Part shown: one piece after another, positions 1 to 64,000 of the stretch
How positions within the stretch are numbered: position 1 is the stretch's first letter
Layout: each line of letters starts with the position of its first letter
NCBI GenBank assembly: GCA_013298595.1
Contig: JAAFIG010000017.1
Location: 19,802-83,801 of the forward strand
Source of the DNA: Deinococcales bacterium
GTDB lineage: Bacteria; Deinococcota; Deinococci; Deinococcales; JAAFIG01
DNA: 64,000 bases
Direction: 5' to 3'
Made by a program: the position numbers and the translations under genes
Notes under the pieces: model-generated
Seen by the model: only the letters and a program-made list of their open reading frames with translations
What the model was told of the DNA's origin: nothing
Database searches by the model: none

Positions 1-13
1 CCGCTTAAAGGAT

Positions 14-403
14 ATGCCGTACCCTCGAAATTTTTTTGCTTATATTAAAGATGCCGACACGTTCGCAGCCGTGTACTTAGCCGATGCCAGTGGGATCGCA
101 CCGTATGTTGAAATGTTTACAATATTTCCAAAGCCAATCGCAGGAAAAATCGCGGTGCTGACCTCGAGTGCGAGTTTAATCGAATTAGACCCCAGCCCCG
201 AATTACATTTTTTGCATTTCCCAGATAAAGCTGTCGAAGCGGTTTTTCAGTTGCATCGCAGCAAAGTGGTTGAACTGAGTGCGATCAATAAACCCGCTCG
301 TAAACCCGAGCATTTTGATGCGGCTTACTTAGAAATTTGGAATGCCAATTATCAAAACTGGATTGCTCGAGGTGTGCTGAAAAAGGTTGAGGGAACATCA
401 TGA
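14..403 (+). CDS. hypothetical protein (129 aa)
   Basis: Small soluble protein that I do not recognise. The start ATG at 14 follows AAAGGA at about 7 nt, a good Shine-Dalgarno match, so the gene is probably complete at the window edge. There is no signal peptide, membrane segment or cysteine motif. The C-terminal half is rich in aromatic residues (YLEIWNANYQNW). It lies upstream of another unrecognised small gene on the same strand, separated by a palindromic repeat. Function unknown. Confidence 0.6.
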   Translation: MPYPRNFFAYIKDADTFAAVYLADASGIAPYVEMFTIFPKPIAGKIAVLTSSASLIELDPSPELHFLHFPDKAVEAVFQLHRSKVVELSAINKPARKPEHFDAAYLEIWNANYQNWIARGVLKKVEGTS

Positions 404-420
404 ATGCGTTAAACGCAGGG

Positions 421-520
421 AAAACACAGCGGTCTGCGCCTACGATAAATCCTTTGGTTGTTTTGCTGCTTGGGAGACCACAAGGGTCTCCCCTACGAGA
501 AATCCTTGGTTTGGACTCGA
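421..520. repeat. palindromic intergenic repeat (GTAGGGG family)
   Basis: Gap between two small genes. It holds a perfect 8-bp inverted repeat (GGGAGACC at 472-479, GGTCTCCC at 485-492, 5-nt loop) continuing into CCTAC, so the minus strand reads GTAGGGGAGACCCTTG. On either side are two imperfect direct repeats (CCTACGATAAATCCTTTGG near 440 and CCTACGAGAAATCCTTGG near 493). A similar GTAGGGG palindrome lies at 17580-17603. This looks like a REP-like dispersed element rather than coding sequence. Confidence 0.5.
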
Positions 521-527
521 GGGGCGT

Positions 528-881
528 ATGACCAAAGCCGATCATCCTGCGGGCGAACCAATTGCCTTTAAGCTCTTGCAAGGCTTTCTCTGGCATCCTC
601 AGACACTTTCTGAGGGTGTTTCACTACCTACAACCTTACCAAGTGGCGCGATGATCGTTATGGACACCATCCAAGCACCTTTTGCATTCTTTGAAGATGG
701 CACATGGACAGGTACACAAATTTTTTATCAACTGACCATCCTCGAGATTTTTGAAGATTGGCTCGAGAATGATCTGATTGCAGCTCGAGCCTTACTTGCC
801 TCACAAGAACTCGATCCGATTCTCAATGCCACACCTACGGGTGTGGGTTGGAGTTTATCTGAGGATTTACGTCCGGCTTGA
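528..881 (+). CDS. hypothetical protein (117 aa)
   Basis: Unrecognised small protein. The frame is open from 387, but the upstream part runs through the palindromic repeat. The ATG at 528, with GAGGGG about 5 nt upstream, is therefore preferred. The sequence has an acidic/aromatic stretch (LEIFEDWLENDL) and no signal peptide or obvious motif. Its 3' end overlaps the 3' end of the convergent DUF454 gene by 47 nt. Function unknown. Confidence 0.45.
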   Translation: MTKADHPAGEPIAFKLLQGFLWHPQTLSEGVSLPTTLPSGAMIVMDTIQAPFAFFEDGTWTGTQIFYQLTILEIFEDWLENDLIAARALLASQELDPILNATPTGVGWSLSEDLRPA

Positions 882-1269
882 ATAGCATTTCAACAATTTC
901 TCGAGTAGGTACTCGAGTCCAGACGTACCAAATACCGATGCTGCCTAGCACTGCCACACCGATTTTTGCAATCAGTGGCGGAGCAGTGATAGCACTGATA
1001 ACACAAGCAATAAAAATAATGCTCACAACCACAATTTTGGTGCGGCGTTTCATACCTAACCCTGAGCGAAAGTCTTTGACCATCTGCCCAAACACAGGTA
1101 AATCAAGTACCCAAGCCTCAAATTTTGGACTCGAGCGAGCAAAGCAAGCGGCAGCAGCGACAAAGAAAACCGTGCTTGGCATGACTGGTAAAATAGCTCC
1201 AATAAAGCCCAGTGCTACACAAATCCAGCCCATTGCGAACCAAATCCAGCGAATGGGAGATTGCATCAT
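835..1269 (-). CDS. DUF454 (YbaN-like) inner membrane protein
   Basis: 144-aa membrane protein of the DUF454/YbaN family. The N-terminus has the family hallmark of a first transmembrane helix running into GFIGAILPVMPST, then FFVAAAACFARSSP with a polar loop and a further membrane hairpin at about residues 80-115. The length fits the family (about 120-140 aa). The family has no settled biochemical role. The start is one of two adjacent ATG codons at 1269. The gene is convergent with the small gene ending at 881 and overlaps it. Confidence 0.8.
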   Translation of the reverse strand: MMQSPIRWIWFAMGWICVALGFIGAILPVMPSTVFFVAAAACFARSSPKFEAWVLDLPVFGQMVKDFRSGLGMKRRTKIVVVSIIFIACVISAITAPPLIAKIGVAVLGSIGIWYVWTRVPTREIVEMLFKPDVNPQINSNPHP

Positions 1270-1343
1270 GTGCCAAGAATCTCGTGTTTAAAGCCGCAAA
1301 ACGTCCCGTGTAAACTGTAACGAGCGGTACGATTGACTCAAGA

Positions 1344-1958
1344 TTATTGTTCAGCTTGATTTTTGACAAAAAACCAGCGTTGTAAACCTTCGATGTAGCC
1401 ATTGCTGATTTTCACAATCATATTTTCGCCTTGGCGTTGCAAATTACCAGTCAGTGCATTCCAACCAGCAACAAATTTGACATTTGAAATTTGGGTAAGA
1501 CCATTTTCAGTACAATTTTCAACGATGCTCCCTGCTCGATTGGCATAAATCCAAACCACAGCTTTGACTCGAGTATCGCTTTCGATTTGTAAGGCATCGG
1601 CATAAGACATCGGGCGGTTACTAAGTACCAATTGCCCTAAAATTTTTTCGCCTCGAGTCACACTAAGGCTACCAAACGCAGCCAGTTTTAAACCCGGTGT
1701 GGCATCACCACAAGAATCACGGATGCTCGGGGTTTGCAGCAAGGCTTCTGGAACAGTTGGTAATTCAAATTTAAAACGCCCTGAAGTGTCTATGCTACCA
1801 ACCTCGAGCGTTGTGGGTTCAACATCTGTGCTCTCTAGGGTCAGTTTAAGCTGGGCTGCTTGGTCTTTGTACCCCAACGCTTTACCACTCCAAGTCGTGC
1901 TTTGTGCGACTGCCAAGCTTAGCACCAGTGCCGTAAAAATCATCATTCCTTGAGTCAT
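1344..1958 (-). CDS. secreted hypothetical protein (204 aa)
   Basis: Exported protein of unknown function. Residues 1-18 form a signal peptide ending LAVAQS. The mature part is beta-rich, with two cysteines (DSCGD and ENCTEN) that could form a disulphide. The short mature start followed by beta repeats reminds me of Deinococcus secreted hypotheticals, which is only an impression. The start codon is 7 nt from a TAAACT -10 element and lacks a Shine-Dalgarno sequence, so the mRNA is probably leaderless. It is divergent from the allantoinase gene with only 23 bp between the two ATGs. Confidence 0.65.
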   Translation of the reverse strand: MTQGMMIFTALVLSLAVAQSTTWSGKALGYKDQAAQLKLTLESTDVEPTTLEVGSIDTSGRFKFELPTVPEALLQTPSIRDSCGDATPGLKLAAFGSLSVTRGEKILGQLVLSNRPMSYADALQIESDTRVKAVVWIYANRAGSIVENCTENGLTQISNVKFVAGWNALTGNLQRQGENMIVKISNGYIEGLQRWFFVKNQAEQ

Positions 1959-1965
1959 GGTCGGT

Positions 1966-1975
1966 AGTTTACAAT
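1966..1975. promoter_or_regulatory. overlapping divergent -10 elements
   Basis: On the minus strand TAAACT (1971-1966) lies 7 nt before the ATG at 1958. On the plus strand TACAAT (1970-1975) lies 6 nt before the ATG at 1982. The two hexamers share two base pairs, so the whole 23-bp gap is a head-to-head leaderless promoter. Any -35 elements must lie inside the opposite genes. Confidence 0.55.
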
Positions 1976-1981
1976 AGCCAA

Positions 1982-3283
1982 ATGTTTGATCTTCTCATCC
2001 GTGCTAAGAATCTACAAATTGCTGTTGATGGCGAAAAAATTGTGGCAATTGCTGAAGAAATTCTCGAGCCAAGCAAAACTGAATTTGATGCTCGAGATTG
2101 GGTGGCATTGCCGGGGGTGGTGGATGCCCATGTGCATTTCAACGAACCCGGACACGAGGATTGGGAAGGCATTTACTCTGGCTCGAGTGCCTTAGCAGTA
2201 GGTGGTGGCACAGTGTTTGTGGATATGCCACTGAATTCGATTCCTGTCACGACAACAGCCGCAGCTTTGCAAAGTAAACTCAGGTGCTTAGCGGCTTCGA
2301 GCCTCACCGATTACGCTGTTTGGGGTGGGCTAACCCCCGATAGTTTGCCGCATCTCGAGGCTTTAGCAGCTGGCGGAGTGATGGGTTTTAAAGCATTTAT
2401 GAGCGGCAGTGGTTTACCCGAATTTGATCGTGCTGACGAAGATACATTACTCGAGGGGATGCGAATTGCTGCCAGACTGGGTTTGCCTGTGGCAGTGCAT
2501 GCCGAATCGGAGCAGATGACCAATCAATTAACCAGTGCCGCTCGAGCCAGTGGTAAAACAAGTGTTCGGGATTATCTGGATTCTCGTCCGATAGCAGCCG
2601 AACTCAAGGCTATTGAGAGCGCTATTGCCATGGCTGCCGAAACCAAGTGTGCCTTGCATATTGTGCATATCTCGAGTGCGGCGGGTGTGGAGTTGGTCAG
2701 TGCAGCTAAGCAAAACGGTGTGGATGTGACAGCTGAAACTTGTCCGCATTACTTGTGGTTTAACGAAACTGACCTCGAGGACATTGGAGCAATCTTAAAA
2801 TGCGCCCCACCAGTGCGAAGCCAAGCTGAACTCGAGCGTTTATGGGCGGTGCTCGAGCAGATTGATATTCTCGGCAGTGACCACTCCCCTGCCCCACCCA
2901 GTATGAAAACCGCTGCGGATTTTTTTCAGATTTGGGGAGGGATTTCAGGGGTGCAAAGTACGCTTGAAGCCATGCTGACAGCCGCTCAAACTCGGGGTAT
3001 AACGCTCGAGAGCGTGATGCAAAGACTGAGTACAAATCCTGCACAGCGCTTTGGTTTAGCCAACAAAGGCAAACTCGAGGTTGGGTTTGATGCTGATGTT
3101 ACCCTGGTTGAACTCAATAAACCTTGGACGCTCGAGGCAAAGCACTTGCATTATCGTCATCGCCAAAGCCCTTACCTTGGTCAAAGCTTCTCGGCTCGAG
3201 TACAACGCACCCTTCTGCGAGGCAAAACCATTTGGGATGGACACGACCTAGGCATACCAAATGGCAAATTTTTGCGACCCTGA
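1982..3283 (+). CDS. allB: allantoinase (cyclic amidohydrolase)
   Basis: Allantoinase-type amidohydrolase of 433 aa, which hydrolyses allantoin to allantoate in purine/ureide nitrogen scavenging. Visible metal-centre residues are His50 and His52 (DAHVHFNEPG), Lys137 as the carbamylated lysine (GFKAFMS), His173 (VHAES), His229 (VHISS) and Asp300 (GSDHSPAP). Full-length TIM-barrel arrangement. A dihydropyrimidinase or dihydroorotase role is less likely because the motif spacing and SDHSPAP match AllB. No allantoate amidohydrolase or other uricolytic gene is adjacent. Predicted leaderless: TACAAT, 6 nt, ATG. The gene contains 14 CTCGAG sites. Confidence 0.88.
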   Translation: MFDLLIRAKNLQIAVDGEKIVAIAEEILEPSKTEFDARDWVALPGVVDAHVHFNEPGHEDWEGIYSGSSALAVGGGTVFVDMPLNSIPVTTTAAALQSKLRCLAASSLTDYAVWGGLTPDSLPHLEALAAGGVMGFKAFMSGSGLPEFDRADEDTLLEGMRIAARLGLPVAVHAESEQMTNQLTSAARASGKTSVRDYLDSRPIAAELKAIESAIAMAAETKCALHIVHISSAAGVELVSAAKQNGVDVTAETCPHYLWFNETDLEDIGAILKCAPPVRSQAELERLWAVLEQIDILGSDHSPAPPSMKTAADFFQIWGGISGVQSTLEAMLTAAQTRGITLESVMQRLSTNPAQRFGLANKGKLEVGFDADVTLVELNKPWTLEAKHLHYRHRQSPYLGQSFSARVQRTLLRGKTIWDGHDLGIPNGKFLRP

Positions 3284-3309
3284 ACAAGGTTGTAGCAACC
3301 CAAAAGCAC

Positions 3310-3315
3310 TAGACT
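3310..3315 (+). promoter_or_regulatory. TAGACT -10 element of leaderless gene
   Basis: TAGACT ends 6 nt before the ATG at 3322, with no Shine-Dalgarno sequence between them. The same hexamer recurs 6 nt before the ATG at 3878 and 7 nt before the ATG at 33549. Confidence 0.5.
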
Positions 3316-3321
3316 AAAATA

Positions 3322-3855
3322 ATGCGAATCATATTCTTGACCTTAACCATACTGGCACTCTCAAGCACAGCCAGTGCTTTCTCGAGCCAAGCTGCTTTAC
3401 AAGCCAGCACAATCCTGACAGCCCCAAAAGCAACAACCCCAGAATTTAGTGTGGCTCGAGATTTTGTGTTTGGCGGACTCGAGCAAGGGTACGCTGGGCG
3501 CAGCATCTCAACTCGTTTGTTGCTGTGGTCTTTACCTTGGATGGGCGCAGCGATTCTTGGTTTGACCCTGACTACCGACGAAACCGCCAAAGGATTTTGG
3601 AGCATGAGCGGGGCTTGGGCATTTATTAACGGGGCTATTGCCATGATTGGACTACTCACCCCAGAACCCAGCCTCGATACCTTACGCACCACTTTACTGA
3701 TTAACAGCGGCATAGATGTGCTGTACATCGCAGGTGGGATTTACATGCTGACTCGAGCCGAGCCGTACTGGAGAGGTGCTGGTGTTGGTGTGATTATCCA
3801 AGGGGCTTTTTTACTGATCTTTGATTTATGGCAAGGTTTAACCATTCGTTTCTAA
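3322..3855 (+). CDS. membrane protein, function unknown (177 aa)
   Basis: Residues 1-19 look like a signal peptide (TLTILALSSTASA). The rest carries about four hydrophobic segments (near residues 68-82, 92-110, 125-143 and 152-170), so this is an integral membrane protein with a processed or anchored N-terminus. No catalytic motif is visible. It lies between allantoinase and a secreted protease, each with its own -10 element, so an operon is not implied. Function unknown. Confidence 0.6.
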   Translation: MRIIFLTLTILALSSTASAFSSQAALQASTILTAPKATTPEFSVARDFVFGGLEQGYAGRSISTRLLLWSLPWMGAAILGLTLTTDETAKGFWSMSGAWAFINGAIAMIGLLTPEPSLDTLRTTLLINSGIDVLYIAGGIYMLTRAEPYWRGAGVGVIIQGAFLLIFDLWQGLTIRF

Positions 3856-3865
3856 TCCAAGTTGC

Positions 3866-3871
3866 TAGACT
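3866..3871 (+). promoter_or_regulatory. TAGACT -10 element of protease gene
   Basis: TAGACT, then AAACCT, then the ATG at 3878. Spacing and hexamer match the leaderless pattern seen throughout the window. Confidence 0.5.
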
Positions 3872-3877
3872 AAACCT

Positions 3878-5263
3878 ATGTTTGCCCGAATCGCTCTTTG
3901 TTTTATATTCCTGATTGCTTTAGTCAGTTGCCCTGACAGTAATGGCATTCAAAGTGTCAAAATTATTATTCCAAGCAATAAAAATCTGGCTATCTCGAGT
4001 AGCCAACGCCTCAGTGCCAATGTCAGTGGCACAGGGGATTTAGCGGTAAATTGGTCTACAACCCAAGGTACTATCACCTCGAGTGGGCTTTTTACTGCGC
4101 CAGATACCCCAAGCACTGTGACAATCACTGCGACCAGTGTGCAAAATCCCAGTAAAAACGATAGTTTAACCCTCAACATTCTGGCTGGAGGTAGTGTCAG
4201 TGGCACTATTTTCTTTGACCAAAATAAAAATAGTACTCGAGAATCCTCGGAAATGCCCCGCGAAAATTGGGTAGTTTACGCCGACCAAGATAACAATGGT
4301 GTGGCAGATAGCACAGAACCACAAACCCTAACCAATGCAAACGGCAATTATTCCTTGGGTCTCGTTGCAGGCACATATACCATCCGCCATGAATTACCTG
4401 TTGGTTATAGCTCAAGTATTGCCGTAAGCAAACAACCCGTTTTGCAACCACAAATTGTTGGTGGCAGCACTGCCCCAGCCAACAAATACAAATCCATTGT
4501 TGCTTTGTTATTCTCGAGTAACCCAGACCCTTTTGAAGCCCAATTTTGTGGTGGTAATTTAATCGCACCAGATTGGGTTTTAACGGCAGCTCATTGTATG
4601 TTTAATCAAAATGATGCTTTGATTGCTGCCTCGAGTATCAATGTGGCTGTTGGCTTTGTTACGCTTGCTAATCCATTGCCACGAATTGCTGTTAGTCAAA
4701 TCATTGTTCATCCGAATTATGACCCAACCAGCGACGACAACGACCTTGCCTTGCTGCGCCTCTCGAGTCAAAGTACTCAAAGCACGACTCGTCCATTATT
4801 ACCCAGTGAAGCCAGTGTTTTAGGGGCTGGTGCAAACGCAACAGTGATAGGTTGGGGCTTACTCAGAGAACTCACATCAGGCTCAAGTCCACAATACGCT
4901 TCTGATTTGCAAGAAGTGACATTACCCATTGTTGCCAATGCTCTTTGTGCCACGCAAATGCAACCACTACCAATTACCAATAACATGTTATGTGCTGGTG
5001 TTGCCAAGGGTGGCATTGATTCATGTCAAGGCGACAGTGGCGGACCGATGTACATACCTGTACAAGGCATCCCACGTCAAGCTGGCATTGTCAGTTGGGG
5101 AGTGGGTTGTGCCCGCCCCAACCGCCTAGGTGTGTATACCCGAATCAGCAATTACGATGATTGGTTGGTTTCAAAAATCGGACGTGGCACACCACCAAGC
5201 ACAGCCATCACCATTGTCAGCAACGAAAATAAAATTGTTAACTTTGCTGTTCGCACACCATAA
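3878..5263 (+). CDS. secreted trypsin-like serine protease (S1) lipoprotein with Ig-like and Cna-B-like domains
   Basis: 461-aa exported protease. The N-terminus has a lipobox-like signal (IALVSC, Cys18), so it is probably lipid-anchored. Residues of about 25-105 resemble a bacterial Ig-like fold and about 108-180 an SdrD/Cna-B-like domain (SGTIFFDQNKN, then NGNYSL). The peptidase domain starts at IVGG near residue 193 and shows a full triad: His239 (TAAHC), Asp289 (DNDLALL) and Ser387 (GDSGGP). The IVGG start after a pro-region suggests zymogen activation as in animal trypsins. Substrate unknown. The gene is predicted leaderless and stands just upstream of tRNA-Thr. Confidence 0.87.
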   Translation: MFARIALCFIFLIALVSCPDSNGIQSVKIIIPSNKNLAISSSQRLSANVSGTGDLAVNWSTTQGTITSSGLFTAPDTPSTVTITATSVQNPSKNDSLTLNILAGGSVSGTIFFDQNKNSTRESSEMPRENWVVYADQDNNGVADSTEPQTLTNANGNYSLGLVAGTYTIRHELPVGYSSSIAVSKQPVLQPQIVGGSTAPANKYKSIVALLFSSNPDPFEAQFCGGNLIAPDWVLTAAHCMFNQNDALIAASSINVAVGFVTLANPLPRIAVSQIIVHPNYDPTSDDNDLALLRLSSQSTQSTTRPLLPSEASVLGAGANATVIGWGLLRELTSGSSPQYASDLQEVTLPIVANALCATQMQPLPITNNMLCAGVAKGGIDSCQGDSGGPMYIPVQGIPRQAGIVSWGVGCARPNRLGVYTRISNYDDWLVSKIGRGTPPSTAITIVSNENKIVNFAVRTP

Positions 5264-5306
5264 GACTTGACAGGCTCGAGTTCAGCCCGTAACATTCTCG
5301 AGATGT

Positions 5307-5381
<75 letters not shown>

Positions 5382-5385
5382 AAAG

Positions 5386-5410
5386 AAACCCTGTGAGAAA
5401 CGGGGTTTTT
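5386..5410 (+). terminator. rho-independent terminator after tRNA-Thr
   Basis: AAACCC pairs with GGGTTT around a short loop and is followed by a run of T residues, directly after the tRNA 3' end. Confidence 0.7.
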
Positions 5411-5502
5411 GCTTTGTAGATTTAGCCAAAACAAGGATTTTGGTTCGGTTTGCAAAGTTGCAACTTTGGTGCTTTTGGATTTCGGTTCAGTGTTTTGGCT
5501 AA

Positions 5503-5660
5503 TCATCCCAAAAAAATATCGATCATTTTAATTTCCTCGCTGCTAATATGTGGGTAGATGTTGGCTGTAGTGCTGGTTTTGGCATGATTTATGCGACGAT
5601 TTTGTGATGGGCATCTTGTAGCATTAAACCAGCGCTTTGAAAAGCTACCATGAAGCTCAT
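5503..5660 (-). pseudogene. tyrosine recombinase (phage-type integrase), 3' remnant
   Basis: On the minus strand, 5503-5589 encodes NHAKTSTTANIYPHISSEEI followed by a short tail and a stop. This is the C-terminal signature of tyrosine recombinases, including the nucleophilic Tyr in NIYPH. Upstream, a different frame reads SAGLMLQDAHHKIVA before a stop, matching the preceding integrase motif (usually LMLQ.G.H.KIV). At least one frameshift therefore separates them, and the upstream HxLR region is also degraded. No intact integrase is present. It lies close to tRNA-Thr, as expected for an integrated element. Confidence 0.72.
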
Positions 5661-5869
5661 CTTGTAATTCAAGTTAAAGTATAACCATCTATGAAAACTT
5701 TTTACCCTCAAACTTTGCATACAGTACATGCTGTGCTGTATGCCACTTTCAATAATAACAGATATAGTAGGCTCAAAAAAGAGATTGATGTTGTAAGACA
5801 TAAATCAATCGCCAGCAATCTGTGTTGGGTATTTACGATACAGTTCACACACAATTTCTTGGGGGTTCA
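5661..5869. other. intergenic region before the defence cassette
   Basis: AT-rich gap between the integrase remnant and the helicase gene. Short open frames cross it but none has a credible start or composition. No clear -35/-10 pair was identified. There is no CTCGAG between 5297 and 6353, unlike the rest of the window. Confidence 0.4.
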
Positions 5870-8800
5870 GTGAATATTTTTGATTTCCGTGAAGGTGTGA
5901 TTAAAGATTACAGTACGTATGTAACCTCGTTTGTCCATATTCGTGATCGTGAAATTCGTGAATATGTCGAGCAGCATTTAAGCGATGGTACTTTCTGGCC
6001 CGATCCTTTGGTGCAACTCAATCCCAATTTCACCAGTGGGGGTAGCATTCAGGGTTTGGTTGACGCTGGGACTTTGCACTTGAGGTGCGCTGAATTGTTT
6101 ACTACTCCTCCGCAAAACCAAGTGCCAATTCATTTACATCAGCATCAAAAAGCCGCAATTGAATTAGCCAAGCAAGGGTTGTCGTATGTGGTGACCACTG
6201 GCACAGGTTCAGGAAAGTCTTTAACGTACATCATTCCTATTGTGGATCATGTTTTGCGCCAAGGCTCTGGTCGTGGAATCAAAGCGATCATTGTTTATCC
6301 AATGAACGCGCTTGCCAACAGTCAGTCTGAAGAGTTAGAGAAGTTTATAGGCTCGAGTTCTGAAGTGCGTTTTGCGCGTTACACAGGGCAGGAAAGCGCT
6401 GAGAAGAAAAAAGAAATTATTGCTAATCCGCCCGATATTTTATTGACCAATTACATGATGCTCGAGCTGATTTTGACGCGCATGGACGAAGCTCGTTTGG
6501 TTGAGAGTGCCAAAGACTTGGCTTTTTTAGTCTTTGACGAGTTGCATACTTACCGTGGACGGCAAGGCGCTGATGTTTCGTTGCTGATTCGTCGTTTGCG
6601 TGAGCGCCTTGGAACAACCCAGACCATTTGCGTGGGGACAAGCGCTACGATGTCCTCGAGTGGTTCATTTTCGGAGCGGCAAGCGGCTGTGGCGGGTGTG
6701 GCAGCTAAAATTTTTGGTGTGCCAATCGCGGCGAACCAAGTGATTGGTGAAACCCTCGAGCGGGTGACCAAAGGGGCTGTAGGCGTTTTGGACTTAAAGC
6801 AAGCCCTTGGTGTTGATGTACCTGTGTCTTTCGAGGCGTTTATTGTTGACCCAGTGGCTTCGTGGCTCGAGCAGCAGATTGGTTTGATTGAGCGGTATGG
6901 TCGGTTGGAACGAAATGCTCCCAAAGCTATTTCTGGTAAGTCGGGTTTGGCTTCAGACCTGAGCAAATTAACGGGTATTAATCAAGGGCAATGCAAAGAC
7001 ATGATCGAGCAGCGCTTGTTGAGTGGGGTAAAGTTGCGTCACCCTGTCACGGGTCGTGCGGTGTTTGCGTTTCGTTTGCATCAGTTTATTTCTAAAGCCA
7101 GCACGGTTTATGCTCCGCTGACCATGATGGTTAAGCGTTTGGAGCATCTGACCTTGCAAGGACAAATTTTTGCACCAAATTCTGACCGTGGGTTAAGGCT
7201 GTATCCGCTCGAGTTTTGTCGCAATTGTGGGCAAGAGTATTACAGTGTGCGACGCACAACGTTGGATTCACAGGACATTTTTATCGCCCGTGGTGGAATT
7301 TTAAGCGAAGAAGGCAGCAGTGATGATGGGTATTTATTTTTGGGTGATTGGTCTGATGATGTGTCTCGTTTACCAGAACACTGGCTCGAGGAAAAAAATG
7401 GGCAACTGAAAATCAAATCAAGTCATAAGCGCGATGTTCCTGAAATCCTGCATGTCAATGGTAAGGGCGAGGTTGGCACGGGGTTACAGGCGGCGTTTGT
7501 GTCTGCCAATTTTAAGTTTTGTTTGTGTTGCGGTGTGAGTTATGTCGGGCGCACTGGCAAAATGACCAAACTGGCTACCCTCTCGAGCGAAGGGCGTTCC
7601 ACTGCCACCACCCTGATTAGCATGGCTGCCGTTCAGGGTTTGCGGCGTTCGGATTTGGCACCGAAAGCCCGTAAATTATTGTCATTTACCGACAATCGCC
7701 AAGATGCTTCGCTGCAAGCTGGGCATTTCAATGATTTTGTGTTTGTGGCTTCGCTTCGGGCTGGGCTTGCCGCAGCCTTGAAGCACCAGTCGCTCGAGCA
7801 TGACACAATTGCCAAAGCGGTGTTTGAAGCGATGCACCTCGAGTTAAATGATTTTGCTTCGGATACCAATGTGCGTTTCAGAGAGCGTGACCGTACCATC
7901 AAAGTTGCCCAAGACGTAATTGGCTATTCGTTGTATACCGATTTAGCCGAAGGCAAACGCCTGACCTTGCCGAATCTCGAGGCGGTGGATTTGGTGCGTT
8001 TTTCGTACCCGTACTTAGAAGAAATTTGTCAGAGTGAGGAATTTTGGGTTGGCTTACATCCAGCTTTGTCACATCCTAGAGCCAATGTCGAGCAGTACCG
8101 TTATGAAGCAGCTCGAGCTTTGCTGGATTGGATGCGTCAGCATTTGGCGATTAAAATTCCGTACTTGGAACGCGAGTGGCTTTCGCGCATGGTTTTGAAC
8201 ATGGGTTTGTTGCGCGAGGACAGCCCACTTTATATTCCATCGGATGAACAGAATAAACTTGATGCTGCCACCGTGGTGGCACTTGGCTCGAGAACCAGCC
8301 AGAATTATGATGTGCTGAACTTGGGTCCAATGAGTGCCTTGGGTAAGTACCTGATGCGTCCCAGCACACTCAATTGGGGTTCGCCACTCAAGCAACTAGA
8401 TGCACAGCAATTGCTCGAGGGATTGTTCAAAGCACTATCGGAGTTTATTGAAGCAGTGGATGACAATGCCTATCAACTCAAAGGCACTGCTTTTCTATGG
8501 CACGCTGGCGAGGGAACAGAGGCTTTCAGGGATACGTTGCGGGTGATTCGCCCTGAAAACAGCGACCCACCAAGGGTCAATCCATTTTTTCTTGGGTTGT
8601 ACAGGCAGCCCTCGAGTCACTTTAAGAACTTACAAAGCGCTGAACACACGGCTCAGATTCGCTCAGATGAACGTGAAAAACGCGAACACCAATTTCGTGA
8701 GGGCAATCTGCCCGCGATGTTCTGTTCACCAACCATGGAACTCGGGGTTGACATTGCCGATTTGAATGTGGTGCATATGCGAAACGTGCCACCAACTCCA

Positions 8801-10906
8801 GCCAATTATGCACAGCGCTCAGGTCGAGCTGGTCGTGGTGGAGAACCTGCTTTGGTGCTGACGTATGCCACCACAGGCAATAATCATGACCAGTATTTTT
8901 TTCGTCGCCCAGCGTTGATGGTGGGTGGTGCAGTCACCACACCGCGTTTGGATTTAAGTAACCAAACCTTGTTGCGTTCGCACCTCCATGCGTTGTGGTT
9001 GGCTGAAACAGGGCAGAACTTGCCCAGTTCACTGGCTGATATTCTCGATATGAACGGCGAAGAACCCAGTTTGGAGTTGCTCGAGGAGATCAAAAAAGTA
9101 TTTGCTTCGCCACTGGTCTGGCAGCGCAGTGTGACTCGAGCAAGGCAACTGCTCGAGCATTTAGGTGTGGATTTACGCAGCACCACTTGGTTTAATGATT
9201 CTTGGCTCGAGCAAACTTTGCAAGCCGCACCTTTTGAATTTAATAAAGCTTGTGATCGTTGGCGTGAATTGTACAAAAGTGCGTTATCGCAACTGAATTT
9301 GAACAATGGTGTGCTTGCCGATGCCAGTAAACGCCATTGGCATGAAACTGCTAAGCGTTTGCACAGTGAAGCCAACATTCAACTGGCACTACTGCGAAAT
9401 GATGAAGGTGAACAATCCGATTTTTACACCTACCGCTATTTGGCTTCGGAAGGTTTCCTGCCCGGTTATAACTTTGCAAGGTTGCCTCTCTCAGCGTACA
9501 TTCCTGGGCGGCGAGTTGGCAAACAGGCTTCGGATAGTTATTTGTCGCGTCCAAGGTTTTTGGCAATCAGTGAATTTGGACCGAATGCAATTGTTTACCA
9601 TAACGGGGCGAAGTACGAAGCCCATAAGGTGATTGTGCCAGCCCGAGGCGAAACCAGCGAACTCCCTGTGACCAGCGCTCAGCGTTGCGAGCAGTGCGGT
9701 TACTTGCACTTTGGTACGCCCAGCGACTTGTGCCAGAATTGCCATACCAAATTGCCGCCGCCTCAAGTCAATTTGTTTCGTATGACTTCGGTGGCTACCC
9801 GTCGGCGTGAACGAATTGGTTCGGATGAAGAGGAACGTCAACGCATTGGTTTTGAAGTGCAGAGTGGTTTGCGTTTTGCAACCCGAGGTGGGCAGTCTGA
9901 CAGGCTCGAGATGCTTGCCCGAACCGACCAAACCGATTGTCTGCGTTTGACCTATGGTGATGGTGCGACCTTGTGGCGCATCAATTATGGTTGGCGTAAC
10001 CGCAGTAACAAAAACGAGCTTGGATTTTTGTTTGACCCTGAGACTTCGCAGTGGTTGACTCAGAAGAAGCTCGAGGAGAAACAACGCGATGCTGTAAAGC
10101 GCGAAGTGCATGTGCAACGGGTGATTCCCTATGTGGCGGACACCCGCAATGTGCTGCTGATCGAACCACCAACTGCCAGTGATGCCAATACCATGGTGAC
10201 CCTGATGAGCGCCTTAAAAAACGCAATTCAATTGGTCTATCAACTCGAGGACAGCGAATTGGCAGCCGAGGTGCTGCCGAATGCTCAGCAACCACGTCAG
10301 ATTTTGTTGTTCGAGGCTTCTGAAGGTGGAGCTGGGGTGCTACAAGATTTGCTGTTGCAAGCAGGGAAGCTACCCGAAGTGGCTCGGCGGGCACTCGAGT
10401 TGCTGCACTTTGAGCCAAGCACAGGCGAAGACGAAGGTCATGCCCTCACCACAGGTGAGCCTTGTGTGGCAGCTTGTTATGATTGCTTGATGACTTACGG
10501 CAATCAGTCGCATCATGAAAAACTGGATCGTTTTAAGGTCAAGAATTTGTTCTTGGCACTGACCCAATGCCATCTCGAGTCAGCGCAGCCAAGCAGCAGC
10601 AGCCCGTTGGATGATTTGCAACGCGCCTGTCTGCGTCAACTCGAGCGTGATTGGTTGGATATGTTGGTGCAAAAGCGTTTGCGTTTGCCGAGCCAAGCCC
10701 AAGCGAGGCTCGAGCAGTACGATGCTACTGTGGATTTTTTGTATCACCAAGAAGCCTCCGTGATTTTCATTGGGCAGCCACAGCCTGCGCTGGTGGACAA
10801 ACTCGACTTAGCGGGTTTCACCGTGATTGTCTTTGCCGAAGACCCCAACTCTTGGGCAGGCGTTTTGCAGCGTCACGCATTCTTATTTGGAGATGGTCAT
10901 GTTTGA
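5870..10906 (+). CDS. giant DEAD/DEAH helicase with DUF1998-type C-terminus (DISARM DrmA/DrmB-like or DruE-like)
   Basis: 1678-aa superfamily 2 helicase, predicted to act in anti-phage defence. The frame is open from 5822, but GTG at 5870 follows GGGGG and gives [20 protein letters not shown], the usual N-terminus of this family. Walker A TGTGSGKS is at 110-117, DELH at 223-226, then GTSATM, and motif [10 protein letters not shown] at about 982-989. Several Cys pairs (CRNCGQ, CLCCG, CEQCG with CQNCH) suggest zinc binding, and the C-terminal [14 protein letters not shown] near 1530 is typical of DUF1998. The combination looks like DrmA and DrmB fused, or Druantia DruE. The stop overlaps the next start by 8 nt. 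Confidence 0.85.
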
Positions 10907-13700
10907 TATTGGCGCGATGGTCAAAGCTCGAGGGCGTGATTGGGTGGTGCTGCCGGGTAGCGACAAAGATTTTTTAATCTTAAAACCACTTGGTGGCAGC
11001 GACGCTGAAATCACGGGTTTGTACGCAGGTGCGGGTGGTGAGACGGTGCAAGCGGCTTCGTTTGATTTACCGCTCGCCAATGCCTTTGGCTCTGCCAGTG
11101 GCGCGAAACTGATGGTTTCAGCCGCGAAACTAGCCATTCGCAGTGGGGCAGGACCTTTTCGTAGCCTTGGGCGTTTGGGTTTTGAGCCTCGTTCGTATCA
11201 ACTTGTGCCGCTTTTAATGGCTTTGCGCCAAACCCCAGCGCGGTTATTGATTGCTGATGATGTTGGTATTGGCAAAACCGTCGAAGCCGCCCTGATTGCT
11301 CGAGAACTGTTTGACCGAGGTGAAATTACTCGTTTTGCGGTGCTTTGCCCACCGCATTTGTGTGGGCAGTGGGTGGTTGAACTAAGTCAGAAATTTGGGT
11401 TAGAAGCCGCCAGTGTGCTGCCAAACACCACCAAGCGGCTCGAGCGGGATTGCAACGTTGGACAGAGTATTTTTGAGCGTTACCCGTTTGTTGTGGTCAG
11501 CTTGGATTTGGTGAAAAGTGAACGTTGGCGCGAGGATTTTTTGCGCCATGCTCCAGAACTGATTATTGTGGACGAAGCTCACGCCAGTGCCGACAATCAG
11601 AGCGCCAGTCAACGCCATCAGCGTTACAGCTTGCTCGAGAAAATCGCGGCTGACCCTGAACGGCATTTGTTGTTGGTGACAGCCACGCCGCACAGTGGCA
11701 AAGAAGAGGCATTCACCAGTTTGTTAAAACTCCTGAACCCAGAACTGGCAGCTTTTTCACTCGAGCAGCGCAACAGCAACCAAGAACGAATCCGCACGAT
11801 TCTGGCAAGGCATTTGGTGCAACGCGGACGCAAAGATGTACAGCAATTCTTGCAGCAAGACACACCTTTTCCGCAGCGTTTGGACAGCGAAATCCAGTAC
11901 CATCTGCACCCAGAGTACGCTCGTTTGTTTGCTGATGTCCTCGAGTACGCCCGTGAAAGCGTGCAGGTGATGGGTGAAACCCAGAACCGCACCCGGATTC
12001 GATGGTGGGCAGCTTTGGGTTTGCTTCGCGCCCTCTCGAGCAGCCCGCAAGCGGCGGCTGCCACCCTGCGCGAACGGGCATTGAATGCCGATGAAACCAA
12101 TCCAGATTTGATCGAAGCTCTCGGAAGAGAATTGGTTTTTGACCCTGATTCGGAAAGCGACAACCAAGACCTTGGCTTAGGAGCGCAAACCGAAACCGAC
12201 CAAAACAGCCCTGCCACACTGCGTTTACTCGAGCTTGCCAAACGCGCCGAAGGTTTGATTGGCGAAGCGGATTATAAATTGGTGCTGCTGACCAAGCAAA
12301 TTCAGCAACTAATCAAAGAGGGGTTTGCACCGATTGTGTTCTGTCGTTTTATCGCCAGCGCCGAAGCCGTGGCAGCACATTTGGCAACCCACTACAAACA
12401 GGCAACGGTTGGTGCTGTCACTGGGCGTTTAACCCCCGATGAACGCATGGAAGCTGTGCAGCGCTTAACCGAAGCCGAAACTCGAGTGTTGGTTGCCACC
12501 GATTGCTTATCCGAAGGGATTAACTTGCAGCATGGATTTAACGCCGTGATTCATTACGACCTGCCGTGGAATCCCACCCGCTTGGACCAACGCGAAGGGC
12601 GGGTAGACCGTTACGGACAACGCGCCAGCACTGTTAAAGTTCTGACCCTGTACAGCCAAGACAACCGCATTGACCAACTGATTCTGGATGTCTTGGTGCG
12701 TAAACACCGCAAAATCCGTGAAACCCTCGGTACGAGCATCCCCGCACCCGAAGAAGCCGAGAGTCTGCTCGATACGCTGCTGGCTCGGTTGCTCGAGCAG
12801 CAAAACCAAGAAGCTGTACAATTGCCGCTTCTACCCGAAGTCGAAGCCTTTGAAACCAAATGGCGCAACGCTGCCGAAGGCGAGAAAAAATCTCGGAGTC
12901 GTTTTGCCCAGAACACGATTCGCCCCGAGGAAGTCAGCCAAGAACTCGAGGATGTGCGTTTGGCGCTGGGCGATCATCAAACCACCAAGGATTTTGTGCT
13001 TGGCGCATTGCAAGGCGCAAAGGTGATTGTCACACCCAAACCCGATGGCAGTTACCAAACCGATCCAAGCCAAATTGATGTGCGCCCAGAGTTCAAGGAT
13101 TTCCTGAGCAGCGCCAAGACGTTTCGATTTGATACGCAACTACAAGCCAAAGTTCAGAATTTAGGACGCAACCACCCGCTGATCGAACAACTTTCCAGCA
13201 CCGTTCTAGGGCAAGCCCTCGAGCAGCCACATGATGCTACCGCCAAACGGGTTGGTGTGATTCGTTGCGCTGTTCCAACCCAAACCACGTTGTTACTACT
13301 GCGTCATCGGTTTCACCTGAGCGGACGCAAAGGCAACCGCACTTGGCAAACCCTATCCGAAGAACTGGACTTTGTGGCGTTCACAGGCAGAAGCGATAAT
13401 CCCACATGGTTAGACCCAATTGCCACCCAAGCCCTGCTTGAACTCGAGCCACTGGATAACCTGAGCGCAACCCAAAAAGAAGACCGCCTGACCCGTACAT
13501 TAAGCGAACTGAGCCTGCACACTCAGCACCTCAGTGCCAGAGCCGCACAACGCGCCACAACACTGCTCGAGGCGCACGAACGGGTGCGCGGCGCAGCCAA
13601 AGGCTTGGGTGTGACCTACGGCATTGAACCGCCCACCAAACCCGATGTGCTAGGTGTGTATATTTTCTTGCCCGTACCAAATCTAGGAGTTGCCTCATGA
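10899..13700 (+). CDS. SNF2-like helicase (DISARM DrmD-like)
   Basis: 933-aa SF2/SNF2-family ATPase. The ATG at 10899 is preferred over more upstream in-frame starts because GGAG lies just before it and the protein then begins [20 protein letters not shown]. Motifs: DDVGIGKT with Lys126, DEAH at 225-228, LVTATPHSG, and helicase motif [13 protein letters not shown] from Gln564. The length and the C-terminal extension after the helicase core resemble DrmD of class 1 DISARM. It overlaps both neighbours (8 nt upstream, 4 nt downstream), so the three genes are translationally coupled. Inferred role: DNA translocation or remodelling in restriction of unmodified phage DNA. Confidence 0.83.
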
Positions 13701-16700
13701 ACCAGCCTTTATTGCATCATCTGACCGTGCATGGACTGGGTTTCACCACCGATTTTCTATTGCAACTCTCCGACCGAGCGCAAACCAGTAAACTCGAGCA
13801 TACCCGCCCCGAAAGTTATGACTTACCACCCAAAACCACGCTCGAGGAAGCCATTCAAGATGCTTGGGATGATGCCCGTAAACACTGGAAAAAACACCAA
13901 GACCACCAAACCGATGTCTGGACTGGCTGGCTGCGTCCACTCCTGAAAATCCTTGATTACAGCCTCATCAGCGCCCCAACAGGCACGAAATTCGCGGTGC
14001 GTTACCAAACCGAAACAGGTGAAATCCCCGTGCATTTTAGTTTATTTGACCTTGACCCTGTGAACACCGAAACAGGCTCGAGAATCAGTCCGCACGGGAT
14101 TCTGCAAGGGCATTTGAACACCACCCCCAACCAACTTTGGGGATTGGTCTGCAATACCGAAAAACTGCGTTTGCTGCGCGATAACGCCCAGATGACTCGA
14201 GCTGCGTATCTTGAATTTGACCTGAGCGAAATCATGAAAACCGAGGACACCAAAGCCTTTCGGGTGTTGTGGTTGCTGCTGCACCGCTCGAGGTTCAAGA
14301 ATGCTCAGCAAAGCATCTTGGAAAACTGGAACAGCCGAGCCAACGAAGAAGGTGTCAAAGCTCGGGATGACCTGCGCGACCAAGTGAAAACCGCGATTGA
14401 ACACCTCGGCACAGGTTTTTTGCAACACAACCCAGAAATCCACGCCCAAGTCAAAACCAGCAACGCCGAACTGAGCAACCTTTACCGCGAATGCCTAAAA
14501 CTGATTTACCAAATGGTGTTCTTATTTGTGACCGAAGACCGCGATTTGTTGTTTGCCAAAAAATCAGACAATACCTACACCGCCAGCGCCGAAACTCGAG
14601 AACGTGCCAAGCACTACCTGACCCGCAGCATCCGCACCAAAGCCAGCCGCACCAAAGGCAACCCCCTGCACACCGATGCCTACATGGGATGGCAAACCCT
14701 GATTGGGCATCTGCGCGGCGGATTTGCCCCACTTGGACTGCCCGCCCTCGGCAGCCATTTGTTCGCCCCAAACCGCCTCAGCGCCTTAAAGTTACCCAAC
14801 AATTTCTTTTACAGCGCCATCCACGCCCTAAGCGAAATCAGCACCGATAATACCCGCCGCCCAGTCAATTACGCAGGGCTGGACTCCGAAGAACTTGGCA
14901 GCATCTACGAAAGCCTGCTCGAACTCGTACCAAGCATCGAACCCGGAGGCAGATTAACCCTCGAGACACTGGCAGGTAACGAACGCAAAACCACAGGCAG
15001 TTATTACACCCCAAGCAGCCTGATTCAACTGCTGCTCGAGAGTGCGCTTGACCCTGTGATACAAGAAGCCACCAAAAACAAAACCACACCCGAAGCAATT
15101 CTAGCCCTAAAAAACCTAAAAATCATAGACCCAGCTTGTGGGTCTGGACATTTTCTAATTGCTGCTGCAAGGCGAATAGGCGCAAAACTAGCCGAATTAG
15201 AAGAAGACACCAGCATCCCCAGTCCAAGCGCCCTGCGCCGCGCCACCCGCACGATCATTGCCCATTGTATTTACGGCGCGGACATCAACCCAATGGCAAT
15301 CGAACTTGCCAAAGTTGCCCTGTGGCTCGAGGCACAAGATGCGGGTAAACCACTGGCGTTCTTGGATCATCGGTTAAGAGTCGGTAACAGTTTACTTGGC
15401 ACCAGCCCCGAACTGATGTTCGCACCCGACAGCATAACCGAACGAAGCAAAACCAATAAAAACGATGTTATTACCACCACCAGAACCACCCTGCATTTAC
15501 CCAACGAAGCCTTTGCCGCCATCGAAGGCGACGATAAACCAACCGTAGCCGCTTTGAAAAAAAGCAACACCAAAGAACGCGAGCATTATGTCGAACTGGC
15601 AATTAACGCCACCATGTTCGACTTTGCCCAAACCAACACCAACGCCATTTTTGCTGCTTACAAAGAACTGGATGCGATTGAACCAGATTCACTCGAGGAA
15701 GTCAAACGCCAAGAAGCCAAATTCGATGAGATTCTGCAAAAAACCGAATTACAACAAAGTAAACTGCTTGCCGATGCGTGGTGCGCTGCTTTTGTGACAC
15801 CCAAAACCCCAGACAGCCTAAAAATAACCACCACCATTCTGAACCAGTTGCTACAAAAACCAAGCGCCCCTGAACTCGAGCCAATCCGAGACTTGGTGCA
15901 AAGCACCGCCAAGCAATACCAATTTTTGCACCCGCACATAGAATTTGCTGATGTCTTCACCGCCACCCAAAAAGGCTTTGACTGCGTTCTAGGCAACCCC
16001 CCGTGGGAAGCGCCAGAAGAAAACAAAGAAAACTCAGTTTTAGAAAATAGAATTATTTATGGCTTACAACATTTTGTAAATAATTCCAATCGCTTTGAAT
16101 TGACTTCTGGAGGGAAAAATCTATATTTATTTTTTACCGAACTGTCAACTAATTTACTCAAAGAATCAGGTAATTTGGGTATTATAGTTCAAACAGAAAT
16201 AATTCAATCCAAGCCCGCAGAAAGGATTTCTAGTTACCTTGTGAAAAGTAAAATACTGAAATCTTTGTACGATTTTGAAAATAAAAAAGTATGGTTTCCT
16301 GCTATCGATTCAAGATTAAGATTTTCGCTAATTTCAATATCAAGAACAAATACTAAAAACTCACAATTTGTGTTTGATATTACGAGCCTAGATGAGATTA
16401 AACAGCCAGAACGAATCATTGACCTAAGCTACGAAATTTTTTCAAATGCTTCCCCTTCCCGCTTTAGTATTCCAGCTTTCAAGAATAGTAAGTCAGCCAA
16501 GTTGTTTTTGACTATGGCTGCTCGATTACCAATGATGGCTTCAGACAACTCAAGTCTATCTGGAACTTTGATGTTTAACTTTGAAGCCAGCGACAAAGCC
16601 ATAAAAATGCAAAGTAATGGCACTCAAATTGAAAACACCTACAACACTTATGATGGCGAAAACATACACCAATTTGAGTTTCAAAGAAAAGGTTCAAATG

Positions 16701-17422
16701 AAGCCGATGCGCCATTTGTTACTGAATTCTTAATGCCTAAACCTTTTGTTAATGAAAAATTGACAAAACTGTTTGACTGTATCCCGACTTGGATTCTGGT
16801 TTTGCGTAGGCAAGCTCGAGGCAATGATTCATTCGTAGGAATTTCGGCGATCATCCCAACTGCCGCAGTTGAAGGCAGTCTATCCGTCATTAAGATTAAA
16901 AACAACTCACCAGTTTTAGCGGCAACCACAGTGGCGAATTTTAATTCTTTCTGCTTCAATTATTTAGTCGCCTTGAGAATTTCTGGACCAAATGTGAATA
17001 AAGGTGTTTATGAACAGATTCCAATTGTTTTTAACAACGAAACACGAATTCTTAGCTCAGTGATACCTTTTATTATTCCCCGCGTCCTCGAACTCACCTG
17101 CACCGCCCACGACCTCAACGGCTTCGCCACCGACCTCGGCTACACACAACAACCCTTCACCTGGAACACAGAACGCCGCTTCTGGCTACGCGCCGAACTC
17201 GACGCACTCTACTTTCTGCTCTACGGCATCGCTCGAGCCGACGTGGAATACATCATGGATACCTTCCCAATTGTGCGCCGCAAAGACGAAACAGCCTTTG
17301 GGGAGTACCGCACCAAAAACGCCATCCTCGAGATATTCGATGCCCTACAAGGCTTGGGCTTAGAGCGCCTGCTCGAGTATCAGAGTCGGGTGGAGAATGT
17401 GGCGGGTGGGTGGAAACCATAA
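13697..17422 (+). CDS. Eco57I-type N6-adenine DNA methyltransferase (DISARM DrmMI-like)
   Basis: 1241-aa gamma-type adenine methyltransferase. SAM motif [13 protein letters not shown] is at about residue 478, [19 protein letters not shown] follows, and catalytic motif IV NPPW is at 767-770. The roughly 290-residue gap between motifs and the long N-terminus (a region of about 470 residues with no nuclease motif I can see) match large Eco57I/DrmMI/PglX-like enzymes. Residues of about 775-1130 (16020-17090) form the presumed target-recognition segment. That segment is AT-rich with one CTCGAG, against 11 in the preceding 2.2 kb, suggesting domain exchange. The ATGA overlap with the helicase indicates one operon. 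Expected role: marking self DNA. Confidence 0.85.
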
Positions 17423-17496
17423 TTTGATGCGGCTCGAGGACATAAGCAAAAGGGGGTCTACGCGGCGCAGACCCCTCCGTCTCGCTGCGCTCGCCA

Positions 17497-17530
17497 CCTC
17501 CCACTACCTTTCGGTAGGGGAGGCTTTTTT
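17497..17530 (+). terminator. terminator of the helicase-methyltransferase operon
   Basis: CCTCCCACTACC pairs with GGTAGGGGAGG around TTTC, followed by CTTTTTT. It lies 75 nt after the methyltransferase stop. Confidence 0.75.
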
Positions 17531-17579
17531 GAGTCAGACACGATTTTTGAGTTCACAGTAAAGCAATGAAAAACCAACC

Positions 17580-17603
17580 GTAGGGGCGGGGCTTGCCTCG
17601 CCC
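17580..17603 (+). repeat. GTAGGGG palindromic repeat
   Basis: GTAGGGG followed by a 9-bp near-perfect inverted repeat (GGGCGGGGC, TT, GCCTCGCCC, one mismatch). Same layout as the palindrome at 472-496 on the other strand, so these are probably two members of one dispersed family. Confidence 0.5.
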
Positions 17604-17671
17604 ACTGGGAGATTACTGCGTAGACGGACTTGAAATTGCGTTCAGTTTCGTGTATTTTTCTAAACAACAAC

Positions 17672-17713
17672 ATCCGCCACGCCCCTTTGTGGGCGCACCA
17701 GGGCGGATTTTTT
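17672..17713 (+). terminator. second terminator-like hairpin
   Basis: ATCCGCC (17672-17678) pairs with GGCGGAT (17702-17708), with an inner GCCC/GGGC stem and a run of six T residues at the end. It insulates the mcrB region from the upstream operon. Confidence 0.65.
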
Positions 17714-17790
17714 ATGACGACTTAGGCTGAGGCGGTACGCTCGAGCATAAATTTGGTTATGAGCAAGTTTCCACGAGTGAGCGCCGACAA

Positions 17791-17813
17791 GTATGTGCAT
17801 ATTTTGCACATAC
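17791..17813. promoter_or_regulatory. perfect 9-bp inverted repeat (hairpin 1)
   Basis: GTATGTGCA, 5-nt loop TATTT, TGCACATAC. Perfect arms, no T-tract, so it is more likely a protein-binding site or structured RNA/DNA than a terminator. Confidence 0.55.
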
Positions 17814-17831
17814 TGCTTTTCTTGGAAAGAC

Positions 17832-17856
17832 AACTGTTGCAAATTCTGCAACAGTT
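17832..17856. promoter_or_regulatory. perfect 10-bp inverted repeat (hairpin 2)
   Basis: AACTGTTGCA, 5-nt loop AATTC, TGCAACAGTT. Same stem and loop geometry as hairpin 1, including GCA/TGC at the loop, 18 nt further on. Confidence 0.55.
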
Positions 17857-17893
17857 CAAAACCTCGAGCTTGAGGCTTTCACTCTAAATCTTA

Positions 17894-17944
17894 TTTCACT
17901 ACTATAGTGAAAATGACTCTTTGGTGAATTTATCAATTTTCACC
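17894..17944. promoter_or_regulatory. paired TTTCAC/GTGAAA inverted repeats (operator-like)
   Basis: TTTCACTA-CTA-TAGTGAAA is a perfect 8-bp inverted repeat at 17894-17912. GGTGAA (17923-17928) and TTCACC (17939-17944) form a second one with the same half-site. They sit just upstream of the TATACT element at 17957-17962, a position typical of repressor operators. Confidence 0.5.
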
Positions 17945-17956
17945 TATTTGACTTGC

Positions 17957-17962
17957 TATACT
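17957..17962 (+). promoter_or_regulatory. TATACT -10 element before the mcrB stub
   Basis: TATACT, then 8 nt, then the ATG at 17971. The intact mcrB gene has TATAAT with the same 8-nt spacing, so the promoter appears to have been duplicated with the gene start. No good -35 is visible 16-18 nt upstream. Confidence 0.5.
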
Positions 17963-17970
17963 CGAGCCAC

Positions 17971-18054
17971 ATGACCGAACCTGCATTGACTGCACCGCAA
18001 TTTGTTCTAAGCACTCACGGCATCAAAGCCCTTGCCGCCACTTGGTGTGCTTAA
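17971..18054 (+). pseudogene. 5' stub of an mcrB paralogue
   Basis: The 27-codon frame begins MTEPALTAPQFVLSTHGIKA, nearly the start of the intact McrB-like protein at 18827 (MTEPALAAPQFVLSAYGIQA). Similarity fades after about 20 codons and the frame ends at TAA. Most nucleotide differences in the shared part are third-position or conservative changes, so this is the remnant of a once-coding, diverged copy, not a fresh duplication. The metallopeptidase gene begins directly after it. Confidence 0.7.
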
Positions 18055-18056
18055 AG

Positions 18057-18620
18057 ATGCAATCGCCTTTTGCTCAAAGCCTCATCAGCCAATTGAATGA
18101 ACACGAAACACTGTATTTTTTGACAATACTAGAAGAAATAGGAGTAGCACATTTACTTGCACAGCACCCATTGAAAAGCCTCGAATTTTTAGAGACTGTT
18201 GAATTTGAGGGTAGGTCAGTCAATGGTATTTACAGTTTTTTTGAGCAAAGTGTACAGGTTGCCGTTCATCGGGATGAGTCTGAATTTCATGCTGTGTATC
18301 GTAAACAAGAATTTTGGAGCATCAGCAGTTTGGCTACTACTTCTAAGGATGCCATTGCTCGTACTTTAGCGCATGAAATTGGGCATCATCTTCATCATAT
18401 TTTGGAGTTATTGCACCCGCAGTCTTTTCGCGCAACGATTCTTTATCCCCGAAGCAATGGTTTAAGCCAGTATGCCTTGCAGAGCAATCGAGAATACTTT
18501 GCGGAGTGCTTTGCCGCTTTTGTTTATCAAAGAGTCGAGCTTTTCATGGATGATGGCTTTGGCTATGCTATGATGAATCAAAGCCTGAAAGCCTTGGGCT
18601 TAGTGGTCAGGGAACGATAA
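18057..18620 (+). CDS. HExxH zinc metallopeptidase
   Basis: 187-aa protein with a gluzincin-type motif HEIGH at 106-110 (AHEIGHHLHHIL) and a downstream acidic cluster NREYFAECFAAF (Glu146 or Glu150 as third zinc ligand). The EYFAE arrangement recalls lethal-factor-like peptidases and polymorphic-toxin peptidase domains; I cannot fix the family. The ATG at 18057 is the first in-frame ATG; an upstream TTG (18042) lies inside the mcrB stub. There is no signal peptide. The gene has no CTCGAG site, unlike its surroundings, suggesting recent gain. Its stop overlaps the next start by 1 nt. Inferred: effector or accessory of the neighbouring defence module. Confidence 0.7.
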   Translation: MQSPFAQSLISQLNEHETLYFLTILEEIGVAHLLAQHPLKSLEFLETVEFEGRSVNGIYSFFEQSVQVAVHRDESEFHAVYRKQEFWSISSLATTSKDAIARTLAHEIGHHLHHILELLHPQSFRATILYPRSNGLSQYALQSNREYFAECFAAFVYQRVELFMDDGFGYAMMNQSLKALGLVVRER

Positions 18621-18817
18621 TGCTAACACTCGAGAAACTGGTTGTTCAAGAAATGTCTTCTTCAGACTTGGCTAATTATGTCACCTTAGCAAGGTTAGAT
18701 GGTTCTTTAACCCGAGATGAATTTTGGCAAATTATCACAGAACTCAAGTCTCGTGGGACACATCCAGAAGTCTTGGCGGGTGTTTCAGGAGAAGTTCATC
18801 CCAGTTGGCGTTTATAA
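18620..18817 (+). CDS. small hypothetical protein coupled to the metallopeptidase (65 aa)
   Basis: 65-aa acidic/helical protein (MLTLEKLVVQEMSSSDLANY at the start). Its ATG shares one base with the stop of the metallopeptidase gene and CAGGGA lies just upstream, so translation is coupled. The two-gene layout of an enzyme plus a very small partner resembles toxin-antitoxin or protease-inhibitor pairs, which is inference only. The stop codon overlaps the TATAAT element of mcrB. Confidence 0.55.
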   Translation: MLTLEKLVVQEMSSSDLANYVTLARLDGSLTRDEFWQIITELKSRGTHPEVLAGVSGEVHPSWRL

Positions 18818-18818
18818 T
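18813..18818 (+). promoter_or_regulatory. TATAAT -10 element of mcrB
   Basis: Perfect TATAAT, then 8 nt to the ATG at 18827, overlapping the stop codon of the 65-aa gene. mcrBC may therefore be transcribed separately from the metallopeptidase pair. Confidence 0.5.
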
Positions 18819-18826
18819 CTTAGTTC

Positions 18827-21800
18827 ATGACCGAACCTGCATTGGCTGCGCCGCAATTTGTTTTAAGTGCTTATGGCATCCAAGCCCATGCTGAATTGCG
18901 CTCGGATGCTTTTGTGGTGCTGGCTGGCAGTGGCGCTCGGCTCGAGACAGTGCCATCTTTTGCAGTTCATATGAAAGGGTACGCTGCGTTGCGCCAGAAG
19001 TTCCTCGATTCTGGTCAACTTGTACTTGATGGTGAGCAATTGCTTTTTGTAGCTGATACAGTTTTTTCTAAGCCAAGTGCAGCAGCGTCCGTTATCATGG
19101 CAAGAGGGGCAAATGGGCATAAGGATTGGAAGGTTCTGGGGCAAGAAAAGCAGAGCTTTGGCGAGTGGTTCAAAATCAATAAAACGACGTTGACCCCACA
19201 AGCGCTGGCGCAACTCGAGGCTTCAGAATTTACTTGGATTGCGTTTTTCAAAGAATTAGCCGTGCGTCTGCTCGAGTTTGAATCTAAGCAACCTGATTTG
19301 GTTCAGCTTCTGAAAAATGCGGCGGTCAACATCCAAGATGATGATGGTCTGCCACTGCTTGTCCTTGACCCATTTTCGTTTTTTTCTTTGGTTCTCAAGC
19401 ACAAAAGCCAAGCCAAAATTTTCGAGGTTTGCTCGAGTCTGAAATCCCAATTGAATCTGCTCTCCGATGTTCCCACAGATTTGTTTGGGGTACCGAGCAG
19501 CAACGCTCAAAATGCGTGGTTCTTTGCTTTCCGCGCTCGGCGCTCGGATGCTGATTTGCCCACGCTTTGGGCGTTGGCACGCCAAGCAGTGGCGGGTGTT
19601 CTCGAGCCGCAGACTTTTGCACAGGCTTTGCAGATTCGCATGGTTGGACTTGCCAAGCTCACCCAAGGGCTTTTTTGGTTGAACCCAGAAGTGTTCTTGC
19701 CGCTTGACGCGGTGGTTTTGGGCTACCTCGAGCCTTTAGGAATTAGAAACGGAGCGAAAACCCAATCCCTGACTGAGTACCAACAGATTCTCGAGTTTGC
19801 CAGAACCATTGAACCAGATTTTGCTTTGCTTTCCTATCAGGCTTGGTTGAGTTTGCAGCCGATTGGTGCGGCGACACTCGAGGATGGCGCTTTTCCGTGG
19901 ACGGCTTTCATCGCCGATGTTGCCCTGCATCAAACTGATTTTGCCAAAGGTAACATGATTTTGGATCGCAAATACGCGGCGTTGTTGCTGCAATTACTTC
20001 AGTCCGAAACTTGGCAGCAACTTGTGCCAGTCAAAGCCCCGTACAGCAATAAAGAACAATTGGCAGCTCAAGTTGATCTGGGCAAGACTGCTTTTTTCTC
20101 GGCTCGAGCCTTGCTATTTGCCGATCACAATGGTTTCGACCAAGCCCCGTTCTTGGCGGGCTTAACCTTTGAGATGCAGTTACAAGCTAACCCACAGCTC
20201 GAGTCTTTGCTTGTCCCACTACCGCATGACTTAACGCCTTCGCTGTTGGTAGGCAAACAGGCTGTGCTTTTAGAAGCCACTCAAGAAGCACAACTCAAAC
20301 TTGTACTCGAGAATCCACAAGCACCGTTGCGAATCAGGCTGAACTTAACACCAGCAGATTTAGAGGATCAATTCTTTGCCGATAAACTCGAGGCGGCTCT
20401 AAATTATTTGGATCAGATTCAATTCTTGGATGTCAGTGCCACACCACCCTTGGAGGAAGCCATCATGCCGCAATTCGAGCCACTGCCTAACGTACCACTG
20501 AATCAGATTTTTTATGGCGCTCCGGGTACAGGGAAAACATTTAAGGTGGTCAGCGAAGCGCTTCGTATCCTCGAGCCAAGTATTTTAACTGAATCTCGAG
20601 AAGTGCAGAAAAAACGCTTCGATCAGCTACTGGCAGCAGGTCAAATCAGTTTCGTGACTTTTCATCAGTCATTTGGTTACGAGGATTTTGTCGAAGGTAT
20701 CAAGCCCGTGCTGCAAAACGGTCAGATCAGTTATGAACTCGAGGATGGCTTGTTGATGCAAGCCGTCAAAGCTGCCAATGGTGTCGTGGCAGCACCAACT
20801 CTTAGCCCAATCAAGCAAGATGGTCAAGTCTGGCGAATGTACATTGATGGCACTGTACCAGTAAGCCAATTGCGTGACCGTTGCTTGGAACGCGGCGAGA
20901 TTCGCATGGGCAGTTGGGGCAAAATCCCTTTTGATTTGAACACTGCTCCCGATGACCAACTCGAGTATCAACAAGGCTTGTTTCGGGATGCCATGCGAAT
21001 GGGTGATTTGGTGTTGCTTGCCACAGGTCAAGACCAAATTTCTGCCATTGGTGTGGTTACATCCGAATACCGTTTTGATGTATCTGACCCGCTTTTTAGT
21101 CATGATTTTGCCCATGCGCGTTCGGTGCGATGGTTGGGTAAAAATCTGGCTTGGAAACCTTCAGTTTTGGTGGGTAAAGTCTTTGCTCGACCAACTTTGC
21201 AACGGGTGTTGGATACCAAACCAGAACAATTCCTGAGCCTTCTCGAGCCAAAAACCGCACCCGTACAATCGTCTGGAATGCGTCCGCATGTGCTGATTAT
21301 TGATGAAATCAACCGTGGCAATGTGGCAAAAATCTTTGGTGAACTGATTACCCTGCTCGAGCCTAATAAACGCCTTGGAGCAGCCGAAGGCTTGCAAGTC
21401 AAATTGCCTCTGAGTAAGCGTTTGTTTGGTGTACCACAAAGCCTGTACATCATTGCGACCATGAACACGGCTGACCGCAGCCTGATGCAACTCGATGCGG
21501 CTTTGCGCCGACGCTTTGTATTTACGGCTGTAGACCCGCAACCAGAGTTGCTGCCTATTCTCACGCTCGAGGATGGCACAGCGCTTGATTTGCCTAAATT
21601 CTTACATGCCATCAACACCCGAATCCAGCGTTTGCTCAGCCGCGATCAACTGATTGGTCATGCCTATTTCTTTGATTTTGAACCAAGCCTAAATAGTCTG
21701 TCTGACTTGTTACAAAAACGAATTCTGCCTCTGCTCGAGGAGTATTTCTTTGAGGATTGGGGCTTGATTCGTCAAGTGCTTGCCGATGACCAAAAACCCC

Positions 21801-21913
21801 AAGCGCAGCAGTTTATTCGCACTTTTGAAGACAAGCGTTTTGAGCGTAATCCAGAAGCATTTTTGGACATCGAAGCCTATGTTCGGGTTTACAGCGCTGC
21901 AAGGGATTTGTGA
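18827..21913 (+). CDS. mcrB: McrB-like AAA+ GTPase/ATPase with DUF4357-like N-terminus
   Basis: 1028-aa motor subunit of a modification-dependent McrBC restriction system. Residues of about 10-110 resemble DUF4357 (AFVVLAGSGAR, then SKPSAAASVIMARGANGHKDW). About 130-300 resemble the alpha-helical sensor region found in large McrB homologues. The AAA+ core has Walker A GAPGTGKT at 564-571, Walker B LIIDE (Asp826, Glu827) and MNTADRSLMQLDAALRRRF. Between Walker A and B, at about 665-755, lies an inserted segment (VWRMYIDGTVPVS to SAIGVVTSEYRF) that looks like an EVE/PUA-type base-reading domain. The stop overlaps the mcrC start by 4 nt. The target modification cannot be read from sequence. Confidence 0.87.
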   Translation: MTEPALAAPQFVLSAYGIQAHAELRSDAFVVLAGSGARLETVPSFAVHMKGYAALRQKFLDSGQLVLDGEQLLFVADTVFSKPSAAASVIMARGANGHKDWKVLGQEKQSFGEWFKINKTTLTPQALAQLEASEFTWIAFFKELAVRLLEFESKQPDLVQLLKNAAVNIQDDDGLPLLVLDPFSFFSLVLKHKSQAKIFEVCSSLKSQLNLLSDVPTDLFGVPSSNAQNAWFFAFRARRSDADLPTLWALARQAVAGVLEPQTFAQALQIRMVGLAKLTQGLFWLNPEVFLPLDAVVLGYLEPLGIRNGAKTQSLTEYQQILEFARTIEPDFALLSYQAWLSLQPIGAATLEDGAFPWTAFIADVALHQTDFAKGNMILDRKYAALLLQLLQSETWQQLVPVKAPYSNKEQLAAQVDLGKTAFFSARALLFADHNGFDQAPFLAGLTFEMQLQANPQLESLLVPLPHDLTPSLLVGKQAVLLEATQEAQLKLVLENPQAPLRIRLNLTPADLEDQFFADKLEAALNYLDQIQFLDVSATPPLEEAIMPQFEPLPNVPLNQIFYGAPGTGKTFKVVSEALRILEPSILTESREVQKKRFDQLLAAGQISFVTFHQSFGYEDFVEGIKPVLQNGQISYELEDGLLMQAVKAANGVVAAPTLSPIKQDGQVWRMYIDGTVPVSQLRDRCLERGEIRMGSWGKIPFDLNTAPDDQLEYQQGLFRDAMRMGDLVLLATGQDQISAIGVVTSEYRFDVSDPLFSHDFAHARSVRWLGKNLAWKPSVLVGKVFARPTLQRVLDTKPEQFLSLLEPKTAPVQSSGMRPHVLIIDEINRGNVAKIFGELITLLEPNKRLGAAEGLQVKLPLSKRLFGVPQSLYIIATMNTADRSLMQLDAALRRRFVFTAVDPQPELLPILTLEDGTALDLPKFLHAINTRIQRLLSRDQLIGHAYFFDFEPSLNSLSDLLQKRILPLLEEYFFEDWGLIRQVLADDQKPQAQQFIRTFEDKRFERNPEAFLDIEAYVRVYSAARDL

Positions 21914-23133
21914 ACTATCTTCTGCGTGAATACGACACGGTGATTGATGGCTCGCGCTCGGGTTGGAATGGCACTGAATTTAGGCTCGAGACACCTGCTT
22001 TTTTGGAATTGGTAGCGCTGCTCGAGCAAGACGAGAATCTCAAAGGTGTTGCTGAATTCACCCGTATTCGAGGCAAAAACGCGGTCAAGTTCAAACAATG
22101 GGTTGGGCTGATTCGACTACCTTGCGGTGTCACCCTCGAGATTCTACCTAAAACCCATGTATTTGGCGATTCCCCCGAAGCAAGTCGGGCTTTGTTGGTG
22201 CGAATGCTAACCCGCACCGATCAGCGTTTCCGCACTGCCCCACCTGCCGACCTCGACCCTGCTCAGATGCCACTGCTCGAGGTTTTCTTACAATTTGCTC
22301 TGGCAGGGTTTCAAAAAGCACTGCGCCGAGGCATCCCACACACCTATGTGCGAATTGAAGAGGAACGCAGCAACTTGCGTGGACGTTTGCAAATCACGCA
22401 GCAAATGCGGCAACCTGTGCATCGCAAACACTTACTGCATGTAGCTTATGATGAATACCTTGCTAACCGCCCCGAGAATCGTTTGGTGCGCTCGAGCCTA
22501 GAAGGCATTGTTAAGCTGACCCAGAACGCCAGCACCAAACGCCTTGCCAGACAGGTTTTGGGCTTGCTCGAGGATGTGCCAATTTCCAAAAACATCCAAG
22601 CTGATTTCTCGAGTTGGCGCTTGGAGCGTGGTTATTCGCACTTTGCTGGTTTAGAGCGGCTTTGTCAATTGGTGCTGTTTGAACTGAACCCCTTGATTGG
22701 CGGCGAGACGGCTCAGGGTATCAGTTTGTTATTTGACATGAATCGGTTGTTTGAAGCCTACGTTGCTCAACTGCTCAAAGACCAGCATCCAGATTGGTTA
22801 ATTCGGACACAAGCCACAGATTGTTCGCTGGGCGATGTGGGTGGGAAAAGTGTTTTTAAGCTCAAACCAGATTTGCTGATTACACTACCCAATGGTGAAA
22901 TGATTGTGGCGGACACCAAATGGAAACGCTTAAAAAGCGAAGCGGGTGGGTATTATGGTGTTTCCCAAGCCGATGTTTACCAAATGCTGGCATATCGCCT
23001 GACATATCAAGCCACTCAAAGCCACTCAAGATTATGGTTGCTCTACCCAATTGCACCAGATATTCCAGCTCAACTGAATCCAATTGCCTTACCACAAAAC
23101 ACAACCCTCGAGATTTGTCAGTTGGATTTGTAG
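21910..23133 (+). CDS. mcrC: McrC-like PD-(D/E)xK endonuclease subunit
   Basis: 407-aa partner of the McrB-like protein that supplies the nuclease. It starts at GTG inside the GTGA overlap with the mcrB stop. The catalytic core is visible as Asp321 (LKPDLLI) and Asp335-Thr-Lys337 (VADTKWK), the PD-(D/E)xK pattern with DTK typical of McrC. The N-terminal region of about 200 residues (REYDTV start, then LPCGVTLEILPK) is the McrB-contact domain in known homologues. The gene closes the island; the next gene is convergent after 124 bp. Confidence 0.87.
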   Translation: MNYLLREYDTVIDGSRSGWNGTEFRLETPAFLELVALLEQDENLKGVAEFTRIRGKNAVKFKQWVGLIRLPCGVTLEILPKTHVFGDSPEASRALLVRMLTRTDQRFRTAPPADLDPAQMPLLEVFLQFALAGFQKALRRGIPHTYVRIEEERSNLRGRLQITQQMRQPVHRKHLLHVAYDEYLANRPENRLVRSSLEGIVKLTQNASTKRLARQVLGLLEDVPISKNIQADFSSWRLERGYSHFAGLERLCQLVLFELNPLIGGETAQGISLLFDMNRLFEAYVAQLLKDQHPDWLIRTQATDCSLGDVGGKSVFKLKPDLLITLPNGEMIVADTKWKRLKSEAGGYYGVSQADVYQMLAYRLTYQATQSHSRLWLLYPIAPDIPAQLNPIALPQNTTLEICQLDL

Positions 23134-23257
23134 CTTGTTTCAACTTGGGGCAGTTTCTTGCTTGAGTTGAAAGCTTTGTGAACAGATGCTGTAGAATGCT
23201 TTTTAACGGGTACAGTTTTAGGCAGAACAAAGCTGCAATTTCAGAATTTTTTATTTA

Positions 23258-23995
23258 TTAAATCCGAGCTGTGGCAACCCCGATCAAATACGAACTCGAG
23301 TCGGTTAATCTCGAGCCTACAAAATCGCCTTGCCATTCAACTCGAAAATCTCTGAGCCACCGCTCGAGTTCAAAACGTGTGTAGTAGCGTTGGGTTAATT
23401 CAAGAATTTGTCTGTGCAAACTCGAGTCTGGTTGCATCGTATCGCAGTAATAGGTAGTGCTGCAAATCTGTGCGTTGCGGTCTATGTGTTGCCGCAAAAA
23501 CACATCTAACCGAGCGCCATGCTCGAGTGTGTATGTTTCGTTTTCATGGCGCAGTACGCCTTCTTGTCCAAAGTGTGGTTGGTATACATCAAAGGCAAAA
23601 ACACCACCTATCTCGAGGTGTGTTTTGATTTGCGTTAACGCAGCATCTTGATCGGCTAGGGTGTAAAGGTGCATCAACATGTTGAATGGCGCAATGATGA
23701 ATGGGAATTTTTGGTTGAGTGCAAAATCTCGAGCATCGGCTTGAACAAAATTAATTTGTACTTGTTCTCGAGTTGCGTACGCTTGAGCCAAATTCAACAT
23801 GGCTGTACTTGGTTCAAGGGCAGTTACCTCGAATCCACGACGCGCCAATGGCACACTAACCCGCCCATTGCCTGCTCCTAACTCGAGGATGCGTTGCACC
23901 CCAAGACGTTCAGCTAATCGTGCATAAAAGGCAATATCATCGCGGTAATTGGCGTACTGCAATTCATATAATTGCGCTAGAGCATCGTAATTCAT
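23258..23995 (-). CDS. class I SAM-dependent methyltransferase
   Basis: 245-aa Rossmann-fold methyltransferase. Motif I is ILELGAGNGRVSVPLARRG, with the acidic ribose-binding residue in ALEPSTAML, then FVQADARDF and an IIAPFNMLMHL segment as motif IV. Substrate unknown; the family includes small-molecule and ubiquinone-like methyltransferases. The start ATG overlaps the stop of the zinc-ribbon gene (ATGA), so it is the last gene of a minus-strand run downstream of the envelope operon. Confidence 0.82.
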   Translation of the reverse strand: MNYDALAQLYELQYANYRDDIAFYARLAERLGVQRILELGAGNGRVSVPLARRGFEVTALEPSTAMLNLAQAYATREQVQINFVQADARDFALNQKFPFIIAPFNMLMHLYTLADQDAALTQIKTHLEIGGVFAFDVYQPHFGQEGVLRHENETYTLEHGARLDVFLRQHIDRNAQICSTTYYCDTMQPDSSLHRQILELTQRYYTRFELERWLRDFRVEWQGDFVGSRLTDSSSYLIGVATARI

Positions 23996-24570
23996 GATTT
24001 GGCTCGAGGAAATCGCAGCACTGTGTTGGGTTTAATAAAGATGCGTTTTTGTCCAATTTGCACATGTGGTTGAACAGTTCGACCACCATCACCAGAAACT
24101 CGAAATGTTCCCTCGAGCCAATCGTTTTCCACTCGTACTTGCAATTGCATCCAAGGTGTCAATTCCTGTCCTGCTAAAGAAAAGCGCTGCTTGCCAACCA
24201 TATTTAATCGCTTTAATCGTCCCTGATCTCGAGTTGGTGTCATACGACGTGGCTGCTGCATTTGCTCGAGGATAAGTTCACCTTTGGATTTAGCTCGGGT
24301 TGCCTCGAGAAAAGCGGGTACATCTCGGGCGTACTGTGGTTTTGCACCACCTCCACGATGAAATTGCACACCGGCTTCGATCAATAACCGCACTTTTTGC
24401 CATTGCTCGAGATCTGTTTTCTTTGGTGAACGAAACGCCTTGCCCATCTGGTACATGACTTTTTTGCACTCAGGACATGGATACCCTTGTTCAGGCATAC
24501 GTAATTGTGGTCGCTTAAAGGTTTTTCGACAATTTAAACAAGCAAATTGCATACTGTTAGTGGTGAACAT
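23992..24570 (-). CDS. zinc-ribbon protein of unknown function
   Basis: 192-aa protein with an N-terminal four-cysteine zinc ribbon: CLNC near residues 11-14 and CPEC near 32-35. The rest is basic with a beta-rich C-terminus (VENDWLEGTFRVSGDGG). The start at 24570 follows GAGG at about 5 nt. It overlaps the methyltransferase gene by 4 nt and lies 38 nt after the ABC exporter gene. The basic body suggests nucleic-acid binding, but no known family is recognised. Confidence 0.65.
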   Translation of the reverse strand: MFTTNSMQFACLNCRKTFKRPQLRMPEQGYPCPECKKVMYQMGKAFRSPKKTDLEQWQKVRLLIEAGVQFHRGGGAKPQYARDVPAFLEATRAKSKGELILEQMQQPRRMTPTRDQGRLKRLNMVGKQRFSLAGQELTPWMQLQVRVENDWLEGTFRVSGDGGRTVQPHVQIGQKRIFIKPNTVLRFPRAKS

Positions 24571-24608
24571 AGGAACCTCAAGGGTTAGTGCGGCTTACGC
24601 TGGTTGCT

Positions 24609-26249
24609 TTACTGCACCTGATTTTTGGGCGGATGATCTATGGATACAATTGTTCCTTGCTCGAGTTTAATAATTTGATCGGCATTTTCGATGGTACTGA
24701 GTCGGTGAGCAATCACAATAATGGTTTTTTTGCCACGTAGATTTTCGATCAATAGTTTAATCAAGCTTTCGGATTGGTGATCTAAACTCGAGGTCGGTTC
24801 ATCAAAGATCAGTATTTCGCTGTTGCACAAAAGCGCTCTGGCAATTGCAAGGCGTTGTTGTTGTCCACCACTCAATCCTGCGCCGTTCTCGCCTAGCATC
24901 AGGTCAAGGTCTGTAATTTCCGGGCGTAGTCCTGCTTCGGCAAGCACAGTCCAGAGTTCAGCATCGGTGGCTTCCTGGGCTAAGCAAAGGTTATCGCGGA
25001 TGGTACCTGGGAATAAGCTAGGGTTTTGTGGTACGAAACTAAAGGCTTTACGCCAAGCAGCTAATGAGAACATTTTTGCATTTGTATGGTTGATGCTTAG
25101 CGTACCTGAGATAGGTTCAAGTAACCTCAGTAAAACTCGAGTCAATGTGGTTTTTCCACTGCCACTTGCACCAATAATAGCGGTAAACGAACCTTTAGGA
25201 ATTTCAAAACTGATTTCCTCGAGTGCTATGGCTGTACTGTAACTAGCACTGAGGTAAAATAATTTTAGAGTACCGCTCGGAATGGATTCAAGATTACCTG
25301 TTTCGGTTTCTGGTGGCATTTCTAGTACAGTTTGTAAATTACTAGCTGGAGCACGAATTGCAGCTAATCTAGCGAAGCTGCGAGCAAAAATTTGAATTGG
25401 GGCAATTCCTAATGCCAGTTGCGTTAAGTAACTGGTTAAAGCAGCTAAGCCCATTCGTCCTGCTTGTACCTCGAGCACACCTAAGCCCAGCAGTGCCACA
25501 ATGCCAGCTCCTGCAGTCAGTTGGGCGAGCGGGGCATTAAGTGCACCAAGACTCGAGCGGCGAGTCATTGCAGCGGTTGTGCGTTGATTGACCCCAGCAA
25601 AAGTTTGTTCGAGTTTGTTTTCGGCTCGGAATGCTTTAACCACCTCGAGTTTTGAAAGGGCTTCACTGAGTAAACCACTTGCCAATGCTGATTCGCGTTG
25701 TACATCAGAAAGAGCTGTCTCGAGTTTTTTGGCTAACCAATTAGAAAAAAAGATTAATGGTAAAACAACAGCGACTAAACCCAAAGTCAGTAACGGACTT
25801 GAAATAAGTAATGCAATGCCGACTGCCAATATCACCAAACCTTGTCCAATAATGGCAGTGAGTTCCGCAGCGTAGAACAACTCAAGTTCTCGAACATCAA
25901 GCGCAGCTTGGCTCGAGCGTTCAGCACTGCCAGCCCCAAGACGAACTTCAGCCCGCACAAGGGCTTTGAAAACCCCAGCTCGCATGCGTGCGCCAAATTG
26001 GGCTGCACCAATACCGAAAAACGCATCTTGTAAATACAAAGCCGCACTCGAGATGATTAAAATCAGCGCAGTAATAATTAATAAATTCGGTAGCAGGACA
26101 AATTGTTTCTGCTCGAGAACATCCCGAAATAATGGTTGTACCACCATACTTGGTAAAAGTGTTGTAGCAATGGCTAACAATACTGAACCCAATGTGCCAA
26201 TGGCAAAAAATCGCCATTCAGAGCGGATAAATCCCAGTACAAAGGTCAT
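24609..26249 (-). CDS. ABC exporter, fused membrane and ATPase domains (MsbA-like)
   Basis: 546-aa half-transporter. The N-terminal exporter domain of about 300 residues has around six hydrophobic helices. The nucleotide-binding domain shows Walker A GASGSGKTTL, signature LSGGQQQRLAIARAL and Walker B ILIFDEP. Position at the end of an lpx operon, with an ATGA overlap with the lpxB-like gene, suggests a lipid A/LPS-precursor flippase. By sequence alone it could also be a CydD-like or generic exporter, so the MsbA role rests on context. Confidence 0.8.
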   Translation of the reverse strand: MTFVLGFIRSEWRFFAIGTLGSVLLAIATTLLPSMVVQPLFRDVLEQKQFVLLPNLLIITALILIISSAALYLQDAFFGIGAAQFGARMRAGVFKALVRAEVRLGAGSAERSSQAALDVRELELFYAAELTAIIGQGLVILAVGIALLISSPLLTLGLVAVVLPLIFFSNWLAKKLETALSDVQRESALASGLLSEALSKLEVVKAFRAENKLEQTFAGVNQRTTAAMTRRSSLGALNAPLAQLTAGAGIVALLGLGVLEVQAGRMGLAALTSYLTQLALGIAPIQIFARSFARLAAIRAPASNLQTVLEMPPETETGNLESIPSGTLKLFYLSASYSTAIALEEISFEIPKGSFTAIIGASGSGKTTLTRVLLRLLEPISGTLSINHTNAKMFSLAAWRKAFSFVPQNPSLFPGTIRDNLCLAQEATDAELWTVLAEAGLRPEITDLDLMLGENGAGLSGGQQQRLAIARALLCNSEILIFDEPTSSLDHQSESLIKLLIENLRGKKTIIVIAHRLSTIENADQIIKLEQGTIVSIDHPPKNQVQ

Positions 26250-27424
26250 GCTTTGACCCGCTCGAGGATTTTTGTGGCAAGAATTCTGGCTGCACCTGCT
26301 TTTGGCATCAGTGCCTCGAGTTTTACTTGTATGGCTTGGCGTTGAGGTTCACTCGAGAGTAATTTATTAACGGTATCAGCAATCTGTTGCACAGTAACCG
26401 TGCCGCGCAACTCGGGTTGAATGGCTTGGTCGGTCAGCATATTAGGTAAACTCAGGTACTTAAATCTGGAGAGGTAGGCTTCAACAAGTTTGCGTTTAAT
26501 GGATTTACCAATAATGGGAATATGCTCTAAGTAACGCAATGGATTCTCGATGGGAATCAATTCCATTTTTTGTAATGGTGCACAAACCACACTGGGAATT
26601 CCAGCGATGCCAAGCTCGAGCGTGTTAGTGCCTGGGCTGGTCATTGCCACAGCACAGCGTTTCATTAAACCATAGCGTTCGTTTTCGCTATGAATCTCAA
26701 GCCGAGTACCATGAGGGGTGATGGCATATTGCTGCTCGAGGCGAAGTTTTACGCCACCAAAATCTTGTGTTTTTTCGGCAGATAAAGCGATTTGCCAAGT
26801 GGCATCATCTATTAAACTTGAGCGTGCTACATGAAAAACTGCATTGGGAATTTTTTCAGCAGCGGCTGCAAAATACGAAAGCAAATGGGTAACTTGAAAA
26901 CCTCGAGAACCAGGAACTATCAGTACCTCATTCTGAGTACGGCTTTGTTCTGGCTCGAGAGCAAGCGTATCAGCCACTAAATTACCAATATTTTCTACTT
27001 TGGCTTTTGGGGTTTTTAATGCTTTTTGCAAAGTGGTTTCGTCATGGACGAATAATTTTTCCAATGAATCATTCCAGTACGGCTCGAAACTGTAACGCCA
27101 AGCTGGGTACCCCAATCTCGAACCAATCCGACCAGGAAACGCCACATCGCCACCCAATCCAATCACTAAACCACTCGAACCTCTGTACGCCTTGGGTTTG
27201 CGCCCACCAGCAATAAACTCGAGATTTTCAGCAACATTGGTTAGCTCATCTATTGGCAAGGTTTCGGCAATACCGCGCTCGTAACCCGTGGCAAATGGGC
27301 AAGGCAGTAACCCCAAGACAATGCGGGCTTGCGGTTCAAGCAAACGCAATTCTCGTAGTAAAGGACGAACCCACGTAAAAAGTTCACCCGGACCATTGAC
27401 CAACAAAATAAGTTCGGCATTCAT
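26246..27424 (-). CDS. lipid-A-disaccharide synthase-related protein (LpxB-like)
   Basis: 392-aa GT-B-like glycosyltransferase. The N-terminus reads LILLVNGPGELFTWVRPLL instead of the canonical LpxB GEASGD motif. The donor-site half is more conventional (VLIVPGSRG, then SPGTNTLELG). It therefore belongs to the divergent LpxB-related family known from cyanobacteria and other phyla. The position between lpxA and an MsbA-like exporter supports condensation of UDP-diacyl-GlcN with lipid X. The start at 27424 is chosen for GAGG 6 nt upstream; a TTG at 27436 is in frame. The gap to lpxA is 8 nt. Confidence 0.75.
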   Translation of the reverse strand: MNAELILLVNGPGELFTWVRPLLRELRLLEPQARIVLGLLPCPFATGYERGIAETLPIDELTNVAENLEFIAGGRKPKAYRGSSGLVIGLGGDVAFPGRIGSRLGYPAWRYSFEPYWNDSLEKLFVHDETTLQKALKTPKAKVENIGNLVADTLALEPEQSRTQNEVLIVPGSRGFQVTHLLSYFAAAAEKIPNAVFHVARSSLIDDATWQIALSAEKTQDFGGVKLRLEQQYAITPHGTRLEIHSENERYGLMKRCAVAMTSPGTNTLELGIAGIPSVVCAPLQKMELIPIENPLRYLEHIPIIGKSIKRKLVEAYLSRFKYLSLPNMLTDQAIQPELRGTVTVQQIADTVNKLLSSEPQRQAIQVKLEALMPKAGAARILATKILERVKA

Positions 27425-27432
27425 TTCACGCC

Positions 27433-28191
27433 TCAAGCAAAACTCGAGAGTCCGCGTTGAGATTCGGCTCGAGCAAAAATAAATAATTGTTGGGCGAGTG
27501 GTTCGTTATCTAATGCCTGCATCGCCGCATCATCTTTGCTACGCAGGGCTTTAAAAGCTTTCAGTATAATTTGCTGATCGTGCATGGTGTACCCATCTCG
27601 AGTTAAACCCACTTTATTAATTGTGTAATGCTGAGCTGGGCTGCCATCAGCTAAACTAAAAGGCAAAATATCTCGAGACACTTTAGCGCCCATACCAACA
27701 ATACTATGCTGTCCAATACGACAGTATTGATGTACTGCTACCGAAGCACCAAATCGCACATGATTTTCAACAATCACATGCCCTGCCATTTGCATACCAT
27801 TGACAATAATTGTATGGTCACCAACCAGACAATCATGGGTGATATGCACATATGCCATGATCAAATTGTGATGCCCTATTCTGGTTAGACCACCACCAAT
27901 TGCTGTACCACGATGAATGGTGGTGAATTCACGAATGTCATTATCCGAGCCAATCTCGAGCTGTGTTACTTCACCTTGATATTTTAGATCCATAGGTTCG
28001 CCGCCAAGTAAGGCGTACTTACCAACTCGGTTACGTTCACCAAGGGTAGTGAATTGCAAAATTTGTGCGCCACTTTCCAACACACAACCTGCACCGATTT
28101 TGGTATTGGCTTCAACAATGCAAAAAGCACCAATTCGCACATCCGCTGCAATTTGGGCACTCGAGTCTATAATGGCTGTTGGGTGAATCAT
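27433..28191 (-). CDS. lpxA: acyl-ACP--UDP-N-acetylglucosamine O-acyltransferase
   Basis: 252-aa left-handed beta-helix enzyme for the first step of lipid A synthesis. Hexapeptide repeats run through residues 1-190. The catalytic histidine region is AYVHITHDC, followed by the family marker GASVAVHQYCRIG and the C-terminal helical part beginning NKVGLTRDGYT. Length matches LpxA (about 255-265 aa). The ATG shares one base with the fabZ stop, so the two are coupled. Confidence 0.93.
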   Translation of the reverse strand: MIHPTAIIDSSAQIAADVRIGAFCIVEANTKIGAGCVLESGAQILQFTTLGERNRVGKYALLGGEPMDLKYQGEVTQLEIGSDNDIREFTTIHRGTAIGGGLTRIGHHNLIMAYVHITHDCLVGDHTIIVNGMQMAGHVIVENHVRFGASVAVHQYCRIGQHSIVGMGAKVSRDILPFSLADGSPAQHYTINKVGLTRDGYTMHDQQIILKAFKALRSKDDAAMQALDNEPLAQQLFIFARAESQRGLSSFA

Positions 28192-28622
28192 TACCCCACC
28201 GCAAAAAGAATATCAGCTTGTGACACAAGGACGCCATCTACTGTGGCTCTGCAATTTGTTCGTCCAAGGTTACGGCGAAAATACTCGAGTCTAGCTTCAA
28301 GGATTAACTGATCGCCTGGTACAACTGGTTTTTTAAAGCGTGCATTTTCCACACCTGTCAAAAAAGCTAACTTACCTGGTTCAAGAGCTTCCTCGAGTAA
28401 AAAAATGCCACATTGTGCCATTGCTTCGATTTGCAATACCCCAGGCATGATTGGACGACCAGGGAAATGCCCATTGCACCACGGTTCGTTCACAGTCACA
28501 TTTTTGATGCAACGCACAAAAATCACACCATTATCTTCGCCACGCTCGAGCACTCGGTCAACCATCAAAAAAGGGTAACGATGCGGCAATGTCTCGAGAA
28601 TACCTTGGATGTCTCGTATCAT
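28191..28622 (-). CDS. fabZ: (3R)-hydroxyacyl-ACP dehydratase
   Basis: 143-aa hotdog-fold dehydratase of fatty acid elongation. LPHRYPFLMVDRV and GHFPGRPIMPGVLQIEAMAQ carry the catalytic His and Glu. Placement between lpxC and lpxA is the common arrangement and balances hydroxyacyl-ACP use between phospholipid and lipid A. The start lies 6 nt after TAGACT (28634-28629 on the minus strand), so an internal leaderless promoter probably drives fabZ-lpxA and the genes downstream. Confidence 0.93.
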   Translation of the reverse strand: MIRDIQGILETLPHRYPFLMVDRVLERGEDNGVIFVRCIKNVTVNEPWCNGHFPGRPIMPGVLQIEAMAQCGIFLLEEALEPGKLAFLTGVENARFKKPVVPGDQLILEARLEYFRRNLGRTNCRATVDGVLVSQADILFAVG

Positions 28623-28628
28623 AGAAAT

Positions 28629-28634
28629 AGTCTA
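28629..28634 (-). promoter_or_regulatory. internal TAGACT -10 element before fabZ
   Basis: TAGACT, then ATTTCT, then the fabZ ATG at 28622, with no Shine-Dalgarno sequence. It would allow fabZ-lpxA expression apart from lpxC. Confidence 0.5.
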
Positions 28635-28695
28635 CCGCATAAAACAGTCTTCTCGAGCCAATAACAGTTTTGACTCTAAGCCAAACAGCCCTTAA

Positions 28696-29538
28696 TTAGC
28701 CATGCCGAATCAAGTTAGCAAACTTCACATGGGCTTCGTGCGAAGCACTTTCTGCAACCACATGAGCATGTAAAGGCTTACCAATTAAGTACAGATCGCC
28801 AAGCAAATCTAAGGCTTTATGACGAACTGGTTCATCCTTGCCTCGCAAAGAAAGGTTGGTGCCAACATCATCAAAAACAACTGCATTTTCGCCATCAAAA
28901 CCCATTCCCCGACCGCTCACAATTAAACGGTCAAGCAAATGATTGAAGCCAAAAGTACGCGCATCTAATAAGTTATGACAATCGGTTCGTAACCCTGTCC
29001 AAGCCTGCATACCAATACTGGGGTGCGGGAACCCAATTTTAACTGTGATTCGTAAAGGCTCGTCTGGCAGCGCAGGCTCGAGTCCAACATAGCCTTCGCG
29101 GACTTCAGCTACAGCTTCGCGGCTTGGGGTGATTGGTGTTGGCATTGGTTCGGGGGCAACACGGCGTAACATATGGTACCAGCCAAGTGCACTGCCATCT
29201 AAAATGGGGATTTCATCACCTTGGACTTCGATAACAAAACCAGTCCAATGATTGAGCACATACAAAGCAGCCAGCAAATGTTCAACGGTTGAAACTGTCA
29301 CATCCTCAACACCAATTCGGGTAGCAAGATAGGTGTCTTTGACAAAATCTGTTGTTAAAGGAATTTCGGTCTTACCGACCCGTAAACGCACAGGTGCAAG
29401 TGGATCACAATGAAAACGCACTCGGCTAGTAATGCCCGAGTGGATTCCTGGACCACTGATCCAAGCGCTTGTACCGCGTCCAGACCATGGATGTATATCG
29501 AACTTTTCGAGTCGTTGTAAGTGTTGTTCGATAACCAT
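28696..29538 (-). CDS. lpxC: UDP-3-O-acyl-N-acetylglucosamine deacetylase
   Basis: 280-aa zinc deacetylase, the committed step of lipid A synthesis. Recognisable elements: GIHSG near the N-terminus, TVEHLLAAL (zinc His), EIPILDGSA, the zinc ligands in KALDLLGDL, and the C-terminal acid/base His in SHEAHVKF. The ATG at 29538 is preferred because GGGAGGGGAAG lies about 8 nt upstream; the frame is open 13 codons further. Confidence 0.92.
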   Translation of the reverse strand: MVIEQHLQRLEKFDIHPWSGRGTSAWISGPGIHSGITSRVRFHCDPLAPVRLRVGKTEIPLTTDFVKDTYLATRIGVEDVTVSTVEHLLAALYVLNHWTGFVIEVQGDEIPILDGSALGWYHMLRRVAPEPMPTPITPSREAVAEVREGYVGLEPALPDEPLRITVKIGFPHPSIGMQAWTGLRTDCHNLLDARTFGFNHLLDRLIVSGRGMGFDGENAVVFDDVGTNLSLRGKDEPVRHKALDLLGDLYLIGKPLHAHVVAESASHEAHVKFANLIRHG

Positions 29539-29600
29539 TGTGACTTCTTCCCCTCCCGCCGCTAAAAATAATAGCATTTCATGCAGTGTTCATGTTGTGG

Positions 29601-30632
29601 CTAGGTGTCCCTTTGACGGGTGACACCCACCAGTTGTTGCTCGAGTTGAAGCAAACGCTGCTCAAGTTTTTCAATGTTACGGGTTCTAGCCTCGAGTCTG
29701 AGTTGTTGTTGAATAGGTTGCGCTGGACTACCACGCCATGTTTCTCCAGCAGGAATATCTTTGGATAAGGCACTGCGAGCCGTCAAAACCGCACCTTTAC
29801 CAATACGGACATGTCCAATGGTACCTGTTTGCCCCCAAAGAATCGCATCATCTTCGATGATGACACTACCTGTCAGACCAACTGCACCAATCAAAATAAC
29901 GTTATTACCAAGTTGGTCATTATGAGCAATCACGCAATTTGGTCCAATTTTTGTGCCACTACCAATGCGGGTTGGCTCGAGTGTACCTCTGTCTACCACA
30001 GTGTTTGCACCGATTTCAGTATCAGAGCCAATTTCAACTCCCGAGATTTGTTCTTGACGAATATAACCGTTTGCTGTGCGATGAAAACCAAAACCATCTG
30101 CGCCAATGACTGCGCCACTTTGAATCAGCACTCGAGCACCCAGATGACAATCGTGGCGAATGGTCACGCGTTCGTGTATGAGGCTATTATTACCAATACT
30201 CGAGCGCTCAGCAATAATGCTATGAGCACCAACTCGGCTACCTGTTCCAATATGGGCATCTTGACCTATCACCACAAATGCCCCAATGTGCACATTTGGC
30301 TCGAGAATGGCTGTGCTATGAATACTTGCACTTGGGTCTATATTCGCTGGCTCGAGCGGTTGAGCATATAAACGCAGTAATGCAATCCATGCCAGTTCGA
30401 TATCAGCCACCCGAATCAGGGTTTTATCCGTTTGAACAGCAATATCTTGGGCAATCACCAGTGTTGCAGCTTTACTTTTGAGAATATCTGGCAAGGTTTT
30501 TGGACGCAACACACAAATAAAATCAGATTCAAGAGCCACTTCAGGGTCGGCTAAACGCCCCAAAACTGCATCTGTGCCTTGTAATTCCCCTTGTAAAAAT
30601 GTACTTAATTGTTGTCGTGTTTGGACGTTCAA
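29601..30632 (-). CDS. lpxD: UDP-3-O-acylglucosamine N-acyltransferase
   Basis: 343-aa enzyme for the third step of lipid A synthesis. An N-terminal uridine-binding domain of about 95 residues precedes the hexapeptide beta-helix (ASIHSTAILEPNVHIGAFV onward). The catalytic histidine region is CVIAHNDQLG, and ADGFGF is a typical LpxD marker. A C-terminal Gln/Leu-rich coiled coil spans about 310-335. The start is TTG at 30632 with GGGGAG 7 nt upstream, an unusual start codon that could limit translation. The gap to the S55 peptidase gene upstream is 16 nt. Confidence 0.92.
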   Translation of the reverse strand: MNVQTRQQLSTFLQGELQGTDAVLGRLADPEVALESDFICVLRPKTLPDILKSKAATLVIAQDIAVQTDKTLIRVADIELAWIALLRLYAQPLEPANIDPSASIHSTAILEPNVHIGAFVVIGQDAHIGTGSRVGAHSIIAERSSIGNNSLIHERVTIRHDCHLGARVLIQSGAVIGADGFGFHRTANGYIRQEQISGVEIGSDTEIGANTVVDRGTLEPTRIGSGTKIGPNCVIAHNDQLGNNVILIGAVGLTGSVIIEDDAILWGQTGTIGHVRIGKGAVLTARSALSKDIPAGETWRGSPAQPIQQQLRLEARTRNIEKLEQRLLQLEQQLVGVTRQRDT

Positions 30633-30648
30633 AATGATTCTCCCCTGT

Positions 30649-32247
30649 TTATTTTTTCACACTGATATCAACATACTCCCAACCCGTCACAGGAACGTCA
30701 AAACGCTCGAGTCCAATCACATCAGGGGTATCACCTAAAGTTTCGACCAATAAATCTGTGTCTTTTAACCGACTACGTAAACGCTCGAGTAATTCGTCTA
30801 AAGTTAAAATACCATCCCAAGGGTCGGGGTTATCAAGTTCGTTACGTGGACGTGATGTAGCTGCCCCACGCACCCGCAAACGATACTCGCCCTCCGTACT
30901 TGGGGCTTTATAGGAAATGCGTTTGACACTGACAGCACTGCGGTACGCCTGCAAACGCACATTAATAAATGCCACTTCATCTGGTTTAACCACTTTTTTC
31001 TCAGGCTCGAGTTTAATCACCCGTAAACTCGAGTAAGGCAGAATTTCGATTTCTAAAACGATTTTTTTAATACGGCTTTCACGATATGGATTTTCAGCAA
31101 TCAATGCGGTCATCAAAGCGGCTCGTACCCCTGCGGCTCGAGCCACATCATCGCTGGTGACAACTTCACGCAGTGTGGTACCAACTCGATTATCAAATTC
31201 AAAGGTAATAGCTAACCGAGCTAAGCCTGGGCTAGAACCAGCCAGAATGCTTTCGATGGCACTGGCTGTACTGGCAAGCAGCACACTGGCATAAATATCT
31301 TCAACTGGAGCAAGCGAGATATTCAGGTTCTTATTAGTCGAGCCGCGCTTAACAGCAATCTCGAGTGGTATTGCTTGCATGGTTCCCAGTGTTCCAGCCA
31401 AACCTGCTGGATGATCGTTTTGAAACATACCGATCGGAGTCCCTGTGGCTTCGGCAAGTTTAAAAGGCACAACACTCGAGGGAATAATTGCACTGACATA
31501 AGCTGGCGTGGCAATAAAACGCGCTCGTAAATCGCCAAAAACAGGATGCCCAAATGCCAAGATTTGATTCTTTTCAATGGCTGTGACAGTACCAATCGCA
31601 CCTAGTTGCACATCGCCTGTTGCCAGTTGCGCTGCAATAGCCGCACCAGGCTCGAGTTTATATGGACGATCTAAATTGTTACCCGATGAACTACCTTGTT
31701 GCAATGCCACAGTAAACCCTTTAGCTTCTAAACCCTCGAGCAATAAATTCTGCGCCTTACCAGAAAGCCCCGAGACAGCCAATGGCAAACCCAGTGGTTC
31801 GGCACAACCAATCCCCACATAACACTGAAAAGTCAACGGCATGGCAAGCTCGAGAGCCGTAGCTGGTTGCTGTGCTCGGCGCATTGCTGAAATAGGAGTA
31901 ACCAAAGCCAAACGATGATCGGCATTGGGAAAACCCCCAGAAATTGCACCCATTAAACGCCCCGACACATAAACAGGGCTACCACTAAACCCCTGCCCAA
32001 TACCACCAACTGCCTCGAGAAACGCCCCTGAAGCCCGCACCAGAATCAGTGGGAAACCTCTGGCATCATCCACAAAATCCAGCACTTTAACTTCAAAGCG
32101 CCCAAGAACATTCCCCGCCCCTGCTGTAACAACCACACCCTCGAGACCAGGTTTGACATCCGCAAGTGGTAAATCCTGAGCCTGAGCCACAAAACAAATG
32201 AGTGGAAAAACAAAACAAAAGACTCGAGCTATGGATTTTAATATCAT
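30649..32247 (-). CDS. SpoIVB-type S55 serine peptidase-like exported protein
   Basis: 532-aa exported protein. The ATG at 32247, with GAGG upstream, starts a clear signal peptide (to about residue 23, FVAQA). The S55 signature is present: FSGSP with Ser88/Ser90, followed by VYVSGRLMGAISGGFP, and later LAFGHPVFGD carrying the expected histidine. SpoIVB itself is a sporulation signalling protease; homologues occur in non-sporulating bacteria with unknown roles. The position between mreB and lpxD suggests an envelope or outer-membrane quality-control role. No PDZ domain was identified; the C-terminal half is beta-rich. Confidence 0.78.
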   Translation of the reverse strand: MILKSIARVFCFVFPLICFVAQAQDLPLADVKPGLEGVVVTAGAGNVLGRFEVKVLDFVDDARGFPLILVRASGAFLEAVGGIGQGFSGSPVYVSGRLMGAISGGFPNADHRLALVTPISAMRRAQQPATALELAMPLTFQCYVGIGCAEPLGLPLAVSGLSGKAQNLLLEGLEAKGFTVALQQGSSSGNNLDRPYKLEPGAAIAAQLATGDVQLGAIGTVTAIEKNQILAFGHPVFGDLRARFIATPAYVSAIIPSSVVPFKLAEATGTPIGMFQNDHPAGLAGTLGTMQAIPLEIAVKRGSTNKNLNISLAPVEDIYASVLLASTASAIESILAGSSPGLARLAITFEFDNRVGTTLREVVTSDDVARAAGVRAALMTALIAENPYRESRIKKIVLEIEILPYSSLRVIKLEPEKKVVKPDEVAFINVRLQAYRSAVSVKRISYKAPSTEGEYRLRVRGAATSRPRNELDNPDPWDGILTLDELLERLRSRLKDTDLLVETLGDTPDVIGLERFDVPVTGWEYVDISVKK

Positions 32248-32357
32248 GTCTCGAGCCTCGCAAAAGCAAATGAGTTGCACCCTAGGGCTTGTATGAGAAA
32301 TCAAGAGAAAAAGAGTTGATAAAACCATTTTTCTCTTAATTCTGCTTTGCTTGTTGT

Positions 32358-33389
32358 TTACCGTCCTAAGTAATTTTCGCTTGAATCCAAGGCATCACGC
32401 AAAATTGGAATCATATCCAAAGCTTTACCTGTACCAAGTGCCACAGCTTGAATGGCATTTGGCGCAATAATCACAGGAATACCTGTAGCTTGACGCAAAC
32501 GCTCATCGAGATTACGCAACATTGCGCCACCACCTGTGAGAATAATACCTCGGTCAATGATATCCGAAACCAACTCTGGTGGGGTTGACTCGAGCACCTG
32601 TTTAACCAAATCCACAATTTTTTGCACAGGTTCTTGTAATGCATCGGCAATATCAGCACTGGTTAATTGCACAGTTTTTGGTAAACCATTAATCAAATCG
32701 CGTCCACGCACTTCGGCAGTCAGGATGTCATCATCAGCTGTTAAAATTGCAGCGCCAATTTTAACTTTGAGTTCTTCGGAGCTGCGCTCACCAATCATCA
32801 GGTTTTCTTTACGGCGCACATAACGAATAATGGATTCATCAAATTCGTTACCCGCAATTTTAATACTGCGGCTCACCACAATACCGCCCAAGGAAATCAC
32901 AGCAATATCAGTACTACCACCACCGATATCTACAATGATGCTGCCTGTGGGTTCAGCAATTTGTACACCAGCACCAATCGCAGCAGCCATTGGCTCTTCG
33001 ATTAAATACACTTTACGAGCACGTTCACGCACCGCCGAAATAATGCCACGCTTCTCGAGATTGGTGACACCACTCGGCACACCCACCATAATGGTTGGAC
33101 GTAAAAAACGCGCATAGCCAGTGATCACTTTATCTAAAAACTTTGTTAACATGCGCTTAGTCAGTTCAAAATCGGCAATCACACCATCTTTAATCGGACG
33201 AACCGCTACGATATTACCTGGGGTACGACCAATCATACGGTAAGCTTCTTCGCCCACAGCTTTGACTTCTTTAGAATCACGCACCATCGCAATTACCGAA
33301 GGTTCTTGCAAAACAATGCCCTTACCACGAATGTAAACCAAAAAATTTGCCGTACCCAAATCAATTCCAATGTCTTCTACCAGTTTCAC
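32358..33389 (-). CDS. mreB: rod-shape-determining actin homologue MreB
   Basis: 343-aa bacterial actin that organises peptidoglycan synthesis along the cell side wall. Phosphate-1 motif DIGIDLGTANFLVY, phosphate-2 VDIGGGSTDIAV and adenosine motif LTGGGAMLRNLDERL are all clear. The start is set at GTG 33389, with AGGAG 5 nt upstream; the frame is open five codons further to 33404. It implies a rod-shaped cell. mreC and mreD are not adjacent; an S55 peptidase and lipid A genes follow instead. Confidence 0.94.
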   Translation of the reverse strand: MKLVEDIGIDLGTANFLVYIRGKGIVLQEPSVIAMVRDSKEVKAVGEEAYRMIGRTPGNIVAVRPIKDGVIADFELTKRMLTKFLDKVITGYARFLRPTIMVGVPSGVTNLEKRGIISAVRERARKVYLIEEPMAAAIGAGVQIAEPTGSIIVDIGGGSTDIAVISLGGIVVSRSIKIAGNEFDESIIRYVRRKENLMIGERSSEELKVKIGAAILTADDDILTAEVRGRDLINGLPKTVQLTSADIADALQEPVQKIVDLVKQVLESTPPELVSDIIDRGIILTGGGAMLRNLDERLRQATGIPVIIAPNAIQAVALGTGKALDMIPILRDALDSSENYLGR

Positions 33390-33548
33390 GCCATCTCCTA
33401 GCACGCAGCCGCGCTGCGAAAAAAATACGATTATGATCCGCTTGACAAGAAGTCGCGGGTCTCGAGGCAGAAGTATACATCTTTATGGATGTGACCGAAC
33501 TAAGAACACAAAAACCCCTACTACCTACAAACTGTTAGACTACCACCC

Positions 33549-34496
33549 ATGACCCTCGCTTTTCTGTTGCGACGCGTCCTTACAGCGTTCATCACGGTGT
33601 TTCTTGCCAGTTCAATGGTCTTTGTTGCCTTGCTTGCTGTACCAGGCGACCCAGTCCAACTGATTCTAGGATTGAACTACGACCCCAACCAATACGCTGT
33701 TTTACAAAAACAACTGGGTTTAGACCACCCACCCCTCGAGCGATTTGCCATCTGGTTAGCTGGTATCCCCAAAGGTGATCTTGGCAAAAGTATCTCATTA
33801 TCAAAAGACGTTGGCACTCTCATCTGGGATCGATTACCAATAACCTTGCCATTGGTTGGACTCTCGAGCTTACTAGCACTCCTGATTGCCTTACCTGCTG
33901 GCATACTGGCAGCCAGAAACAAAGGCAGCCTACTGGATGTGCTGGTGGTCACTACCACCCAACTTGGTTTAGCCATACCCAGTTTCTGGTTAGGCATTAT
34001 GTTTGTCCTGATTTTTGCAGTCAACCTCGGTTGGTTACCTGCCAATGGCTGGAGCAATTGGAGCGATGACCCCCTAAAAACCGCTCGATACTTAATTATG
34101 CCAGTCGTTACCCTCGCATTAGGACAAGCCGCAGGGCTGGTACGCATGGTGCGCTCCAGTGTGCTCGAGACGCAAAACCAAGATTATGTCCGCACCGCCC
34201 GCAGCAAAGGCTTACTCGAGAGTGTGGTGATTCGTAAACACATTTTGCGAAACGCTGCCATTAATATTCTGACCTTGGTTGGCATTCAATTCGGGCAATT
34301 ACTGGCAGGCGGCATTGTGGTCGAAAGTGTTTTTAGTATTCCTGGGCTAGGGTTGCTGGGCTTAAATGCAGTTCGCTTTGGCGATTACCCGCTGGTACAA
34401 GGTGTTGTACTGGTCATTGCCATTATGATTGTGGTGATTAATTTAATTGTGGACGTACTTTACGGCGTTCTTGATCCGAGGATTCGTTATGACTGA
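33549..34496 (+). CDS. ABC transporter permease, dipeptide/oligopeptide type (DppB-like)
   Basis: 315-aa inner-membrane permease with the DppB/OppB layout: first helix LLRRVLTAFITVFLASSMVF, the conserved VPGDPV loop, and the EAA loop DYVRTARSKGL that contacts the ATPase. Six helices expected. It is predicted leaderless (TAGACT, 7 nt, ATG). The gene overlaps the next permease by 8 nt. No ATPase or binding-protein gene is adjacent, so these must be encoded elsewhere. Substrate (peptide, nickel or other) not determinable. Confidence 0.87.
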   Translation: MTLAFLLRRVLTAFITVFLASSMVFVALLAVPGDPVQLILGLNYDPNQYAVLQKQLGLDHPPLERFAIWLAGIPKGDLGKSISLSKDVGTLIWDRLPITLPLVGLSSLLALLIALPAGILAARNKGSLLDVLVVTTTQLGLAIPSFWLGIMFVLIFAVNLGWLPANGWSNWSDDPLKTARYLIMPVVTLALGQAAGLVRMVRSSVLETQNQDYVRTARSKGLLESVVIRKHILRNAAINILTLVGIQFGQLLAGGIVVESVFSIPGLGLLGLNAVRFGDYPLVQGVVLVIAIMIVVINLIVDVLYGVLDPRIRYD

Positions 34497-35319
34497 CCTC
34501 GAGCCAAAACACACCAAGAAACTCGAGTTTAATTTATTGTTTGGTTTGGTTATTCTCTTTTTCCTCTGTGCTGCTGCTTTGCTGGGATTAATTTGGACAC
34601 CTTACGATCCTAAATTTCAGAATTTTGCAGTGCAACTCCAAGGTCCTAGTTGGGCGCATTGGCTTGGCACCGATAACCTTGGTCGTGACACCTTATCGCG
34701 GTTGCTGCTAGGCTCGAGTACCAGTGTTTTAGTAGGTGTGATTAGTGTGGGTATCGGCTCGAGTCTGGGTTTGTTACTGGGCTTAATTTCGGGTTGGCTT
34801 GGCGGCATCATAGATGACATTGTGATGCGAATTCTTGATGCCTTATCGGCATTTCCCACGATTTTACTAGCGCTGTTAATTGCTGTGGTGTTACGCCCCA
34901 ATATTTGGAGTGCCATGTTAGCCGTTGGCATCTCGAGTATTCCCACCTTTGCTCGTTTAACCAGAGCAGGAGTGATCGCCACAAAAAACCTCGATTTTAT
35001 TGACAGTGCCAGAGCACTCGGCGCTCGAGATGCAAGGCTGGTATTTCGCCATGTGCTACCCAATATCGCTTCAGCTTTAATCGTCCAAGCCACCTTTGCA
35101 TTTAGTGTTGCCATCCTTGCCGAGGCTGCACTGTCGTATCTTGGGCTTGGCATTCAACCACCAGCACCAAGTTGGGGTGTGATGCTGCGCGACGCGCAAA
35201 CATTTATTTATCAGAGTTCGTGGGCAACTATTTTTCCTGGGCTAACCATTGCAATAACTGTTTTAGGGCTTAATTTACTTGGTGATGGTTTACGAGATCG
35301 GCTTGATCCAAAAAACTAA
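34489..35319 (+). CDS. ABC transporter permease, dipeptide/oligopeptide type (DppC-like)
   Basis: 276-aa partner permease. It has the N-terminal OppC_N-like helix, then HWLGTDNLGRDTLSRLL, the signature of the DppC/OppC family, and the EAA loop DFIDSARALGARDARL. The start is the ATG at 34489, inside the 3' end of the DppB-like gene; the open frame extends upstream but only within that gene. It forms a heterodimeric channel with the preceding protein. Confidence 0.87.
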   Translation: MTDLEPKHTKKLEFNLLFGLVILFFLCAAALLGLIWTPYDPKFQNFAVQLQGPSWAHWLGTDNLGRDTLSRLLLGSSTSVLVGVISVGIGSSLGLLLGLISGWLGGIIDDIVMRILDALSAFPTILLALLIAVVLRPNIWSAMLAVGISSIPTFARLTRAGVIATKNLDFIDSARALGARDARLVFRHVLPNIASALIVQATFAFSVAILAEAALSYLGLGIQPPAPSWGVMLRDAQTFIYQSSWATIFPGLTIAITVLGLNLLGDGLRDRLDPKN

Positions 35320-35381
35320 TACGCAAGCTTTAAGCCGTAAAGCCGATTCATCAGATACATTGGACTCGGTAAACTCGAGAC

Positions 35382-36023
35382 ATGAAAGCCATTTTTTTTG
35401 ACGTTGGCGAAACCCTGATTTCCGAAACCGAGCATTGGGGGCATTGGGCGGATATTTTACAGATTCCGCGTTTAACTTTTTTTGCAGCTTTAGGTTTTGT
35501 CATCGAACGCAATTGGCATCATCGAAAAGTATTCGAGGTTCTAGGCACCACGTATCAAACTGCTTTACAAACTCGAGAACAACTGGGTATCAAACCTCGA
35601 GAAATTCAGTTTTCAGATTTTTATGCTGATGCTCTCCCCTGTCTCGAAGCGTTGCGTAGCGCGGGTTTTAAAATTGGGATTAGTGGTAATCAACCAGAAT
35701 CGGCTGAGGTATTGTTGCGTGCCATGAATTTACCCATTGATTTTCTTGCCTCGAGCGCAACATGGGGCGTGGAAAAACCTGATGCAAAATTCTTTGAGAA
35801 AATTCTTGAAATCACTAAGCTCGAGCCGCAAGAAATTGCGTATGTTGGTGATCGGTTAGACAACGATGTTTTACCCGCCAAAGCCATTGGCATGAAAGCT
35901 GTGTTTCTCGAGCGAGGACCTTGGGGTGTGATTCATGCTCAGCGACTTGAGGTTGGACAAGCTGATGTGCATATTCGTTCCCTCGAGGATTTGCTACCTT
36001 GGTTAGAGCAAATGGCATTTTGA
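35382..36023 (+). CDS. HAD-superfamily hydrolase
   Basis: 213-aa haloacid-dehalogenase-like phosphatase. Motif I is DVGETL with nucleophile Asp7; the usual second Asp is Gly9, as in the DVGxTL subgroup. Motif II is GISGNQP, motif III Lys in GVEKPDAKFF and motif IV VGDRLDND. Small-molecule phosphatase activity is likely; substrate unknown. Leaderless start: TAAACT (35370-35375), 6 nt, ATG. Confidence 0.82.
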   Translation: MKAIFFDVGETLISETEHWGHWADILQIPRLTFFAALGFVIERNWHHRKVFEVLGTTYQTALQTREQLGIKPREIQFSDFYADALPCLEALRSAGFKIGISGNQPESAEVLLRAMNLPIDFLASSATWGVEKPDAKFFEKILEITKLEPQEIAYVGDRLDNDVLPAKAIGMKAVFLERGPWGVIHAQRLEVGQADVHIRSLEDLLPWLEQMAF

Positions 36024-36043
36024 TAACGATTATGATATCTCGT

Positions 36044-36778
36044 ATGATCGAGCAAGCCCTTACCTATCTCGAGCAGCAACCACTGCAAAACATCACAGCA
36101 CTCAAAATGCTCTACACCTATCCCAAATCTTGCACAGTTCATAGCCTACCAGATGGTGTGCTGATTCTGCTCGAGCCAAATACCATGCCATATGACCGCG
36201 AAACATATCCTGACGCAGCCCAAATTGTGCTTTTATACGCGGACTCGAATCAGACTGCTCAGGCTTTGCTTGAGTTTGTGCCAGACAAGCATCCTACCAT
36301 TTGGAAAATTGTTTCTGGGTCGGTGACTCAGGAAATAAAGCAGCGCTTTGCCTTGACTCGAGAGCGGGCTTTTATTTCGTTCACAGATTCACAGCTGTAT
36401 GCCGCTGATTCAGCCGCTCTCATCAGCATTAGCCCAAGCCAAACTGCGCTAACAGCATATGCCGAACTTGGACACAAACAAGCGTGGCTTGGGGATTTAC
36501 TAGATAAGGGATTGGCTTTTTGTTGCGAAATGCCAAGCAGTGTTTGTTTTGCCTTTGCCAATCATCAAAATGTCTGGGAAGTCGGTGGAGTCTTCACCCA
36601 ACCCAAGTCTCGAGGACAGGGTTTAGCAGCTCGAGTGGTCAGAACTTGCATTGCCGAGTTACAACGCCGTGGTTTACGTAGCCGTTACCAAGTGCATGAA
36701 GATAATCTGGCTTCCATTGGCTTAGCTAAACAGATTGGACTCGAGCTGGTTTGTACCATCACGCATTGGCGGTCTTAA
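36044..36778 (+). CDS. GNAT-family N-acetyltransferase
   Basis: 244-aa protein whose C-terminal 80 residues form an FR47-like GNAT domain: VWEVGGVFTQPKSRGQGLAA includes the acetyl-CoA pyrophosphate loop RGQGLA, and HEDNLASIGLAKQIGL is the last conserved helix. The N-terminal 150 residues are probably a second, degenerate GNAT or substrate domain. The ATG at 36044 is chosen because TATGAT lies 7 nt upstream; other in-frame ATGs are at 36032 and within the end of the HAD gene. Acceptor unknown. The tail overlaps the convergent MFS gene by 20 nt. Confidence 0.75.
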   Translation: MIEQALTYLEQQPLQNITALKMLYTYPKSCTVHSLPDGVLILLEPNTMPYDRETYPDAAQIVLLYADSNQTAQALLEFVPDKHPTIWKIVSGSVTQEIKQRFALTRERAFISFTDSQLYAADSAALISISPSQTALTAYAELGHKQAWLGDLLDKGLAFCCEMPSSVCFAFANHQNVWEVGGVFTQPKSRGQGLAARVVRTCIAELQRRGLRSRYQVHEDNLASIGLAKQIGLELVCTITHWRS

Positions 36779-37964
36779 ATTTCGGTATCATTCGCCAAGC
36801 CCAAAATACTAAGATCAGCAAAACCCCACTTTGTAGCCAGTAAAGTGCTCTTGGGCTAACAAATTCTTGTAATGCACCCATAGCAGCATAAATAGTTAAT
36901 GAAAGCAAACTCGAGACAACACCAACAATACTTTCGACCCGACCTTGAAACTCGAGATTGGTGCGTTCTTGGCTGGTGGTGCGGTACAAAATATTGCCTC
37001 GGATAAAAAAACCACCTAGTGCATATAAAACCAGCGCCACCCAAATGTTACTCGAGAAACTAAATGCCATTAAACTGATGGCGAGTAGCAACGGGCTGAG
37101 CATCATTAAACGAGCGCGACCATATTGCTGCAAGGCTTTTGCCATTAAAAAACCTGCACCAACCGCACCAACTGCCCAAGCGGCATCGATTAAACCCAGT
37201 GCGTCTGCCTCGAGATTAAGGACGTTTTTAACAAATGGTACCAGCAAAACATTCACAGTTTGAATGGTGCTAAAGAGCATTAAGCCACCAAAGTATGGAA
37301 ACCAAAGTTGTGGGTTAGAACGCAGGTAGTGCCAACCTGCTTGTAAATCCTCGAGATAGGTCGTGGCTGGTTTTTCGCTTTGGGGTTTGACTTTGACTTT
37401 CATCAGTAAGGTTAGTACACCCGAAATTAAATAAGTCACGGTATTGAGTAACATCACTATCACAGGTGAAGCCGCACTGATAATAAAACCACTGGCACTG
37501 GCTCCAATAATCATGCCGAGTTGAACGGTGGTCATACTGATGGTGTTTGCCTCGAGCAATTCTTCTTTCGGCACAACTTCGCGCACCAACGCACCTCGAG
37601 TTGCCCAGTACAAAGAATCGGCAAGAGCAACGATAAAAGTCATGGCGTATAAATGCCACGCAGCAGGCGTACCAAACCAGTAAACCAAAGGCACAATCAG
37701 CATGCCAATAGCTCGGAAGAAATCGAGAAAAGCCGCTAAACTGCGGCGCTCGAGACGATCCACAAAGACACCAAGTAACGGAGCTATCAGTAAGCCCGGA
37801 ATGGTTTGGGCGATCAGCACCAGCGCCGCAGCGTAGCCTTTGCCGCTGAGTTCGGTGGCAAGCCAACTGGTGGCAATAAATTGCATCCCATTACCTATAG
37901 CGCTAATTCCCCAGCCACTGACCAGTAATCGGTAATTGAGATTTTGAAGCAAGGCAAAATTCAT
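36759..37964 (-). CDS. MFS transporter (MFS_3/enterobactin-exporter-like)
   Basis: 401-aa twelve-helix transporter. The N-terminus ALLQNLNYRLLVSGWGISAI and the loop GVFVDRLERRS are typical of the MFS_3 subgroup that includes EntS-like and macrolide-type exporters. The start at 37964 is supported by TACACT 6 nt upstream on the minus strand. It is divergent from an ArsR-type regulator gene, which suggests an inducible efflux pump. Substrate unknown. Confidence 0.83.
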   Translation of the reverse strand: MNFALLQNLNYRLLVSGWGISAIGNGMQFIATSWLATELSGKGYAAALVLIAQTIPGLLIAPLLGVFVDRLERRSLAAFLDFFRAIGMLIVPLVYWFGTPAAWHLYAMTFIVALADSLYWATRGALVREVVPKEELLEANTISMTTVQLGMIIGASASGFIISAASPVIVMLLNTVTYLISGVLTLLMKVKVKPQSEKPATTYLEDLQAGWHYLRSNPQLWFPYFGGLMLFSTIQTVNVLLVPFVKNVLNLEADALGLIDAAWAVGAVGAGFLMAKALQQYGRARLMMLSPLLLAISLMAFSFSSNIWVALVLYALGGFFIRGNILYRTTSQERTNLEFQGRVESIVGVVSSLLSLTIYAAMGALQEFVSPRALYWLQSGVLLILVFWAWRMIPKFKTANA

Positions 37965-37970
37965 GGCTCG

Positions 37971-37976
37971 AGTGTA
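37971..37976 (-). promoter_or_regulatory. TACACT -10 element of the MFS gene
   Basis: TACACT on the minus strand, 6 nt before the ATG at 37964. It falls within the 58-bp gap to the divergent regulator gene. Confidence 0.5.
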
Positions 37977-38022
37977 TGCTGCTGACTTGACCAATCAAAT
38001 GAATTCAAGAATCATTGAATCT

Positions 38023-39021
38023 ATGCCAATTGTTTATCATTTTAGCGAAACCGATTTGGGTAAAATTCGCTTTGCATTCAGCCCAATCTGGGAGTGTGTC
38101 TCGAGTTTACGGGTTTTACGTGACCCCGCGATGGGTGCAATGCATTTACCTTGGATTAAAGAAGCTCGAGCCAATACCAAGCACCTTGATCTCGAGTTGC
38201 TTTTCACCTTGGTACGTGATCCTAAAGATGCTGGTAATTACATCCCAGATTTTCTCACACCACCACCCAGCACACCGTTTCCTGATTTCAAAAGCGAACT
38301 TACGATGGTGCGTAATACGCCGAGTGATATTGTACAGCACGACCTAGCTGTTAATTATCATGACTTGCAAACCTTACCTAAAAATGTGCAGTTATTTGTG
38401 CAACAACCACAGGTTGCCCTCGAGCAATTAACCGATTTACTCGAGCAATACTGGGAAAGCTGCTTAGCCATGCACTGGGAACGTCTCCGATTGTTACTCG
38501 AAGCTGATGTGATGTTACGCGCTCGGCAACTAGCTCTTGGTGGCAGCAGTGAGCTTTTTAATAACCTCTACTCGACCTTAACTTTTCGTAAACACAAACA
38601 AGAATATCTGCTCGAGCAAGAAAAACATTTTACGCAACACAGGTACTTAAATGGTCGGGGATTTGTGCTGGTACCCAGTGCTTTTCTTGGAGCAAAAATC
38701 ATGAGTATGCACGACATACCGTGGCAACCAACCATGATCTACCCTGCTCGAGGAAATGCAAATTTGTGGAACGCCAGCACCGAGCCAAGTCATGCACTCG
38801 AAGCGCTTTTAGGTGATGGTTGTGCTCGGGTACTCGAGGCATTGCATGTGCCTACTGGTACAATCGAACTGGCTAAACGCTTAGCAGTTGCTCCAGGCAA
38901 TGTCTCGCATCATCTTAAACGCTTAACTCGAGCTGGGCTGGTCGAATCGCATCGTCAAGGCAGAATTGTGTATTATCGGCATTCAAACCGAGCAGAACGT
39001 ATGCTGGCACTCTACGAATAA
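38023..39021 (+). CDS. ArsR-family transcriptional regulator (DUF5937-like N-terminus)
   Basis: 332-aa regulator. The C-terminal 75 residues are a winged helix of the ArsR type (TIELAKRLAVAPGNVSHHLK as the recognition part, then GRIVYYRH wing). The N-terminal 240 residues, beginning MPIVYHFSETDLGKIRFA, match the ligand-sensing region often joined to this HTH. The start at 38023 is chosen from that family N-terminus; in-frame ATGs lie further upstream. Divergence from the MFS gene suggests it represses that exporter until a ligand binds. Confidence 0.77.
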   Translation: MPIVYHFSETDLGKIRFAFSPIWECVSSLRVLRDPAMGAMHLPWIKEARANTKHLDLELLFTLVRDPKDAGNYIPDFLTPPPSTPFPDFKSELTMVRNTPSDIVQHDLAVNYHDLQTLPKNVQLFVQQPQVALEQLTDLLEQYWESCLAMHWERLRLLLEADVMLRARQLALGGSSELFNNLYSTLTFRKHKQEYLLEQEKHFTQHRYLNGRGFVLVPSAFLGAKIMSMHDIPWQPTMIYPARGNANLWNASTEPSHALEALLGDGCARVLEALHVPTGTIELAKRLAVAPGNVSHHLKRLTRAGLVESHRQGRIVYYRHSNRAERMLALYE

Positions 39022-39037
39022 TTTTAGGAGAACAATC

Positions 39038-39409
39038 ATGGCGCATCCTTACCATCATGCAGTCTCGAGCAGCAAAAAACACGGTGGCATCCCCGAGGAT
39101 TACCAAAAAATTCATGATTGGTTTGACCAAACCAAAGCCCACCTTGCTGATGTGCGTCACCGTGCCATCTTGCACTCGAGTTTTGGGATTTTTATTTGCG
39201 AACAAGTTTTTGGTACCACCCTGACCAACAGCGATGGTAAAATTATTCCAACTCGAGTCATTGCCGAGCAACACGTCAAAGAAGACATGGGTGGCAGTAT
39301 TCCAACCATTCAAGATTGGCTTGGTGAATTACCGCTGCGCCCTTGGATGGCAAATGGTGCGCGGGGTCTACGAGCATCACTCGAGAAAGAAGAAAACCAT
39401 GAATCCTGA
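39038..39409 (+). CDS. DUF6915-like protein
   Basis: 123-aa protein beginning MAHPYHHAVSSSKKHGGIPE, with His-rich segments HRAILHSSFG and GEQHVKED-like VIAEQHVKED and a tail QDWLGELPLRPWM. This looks like the small DUF6915 family of unknown function (recognised from memory, not searched). AGGAG lies 7 nt before the ATG at 39038. The stop overlaps the next gene by 11 nt. Confidence 0.65.
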   Translation: MAHPYHHAVSSSKKHGGIPEDYQKIHDWFDQTKAHLADVRHRAILHSSFGIFICEQVFGTTLTNSDGKIIPTRVIAEQHVKEDMGGSIPTIQDWLGELPLRPWMANGARGLRASLEKEENHES

Positions 39410-40175
39410 ACAAGACGAAATACAAGCAGAAACCGAAGCACTCGATCAAAAACACGCCGCAGTGTTAAAAGAAACCGCGCAGAAACTATTGGCTCGAGAG
39501 ATTCTTAAAGTGCATTTTGGTATAGATTTTGTTAACGACGATGGCGATCTTGCCGACTATGCAGTGCTCGAGTACAGTGATGGTCGAGTAGAAGAACTTG
39601 ACCATTGGCTCGAGGATTTACCATACGAAACTTTTCTTTGGCATACACGTGAATGCCAACCTTATACTTTCGATACCAAGAGTGCCACAATTGATGTAGA
39701 TAAAGATGGTGGCATGATTGACGGTGCAGAAGAAATGGTGATCCGGGCTTATCACACCCAAGCCAGACGCGAAATGCTCGAGCAAGAAAGTGTCCAAGAA
39801 CCTTGGGAACTCGATGCTTTTTCTGGCTCGAATACAGATGAGTTACAAGACCTCGCGTCGGCGTTACTTATGGCTAATATAAACAAGGTTTTCTTCGGCG
39901 TGGATTACATTGAAGATTACCAGTTATCCGATTGGGTAATTGCTGAATTAACCGATCAAACCGAAGTTCCACTCGAGCAATTTGCCGAACTTGAAACACA
40001 ATTTCGTACAACGCTAGAAGGCTTTATCACTGATTATTCACAACTTGGTGCATTTTATTTTGATTGCGAAACTGCTTGGTTGTTTCCAGACCCACAAGGC
40101 GGCATAATTGACATGGGCAACGAAGTTGAACAGTCTTACCACACGGAAGAACAACGGGCTGCACTCGAGGATTAA
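39399..40175 (+). CDS. hypothetical protein with an internal duplication (258 aa)
   Basis: Acidic protein built of two related halves. Half one has KVHFGIDFVNDDGDLADYAV and DGGMIDGAEEMVIRAYHTQA; half two has KVFFGVDYIEDYQLSDWVI and QGGIIDMGNEVEQSYHTEEQ. The repeat unit is about 115 residues. The start ATG at 39399 lies within the 3' end of the DUF6915-like gene, so the genes are coupled. The frame is open upstream but only through that gene. No known family is recognised. Confidence 0.65.
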   Translation: MNPEQDEIQAETEALDQKHAAVLKETAQKLLAREILKVHFGIDFVNDDGDLADYAVLEYSDGRVEELDHWLEDLPYETFLWHTRECQPYTFDTKSATIDVDKDGGMIDGAEEMVIRAYHTQARREMLEQESVQEPWELDAFSGSNTDELQDLASALLMANINKVFFGVDYIEDYQLSDWVIAELTDQTEVPLEQFAELETQFRTTLEGFITDYSQLGAFYFDCETAWLFPDPQGGIIDMGNEVEQSYHTEEQRAALED

Positions 40176-40181
40176 AATTAC

Positions 40182-40883
40182 ATGGATACTCTGATCACAA
40201 CAATGGCTGCTGCCCTAGCTTTTGCACAAAAACACGACCCCAATCGTCTTGTGTCACTTAGTCAAGAATTAGAAAAAATAAACAAAGCCTTAATTCAGTA
40301 TAAATTACCGCCGCTATCAGAAATTGGTATTGACGTACCAAAACTCAAAGGGCGTAGCAATTTCCCGACTGGTTATGTTCTATTGCTAAAACGAATTTAT
40401 GCACTGCAATCACTCGATCTCGAGATCACACCAGCCCATCAATACAGTCTTAAAGAACGACAAGAATTGTACAACAAAGGCAAATTTCGAGTGGCATTTA
40501 ATGAGATCACACCACAAGATCAGCAATTGCTTGCAGAAGTTGGAAAAACACATCATTCGCATTTGATAATGAGTTTATTAAATAGCGCGTATTACTTACC
40601 GCTCGAGTTTACAGAAATTATTCCAGCACCAAGCTGTGAAAGTAAAGTGCTCGGTTCAAGTCACAAATTACAACAAGAATTACTGCAAATTGCTGATGCC
40701 ATTGGTATTTTCATTACAGATGGAACATTGCTCGAGTCTGAACAAGAACGCTTAGCAACAATCACTCGAGATACTACTGATTTCGGGCGCGAAAGTATTG
40801 CTTGGTTTGCTTTATTTCAAGCGACTCGAGTAAGTTTAGCTTTTCAAACTGTACTTATTGTAAAACCAGCTTTTAGTGTATAA
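40182..40883 (+). CDS. hypothetical protein (233 aa)
   Basis: Soluble, mostly helical protein that I do not recognise. It starts 6 nt after the preceding stop, which places it in the same transcription unit. There is no signal peptide or membrane segment. Segments KGRSNFPTGYVLLLKRIYAL and GKTHHSHLIMSLLNSAYYLP are the most distinctive. The run of coupled unknown genes from 39038 to 41414 may act together. Confidence 0.6.
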   Translation: MDTLITTMAAALAFAQKHDPNRLVSLSQELEKINKALIQYKLPPLSEIGIDVPKLKGRSNFPTGYVLLLKRIYALQSLDLEITPAHQYSLKERQELYNKGKFRVAFNEITPQDQQLLAEVGKTHHSHLIMSLLNSAYYLPLEFTEIIPAPSCESKVLGSSHKLQQELLQIADAIGIFITDGTLLESEQERLATITRDTTDFGRESIAWFALFQATRVSLAFQTVLIVKPAFSV

Positions 40884-40892
40884 ATTCTTCTC

Positions 40893-41414
40893 ATGAGCAA
40901 AAAAATACCTTACCCATTTATTGCCAAATCCACAGCCTATCTCGAGGCAGGTCAGTTCTGGGCAATTGCTTTACATGAACCAGGCTATTACGGTTGTGGA
41001 CGTGTTTTACAAACCTACCCAAGCACTGCTTCAAATGCAAAACGCTGGTTTATTGCTGGACTCATGGCATGGGTGGATACAAAACCACCAACCACTGAGA
41101 GCATTGCTAATTGCGAAATCATTCAACAAATGGATTCGCATTGCAAAGAAATCGATAGCCCCATTGTGGGTTGTCGTTCGCTCGAGCTGGATAATCTCGA
41201 GCCTTTGCTGTGGCTGAATGCCTCAGGCAGTGATGGTAGCAATCCGCATGGTCGCCCAAGTTTGATGCGAGGTGTGGACAAACTAGGCGAAGCCACCGTT
41301 GCAGAGCACAAAGAATTGGTACGTTTAGGTCGGACGTGGGCGTTGGGTAATCTCAACGTGAATCATCCTTTACTCGAGCGATTGATAATGCAACACCAAA
41401 CTCGAGTACGCTAA
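40893..41414 (+). CDS. hypothetical protein (173 aa)
   Basis: Unrecognised protein. The N-terminal part (GQFWAIALHEPGYYGCGRVL) vaguely resembles Imm26-type immunity proteins, which have a beta-barrel starting with a similar pattern; this is weak. It is predicted leaderless: TAAATT (40881-40886), 6 nt, ATG. Last of four small unknown genes in a row. Confidence 0.55.
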   Translation: MSKKIPYPFIAKSTAYLEAGQFWAIALHEPGYYGCGRVLQTYPSTASNAKRWFIAGLMAWVDTKPPTTESIANCEIIQQMDSHCKEIDSPIVGCRSLELDNLEPLLWLNASGSDGSNPHGRPSLMRGVDKLGEATVAEHKELVRLGRTWALGNLNVNHPLLERLIMQHQTRVR

Positions 41415-41511
41415 CTACTTTGGCAAAAATCTAAGTACAGTCAAGTAAACTTCTGTCTATGAAATCTTTTCTCGAGCCGCAAAAATATAAAACAATAACA
41501 AGGATTTTTTC

Positions 41512-42504
41512 ATGAAACCGATTATGGTAATTGCTGCTGCTAACGGATATATGGGACAAGTTTTGATGCAGTATTTCCGTAAGGATTACAAAATTTTTGC
41601 CCTTGTTCGTAGTCAACCAAGCCAACAAGTCTTACAAAAATTTATCAACATGCCAGTCATGGATTGGTTTGTTTGGAACGAAACAGCACAAAATCACTTT
41701 GATAGTCTGCAAGATATTTTCTTTGTGCGTTGGGATGGTAAAACCCTTGGCGATTGGGCAAAGGTATTAGATGGCGCGGATGTGCTGATTAACTTAGCTG
41801 GGCGTAGTGTCAATTGTCGGTACAACCAAACCAATAAACGCGAAATTCTCGAGTCTAGGATTGAAAGCACTGGCATTCTTGGGGAAGCAGTAGCTCGAGC
41901 CAAAAAACCACCTGCTGTTTGGTTAAATTCTTCAACAGCCACGATTTATCGTCATGCCGAAGATCGAGAAATGGATGAAATAACAGGTGAAATTGGCAAA
42001 GGCTTCTCGGTTGAAATTGCCAAAGCTTGGGAAACCACTTTTGCGGCTGCAAAAACACCTCAGACTCGTAAAGTGGATTTGCGTACTGCAATGGTGCTTG
42101 GTTTAGATGGTGGTGTTTTGCCTGTATTAGCCAAACTTGTGCGTTTTGGCGTAGGCGGTACGATGGGCAATGGAGGACAATATGTGAGTTGGGTTCATGA
42201 ACACGATGTCTGCCGAGCCATTGAATTTTTAATAGCTCAGCCGCTCGAGGGTGCAGTCAATATCGCAGCTCAACCACGCCAAAACAAGGAATTTATGGCA
42301 TTGCTTCGCAAAGCACTGCGCCAACCCATCGGAATTCCCAGCACCGATTGGATGCTCGAGATTGGTGCTTTGGTATTGCAAACCGAAACCGAGTTAATTT
42401 TAAAAAGCCGCCGTGTGGTTTCTACACGACTCGAGCAGGCAGGTTTTCGATTTTCGTATCCGACATTCGAGACTGCCTTGAAAGATTTTTTTCAAGGTTC
42501 GTGA
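41512..42504 (+). CDS. TIGR01777-family epimerase (SDR39U1-like, DUF1731 C-terminus)
   Basis: 330-aa extended short-chain dehydrogenase-like protein. The Rossmann N-terminus is degenerate (VIAAANGYMGQVL), but WDGKTLGDWAKVLDGADVLINLAGRS and NSSTATIYRHAEDREMDE are typical of TIGR01777 proteins. The C-terminal DUF1731-like part has GIPSTDWMLEIGAL and LEQAGFRFSYPTFETAL. Substrate unknown. AAGGA precedes the start. It overlaps the SRPBCC gene by 1 nt; in several bacteria the two domains are fused in one protein. Confidence 0.83.
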   Translation: MKPIMVIAAANGYMGQVLMQYFRKDYKIFALVRSQPSQQVLQKFINMPVMDWFVWNETAQNHFDSLQDIFFVRWDGKTLGDWAKVLDGADVLINLAGRSVNCRYNQTNKREILESRIESTGILGEAVARAKKPPAVWLNSSTATIYRHAEDREMDEITGEIGKGFSVEIAKAWETTFAAAKTPQTRKVDLRTAMVLGLDGGVLPVLAKLVRFGVGGTMGNGGQYVSWVHEHDVCRAIEFLIAQPLEGAVNIAAQPRQNKEFMALLRKALRQPIGIPSTDWMLEIGALVLQTETELILKSRRVVSTRLEQAGFRFSYPTFETALKDFFQGS

Positions 42505-42956
42505 TGAAAATACAGAGTACTCGACTGATTAAAGCTTCTGCTCAACAGTGCTTTGATTTACTCCGCGATATAGATGTTCATACGTACACCTCGAGAATTA
42601 TTAGCGGTAAAGCGATTGCAGGTAAAACCAGTGGCAAAAGCGAATTACACGACAGCACCACTTGGTCAGCAAAATTCTTTGGTTTACGCTTTACTTTAGC
42701 TGTCAAAATCACAGAGTACATTGCACCAACTCGTTTGGTCGAGAGCCTTGAGCAAGGATTATTCCTCGAGTTTGGGCATGTTTATACGTGCCAAGCTTTA
42801 GATGATTCCACAACCAAAGTCACAGATGCTTTTACCTTTACCAGCCCATTTGGTTTACTTGGCAGGATTTTTGATGCGCTGATTCTCGAGCCAATCATGA
42901 AACGCAACTTAGAGGCTCGTTTAGCCGATATTCAGCAGCTTGCCGAAAAAGGCTAA
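42504..42956 (+). CDS. SRPBCC-family (START-like) protein
   Basis: 150-aa helix-grip protein for binding a hydrophobic ligand. The N-terminus STRLIKASAQQCFDLLRDID and the C-terminal helix GLLGRIFDALILEPIMKRNL match polyketide-cyclase/CoxG-like SRPBCC members. The ATG shares its first base with the stop of the TIGR01777 epimerase gene, so the two are coupled and probably act on the same ligand. It is convergent with the dehydrogenase gene, overlapping by 4 nt. Confidence 0.78.
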   Translation: MKIQSTRLIKASAQQCFDLLRDIDVHTYTSRIISGKAIAGKTSGKSELHDSTTWSAKFFGLRFTLAVKITEYIAPTRLVESLEQGLFLEFGHVYTCQALDDSTTKVTDAFTFTSPFGLLGRIFDALILEPIMKRNLEARLADIQQLAEKG

Positions 42957-44017
42957 GCGCTAACAGCTTGTATCAGAGCTTGAGTCATCTCGAGGGTACT
43001 GGCTGTACCCCCTAAATCCTTGGTGCGAATACCATTTTGTAACACCGTACCAATGGCATACTCGAGTTTTTTAGCTGCTTGGAGTTCACCAAGATGCTCG
43101 AGCATCATAGCCGCACTCCAGACTTGTCCAATTGGATTGGCAATACCTTGTCCAACAATATCTGGGGCACTACCATGCACAGGTTCAAAACAGGAAGGAT
43201 ATGTTCGTTCTGGATTGATGTTAGCACTCGCTCCAATGCCAATACTGCCGACAGTTGCAGCTCCTAAATCGGTTAGGATATCGCCAAATAAGTTGCTACC
43301 AACAACAACACCAAATTTTTCTGGAGTAAGAATAAATTTTGCTGCCAAAGCATCTACGTGCATTTTTTCCGAAGCGATATCAGGGTACTGCAACGCGATT
43401 TCAGCAAAAATTTCATCCCAAAAAGGCATACTATGGATAATGCCATTGGATTTTGTGGCACTGGTAACAAGTTTTTTATTTTTTGCTCGAGCCAATTCAA
43501 AGGCATAACGAATAATTCGCTCGCAACCACGCCGCGTAAAAACACTGATTTGATTGACCACTTCAAAAGGTGTGCCTTGATAAATACGTCCACCCATCGT
43601 GCTGTACTCACCTTCAGTATTTTCGCGTACCACCAAATAATCAATCTCGGTATTGGGTTTTAAAGCAAGTGGGCTAGGCACACCTGCTAATAATTTGACG
43701 GGTCGCAAGCAAACATATTGTTCAAAACCACGGCGAATTGGAATCAGTAAACCCCATAAGGAAACATGGTCAGGCACAGTGGGGAAACCAACAGCTCCAA
43801 GCAAAATCGCATCAAAAGGGCGCAGCAACTCGAGTCCGTTAGCGGGCATCATGCTGCCTTGCTCGAGGTACCGCTGGCAACTCCAATCAAAAGTGGTAAA
43901 TTCAAGTTTGAAGCGACCATCTACGGCGGTTAGTGCATTTAGCACAGCACAAGCACTTTCGGTCACTTCTGTGCCAATACCATCACCTGGTATCGAAGCG
44001 ATTTGATAGGTTTTCAT
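42953..44017 (-). CDS. tartrate/D-malate dehydrogenase (isopropylmalate dehydrogenase family)
   Basis: 354-aa NAD-dependent beta-decarboxylating dehydrogenase. GDGIGTEV, the YLEQGSMMP loop, LRPFDAILLGAVGFP followed by SLWGLLIPIRRGFEQYV, and FGDILTDLGAATVG mark the TtuC/DmlA subgroup rather than LeuB, whose loop differs. It probably oxidises D-malate or tartrate to pyruvate or oxaloglycolate-type products. AGGAG lies 6 nt before the start. It sits 9 nt after the hydrolase gene, at the end of the Liv transporter run. Confidence 0.82.
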   Translation of the reverse strand: MKTYQIASIPGDGIGTEVTESACAVLNALTAVDGRFKLEFTTFDWSCQRYLEQGSMMPANGLELLRPFDAILLGAVGFPTVPDHVSLWGLLIPIRRGFEQYVCLRPVKLLAGVPSPLALKPNTEIDYLVVRENTEGEYSTMGGRIYQGTPFEVVNQISVFTRRGCERIIRYAFELARAKNKKLVTSATKSNGIIHSMPFWDEIFAEIALQYPDIASEKMHVDALAAKFILTPEKFGVVVGSNLFGDILTDLGAATVGSIGIGASANINPERTYPSCFEPVHGSAPDIVGQGIANPIGQVWSAAMMLEHLGELQAAKKLEYAIGTVLQNGIRTKDLGGTASTLEMTQALIQAVSA

Positions 44018-44026
44018 TGGTTCTCC

Positions 44027-44893
44027 TTATAGAAACTCGAGCAAGTTTTGGAGTAGCGCTTCAGGCGCTTCTTCTGGCAAGTAATGCCCACATAAAAGGG
44101 CTTGACCTTGGACATGATTGGCAACTTCACGCCAAGTCTCGAGTGGTGTAAAACATTTTTCGATGGTGCCGTATTTTCCCCATAATGCCAATACTGGCAT
44201 CTCAAGTTTATGGTTTGCCTGACGGTCTGCGCGGTCATGCTCGAGATCTATGCTGGCAGCCGCCCGATAATCTTGGCAACTGGCATGAATGGTGTTGGTG
44301 TCAAAACAACGCACATATTCCGCCCAAGCAGTTGTTGTAAATGGAGTCAGACCAGTTTCGCCTCGAGACATTCGAGCACGCAAATACCCTTCTGGGTCGG
44401 CAGCAATCATGGTTTCTGGCATTGGTGCAGGTTGAATCAAAAAAAACCAATGCCAGTACGCTTTGGCAAAAGCTTCGGTGGTGCGTTCGTACATGATTAA
44501 AGTTGGCGCAATATCGAGCACCACAAGTTTTTGCACAATTTGTGGATAATCAGCCGCTAAACGATGCGCCACTCGAGCGCCACGATCATGCCCTACAACA
44601 AAAAACTTTCCAAATCCAAGAGCATTCATTAAACGCACTTGATCCAGTGCCATGAGGCGTTTGCTATACAAAGCAATATCACCAACAGGTTTACTCGAGT
44701 CGCCATAGCCACGTAAATCACTAACAACAACTGTAAAGTGCTTAGCTAATTGTGGTGCAATTTTATGCCAAATGGCATGGGTTTGCGGATAACCATGCAG
44801 CAACAAAAGTGGCGTACCTTGCCCACCTTGCAAAGCATGAATATACATGCCCTCACCAACATCAATCCGTTTTTGCAAAAAACCTTCAAACAT
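44027..44893 (-). CDS. alpha/beta hydrolase, haloacetate-dehalogenase-like
   Basis: 288-aa alpha/beta-fold hydrolase close to fluoroacetate dehalogenases in pattern: LLLHGYPQTHAIWHKIAPQL, DLRGYGDSSKP, nucleophile Asp in VGHDRGARVAHR, VLDIAPTLIMYE, AYWHWFFLIQPAPMPE, the QDYRAAASIDLEHD segment, a second Asp/Gly region ALWGKYG, and a catalytic His in GHYLPEE. The real substrate may be an ester or epoxide. The ATG at 44893 is one base after the livF stop, so it is part of that operon. Confidence 0.8.
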   Translation of the reverse strand: MFEGFLQKRIDVGEGMYIHALQGGQGTPLLLLHGYPQTHAIWHKIAPQLAKHFTVVVSDLRGYGDSSKPVGDIALYSKRLMALDQVRLMNALGFGKFFVVGHDRGARVAHRLAADYPQIVQKLVVLDIAPTLIMYERTTEAFAKAYWHWFFLIQPAPMPETMIAADPEGYLRARMSRGETGLTPFTTTAWAEYVRCFDTNTIHASCQDYRAAASIDLEHDRADRQANHKLEMPVLALWGKYGTIEKCFTPLETWREVANHVQGQALLCGHYLPEEAPEALLQNLLEFL

Positions 44894-44894
44894 T

Positions 44895-45620
44895 TTACAA
44901 TCCCAAATACGCCCGTTTGACAGCGTCGTTCTCGAGCAAGCCCTGACTTTGCCCTTCAATCACAAGTTTGCCATGCTCGAGCACATAGGCTCGATCAGTG
45001 ATTTTTAATACCTGACGTACATTTTGTTCAACCAGCAAAACAGTCAGATGCAAAGTCCGTAAGCTATGAATCACTTGCATCACTTCTTGTACCACTTTTG
45101 GCGCTAAACCAAGACTGGGTTCATCCATCAAAAGGATGGTAGGTTCACTCATCAATGCCCGACCAATCGCAATCATTTGTTGTTCACCACCCGATAAAGA
45201 CCCAGCAAAGAGTTTACGTTTCTCGAGTAACCGAGGAAAAAAAGCGTAGACTTTCTCGAGGTTTTGTTTTTTGTTGGCTTTGCTGCGTTTTAGGTACGCA
45301 CCCATTTCAAGGTTCTCTTCGACACTCATCGCAGGGAATAATTGTCTACCCATTGGTACGTGTGCCACGCCTAAATCGGTGAGCTGATGCGGACTGATGC
45401 CCGAGATCTCCTGACCTTGTAATAAAATACTGCCACGTTTTGGTTTAAGCATACCGCTGACAGCTCGTAAAATCGTGCTTTTACCGCTGCCATTACCACC
45501 CACTAAACCCACCAATTCTTGTTGTCCAACAACCATATTCATGGCAAAAACCACTTGCACATCGCCGTAAGCAATATCTAAATCACGTACCTCAAGCAAA
45601 GGAAGTTGATTAGTCATCAA
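44895..45620 (-). CDS. livF: branched-chain amino acid-type ABC transporter ATPase LivF
   Basis: 241-aa cytoplasmic ATPase. Walker A GGNGSGKSTI, signature LSGGEQQMIAIGRAL, Walker B ILLMDEPSLGL, and the LivF-type segment GVAHVPMGRQLFPAMSVEENL are all present. Overlaps the livG end by 11 nt. Pairs with LivG to drive uptake. Confidence 0.9.
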   Translation of the reverse strand: MMTNQLPLLEVRDLDIAYGDVQVVFAMNMVVGQQELVGLVGGNGSGKSTILRAVSGMLKPKRGSILLQGQEISGISPHQLTDLGVAHVPMGRQLFPAMSVEENLEMGAYLKRSKANKKQNLEKVYAFFPRLLEKRKLFAGSLSGGEQQMIAIGRALMSEPTILLMDEPSLGLAPKVVQEVMQVIHSLRTLHLTVLLVEQNVRQVLKITDRAYVLEHGKLVIEGQSQGLLENDAVKRAYLGL

Positions 45621-46323
45621 TCCCTCCTAAGTACGCGTCCAAAACGGCTGGGTCTTGGGCAATTTGCTGTGGTGTGCCTTCAGCAATTTTTTCACCAAAT
45701 GCCATACAAATCACCCGATCCGACAACGACATAATCACTTTCATGATGTGTTCAACCATCACAATACCAATACCAGATTTTGCTAAACCACGAATAAACT
45801 CAATCATTTCGGCTTGAGCAGGTGGGTTTAAACCAGCAATCACTTCATCTAAAAATAAGACTCGAGGCTCGAGTGCTAAGGCTTTAGCAATTTCTAAACG
45901 CCTGCGTCTGGCAAGATTTAATTCCGAGCACTTCTGATTAGCGCGATCAAGTAAACCGACTCGCTCGAGGGTCGTGAGAGCAGCATTTCTAGCTGCTTTG
46001 GCATTGGTTTGCCGCAAAAAACTCGAGATCGTCACGTTTTCTAAAACAGTTAAATCCTCAAAGGGTCGTTCGACCTGAAAAGTACGTGCCACACCAAGTC
46101 GTGGCAATTCAAAAGGTGGTAGATTTGTGATGTCTCTTCCCTCCAGTTGCACTTGACCTGTTTTAGCAACAAAGCCCGTTAAAGCATTAAATAACGTAGT
46201 TTTACCCGCGCCATTTGGTCCAATTAAACCAAGAATTTCGCCTCGTTGCAAAGTTAAAGATACATTATGCACCGCTTTAACCCCACCAAATTGCACATTG
46301 ATTTGATTCGCCTCGAAAAGCAT
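45610..46323 (-). CDS. livG: branched-chain amino acid-type ABC transporter ATPase LivG
   Basis: 237-aa ATPase with [12 protein letters not shown], the LivG insert [20 protein letters not shown], and [13 protein letters not shown]. The signature motif is degenerate: [15 protein letters not shown] in place of LSyGqqR. The ATG at 46323 shares its first base with the livM stop; the frame open upstream lies inside livM. Confidence 0.88.
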
Positions 46324-47312
46324 CACGAACCTCTTTTCTCGAGCGGATGCTGCCGCTTGTATAACCATTCCTCGAATGTACCAACAATACCTTTAGGCAG
46401 ATAAACAATGACCAACACAATCAGAACGCCGTAGACCAGAAGGTTTGCTTCTTTTAAAACACTGCGAAAAATTTCCGAAGGAATACCAATGATGAAAGCA
46501 CCAACCAGCGGACCATAAATCGTACCTCTGCCGCCAATAATTGCCAACAAAGCAATTTGAATAGATACAGGAATAACCAAAGCTGTATCGGGATCTATGC
46601 GCCCTAAGTACAATAACCATAAACCGCCACCGATCGAAGTAAACATTCCCATTAATACAAATGCGGTTAATTTTGCTCGAGCAGGGTTAATACCAAGTGC
46701 CATTGCACTATCTTCATCTTCACGAACAGCTCGTAAGTAAAAACCAAGTTTAGCTGTTTTTAACCAATGCCCAAATGCTAGTAAGGCTGCCACAAACAAT
46801 AAGACCAAGTAAAATTCGACTCGGCGATCAAATAAATCTAAACCAAATAAACTTGGTAAACTACCCAAGTTTTTACCTTCTGAGCCACTGGTTAACCAAT
46901 CTTCATTGAGAGCAATTAAGCGGATAATTTCAGCCACTGCAATAGTCGAAAGTGTAAAGTACGAACCACGCAAACGAAAAGTCAACGCTCCCCAACCCCA
47001 TGCCAATAAACCAGATACTCCAATACCAACTAACATTCCCCACCACGGCGCAATGCCGAATTGATGCAAAATTGCCACACTATAAGCACCAATTCCAACA
47101 AAAACCGCGTTACCAAGACTATTTTGCCCAGCCCAGCCACCAAGAATATCCCAAGCAAGGGCAAAACCAGCAAATAACAATATACTGATCCCGAGATTCA
47201 TAAATTGCCCAAAAATCAGTGGGTATAAGCCAATAGTAACCACAACAATAGCCAATAAAACCAGTGGCGGTACTGTTGTCATACCTCGAGTTTGCGAAGT
47301 GTGCTCAGACAC
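46323..47312 (-). CDS. livM: branched-chain amino acid-type ABC transporter permease LivM
   Basis: 329-aa inner-membrane permease with eight to nine hydrophobic helices and the LivM markers GFALAWDILGGWAGQ near the N-terminus and LRAVREDEDSAMALGIN as the ATPase-contact loop. It overlaps livH by 8 nt. Confidence 0.88.
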   Translation of the reverse strand: MSEHTSQTRGMTTVPPLVLLAIVVVTIGLYPLIFGQFMNLGISILLFAGFALAWDILGGWAGQNSLGNAVFVGIGAYSVAILHQFGIAPWWGMLVGIGVSGLLAWGWGALTFRLRGSYFTLSTIAVAEIIRLIALNEDWLTSGSEGKNLGSLPSLFGLDLFDRRVEFYLVLLFVAALLAFGHWLKTAKLGFYLRAVREDEDSAMALGINPARAKLTAFVLMGMFTSIGGGLWLLYLGRIDPDTALVIPVSIQIALLAIIGGRGTIYGPLVGAFIIGIPSEIFRSVLKEANLLVYGVLIVLVIVYLPKGIVGTFEEWLYKRQHPLEKRGS

Positions 47313-48219
47313 GCTTCACCGTCCGACCAAATAAACCTTCTGGGCGAAATAACAAAACAATTAAGAAAATAATTAAACCATACGCATCTCGGTAATTTGC
47401 ACCAAAATGCGAATTCATCAGTGGAAATAAACTCGAGCCTAAGCTTTCTACTACGCCAAGAATTAAACCACCACCGATGGCTCCTGGTAGACTGCCTAAA
47501 CCGCCTAAAATGGTGACCACAAAACTCTTATTGGTAAACACGCTGCCTAGTGTTGGTGTTGCTGATAAAAGCGGTAAAAGTAGTACGCCTGCGGCAGCAG
47601 CCAGCACAACACCAATACCATAGACAATGGCATAGATCTTTTTTGTATCCACACCTTGCAACTCTGCACCAAGCCGATTTTGTGCTGTAGCACGAATGGC
47701 TCGCCCCAACTCGGTACGGTATAACATCATATTTAAACCAAAAATCAGCAGCGCCGTAATAATCACTGCATAAAAACGTACTTCGCTGATGCGTAACTCG
47801 AGACCAAATAGTGGAATACGCCACGCATTGGTGGCATATTCCGTGTAGACAGTTTTTGGTTCTGTACCAAATTGTAAAAGCACTAAATTGGTAGCAATTA
47901 AACCCAGCCCTAAAGTAGCCAGCTTAGTGGTTTGATCGTTTGCACCAAGTAATTTAGCCAGTATTGCTCGGTGCAAAACAAAACCAAAAACAAAGGCTAA
48001 AGGCAAAACCACCAGTAAACTGACATATGGGTCCAGTTTGAGATACTGATTAGATGCAAATGCAGCGTACATACCCAGAATCACAAAGTCACCATGTCCA
48101 AAATTCACAACCCGCATAACACCAAAAATCAGGCTCATACCAGCGCCAATCATGGCGTAGACACCGCCAGTCAGCAGTCCATCAATTAATCCTTGTAAGC
48201 CTTGCGAGAAGAATTCCAT
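47305..48219 (-). CDS. livH: branched-chain amino acid-type ABC transporter permease LivH
   Basis: 304-aa permease with the family N-terminus GLLTGGVYAMIGAGMSLIFG, VVNFGHGDFVILG and the coupling loop AIRATAQNRLGAELQGVD. It lies 11 nt after the livJ-like gene in the same operon. Confidence 0.88.
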   Translation of the reverse strand: MEFFSQGLQGLIDGLLTGGVYAMIGAGMSLIFGVMRVVNFGHGDFVILGMYAAFASNQYLKLDPYVSLLVVLPLAFVFGFVLHRAILAKLLGANDQTTKLATLGLGLIATNLVLLQFGTEPKTVYTEYATNAWRIPLFGLELRISEVRFYAVIITALLIFGLNMMLYRTELGRAIRATAQNRLGAELQGVDTKKIYAIVYGIGVVLAAAAGVLLLPLLSATPTLGSVFTNKSFVVTILGGLGSLPGAIGGGLILGVVESLGSSLFPLMNSHFGANYRDAYGLIIFLIVLLFRPEGLFGRTVKRV

Positions 48220-48230
48220 AGGCTCGAGGT

Positions 48231-49436
48231 TTAGCGCTTATCCCAAGCTGGTGTTGGAAACAAAAGTTTTGCATCGAATAAACTGCGTGGGTAAATTGGT
48301 ACAAATTGCAAACGCCCACCAATTTTTTGTACTTGTTCTGCAACCATTGAAACACGATTTTGGTTCTTATAGCCCTCGAAATTCTCAAATTTAATCTTGG
48401 CATAACTTGTTTGTAAATCGGTACTTAGTAATGCCTTATTGATGGCTTCGCGGTCGGTGGCGCTGCCTGCGCGTTTGATTGCATCGGCTGCAACCAGCAC
48501 AGCTGCATAGCCTTGTGCCGCATGATAAGTTGGTTCGCTACCACCCAGCGCATTGACCAGTTTGATATATAAATTTTTATTACCAGGTGTTTTTAATTCA
48601 GGTACCCAAGCAGTGGCTGTGACAACGTATTCGCTGGCAGAACCAGAACCTGTAATAAATTCGGGCAAAGCAAAACCCGCTGCACCACCCGCAAATAATT
48701 TCGGATTTAAACCAACCTCTTTAGCTTGACGCATCACAGCCACACTATCTTCTTGATAACCAACCAAAAAAACAGCATCGGGATTACGCGCCTTAAAACC
48801 ATTTAAAATCGGACGGAAATCAGTTAAACCTTTGTCGTAGACTTGATTACCAACCACTTCAACGTTTTTAAGTTTAGCCTGCTCGAGAGCACTGGCTTGC
48901 ACACTTTTCTCGAATGCACCATTACCTGCCAAAATCGCCATAGATTTAATACCTGTGTCAGTAAAAATTTGGAATAAGACTTTGGCATATTCATCAGTTG
49001 GTGGATTAATTCGGTACACATAATCAAAACCTGGTTTGGTGATGCTTTCATCTGAAGCTGAAACAATAATATTTGGTACTTTTTGCCGTGATAAATACTG
49101 TGCTTGGGCTTTGACAATACTTGAGCTGTACTCGTTCAAAATCACACCCACATTGCCATTGACCAGTTTTTCGGCAGCAGCTAAACCTTTATTGACATCA
49201 GATGCACTATCCTCGAGCAGCAATTCAAATTGTTGCCCTTTACTACCAGCTTTGGCATTGAGTTCGTTGATCGCAACGGTAAAACCAGCTTTTTGCTGCC
49301 GACCAAATTCGGCTAAACGTCCTGTTAAAGTGGTGATTGCCCCAATTTTAAGGGTTGCATTCTGGGCACTACCAAGGCTGGCAACACCAATTGCGGCAAG
49401 TAAGGAAACTCCGACAACAGCACCGATTTTTTTCAT
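48231..49436 (-). CDS. periplasmic Leu/Ile/Val-binding-protein-like substrate-binding protein
   Basis: 401-aa type I periplasmic binding protein. The signal peptide spans about residues 1-23 (ends SLGSA), then LKIGAITTLTGRLAEFGRQQ is the usual start of a LivJ-like fold. GGAGG lies 6 nt before the ATG. It is the first gene of the Liv operon. The ligand may be an amino acid, amide, urea-like compound or short-chain acid. The downstream haloacetate-dehalogenase-like hydrolase and D-malate/tartrate dehydrogenase hint at an organic acid. Confidence 0.86.
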   Translation of the reverse strand: MKKIGAVVGVSLLAAIGVASLGSAQNATLKIGAITTLTGRLAEFGRQQKAGFTVAINELNAKAGSKGQQFELLLEDSASDVNKGLAAAEKLVNGNVGVILNEYSSSIVKAQAQYLSRQKVPNIIVSASDESITKPGFDYVYRINPPTDEYAKVLFQIFTDTGIKSMAILAGNGAFEKSVQASALEQAKLKNVEVVGNQVYDKGLTDFRPILNGFKARNPDAVFLVGYQEDSVAVMRQAKEVGLNPKLFAGGAAGFALPEFITGSGSASEYVVTATAWVPELKTPGNKNLYIKLVNALGGSEPTYHAAQGYAAVLVAADAIKRAGSATDREAINKALLSTDLQTSYAKIKFENFEGYKNQNRVSMVAEQVQKIGGRLQFVPIYPRSLFDAKLLFPTPAWDKR

Positions 49437-49513
49437 ATAACCTCCGTGCTCATGACAAGTTAAGCCGCTGAACTCGAGTCTCGAGTGACAGTTATTGCAG
49501 GTCGTGGGTTTAC

Positions 49514-49524
49514 TTGTCTGACAA
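49514..49524. promoter_or_regulatory. FadR-family operator-like palindrome
   Basis: TTGTC-T-GACAA, a perfect 11-bp palindrome in the gap between the Liv operon and the GntR/FadR gene. It fits the TnGTnnnACnA half-sites known for FadR-subfamily regulators, so it is the probable binding site of the protein encoded at 49577. Confidence 0.6.
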
Positions 49525-49537
49525 CCTGATGATAAGA

Positions 49538-49567
49538 TTGAAAAGCGCCAATGTCAAGTAGTATGAA
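49538..49567 (+). promoter_or_regulatory. putative promoter of the FadR-family gene
   Basis: TTGAAA (49538-49543), 18 nt, TATGAA (49562-49567), 9 nt before the ATG. The operator palindrome lies 13 bp upstream of the -35, so autoregulation is possible. Confidence 0.4.
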
Positions 49568-49576
49568 ATTAGACCT

Positions 49577-50305
49577 ATGTTACCGAGCCAACTCCCCCGC
49601 GAACCCCTCGACCGATTGCGTCTCGGTGAAATTGTGGCAGAAAGACTCGGAGAATGGGTCACAGAGCGTCAATTAAAACCAGGCGACCGCTTACCCTCCG
49701 AACCAGAACTTGCCACCCATTTTGGTGTTGCTCGCACAGTGATACGCGAAGCCCTGAGCAAACTCAAAACCCTAGGCGTAATCGAGGTTTACCAAGGCAA
49801 AGGCGCATTTGTCAGTCAATTACCAATCGAATTACTTTTTATGCGAGTCCGCCGACTCAACCCAAAAACCATCACCGAACAGCATCTCTGGGAATTACGC
49901 GAAATTCTCGAGACCAAAACCGCTGAACTTGCCGCTGAACGACGCAGCCGCGAAGACCTTACCACTTTAGAACTCGCCTTGCGTGACCATCAACTCGAGC
50001 CTCGTTTAGGCGGTATCGAAAATGAACGCTTCCATCGCACTGTTGCCCATGCGACCCAAAACCCCATTCTCGAGCAATTGGTATCAGAATTGGTCACACT
50101 TTCCAGTGGCTTTCTCGAGAAAGCCCATCAACAAGACCCAAGCCGAGTGACAAAAGCTCGAACTGAACACGCTGAACTCCTTGAAGCAATTCGGCAAAAA
50201 GATAGCCATGCGGCTGGTCAAATCATGCGAACACATTTACAAGATGCACTGGCTTGGTTCACAATTACTCCTGAACAGAACCTCAAAATACCTGTTAAGC
50301 GCTAA
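49577..50305 (+). CDS. GntR/FadR-family transcriptional regulator
   Basis: 242-aa regulator. The N-terminal winged helix (GDRLPSEPELATHFGVARTV followed by IREALSKLKTLGVIEVYQGKG) precedes a FadR C-terminal (FCD) all-helical ligand domain with the metal-site residues expected in ENERFHRTVAHATQNP. Divergent from the Liv operon with a TTGTCTGACAA site between, so it probably controls uptake and catabolism of the transported compound. No clear Shine-Dalgarno sequence. Confidence 0.85.
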   Translation: MLPSQLPREPLDRLRLGEIVAERLGEWVTERQLKPGDRLPSEPELATHFGVARTVIREALSKLKTLGVIEVYQGKGAFVSQLPIELLFMRVRRLNPKTITEQHLWELREILETKTAELAAERRSREDLTTLELALRDHQLEPRLGGIENERFHRTVAHATQNPILEQLVSELVTLSSGFLEKAHQQDPSRVTKARTEHAELLEAIRQKDSHAAGQIMRTHLQDALAWFTITPEQNLKIPVKR

Positions 50306-50337
50306 CCAAAAACATCCATAAAATTCGTGCATTTGTT

Positions 50338-50343
50338 TATACT
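50338..50343 (+). promoter_or_regulatory. TATACT -10 element of a small membrane protein gene
   Basis: TATACT, then GACCCT, then the ATG at 50350: the leaderless layout, which supports this short frame being a real gene. Confidence 0.5.
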
Positions 50344-50349
50344 GACCCT

Positions 50350-50523
50350 ATGAGGTCTTCTATGGGAAATTATCTTTGGTTAATACCGTGTTTCATTATT
50401 GGGATTTTAGTATCCACTGTTGTCAATTTGCGTTTCGGCTCGAGCCGCTACGAAGCACCTTTTATCCTCATTCACTATGGCATCTTTGCCTTTATTGTGC
50501 TGCTGATTATTGCAGCGATTTAG
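50350..50523 (+). CDS. small membrane protein (57 aa)
   Basis: 57-codon frame with two hydrophobic helices (YLWLIPCFIIGILVSTVV and FILIHYGIFAFIVLLIIAAI) joined by a short polar loop. It would span the membrane twice. The TATACT element 6 nt before the ATG and the clean two-helix pattern support it. It lies between the FadR-family gene and another single-helix protein. Function unknown. Confidence 0.55.
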   Translation: MRSSMGNYLWLIPCFIIGILVSTVVNLRFGSSRYEAPFILIHYGIFAFIVLLIIAAI

Positions 50524-50559
50524 TTTTTCACTGCTTCTAATAGCAATCTGCAAACAAAA

Positions 50560-51090
50560 GTGTATCAATGGGGTTTAGGCATAGGATTAACCTTATTGAT
50601 CCCTGTAATTATTGGAGGGGTACAAAGCATTTTTGAAAATACCGCAAAATCAAGTGCCAATGCTGCCATTCAAACTCGAGCCGAACTGGTTTTTCCTAAC
50701 AATGCCAGTGGCGTGTATGGCATTGTTTTTGACAACATCATTAAACCCGACCCAACAACCAAAGACAAGGTTTTTAGCTACGAATTTACAAGCAGCAATG
50801 TCTTACACATCAAATCTGGATTTATCACCACACAACGAGACTTTGACAGCGCAGGCTCGAGTCAGCCAAATTGGTTTACATTGCACACCAGACTTGAGAA
50901 TGGTACAGCTCTGACTTTTTTGCAATGCCAATGTGGTGCTTTAAGAGATGAAAAATTTAATGATATTGGTGTGATTTGCAATGTGCATTTACCAGCTTAT
51001 ACACTCGAGCAAATCAATACTGGCTCAGGTACCTTTGGCAATGATATGGAAAAGATTATTCAAGCCGCTCGAGCCAAACCCGCACAGTGA
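50560..51090 (+). CDS. membrane-anchored hypothetical protein (176 aa)
   Basis: N-terminal hydrophobic helix (GLGIGLTLLIPVIIGGVQ) followed by a beta-rich extracytoplasmic part with two or three cysteines (FLQCQCGAL, VICNVHL). GTG at 50560 is the apparent start; ATG at 50569 is an alternative. No family recognised. It may form a unit with the 57-aa protein upstream. Confidence 0.5.
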   Translation: MYQWGLGIGLTLLIPVIIGGVQSIFENTAKSSANAAIQTRAELVFPNNASGVYGIVFDNIIKPDPTTKDKVFSYEFTSSNVLHIKSGFITTQRDFDSAGSSQPNWFTLHTRLENGTALTFLQCQCGALRDEKFNDIGVICNVHLPAYTLEQINTGSGTFGNDMEKIIQAARAKPAQ

Positions 51091-51097
51091 TTATCAG

Positions 51098-51571
51098 ATG
51101 CAAACCTCGAGAAATCCAGAGCAATGGTTAGATCGTTTTTTACTTAATAACGACATATTACTTGTTGAAGTGCAAGCCCGAACAAAACAACAAATGGTGC
51201 GTTGCAAAATCCTTAAACAATACAGCAATATCTATAGCCTAAAAACAAACATCATTGAATTTGTTTACACAGCAGGAACATGGGGTTATCCTGCCCTCGA
51301 GCCAAAGCAAATTGCACTGGTCGCAATAAAACCTTTAGCAGGTGGCTTGTTTTATGAAAGTTTCCACCCTCGGCATTTTCGAGTTGTACTTATCAATGGG
51401 CAACAAAAAGCCATTTGGTACGGAAAAATCAGCTCGGAAGACACGTACTTCCCCGCAGAGATTCGTCAAGCAGCGATGCCTTGGCTCGAGCAAGAAAATT
51501 TCACAATGTTACCATTTGAATTACTCGAGGAATTTATAATGCAGCGGTTACGCTTCTTAGACCAAACATAA
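51098..51571 (+). CDS. hypothetical protein (157 aa)
   Basis: Soluble protein that I do not recognise. The ATG at 51098 is preferred because the upstream frame only repeats the 3' end of the preceding gene. Distinctive parts are NNDILLVEVQARTKQQMVRC and HPRHFRVVLINGQQKAIWYG. It lies 7 nt after the preceding stop, so co-transcription is likely. Confidence 0.5.
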   Translation: MQTSRNPEQWLDRFLLNNDILLVEVQARTKQQMVRCKILKQYSNIYSLKTNIIEFVYTAGTWGYPALEPKQIALVAIKPLAGGLFYESFHPRHFRVVLINGQQKAIWYGKISSEDTYFPAEIRQAAMPWLEQENFTMLPFELLEEFIMQRLRFLDQT

Positions 51572-51583
51572 ATTAATATCCAT

Positions 51584-53977
51584 TCATGCCCATGCAGGTG
51601 TTAAGCGTCCTTTGTCATCTCGAGTGTACGGAACCCATGCAAGAGCAAAAAGCTCGAGGCTAACATCGGTAGCTTTGGCTTTAATTTCGAGTGGCTCGAG
51701 GGTTTCGTTTGGGTCTACAGCGCTGATTGCTTCGAGTTCAGCAGCAAGTTCGGCTTGTAATTCCTCGAGTTCAGCTTGAATACCTTCGACTGTTTCGGCT
51801 GCTCGAGACACATCGCCGCCTTCTTTCATGGCTTTACCTGCTCCTCGAGCGACTGAACCTACTTTGGAAACAATGTTGGTTCGTCTGCCTCCACCGAACA
51901 AAGCTCCTAGTACACTGGCTCCAACATTGAGCATGGCATTAAGTTGCGCTTGTTGGGCTTGGGCTGCTTGCTCGGCTTGTTTGGCTTGAGCCATTTGGAT
52001 CCGTTGCTCGAGTTTTGCTAGTTTAGGTGCGTACTTGGCTTGAATACTTTCTGAACCTGCATCGCGTTGTTCTCGAGCCACTTGGGTTAAACGGGTTCTA
52101 AAATCACCTTCCGATTCGCCTAGGTCGGAGATAGCTTTAAATTTACTACTCGAGAATAGTGTTAATGGTTGACTTGAGCTGAGCCATTTAGCAAAATCTT
52201 TTTGCCATTTATCATAATTTTTTGCATTGTTCGCAGCGACGGCTAAATCTGCAAAACCAGCTGCCTCGGCGGCTTGGGTTTCGAGGGAATTAACATCAAA
52301 TTCAATACTTTCGGCTTCATCCCAACTAACGGGTACTGGGTTATCAGTGATTTCGACAAGGTAACGTTTTTCTTGCATAACATCAATTTTTTGTTTGGTA
52401 CTGGCAAAACGCACATTGGCACTGGCAATCAACATCGGATGATACGTAATCTCTTGGCTACTCGAGGGTAAAAAGAATTGTTTGATACTTGGTGGTAGGG
52501 CAGGTTGGCTTTGCTGCGCTGATGCTTGAGGTGAAACAAGTTTTTGAGCTGTACTAGTGGCAGCCACCACAGATTTAGCATTCTTTTTTTCACGCATCAA
52601 AAGTTTAATTTGTTCTAACGTCACAGGACCTGCAAGGTAACTCATTGTCCAACGCGTTTGAAAGGTGATTGGTTTTTTAGCATTGACGCTGTGTAATAAA
52701 AATACACGTTTCCCTAAGCTCGAGAGCATTTTTTCAAGATCAGCATTGCTGGCTCCACCTGCGCTAGATAGAGCTTCTAACACTCGAGCTTTATCATTAT
52801 CGGTTTGTAAACGCCCAATAAACCAAGTGCCTGTATTGGCAAGTCCTTTGTAATCTAAATCAACAGGATTTTGTGTGGATAACACCATACCAAGCCCAAA
52901 AGCTCGAGCTTGTTTTAACAGTGTGAGCATCGGTGTTTTACTGGGCGGATTACCATTGGGCGGGAAGTAGCCAAAAATTTCATCCATATACAAAATAGCC
53001 CGCAAGCTGGGTGTACCACTTTGTTGACGCATCCATGAAAGTGTGGCATTGAGTAAACTCGAGACAAAAAACATGCGTTCAGCATCGGATAAATGGGCTA
53101 TCGAAAACACACTGCAACGCGGTTTGCCCTCGGTTGTCCATAAAAAGTTTTTAACATCTAAAGGTTCACCTTCCATCCAAGCGGCAAAACCTGGACTGGC
53201 AAGTAAATTATTGATACTCATAGCAAGTTCAAAACGGTCTTTGGCTGGGTAGAAACTTTCTAAATCCATGACCCCAACTTTTTGCATTGGCGGATTCTGA
53301 ATTTGGGCAATTAAGCCACCTAAATCCAAACTTTTTCCATCCTGCCATGAGGCTGACAAAATACTCGAGACCAGAATATGTTCACGTGAACGAATCGGAT
53401 CGGCATCAATGCCAAGTAAGCCAAGTAAACCCGTGGTGGTACTTTGAATGCGTTCGCGTAACGCATCAGCATCCTCGAGCACCGCACTTGATGGAGCATC
53501 AAAACTTTTTAGAACACTGACAGGCACACCTGCACTCGAGCCTGGTGTATAAATTGTAAAATCGATACTCGAGCGCATTTTCTGAATTCTGGTGGCATCT
53601 TGTCCCCAATCAGCCATGCCTTTTTGCCACATCGCAGCTTGTGCAGCCGCATACTCTGGAACACTTTGGGTAGCTTGGGCAGCTGCATCTGGATTGACCC
53701 ACGGCTCAAATTCATTGGCTGCCAAATTGGGAAAAGAAAGCAGCATATTAGATAAATCGCCTTTAGGATCTATTGCAATCACAGGGATATTATCGACTAA
53801 GGCTTCCTCGAGCAAACCAATGCCCAAACCTGTTTTTCCACTGCCTGTCATACCAATAATGACTGCGTGGGTGGTAAGGTTTTTGGATTCATATAACGTA
53901 AAATTTTGGCTCAGTGTGGCACTGCCTGTGTCGAAATCTTTACCGAGGTAAAACGCGCCAAGTTTTTCAAAGTCCAT
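51584..53977 (-). CDS. HerA/VirB4-like P-loop ATPase
   Basis: 797-aa ATPase. Walker A GMTGSGKT is at 42-49 and Walker B ILYMDEIFGYFPPNG near the middle, followed by LLKQARAFGLGMVLSTQNP as in HerA/VirB4/FtsK-type pumps. The C-terminal 250 residues hold an Ala/Gln-rich coiled coil (LEQRIQMAQAKQAEQ). This is the widespread stand-alone HerA-like ATPase of unknown function (DUF853-like), not clearly a defence gene. The start at 53977 is chosen because the upstream frame lacks a good signal; TACAAT lies 10 nt upstream. Confidence 0.75.
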   Translation of the reverse strand: MDFEKLGAFYLGKDFDTGSATLSQNFTLYESKNLTTHAVIIGMTGSGKTGLGIGLLEEALVDNIPVIAIDPKGDLSNMLLSFPNLAANEFEPWVNPDAAAQATQSVPEYAAAQAAMWQKGMADWGQDATRIQKMRSSIDFTIYTPGSSAGVPVSVLKSFDAPSSAVLEDADALRERIQSTTTGLLGLLGIDADPIRSREHILVSSILSASWQDGKSLDLGGLIAQIQNPPMQKVGVMDLESFYPAKDRFELAMSINNLLASPGFAAWMEGEPLDVKNFLWTTEGKPRCSVFSIAHLSDAERMFFVSSLLNATLSWMRQQSGTPSLRAILYMDEIFGYFPPNGNPPSKTPMLTLLKQARAFGLGMVLSTQNPVDLDYKGLANTGTWFIGRLQTDNDKARVLEALSSAGGASNADLEKMLSSLGKRVFLLHSVNAKKPITFQTRWTMSYLAGPVTLEQIKLLMREKKNAKSVVAATSTAQKLVSPQASAQQSQPALPPSIKQFFLPSSSQEITYHPMLIASANVRFASTKQKIDVMQEKRYLVEITDNPVPVSWDEAESIEFDVNSLETQAAEAAGFADLAVAANNAKNYDKWQKDFAKWLSSSQPLTLFSSSKFKAISDLGESEGDFRTRLTQVAREQRDAGSESIQAKYAPKLAKLEQRIQMAQAKQAEQAAQAQQAQLNAMLNVGASVLGALFGGGRRTNIVSKVGSVARGAGKAMKEGGDVSRAAETVEGIQAELEELQAELAAELEAISAVDPNETLEPLEIKAKATDVSLELFALAWVPYTRDDKGRLTPAWA

Positions 53978-54041
53978 GATGCCATGTATTGTACGCCAAA
54001 CAAACCGCTCGAGGGTACTGTACAAAGGACGTGGTTAGCAA

Positions 54042-54416
54042 ATGAAAAAGCGAATTCGTACCATCACCATTGGCACACAAAAATTATCTTGGGTTATCAG
54101 TCAGCGCATTCATAGTTGCCAAGCCATAACGCGGCTGAGTATTTTTTGTCAGCAAGCTCGAGTGATCATTATTTTTTCAACATGGGATGACCCAATGATT
54201 GGTAATCCATTGAACACAGGCTGGAATGTTGGTACACCTGAACAACCAAAAATCCTTAATCTCAACCATTCCCACCTGATTGCAGAAATTATTCATTTTA
54301 TTCTCGAGCAACAACTTTGGTCTTTGGCAACACGTAAAGTTGTTATTCTCGAGCAAGGCTTAACTATTTTGGCAGATATTGGTTATGACATCACCAGCCT
54401 CAAACTGCTAGATTAA
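54042..54416 (+). CDS. hypothetical protein (124 aa)
   Basis: Small protein with an alternating basic and hydrophobic sequence (MKKRIRTITIGTQKLSWVIS). No family recognised. The stop is 4 nt before the histidine kinase ATG, and the kinase -10 element overlaps its last codons. It may be an auxiliary of that signalling pair, but nothing in its sequence shows this. Confidence 0.5.
   Translation: MKKRIRTITIGTQKLSWVISQRIHSCQAITRLSIFCQQARVIIIFSTWDDPMIGNPLNTGWNVGTPEQPKILNLNHSHLIAEIIHFILEQQLWSLATRKVVILEQGLTILADIGYDITSLKLLD
54409..54414 (+). promoter_or_regulatory. TAGATT -10 element of the histidine kinase
   Basis: TAGATT, 6 nt, ATG at 54421. It overlaps the end of the preceding gene. Confidence 0.45.
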
Positions 54417-54420
54417 ACAA

Positions 54421-55452
54421 ATGAATCGTCAGCTTCGAGCCACTCTGAGCCTTCGCACAGTGCTGGTCTTGTTTGTTACAGCGATTACAATGACACCCAT
54501 TTTTGGTATTGGATTTTTACTGATTCGCACTGCAATTATTCGTTTTGAATTATGGCAATTATTATGGTTAGTAGCTTGGGCGATTTTTTCTGTGATATAC
54601 GGCTTGATTGCTGCCAACGCACTTTTAAAACCTTTGTTTACGTTACGCGACGAACTCAGTAGTCTGGCTAATCGCAAAGAACGTCTTGCCAGTCTCGAGA
54701 TTGATGCTGGTTCTGAGCATCCTGCGGAAATTCGCACTGTTCGTTTGGCTTTTGCCGAGTTGCTCGAGGCTTTGCGTGATGAAAATCAGAAGCGCGGTGC
54801 TTTTATGGCAACGCTGGTGCATGACTTAAAAACACCAATTATTGCAGCCAATCATGCACTCAGTGCCATCGAACATAACGATACGATCTCTAAAGAAGAA
54901 CGGGTTTCTTTGGTGCGAAGTATTCAACTCGAGAATGAAACACTTTTAGCTTTGGTACAAAAAATGGTGGATGCTAACCGTTTTGAACGCAACGATGTTG
55001 AACTCAACCTCGAGCCAATGGCGCTGGAAGGCATTGCCGAAGCTGTGATCAAACGTTTAGCCTCGCAAGCCAAAGAACGTGGCATTGCTGTGCACTTAGA
55101 GGGTGCTGGTTCGGCTTTGGTGGCTCGTAAAGAACTTGAACGCGCTTTACAGAATTTAGTGGATAATGCGATTCGGTACGCACAATCTGAAGTGAAAATT
55201 ATTGTGGCAAATGGGCAATTAACGGTAACGGATGACGGTGCAGGTTTACCCGCAAGTTTAACGCAGTTATCTAAACCATTTAATTCTGAACGGGTCAGCA
55301 TGGCAGGTCGAGAATTTACCAGTGGCACGGGTGGCTTAGGTTTATTTATTGTTAGCCGCATTGCCGAGTTACATGGTGGTCAACTCGAGCAAAACCCCAC
55401 CCTAACGGGGGCTAGTCTGACGATTAGGCTACAGCCTGCTAAAACTGTGTAA
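54421..55452 (+). CDS. sensor histidine kinase (HisKA type)
   Basis: 343-aa membrane kinase. Two N-terminal helices (about 12-35 and 42-65) enclose almost no periplasmic loop, so it may sense membrane or intracellular cues. A HAMP-like linker follows. The phosphoacceptor is His134 (ATLVHDLKTPI), and the HATPase region has NLVDNAIRYA (N-box), DDGAGLP (G1) and GTGGLGLFIV (G2). It is followed after 14 nt by a NarL-type regulator, an uncommon partner for a HisKA-type kinase. Confidence 0.88.
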   Translation: MNRQLRATLSLRTVLVLFVTAITMTPIFGIGFLLIRTAIIRFELWQLLWLVAWAIFSVIYGLIAANALLKPLFTLRDELSSLANRKERLASLEIDAGSEHPAEIRTVRLAFAELLEALRDENQKRGAFMATLVHDLKTPIIAANHALSAIEHNDTISKEERVSLVRSIQLENETLLALVQKMVDANRFERNDVELNLEPMALEGIAEAVIKRLASQAKERGIAVHLEGAGSALVARKELERALQNLVDNAIRYAQSEVKIIVANGQLTVTDDGAGLPASLTQLSKPFNSERVSMAGREFTSGTGGLGLFIVSRIAELHGGQLEQNPTLTGASLTIRLQPAKTV

Positions 55453-55466
55453 ACTATTGGTGCCTG

Positions 55467-56057
55467 ATGTCATTACCTCGTATTGTAATTGTTGACGATC
55501 ACCCATTATTTCGGGTTGGGCTGAGTTATGCCTTAAAAGCCCTCGAGTTTGATGTGGTTGCCGAGGCTGTGGATGGTGTGGATGGTGTGCGCCGCTGTCT
55601 CGAATTACACCCAGATGCAGTGTTGCTGGATGCCAAAATGCCAAATATGAACGGACTCGAGGCGTGTCAGAAAATCCATGCTGGTTTACCCAATACACGT
55701 ATTTTAATGCTGACCACTTTTTCCGAAGCAGCTTTGGTTCATGCAGCTCGAGAAGCTGGTGCGATTGGTTTTGTCTCTAAGGAAACCGAAGCGGCTCGTT
55801 TAGCCGAGTTATTACGTAAAGCCATTGCTGACCCTGATTTTACTTATTTTCCTCGGATTGATTTACCTAAGCTTTCTAATCGTGAACTCGAGGTTTTACG
55901 CGCAATGGTGTTAGGTAAAAGCAATAAAGAAATTGCTAAAGAACTGGGTTTAAGCCCTGACACCATTAAAGATCATCTCGAGAATGTTTACCGAAAGCTC
56001 GAGGCACAAGACCGCGTAACGGCTTCGCAACGCGCTAGGGATTTGGGATTTGTCTAA
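55467..56057 (+). CDS. NarL/FixJ-family response regulator
   Basis: 196-aa regulator. The receiver domain has Asp8/Asp9 (VDDHP), the phosphoacceptor Asp55 (LLDAKMPNMNG) and Lys near 105 (FVSKETEA). The LuxR-type HTH is at about 132-195 (LSNRELEVLRAMVLGKSNKE followed by IAKELGLSPDTIKDHLENVY). Cognate partner of the kinase immediately upstream; targets unknown. Confidence 0.9.
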   Translation: MSLPRIVIVDDHPLFRVGLSYALKALEFDVVAEAVDGVDGVRRCLELHPDAVLLDAKMPNMNGLEACQKIHAGLPNTRILMLTTFSEAALVHAAREAGAIGFVSKETEAARLAELLRKAIADPDFTYFPRIDLPKLSNRELEVLRAMVLGKSNKEIAKELGLSPDTIKDHLENVYRKLEAQDRVTASQRARDLGFV

Positions 56058-56175
56058 AATAAGCTACTTTTAAGGTGGCAAATGATAGCTTTTCTTGACC
56101 ATATGTACCAATCACCGCTAGACACGGTATACTGCCCTCCAAGTCGCGTTGACACGCCGCTTGGAGTTTTTTGAC

Positions 56176-58050
56176 ATGCAGACCTTTTCTCAGTACGCCG
56201 CTACTCGATTATTGCGTGAGCATCCTGCTCGAGCGCAAACCTTTGGTGGTGTGGCAGTTCGCACAGGCAGCATTCAAACCTATGCAGGCATTGATTTAAT
56301 CACAGGTATGCCCGTGTTTATTTACACAATGCCCGAAAAACCCAACGCTATCCAAGATGTTTACAGTGAATTTATTCCAACTGTGCTCGAGATTGGCTTT
56401 GAACACGATGTTGGCTTTATGGTCACAGCCAGCGCACCTGGCTATACCCCACTTAAACCAACCCTGACCACCCCAAGACTCGAGTGGTTATTGCGGGTCA
56501 GCAGCCGAGCATTAGCCGATGCCCACAGCGCTGGTTTAATTCATGGCAACCTTGAACCCAGCCATTTCTTTGTTTGTGGCGATCATTTGTTACTCGAGGG
56601 TTGGGGTTTACCGTGGGGCGATGCAATACCAGATTACAAACCAGCCGAAACCACTGTCTCACTTGCCAGTGATGTTTTTGCTTGGGCACGTTGTATGAGT
56701 TTATTTGGCAAAGGCAAACCTCGCCACATGCTCGATGGTGAATATGGGCGCTTAATCGGACACTGCCTCAATGCCCGCCCTAGCGAACGCCCCAATGCTC
56801 AAGAATTGGTTTTAGCTCTTGAGCAGATTCTGAACCGAGCAGCCGAAACAAAAACTGAAAATATCAACACTGATTTAGCACTAACCAAACCCGAGGTCAA
56901 TGAGTCCGCAAAACAGGAAAATGAGTTGGTCAAACCCGAGATCATTCAACCTGTTACCGCCGAAAATACTGAAGCTGACCCAGCCTCACCAGAAGCAAAA
57001 CTCGATGCTATCGAAGCAGAACTGGCTTTAAACAAGCCATTCCATGAAGAATTAACTCGAGTCATGCAAACACCCGAAGATGAATTAGCTCGAGCATCAC
57101 AAACCAATACTTCGGAAATCGAACCCGTAGTTGCCACTGAGCTTGAAACCGTAGCAAGTATTGAGGAAACAACAAGCACCGAACCTAAAACGCCAGAACC
57201 AGAGCCTACTCTGGATTTAAGTGTTACTCCAGAACGCATTCCACAAAACGAACCGCGCCAAATCAAAGTGCCTGAACTGCTCGAGAAAACCAAAGAAGAA
57301 AAAATTGTTCTCCCAGCAACCAGTCACAAACCAGACCTGAACACAGTTTTATTTCAAACACCAAGCCAAATAGATGAACCTGAAAACACACCACCACTCG
57401 AGCCAGAACCAGTTGTTGCTGTGGAAAGTGTGCCAGAGCAAACTGCTGAAATCAGTGCCGAACCTATTGCCGAGGCAGCGCAATTCAGCGAACCCGAACA
57501 CCTCGCTGCTGACGAACCTGATGTTGTTTTGCCACAACGAGCCTCGACTCGTATCAACGATGACAGCGATGTGGATGCCCCTCGACCTTCAACCAATATC
57601 CGCATTGGTTTTGATGAAGAGGATCAAAGCTGGCGGCATGTGGTCACACCCAGCCGCAACAATAACCAAATGGGACGCTGGATTGCTTTGGCTGTTGTTA
57701 TAGGTATCCTGATTGTTGCTGCGGGTATTTTCCTCGGGCAACCAAAATCAAACAACAATGGCAACCCACAACGCATTAATGTCAGTGGTAGCAACTCGAG
57801 TAGCAGCGTTGTTACCTTTAATTTACGTGGCGCAGAAGGCATCAAAGGAAGATTATTGATTGTCAGTGCCCCAAACAACAGTAAACTCGAGAAAGGCGCA
57901 TTACTGGCAACCGTACCTGGTCCTGTGGCATTTCCTGTTAGTGGCGAATACAAAGTACGAATCGAAGTGCTTAACTACCAACCTGCCGAAATTACTGTGC
58001 GTGTCCCACAAGAAACTATTATCAACCTCGAGTTATCTTCAATGCGCTGA
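56176..58050 (+). CDS. membrane pseudokinase with acidic linker and PEGA-like C-terminus
   Basis: 624-aa protein. Residues of about 1-215 resemble a Ser/Thr kinase fold, but the catalytic loop reads LIHGNLEPSHFFV near 122 where active kinases have HxDxKPxN, and no glycine loop or DFG is visible, so it is probably a pseudokinase. About 220-490 is a Glu/Pro/Thr-rich disordered linker. One membrane helix (WIALAVVIGILIVAAGIFLG) is near 502-521. The last 70 residues resemble a PEGA domain (SGEYKVRIEVLNYQPAEITV). The start at 56176 is preferred over GTG 56149. TATACT lies at 56128-56133. Confidence 0.7.
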   Translation: MQTFSQYAATRLLREHPARAQTFGGVAVRTGSIQTYAGIDLITGMPVFIYTMPEKPNAIQDVYSEFIPTVLEIGFEHDVGFMVTASAPGYTPLKPTLTTPRLEWLLRVSSRALADAHSAGLIHGNLEPSHFFVCGDHLLLEGWGLPWGDAIPDYKPAETTVSLASDVFAWARCMSLFGKGKPRHMLDGEYGRLIGHCLNARPSERPNAQELVLALEQILNRAAETKTENINTDLALTKPEVNESAKQENELVKPEIIQPVTAENTEADPASPEAKLDAIEAELALNKPFHEELTRVMQTPEDELARASQTNTSEIEPVVATELETVASIEETTSTEPKTPEPEPTLDLSVTPERIPQNEPRQIKVPELLEKTKEEKIVLPATSHKPDLNTVLFQTPSQIDEPENTPPLEPEPVVAVESVPEQTAEISAEPIAEAAQFSEPEHLAADEPDVVLPQRASTRINDDSDVDAPRPSTNIRIGFDEEDQSWRHVVTPSRNNNQMGRWIALAVVIGILIVAAGIFLGQPKSNNNGNPQRINVSGSNSSSSVVTFNLRGAEGIKGRLLIVSAPNNSKLEKGALLATVPGPVAFPVSGEYKVRIEVLNYQPAEITVRVPQETIINLELSSMR

Positions 58051-58133
58051 TAATTACAACCTAAAATAAAAGTCGGGTATGACTCAAAACTTTGTATTTT
58101 TCAAAGAGCCGTGAAAAGCTGTTAGTATTTGCC

Positions 58134-58712
58134 ATGAGTCAATTGCTGACCATCTGGACACAACTTAGAAAATGGATTGCTGTCGATGCACCAGATCTCG
58201 AGCAGAACTTACAAAAAGGTGCTGTTGCAAAAGAAATATTAGCCCTCGAGCAGCATCTTGGTGTGACATTACCCGAAGATTACAAAGAATTTCTGAGCTT
58301 ATGCAATGGGCAGGCAGACGAGTACGAAGCAAGTTTTTACGCAGGACAATTACTCTCGATTGCTGATGTTCAAAACCAATGGAATATGTGGCAAGAATTA
58401 CTCGAGAATAAAACATTTGCAGGCATTCATAGCCAGCCTAGCAAAGGCATTCAAAATGATTGGTGGAACAGCAAATGGATTCCTTTTACCCATGATGGCG
58501 CAGGGAATCACTTATGTCTTGATCTTGCCCCAACAAAAGACGGCACAGTCGGACAAGTGATCAGAATGTGGCACGATGATCCTGAACGCACAGTCAAATA
58601 CCCAAGTTTCACTGCTTGGCTCGAGGAGATCTGGGTTGGTATCGAAACAGGAAAAATTGTTTTTGATGCCGAGGAATACAACGCATTGGTTGATATTGAT
58701 GATATCGGCTAA
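58134..58712 (+). CDS. SMI1/KNR4 (SUKH) family protein
   Basis: 192-aa SUKH-superfamily protein: LEQHLGVTLPEDYKEFLSLC near the N-terminus, then WWNSKWIPFTHDGAGNHLCL and the tail YPSFTAWLEEI. In bacteria these are often immunity proteins against polymorphic toxins, but many are orphan housekeeping copies. No toxin gene is next to it. Leaderless start: TAGTAT, 5 nt, ATG; an upstream ATG at 58092 lacks support. Confidence 0.83.
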   Translation: MSQLLTIWTQLRKWIAVDAPDLEQNLQKGAVAKEILALEQHLGVTLPEDYKEFLSLCNGQADEYEASFYAGQLLSIADVQNQWNMWQELLENKTFAGIHSQPSKGIQNDWWNSKWIPFTHDGAGNHLCLDLAPTKDGTVGQVIRMWHDDPERTVKYPSFTAWLEEIWVGIETGKIVFDAEEYNALVDIDDIG

Positions 58713-58715
58713 CAA

Positions 58716-59261
58716 TTACACCACTTCGAGTTTTTGGTATGGCTCGAGTGGCAAAATAGTCGTGATGTTATCCCCTGCTCGGACTTCGCCGCCTGCTAAA
58801 ACAATGGTCATAATGCCTGCTTTGCGAATCAGTTCGCCATTAGCCTTGTTTTCGAGCACAGCTTTTAACAATCCATTTTGCAATCCATCTATTTGTAAGC
58901 ACGGGTTCCGCAACCCTGTCACCTCAAGTTGCACAGTGCCAATTTGTAAAATGGTACCTTTAGGTAACTCGAGTAAATCTAAACCTTGGGTTGTAATATT
59001 CTCGCCCAGTTGCCCTGAAACCACGCTAAAACCTTTTGCAGCCACTTCCTCAAGCAATTCTTGGTGAATTAAATGCACTTGGCGCAAATTGGGTTGTGAT
59101 GGGTCTCGAGCCACCCTCGAGCGGTGTTTAACTGTGACACCTTGGTGCGCGTCCGCTTCGACTCCTAAGCCTTTAAGAATACGGATGGATTCAACATTGG
59201 GTTTACTCATCGTGTGGGTAGCGCTACGGCTAACAGCTACAACTTTTCCAGATAAATTCAT
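58716..59261 (-). CDS. MOSC-domain protein
   Basis: 181-aa molybdenum-cofactor sulfurase C-terminal-like domain, stand-alone. GVEADAHQG, GQLGENITTQGLDLLELPKGT and the conserved Cys in GLRNPCLQID are the MOSC hallmarks. Such proteins bind or transfer sulphur/Moco. Leaderless start: TAAACT, 6 nt, ATG. Convergent with the SUKH gene after 3 nt. Confidence 0.85.
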   Translation of the reverse strand: MNLSGKVVAVSRSATHTMSKPNVESIRILKGLGVEADAHQGVTVKHRSRVARDPSQPNLRQVHLIHQELLEEVAAKGFSVVSGQLGENITTQGLDLLELPKGTILQIGTVQLEVTGLRNPCLQIDGLQNGLLKAVLENKANGELIRKAGIMTIVLAGGEVRAGDNITTILPLEPYQKLEVV

Positions 59262-59281
59262 GGTTCTAGTTTAATGCAAAA

Positions 59282-59719
59282 TTATGAAGCTGCAAATGGT
59301 TGAGCAAAACTAAAAGCCTCGGGCGTACTGCCATTAGCGCGTAACAAATCCAGTTTGGCTTGGGCTTCCTCGAGGGTTGGCGTATGGTTGTTGGGTATCC
59401 ACCACAGCACTGTACCTGTTTGTTCGAGTGGGATAAACCATTCTTTGCGGCGTTTTAAGTAATGCGTGTGTCCACTGTTAAAAACGTAATGCCTCAGGCT
59501 TTCTAACCCATCCCAAACACTCATGTTCACAATCAGGCTTGGGTCGTTGTACATCTGGAAACTGGTAGCATTGTTAGCATCATCTTTTAAACGCCAAATA
59601 AAACCAGAGCTGCTTTCGGCAAGTAAATTAATGGCATTTAATGCCAACACAAAATCCTGCATTTCTTCGGACTCGAGTGGGTATGCAATTCGGGCGATAT
59701 TCAATTGAGCTAATTTCAT
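59282..59719 (-). CDS. DUF3291 (antibiotic-biosynthesis-monooxygenase-like) protein
   Basis: 145-aa dimeric ferredoxin-like fold protein. LAQLNIARIAYPLESEEMQD, SVWDGLESLRHYVFNSGHTH and the tail TLEEAQAKLDLLRANGSTPE fit DUF3291. Function unknown; heme-degrading or detoxifying roles are only suggested for relatives. Leaderless start: TATTAT, 6 nt, ATG. Confidence 0.8.
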   Translation of the reverse strand: MKLAQLNIARIAYPLESEEMQDFVLALNAINLLAESSSGFIWRLKDDANNATSFQMYNDPSLIVNMSVWDGLESLRHYVFNSGHTHYLKRRKEWFIPLEQTGTVLWWIPNNHTPTLEEAQAKLDLLRANGSTPEAFSFAQPFAAS

Positions 59720-59907
59720 AAGGTAATAATAACATTTTTCAAAATGGATTACAGTGATACTAAGTAAATTCAGAATGCTATCTGTTCACAATTTTGTAAA
59801 TTAAACCCATAAAATCATTTTCTTTGATAGCTGTGACACACTCATCTCGAGAGACCGTGTAAATGTGCCGTTTTTGATTGCAATGAGCAATCCGTTCAAA
59901 ACAATGA

Positions 59908-61410
59908 TTAAGCTTTCATAATGTCTCGAGTGGCAGCTTGGTCAGCTTCACTTGGCACCCCCCAATGGCTTTGATAACCAAAAATTGTCTCGAGACTTTG
60001 CGTTCCAAAAGCATCATTGAGAATTTCAAAGTGTTTGCTCGAGATCATGGCTGGGTGTGGTACGCCACACGCATGGCAAAGCCGCAATAGCTCTTTGCGA
60101 AGGGTCAAAACATAATTGGCTAAACGAGCACTTTTATCAGTTGGGTCGAGTCCACGCATCAACCATTTGTTTTGGGTAGCAACTCCTGTGGGGCAGTGGT
60201 TGGTATGGCATTTTTGCGCTTGGATACAACCGATTGCCAGCATCGCTTCTCTGGCTACATTGATCATGTCACAACCAAGTCCGAAGGCAAATAGCGCATC
60301 TTCGGGAAAACCTAGTTTGCCACTGCCAATAAAAACAATGCGTTCATGCAAACCAAGTTTAGCAAATTCAGCGTACACTCTCGAGAAACCAATTTTAAAT
60401 GGCAAACTAACATGGTCGGTAAATGCCAGTGGTGCAGCCCCTGTACCGCCTTCGCCACCATCGATGGTAATAAAATCTGCACCTTGGTTACGCTCGAGCA
60501 TACGTTTAGCGAAGAGTTTCCAAAACTCGAGATCGCCAACAGCACTTTTAATCCCGATTGGTAAACCTGTTTTACTGGCAAGTAGTTCGATAAAGTCTAT
60601 TAAACTATCCACATCAAAAAAAGCACTGTGATTACTTGGCGAAATACAATCTTGTCCAACAGGCACACCTCTAGCTTCTGATATTTCCTCGGTCACTTTC
60701 GCACCAGGCAGCACCCCACCAAGCCCAGGTTTTGCGCCTTGACTGAGTTTAATTTCTACGGCTTTGACAGGTGCATTTTGCACTGTTTCAAGAAATTTTT
60801 CTAAACTAAAAGTACCATCTTGGTTACGGCAACCAAAATATCCAGTACCAATTTGCCAAACCAAATCCCCACCCATTTTGTGATACCTCGAGATACCACC
60901 TTCGCCTGTACTTTGCATCGCACCTGCAATTTGCACACCTCGGTTGAGGGCTTCGACAGCAGGCGCAGATAACGAACCAAAACTCATGCCAGATACATTG
61001 ACCACACTATTGGGGCGAAACGCTTTGGGGCGCTGATTAAACGCTCCGAGCACTTTGCCACAAGGAATGCTGTACTTGGGGTCGTGCGATTCGGGCAAAG
61101 GAAAAACACTGTGCTTAATAATTAAATAATTAGCACTTAACTCGAGGTCATTATCGGTTCCAAAACCAAAGTAATTATTGTCTTTTTTCGCACTGGCATA
61201 GACCCAAGACCGCTGATCTCTCGAGAAAGGGCGTTCTTCGTTATTGGCGCTAATAATGTACTGACGCAGTTCTGGTCCGATGGTCTCGAGGAAGTAACGG
61301 GCGTACCCTAGCAATGGAAAGTTACGTAAAATGGCATGTTTTGTTTGATGGTAATTTTGCCATGCCACATAACCTAAAAACACCAGTACAAATCCGATAA
61401 ACCAAAGCAT
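59908..61410 (-). CDS. FMN-binding glutamate synthase family protein
   Basis: 500-aa protein with an N-terminal membrane helix (FIGFVLVFLGYVAWQNY) and a glutamate-synthase central/FMN domain (SGMSFGSLSAPAVEALNRG-like start, KLSQGAKPGLGG, TIDGGEGGTGAAP). Cysteines in CHTNHCPTGVATQ match the Fe-S site region of GltB. It lacks the glutaminase domain, so it is not a complete glutamate synthase; membrane-anchored archaeal-type GltS-like proteins of this length are common but of uncertain activity. GGAGG precedes the ATG. Confidence 0.85.
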   Translation of the reverse strand: MLWFIGFVLVFLGYVAWQNYHQTKHAILRNFPLLGYARYFLETIGPELRQYIISANNEERPFSRDQRSWVYASAKKDNNYFGFGTDNDLELSANYLIIKHSVFPLPESHDPKYSIPCGKVLGAFNQRPKAFRPNSVVNVSGMSFGSLSAPAVEALNRGVQIAGAMQSTGEGGISRYHKMGGDLVWQIGTGYFGCRNQDGTFSLEKFLETVQNAPVKAVEIKLSQGAKPGLGGVLPGAKVTEEISEARGVPVGQDCISPSNHSAFFDVDSLIDFIELLASKTGLPIGIKSAVGDLEFWKLFAKRMLERNQGADFITIDGGEGGTGAAPLAFTDHVSLPFKIGFSRVYAEFAKLGLHERIVFIGSGKLGFPEDALFAFGLGCDMINVAREAMLAIGCIQAQKCHTNHCPTGVATQNKWLMRGLDPTDKSARLANYVLTLRKELLRLCHACGVPHPAMISSKHFEILNDAFGTQSLETIFGYQSHWGVPSEADQAATRDIMKA

Positions 61411-61448
61411 ATGAACCTCCGAATACCTTTAGTCTAACGGATTGTGGT

Positions 61449-62717
61449 TTAAAACATCTGGCATTGCTGCATCACAAATTGGGCAAATAATGAATTTGCC
61501 CAGGCAAACCAACTTCTGGTGTACAAATTTGGGTTGTCTTTATGAAAGCCTTCGTGCATCAAACCTGTGCCAGCATTGGTGGTAGCCAGCATCTCGAGCA
61601 ACATATTTTGTTCATCGGGGTCTTGGCTGGTGATACCTTGCATACATAAAGCAATATGCCAAATGTAATCGGTGGGGGTATGCGGACTACCGATACCTTG
61701 AGCTGCTTTACCAACAAAAAAATAGGGGTTTGTACTCGAGAGTATCGCGGCTCTGGTGCGTTGGTAAATTGGTTCGGCAGCAGAACAAAATCCCAGATAT
61801 GGCGCAGATAATAAACTGGGCACATTGGCATCATCCATGATGTGGTATTGCCCAAGCCCATCAACTTCATAGGCATAAATCTGACCATGATTCGGATGCT
61901 CTACTAAGCCAAATTGTTCGATACCAGCTCGAATCTCGAGCGCTAGTTGTTCGGCTTGAGTTGCTAAAACATCGTTTTGCCAAACGGCTCGAGCCATGCT
62001 TGCCAAATAACCAAGTGTGACACTGGCAAACATATTACTGGGTATCAGATACCCGTACCGACAAGCATCATCTGAGGGACGAAACCCACTCCAAGTCATG
62101 CCTGTAAACCCAACCCTCGAGCCTCGTCCTGCATTGGGTAACGTATCGGAATCGGGCGAATCAAAACGCTGAAAAGCATAAGGCGAATTTTCATGACGTT
62201 GCTCGAGTTTCCAGACGTTAAGAATTTGCCAAGCTGCTTGCAAAAAATTTTGATCCAGATGGTCGGTACGCTTGGTACGTTGCCAAATCAGATATGCTAA
62301 CTCGAGCACACTTGCCAGTGAATCCACTTCGTATTTACGCTCCCAAACACCCGCCTGCATTGGCGTAACATCAGATTGATACCCTTGCCCCGAAGCGGTC
62401 TCGTTAAACGCATTAGCGTAGACATCGAGTAAGACACATTGCACTTGCTTACGCGAAACTCCAACCAGCAAATCTGCCATGTAGGAGTCATGTTCAGCAG
62501 CCAGTAAATACGGACGCACTTGTGCACTCGAGTCGCGCAACCACATCGCAGGAATATCGCCCGTAATGACAAAAACACTTCTATCGGATTGTGGGCGCAA
62601 GGTCGTCTCAAAAGTGTTAAGGAAACATTTAGAGAACATATCTGCGATTTTTTGCTGTGGAATGGTGTCTTGAACTCGAGCAATAATCTGTCGTAACGAT
62701 TGCGGTATTTGTTTCAT
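61449..62717 (-). CDS. glycoside hydrolase family 125 exo-alpha-1,6-mannosidase
   Basis: 422-aa (alpha/alpha)6-barrel enzyme. FVITGDIPAMWLRDSSAQVR, DVTPMQAGVWERKYEVDSL, GMTWSGFRPSDDACRYGYLI and the C-terminal GLMHEGFHKDNPNLYTRSWF are characteristic of GH125. No signal peptide, so mannosides are probably cleaved in the cytoplasm after import. GGGAG lies before the ATG. Downstream in the same run of two sugar ABC permease genes (14 nt gap), which implies uptake and trimming of mannose-containing oligosaccharides. Confidence 0.9.
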   Translation of the reverse strand: MKQIPQSLRQIIARVQDTIPQQKIADMFSKCFLNTFETTLRPQSDRSVFVITGDIPAMWLRDSSAQVRPYLLAAEHDSYMADLLVGVSRKQVQCVLLDVYANAFNETASGQGYQSDVTPMQAGVWERKYEVDSLASVLELAYLIWQRTKRTDHLDQNFLQAAWQILNVWKLEQRHENSPYAFQRFDSPDSDTLPNAGRGSRVGFTGMTWSGFRPSDDACRYGYLIPSNMFASVTLGYLASMARAVWQNDVLATQAEQLALEIRAGIEQFGLVEHPNHGQIYAYEVDGLGQYHIMDDANVPSLLSAPYLGFCSAAEPIYQRTRAAILSSTNPYFFVGKAAQGIGSPHTPTDYIWHIALCMQGITSQDPDEQNMLLEMLATTNAGTGLMHEGFHKDNPNLYTRSWFAWANSLFAQFVMQQCQMF

Positions 62718-62731
62718 TATGCTCTCCCAAT

Positions 62732-63610
62732 TTACTTATTACCACTAAAGGCAACACTTTGCACAAAGTAGCGTTGGGCAAAAACAAAAATCAGTAACAC
62801 AGGTAAGGAAACCACCACATTGGCTGCCATCAGCGGACCGTAATCGGTTTGTTTATTAAAAGTAAAGGCTTGTAAACCCATTTGTACTGTCGCCATATTC
62901 GGGTCGTTAAAAACAATAATTGCCCATAAAAACACATTCCAACCACCTTGAAAGGTAAAAATACCCAAGGTTGCTAAAGCAGGTTGACACAATGGTAAAT
63001 AAATTCGCCAAAAAATAGTCCATTCCGAAGCACCATCCACTCTAGCGGCATCCATTAAATCCTCGGGGAGAGTGCGAAAAAATTGGCGCATAAAAAACAC
63101 TGCAAAAGCCCCTGCTGCACCAGGTAAAACCACTGCCCAATACGAATTAAGTAAACCAAAACCACCTTGCCCTAAAATGTTATTACCACCTGCCAATGGA
63201 AACATTCGCAGGATAATAAAAGTGGGAATCATGGTGACAATACCCGGAATCAGCAACGAAGATAATTTCATGCGAAACAACCAATCTCGAGCTGGAAAAC
63301 GTAATCGAGCAAAGGCATAACCAGCTAAACTGCCCAAAACCAAATTGGAAACCACACCCATCAGTGCCATCAGCGTGCTATTAACAAAGTAACGTCCAAA
63401 AGGTACCAGTGTAAAAGCTTTACCGTAATGCTCGAGTGTCAACCGACTTGGCAACCATTCTATTGGGTCGCGGAAAATATCTTCGTTGGGCTTAAAACTG
63501 GTGATCAACATCCAATAAAATGGTAAAATCATGAGTACCGATAATGCCACCAGTACAGCATAAAATAAGGTTTCTCGAGCCACAACGTAAGGGGTTAATT
63601 TCGATTTCAT
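62732..63610 (-). CDS. carbohydrate ABC transporter permease (MalG type)
   Basis: 292-aa inner-membrane permease. LMILPFYWMLITSFKPNEDI near the N-terminus and the coupling loop EDLMDAARVDGASEWTIF place it with MalG/LacG-type proteins. Six helices are expected. AAGGA precedes the start. Lies between the MalF-like permease and the GH125 mannosidase. Confidence 0.9.
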   Translation of the reverse strand: MKSKLTPYVVARETLFYAVLVALSVLMILPFYWMLITSFKPNEDIFRDPIEWLPSRLTLEHYGKAFTLVPFGRYFVNSTLMALMGVVSNLVLGSLAGYAFARLRFPARDWLFRMKLSSLLIPGIVTMIPTFIILRMFPLAGGNNILGQGGFGLLNSYWAVVLPGAAGAFAVFFMRQFFRTLPEDLMDAARVDGASEWTIFWRIYLPLCQPALATLGIFTFQGGWNVFLWAIIVFNDPNMATVQMGLQAFTFNKQTDYGPLMAANVVVSLPVLLIFVFAQRYFVQSVAFSGNK

Positions 63611-63627
63611 CAGCGTCCTTGTTGGTG

Positions 63628-64000
63628 TTAGGCACCAAATTCAGCATCTTTATTGATGCGGTTGTTGATTAGACTAATCACGAGAATGGCAACGGCTAAC
63701 ACGAATGCCTGCGCCGAGGCATAACCCATCCGCAACTGGCTAAAACCATTGCTATAAATTTGATACACCGCTGTGGTCGTGGCAAAACCGGGTCCACCTT
63801 GGGTCATGGTGTACGCTTGATCAAATAATTGAAAAGCCCCGATCAATGACATAAAAACCACAAAAAATGTGGTGGTTCGTAAACCAGGCAGTGTGATAAA
63901 CCAGAATTGCTGCAATGGCGTTGCACCATCTAAAGCAGCCGCTTCGTACAAATACGGCGGAATGCCTTGTAAGCCAGCCAAATAAACAATGATATTGCCA
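63628..64000 (-). CDS. carbohydrate ABC transporter permease (MalF type), partial
   Basis: 3' part of a MalF-like permease, running off the window end; the start lies beyond 64000. The last 124 codons include YLAGLQGIPPYLYEAAALDG with the coupling loop, then LFDQAYTMTQGGPGFAT. An in-frame ATG at 63981 is internal, not the true start. The stop is 17 nt before the MalG-like gene. Confidence 0.88.
   Translation of the reverse strand, partial: GNIIVYLAGLQGIPPYLYEAAALDGATPLQQFWFITLPGLRTTTFFVVFMSLIGAFQLFDQAYTMTQGGPGFATTTAVYQIYSNGFSQLRMGYASAQAFVLAVAILVISLINNRINKDAEFGA

What the first reader, a model, noticed from the sequence alone, without database searches (positions are those of the whole stretch)
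1..64000. CTCGAG is massively over-represented (HIP1-like iterated palindrome)
The 6-bp palindrome CTCGAG recurs through almost every gene and several intergenic gaps. I counted 14 copies in the 1,302-bp allantoinase gene and 11 in the first 2.2 kb of the methyltransferase gene, where random expectation is about one per 4 kb. It occurs in all three reading frames and on both gene orientations, so codon bias alone does not explain it. The closest precedent is HIP1 (GCGATCGC) in cyanobacteria, whose maintenance is linked to methylation and repair bias. I know of no such element with CTCGAG.
Basis: seen in the sequence. Interest (0 to 1): 0.85.

Follow-up and report, generated by a model that had tools for sequence, protein, structure and literature searches.

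The report
Genome saturated with the word CTCGAG
An uncultured Deinococcales bacterium and its relatives carry the six-letter DNA palindrome CTCGAG about once every 170 bases (27,159 copies in 4.58 Mb), so strongly favoured that it has reshaped their proteins, and none of the DNA-methylating enzymes usually invoked for such motifs is shared by these genomes.

Summary
CTCGAG occurs 387 times in the window; dinucleotide shuffles give 6.9, and shuffles keeping every protein and its codon usage give 34 in genes against 351 observed. The genome holds 27,159 copies in 4.58 Mb. Three relatives in the same family and one genus of a neighbouring family have similar densities, while G004 and the small-genome genus g7 do not. 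The word is as dense between genes as inside them. Two thirds of Leu-Glu dipeptides are written CTC-GAG (1.7% expected), and Leu-Glu itself is 2.3 times too common (Glu-Leu is normal), so the force acts on DNA and overrides protein sequence. At shared Leu-Glu positions, one genome's state does not predict another's: density is kept, not individual sites. Sites exclude each other within about 21 bp. No methyltransferase in the five families searched is shared by the four family members, and they lack XhoI-like nuclease and Vsr genes. It works like a HIP element, with a new word in a new phylum, but the usual methyltransferase link was not found. Most likely a CTCGAG-reading factor drives accumulation through repair or recombination, or selection favours its binding sites; these data do not separate the two.

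The parts
1..64000 (.). 387 copies of CTCGAG spread over the whole window, about one per 165 bp; 351 inside called genes and 37 in 7.3 kb between genes (counts by a crude ORF caller, sites at gene overlaps counted per gene)
   Evidence: positions
13697..17422 (+). large adenine methyltransferase gene (Eco57I/DrmMI-like), 15 CTCGAG; part of a defence locus, not a shared writer of the motif
18042..18620 (+). ORF without any CTCGAG (5 possible places), an example of a motif-free stretch

Best explanation
CTCGAG is a HIP-type genome-wide word of an uncultured Deinococcales family and its relatives. Shown: a force acts on the DNA word itself, with similar strength between genes, inside genes and in all frames. 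It keeps a set density rather than particular sites, changes protein sequence, and acts less on two sites closer than about 21 bp. Inferred: the word is read by a protein that touches about 20 bp of duplex, so two sites within that length cannot both count. Each site has a small advantage: odds over the alternatives rise about 60-fold between genes and about 110-fold at Leu-Glu, a population-scaled strength of 4 to 5. Most likely, in my judgement, that advantage is a conversion bias during repair or recombination that favours the strand carrying CTCGAG, with mutation (mainly transitions) removing sites. Additive selection for binding sites of the same protein would leave the same pattern.
For: Genome-wide density and controls. 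Intergenic density equals overall density, 5,810 against 5,724 per Mb. 66% of Leu-Glu written CTCGAG against 1.7% expected, with Leu-Glu 2.3x and Glu-Leu 0.97x of expectation; similar in G001, G002, G003, G012 and G016 although GC runs from 0.45 to 0.59. Site states independent between lineages at shared Leu-Glu: both 25 (expected 24.3), 28 (27.1), 33 (30.3). Exclusion: pair correlation 0.27 at 6-9 bp, 0.59 at 18-21, 0.93 at 21-24, near 1 beyond; with the amino acids fixed, P(site given Leu-Glu) rises from 0.25 to about 0.74 on the same scale. Generic 6-mer inverted repeats are not depleted at 9-21 bp, so hairpin avoidance does not explain it. Transition neighbours are in excess (CTT-GAG 6.1x, CTC-GAA 2.8x), as expected if sites decay by mutation and re-form. 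Genes poorest in the motif include a transposase-like gene, a D12 methyltransferase and an E2/ThiF/JAB gene, as expected of DNA that arrived recently.
Against: Drive and additive selection are not separated: no close strain pair was available to polarise gains and losses. G002 shows weaker exclusion (0.57 and 0.74) than the others. Genes were called with a simple ORF caller, and all family genomes are fragmented assemblies, probably metagenome bins. Some low-motif genes are low because of amino acid composition (the pilin-like operon), not age.
Confidence: 0.45

Rival explanations
1. Selection for binding sites of an abundant chromosome-organising or replication/repair protein: each bound site gives a small benefit, so sites are added wherever sequence allows, except within one footprint of another.
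For: Footprint-sized exclusion of about 21 bp; equal density in and between genes; density nearly constant (about 5.7-6.5 per kb) over GC 0.45-0.59.
Against: No spacing regularity above 21 bp up to 1 kb, so selection for even coverage is not seen; very many nearly equivalent sites would each need to be visible to selection.
Confidence: 0.25
2. A self-recognition tag for natural transformation (an uptake sequence): DNA with CTCGAG is taken up preferentially and recombination spreads it.
For: Uptake sequences are the known precedent for short words kept at high density and tied to uptake (PMC7811141; PMC2346458). Natural competence is discussed for the related genus Thermus (PMC5529391).
Against: Known uptake sequences are longer and not palindromic (my knowledge). 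No repulsion on the scale of DNA fragments, only within 21 bp. The small-genome genus g7, which I take to be the competent genus Thermus, has no excess. Uptake genes were not tested.
Confidence: 0.15
3. Classical HIP model: a CTCGAG-specific DNA methyltransferase couples the site to mismatch repair, which creates and protects sites.
For: HIP1 and the alternate HIPs go with matching methyltransferases (PMC4390886); CTCGAG methyltransferases exist elsewhere (Nocardia, PMC4752239).
Against: No methyltransferase of the Pfam families searched was found to be shared by G000-G003. The cytosine enzyme of G000 is shared only with G001 and G012, and its best phage match is the annotated spyIM methylase, whose CCNGG-type specificity I know only from memory. 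XhoI-type methyltransferases are absent or only weakly similar in this family. Synonymous decay at the central CpG is close in absolute number to that at the outer C, giving no sign of 5-methylcytosine deamination. Unlike enzymes with one specificity in each genome, or other families such as MT-A70, are not excluded.
Confidence: 0.13
4. By-product of codon usage, amino acid composition or dinucleotide bias.
For: CTC and GAG are preferred codons in high-GC relatives, so part of the excess there is codon usage (expected 13-36% of Leu-Glu).
Against: Synonymous shuffles give 34 against 351 in window genes; intergenic excess is 1,128 against 19.6 expected; the expected CTCGAG share of Leu-Glu here is 1.7%.
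Confidence: 0.02

Closest known systems
HIP1 (GCGATCGC) and alternate HIPs of cyanobacteria (Elhai 2015, PMC4390886)
   Same: Short palindrome, massively over-represented through the genome, kept across related genomes, varying between lineages.
   Different: Different word and phylum; density about 5.9 per kb against 0.3-2.7 per kb for HIP1; no shared methyltransferase found; a 21-bp exclusion zone and a 2.3-fold excess of the encoded dipeptide were measured here, and I know of no such report for HIP1.
DNA uptake sequences of Pasteurellaceae and Neisseriaceae (PMC7811141, PMC2346458, PMC3630211)
   Same: Short word at high density through the genome; could spread by drive.
   Different: Those words are longer, directional and tied to competence (lengths from my knowledge); CTCGAG is a 6-bp palindrome at about six sites per kb, and a role in uptake is untested.
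Orphan CTCGAG methyltransferase of Nocardia (Blow et al. 2016, PMC4752239)
   Same: Same six bases.
   Different: There the motif clusters next to dnaA; here it is spread over the whole genome and no matching enzyme was found.
XhoI / PaeR7I restriction-modification (CTCGAG)
   Same: Same recognition sequence.
   Different: Restriction normally lowers site counts; the nuclease family PF04555 is absent from all four family members.

Membership tests
HIP (highly iterated palindrome), broad sense | palindromic word far above Markov expectation, genome-wide | tested here: met
   387 against 27 (order 2) in the window; 27,159 in the genome
HIP (highly iterated palindrome), broad sense | present in coding and non-coding DNA and in all frames | tested here: met
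HIP (highly iterated palindrome), broad sense | resident DNA methyltransferase specific for the word (reported for the alternate HIPs) | tested here: inconclusive
   no shared methyltransferase found in five Pfam families nor of the XhoI type; specificities of the unshared enzymes unknown
HIP1 proper | sequence GCGATCGC in a cyanobacterium | tested here: not met
   word is CTCGAG; CGATCG is depleted to 0.09 of expectation; nearest named record is a Deinococcales bin
XhoI/PaeR7I restriction-modification | XhoI-family endonuclease PF04555 | tested here: not met
   none in G000-G003, G012, G016 or G008
XhoI/PaeR7I restriction-modification | methyltransferase of the kind found next to XhoI-like genes | tested here: not met
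   query from G009 gives only weak, partial matches in G000 and G001 and none in G003; G002 has a 26% match
Vsr-type very short patch repair | Vsr endonuclease PF03852 | tested here: not met
   absent from G000-G003, G012 and G016
DNA uptake sequence | preferential uptake of DNA carrying the word | not testable with these tools
   needs a transformation assay

The most novel reading that the evidence does not exclude
A methylation-independent sequence drive: an unknown DNA-reading factor of a deep Deinococcales-related lineage, with a footprint of about 20 bp, copies or protects CTCGAG so strongly that the genome sits near saturation and the proteome is permanently enriched in Leu-Glu and Ser-Ser, with several relatives showing weaker degrees of the same bias.
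Probability: 0.35. Interest if true: 0.92.

Novelty: new variant of a known kind. Interest (0 to 1): 0.8.

Why it matters
Why HIP words exist is still open, and the leading model ties them to methyltransferases. Here is a second, independent case in another phylum, denser, with a graded series of genomes from none to near saturation, no shared methyltransferase found, and a measured 21-bp exclusion zone. Genera with weaker excess, which I take to include cultured Meiothermus, would make the question testable at the bench. It also shows a DNA-level force strong enough to change protein composition genome-wide, which matters for codon-usage, selection and ortholog analyses of these genomes.

Tried and rejected
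Codon bias: rejected. Dinucleotide or trinucleotide bias: rejected. XhoI-type restriction-modification: nuclease absent, methyltransferase absent or weak. Vsr repair: absent. The only cytosine methyltransferase of G000: shared with G001 and G012 but not found in G002 and G003. Hairpin avoidance as cause of the short-range exclusion: rejected by generic inverted repeats. Even spacing for coverage: not seen above 21 bp. Longer hidden motif: only mild flank preferences (C at +1, less C at +3). D. radiodurans plasmid MP1 has no excess (8 CTCGAG in 50 kb). Paper searches found no CTCGAG HIP; the library is only partial.

Full report
What is there. CTCGAG occurs 387 times in the 64-kb window. Base composition predicts 13, order-2 Markov 27, and dinucleotide shuffles 6.9 with a maximum of 15. 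Keeping every protein and its codon usage but shuffling synonymous codons gives 34 in genes, against 351 observed.

The whole genome. The window lies in a 4.58-Mb genome in 68 contigs that holds 27,159 copies, one per 169 bp; the reversed control GAGCTC has 15. The nearest named record is a metagenome bin labelled Deinococcales bacterium, 74% identical over the 433-aa protein at 1982-3283, itself with 120 copies in 16.9 kb. That record's contig length equals that of G001 contig C168 (25,768 bp), so G001 is probably that bin. The taxonomic names I use for the unnamed handles are inference.

Distribution. Of 111 genomes of the phylum held, the four of family f1 have 26,600-28,200 copies each. 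Genus g11 of family f2 has 21,868 in 3.5 Mb and 14,690 in 1.9 Mb, and g8 of f2 has 13,552 in 3.8 Mb. G004 of f2 has 683 in 2.3 Mb, fewer than its GAGCTC count (1,525), and genus g7 (about 2 Mb genomes, which I take to be Thermus) has about as many CTCGAG as GAGCTC. Genus g13 and several others show a milder excess: in sampled stretches of G059 and G015, 54-63% of Leu-Glu is CTCGAG against 13-17% expected, and Leu-Glu is 1.6 times too common. A plasmid of D. radiodurans shows none. The trait is therefore graded across the phylum and absent in some members.

Level of action. In 864 kb of the genome, intergenic density (5,810 per Mb) equals the overall density (5,724 per Mb). 66% of Leu-Glu dipeptides are written CTC-GAG where codon usage predicts 1.7%. 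Leu-Glu itself is 2.34 times commoner than amino acid composition predicts, while Glu-Leu is 0.97. The other two frames are also filled, 65% and 39% of synonymously possible places in the first 464 kb. Leu-Glu is similarly distorted in G001, G002, G003, G012 and G016 although GC content runs from 0.45 to 0.59. In the low-motif genome G004 Leu-Glu is 1.19. The force therefore acts on the DNA word, not on codons or RNA, and it changes proteins.

Sites or density. At Leu-Glu positions shared by orthologs, having the site in one genome does not predict having it in the other: G000-G001 both 25 (24.3 expected), G000-G002 28 (27.1), G000-G003 33 (30.3). The numbers are modest, but they give no sign that individual sites are conserved. 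Gene by gene, 56% of possible places are filled, with little spread. Genes far below that include a transposase-like gene, a D12 methyltransferase, an E2/ThiF/JAB gene of defence type and a UvrD-type helicase, which fits recent arrival, and a pilin-like operon, where composition may be the reason.

Exclusion zone. Over 9,857 gaps in six genomes, pairs of sites are depleted to 0.27 of expectation at 6-9 bp, 0.59 at 18-21 bp and 0.93 at 21-24 bp; beyond that they are independent up to 1 kb. With the amino acids held constant, the chance that a Leu-Glu is CTCGAG rises from 0.25 next to another site to about 0.74 beyond 40 bp. Generic 6-mers with four G/C that form inverted repeats are not depleted at 9-21 bp, so hairpin avoidance is not the cause. 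Five of six genomes show the exclusion clearly at 12-21 bp; G002 is weaker. A footprint of about two helical turns is the simplest reading.

Turnover. Leu-Glu codon pairs one transition from CTCGAG are in excess (CTT-GAG 203 against 33, CTC-GAA 242 against 87), while CTG-GAG is low (8 against 35). This looks like sites decaying by transitions and re-forming. The absolute excess at the central CpG (about 170) is close to that at the outer C (about 155), so 5-methylcytosine decay at the CpG is not indicated. No one-off neighbour is wiped out, so a converter working on only one mismatch type is not indicated either.

Search for a writer or reader. Searches of PF00145, PF01555, PF07669, PF02086 and PF02384, and of a methyltransferase found beside a broken XhoI-like gene in G009, found no DNA methyltransferase shared by the four f1 genomes. 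The first four families were compared by all-against-all BLAST; the PF02384 matches, among which G000 has only two that were already in that comparison, were judged from the table. XhoI nuclease and Vsr are absent from them. The single cytosine methyltransferase of G000 has close relatives in G001 (74%) and G012 (59%) only; its best phage match is spyIM at 44%. G002 and G003 are 91-92% complete, so a missing gene in one of them is possible, but in both it is unlikely. Unlike enzymes of the same specificity in each genome, or other families, remain possible.

Reading. The pattern is that of a HIP element with another word in another phylum. Membership in the broad HIP class is met on pattern; the methyltransferase criterion is inconclusive. 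A reading factor with a footprint of about 20 bp, giving each site a small advantage (population-scaled strength 4-5, from the odds), explains the observations. Whether the advantage is a repair or recombination bias, or fitness, is not decided here. I put the drive first because sites are interchangeable and the force is nearly equal in and between genes, but additive selection would look the same.

Also unexplained. The same genomes strongly lack most other GC-rich palindromes: 21 of 64 palindromic hexamers are below 10% of order-2 expectation in G000 (for example TTCGAA 0 of 188, TGGCCA 2 of 269), and most of these are low in G001, G003 and G012 too. CTCGAG is the only strongly enriched one. 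With about six methyltransferase genes detected, present-day restriction systems do not obviously account for this.

Limits. The genomes are fragmented and probably all metagenome bins; genes were called by a simple ORF caller; 864 kb of G000 and 24-320 kb of each other f1 or g11 genome were analysed; and the paper library is partial.

Noticed in passing
window 5822-23133: Defence-type locus: helicase with best match to DruE (E 1e-101), DpdE-like protein (E 4e-216), DrmMI-like methyltransferase (E 2e-76), and a gene with weak REase_II matches; a mixed Druantia/Dpd/DISARM-like set.
   Followed up: partly
G000, G001-G003, G012: Extreme avoidance of most GC-rich palindromic hexamers, including GAGCTC (15 copies in 4.58 Mb), TTCGAA and TGGCCA, in the same genomes that accumulate CTCGAG.
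   Followed up: partly
L064 8041-12184 (G000:C3): Motif-poor island with an E2/ThiF/JAB protein (Prok-E2_A, ThiF, Prok-JAB) and neighbours, probably a recently acquired CBASS-like defence system.
   Followed up: partly
L061/L171 (G000:C1:36545-42130): Operon of pilin-like proteins nearly free of CTCGAG, rich in Ser/Thr/Asn and poor in Leu-Glu.
   Followed up: no
L048 1408-2099 (G009): XhoI-like nuclease gene interrupted by stop codons beside an intact methyltransferase gene, in a genome with moderate CTCGAG excess.
   Followed up: no
L305, L280, L350 (viral contigs): Virus contigs with 4.8-5.9 CTCGAG per kb and no GAGCTC; hosts unknown. They may carry the same bias.
   Followed up: partly
G008 (f2, g8): Excess almost confined to frame 0 (265 against 30 and 27) with Leu-Glu 2.0x, unlike the f1 genomes where all frames are filled.
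   Followed up: no
window 5307-5378: tRNA gene (Rfam RF00005, 69 bits) with CTCGAG just upstream at 5275 and 5297.
   Followed up: no
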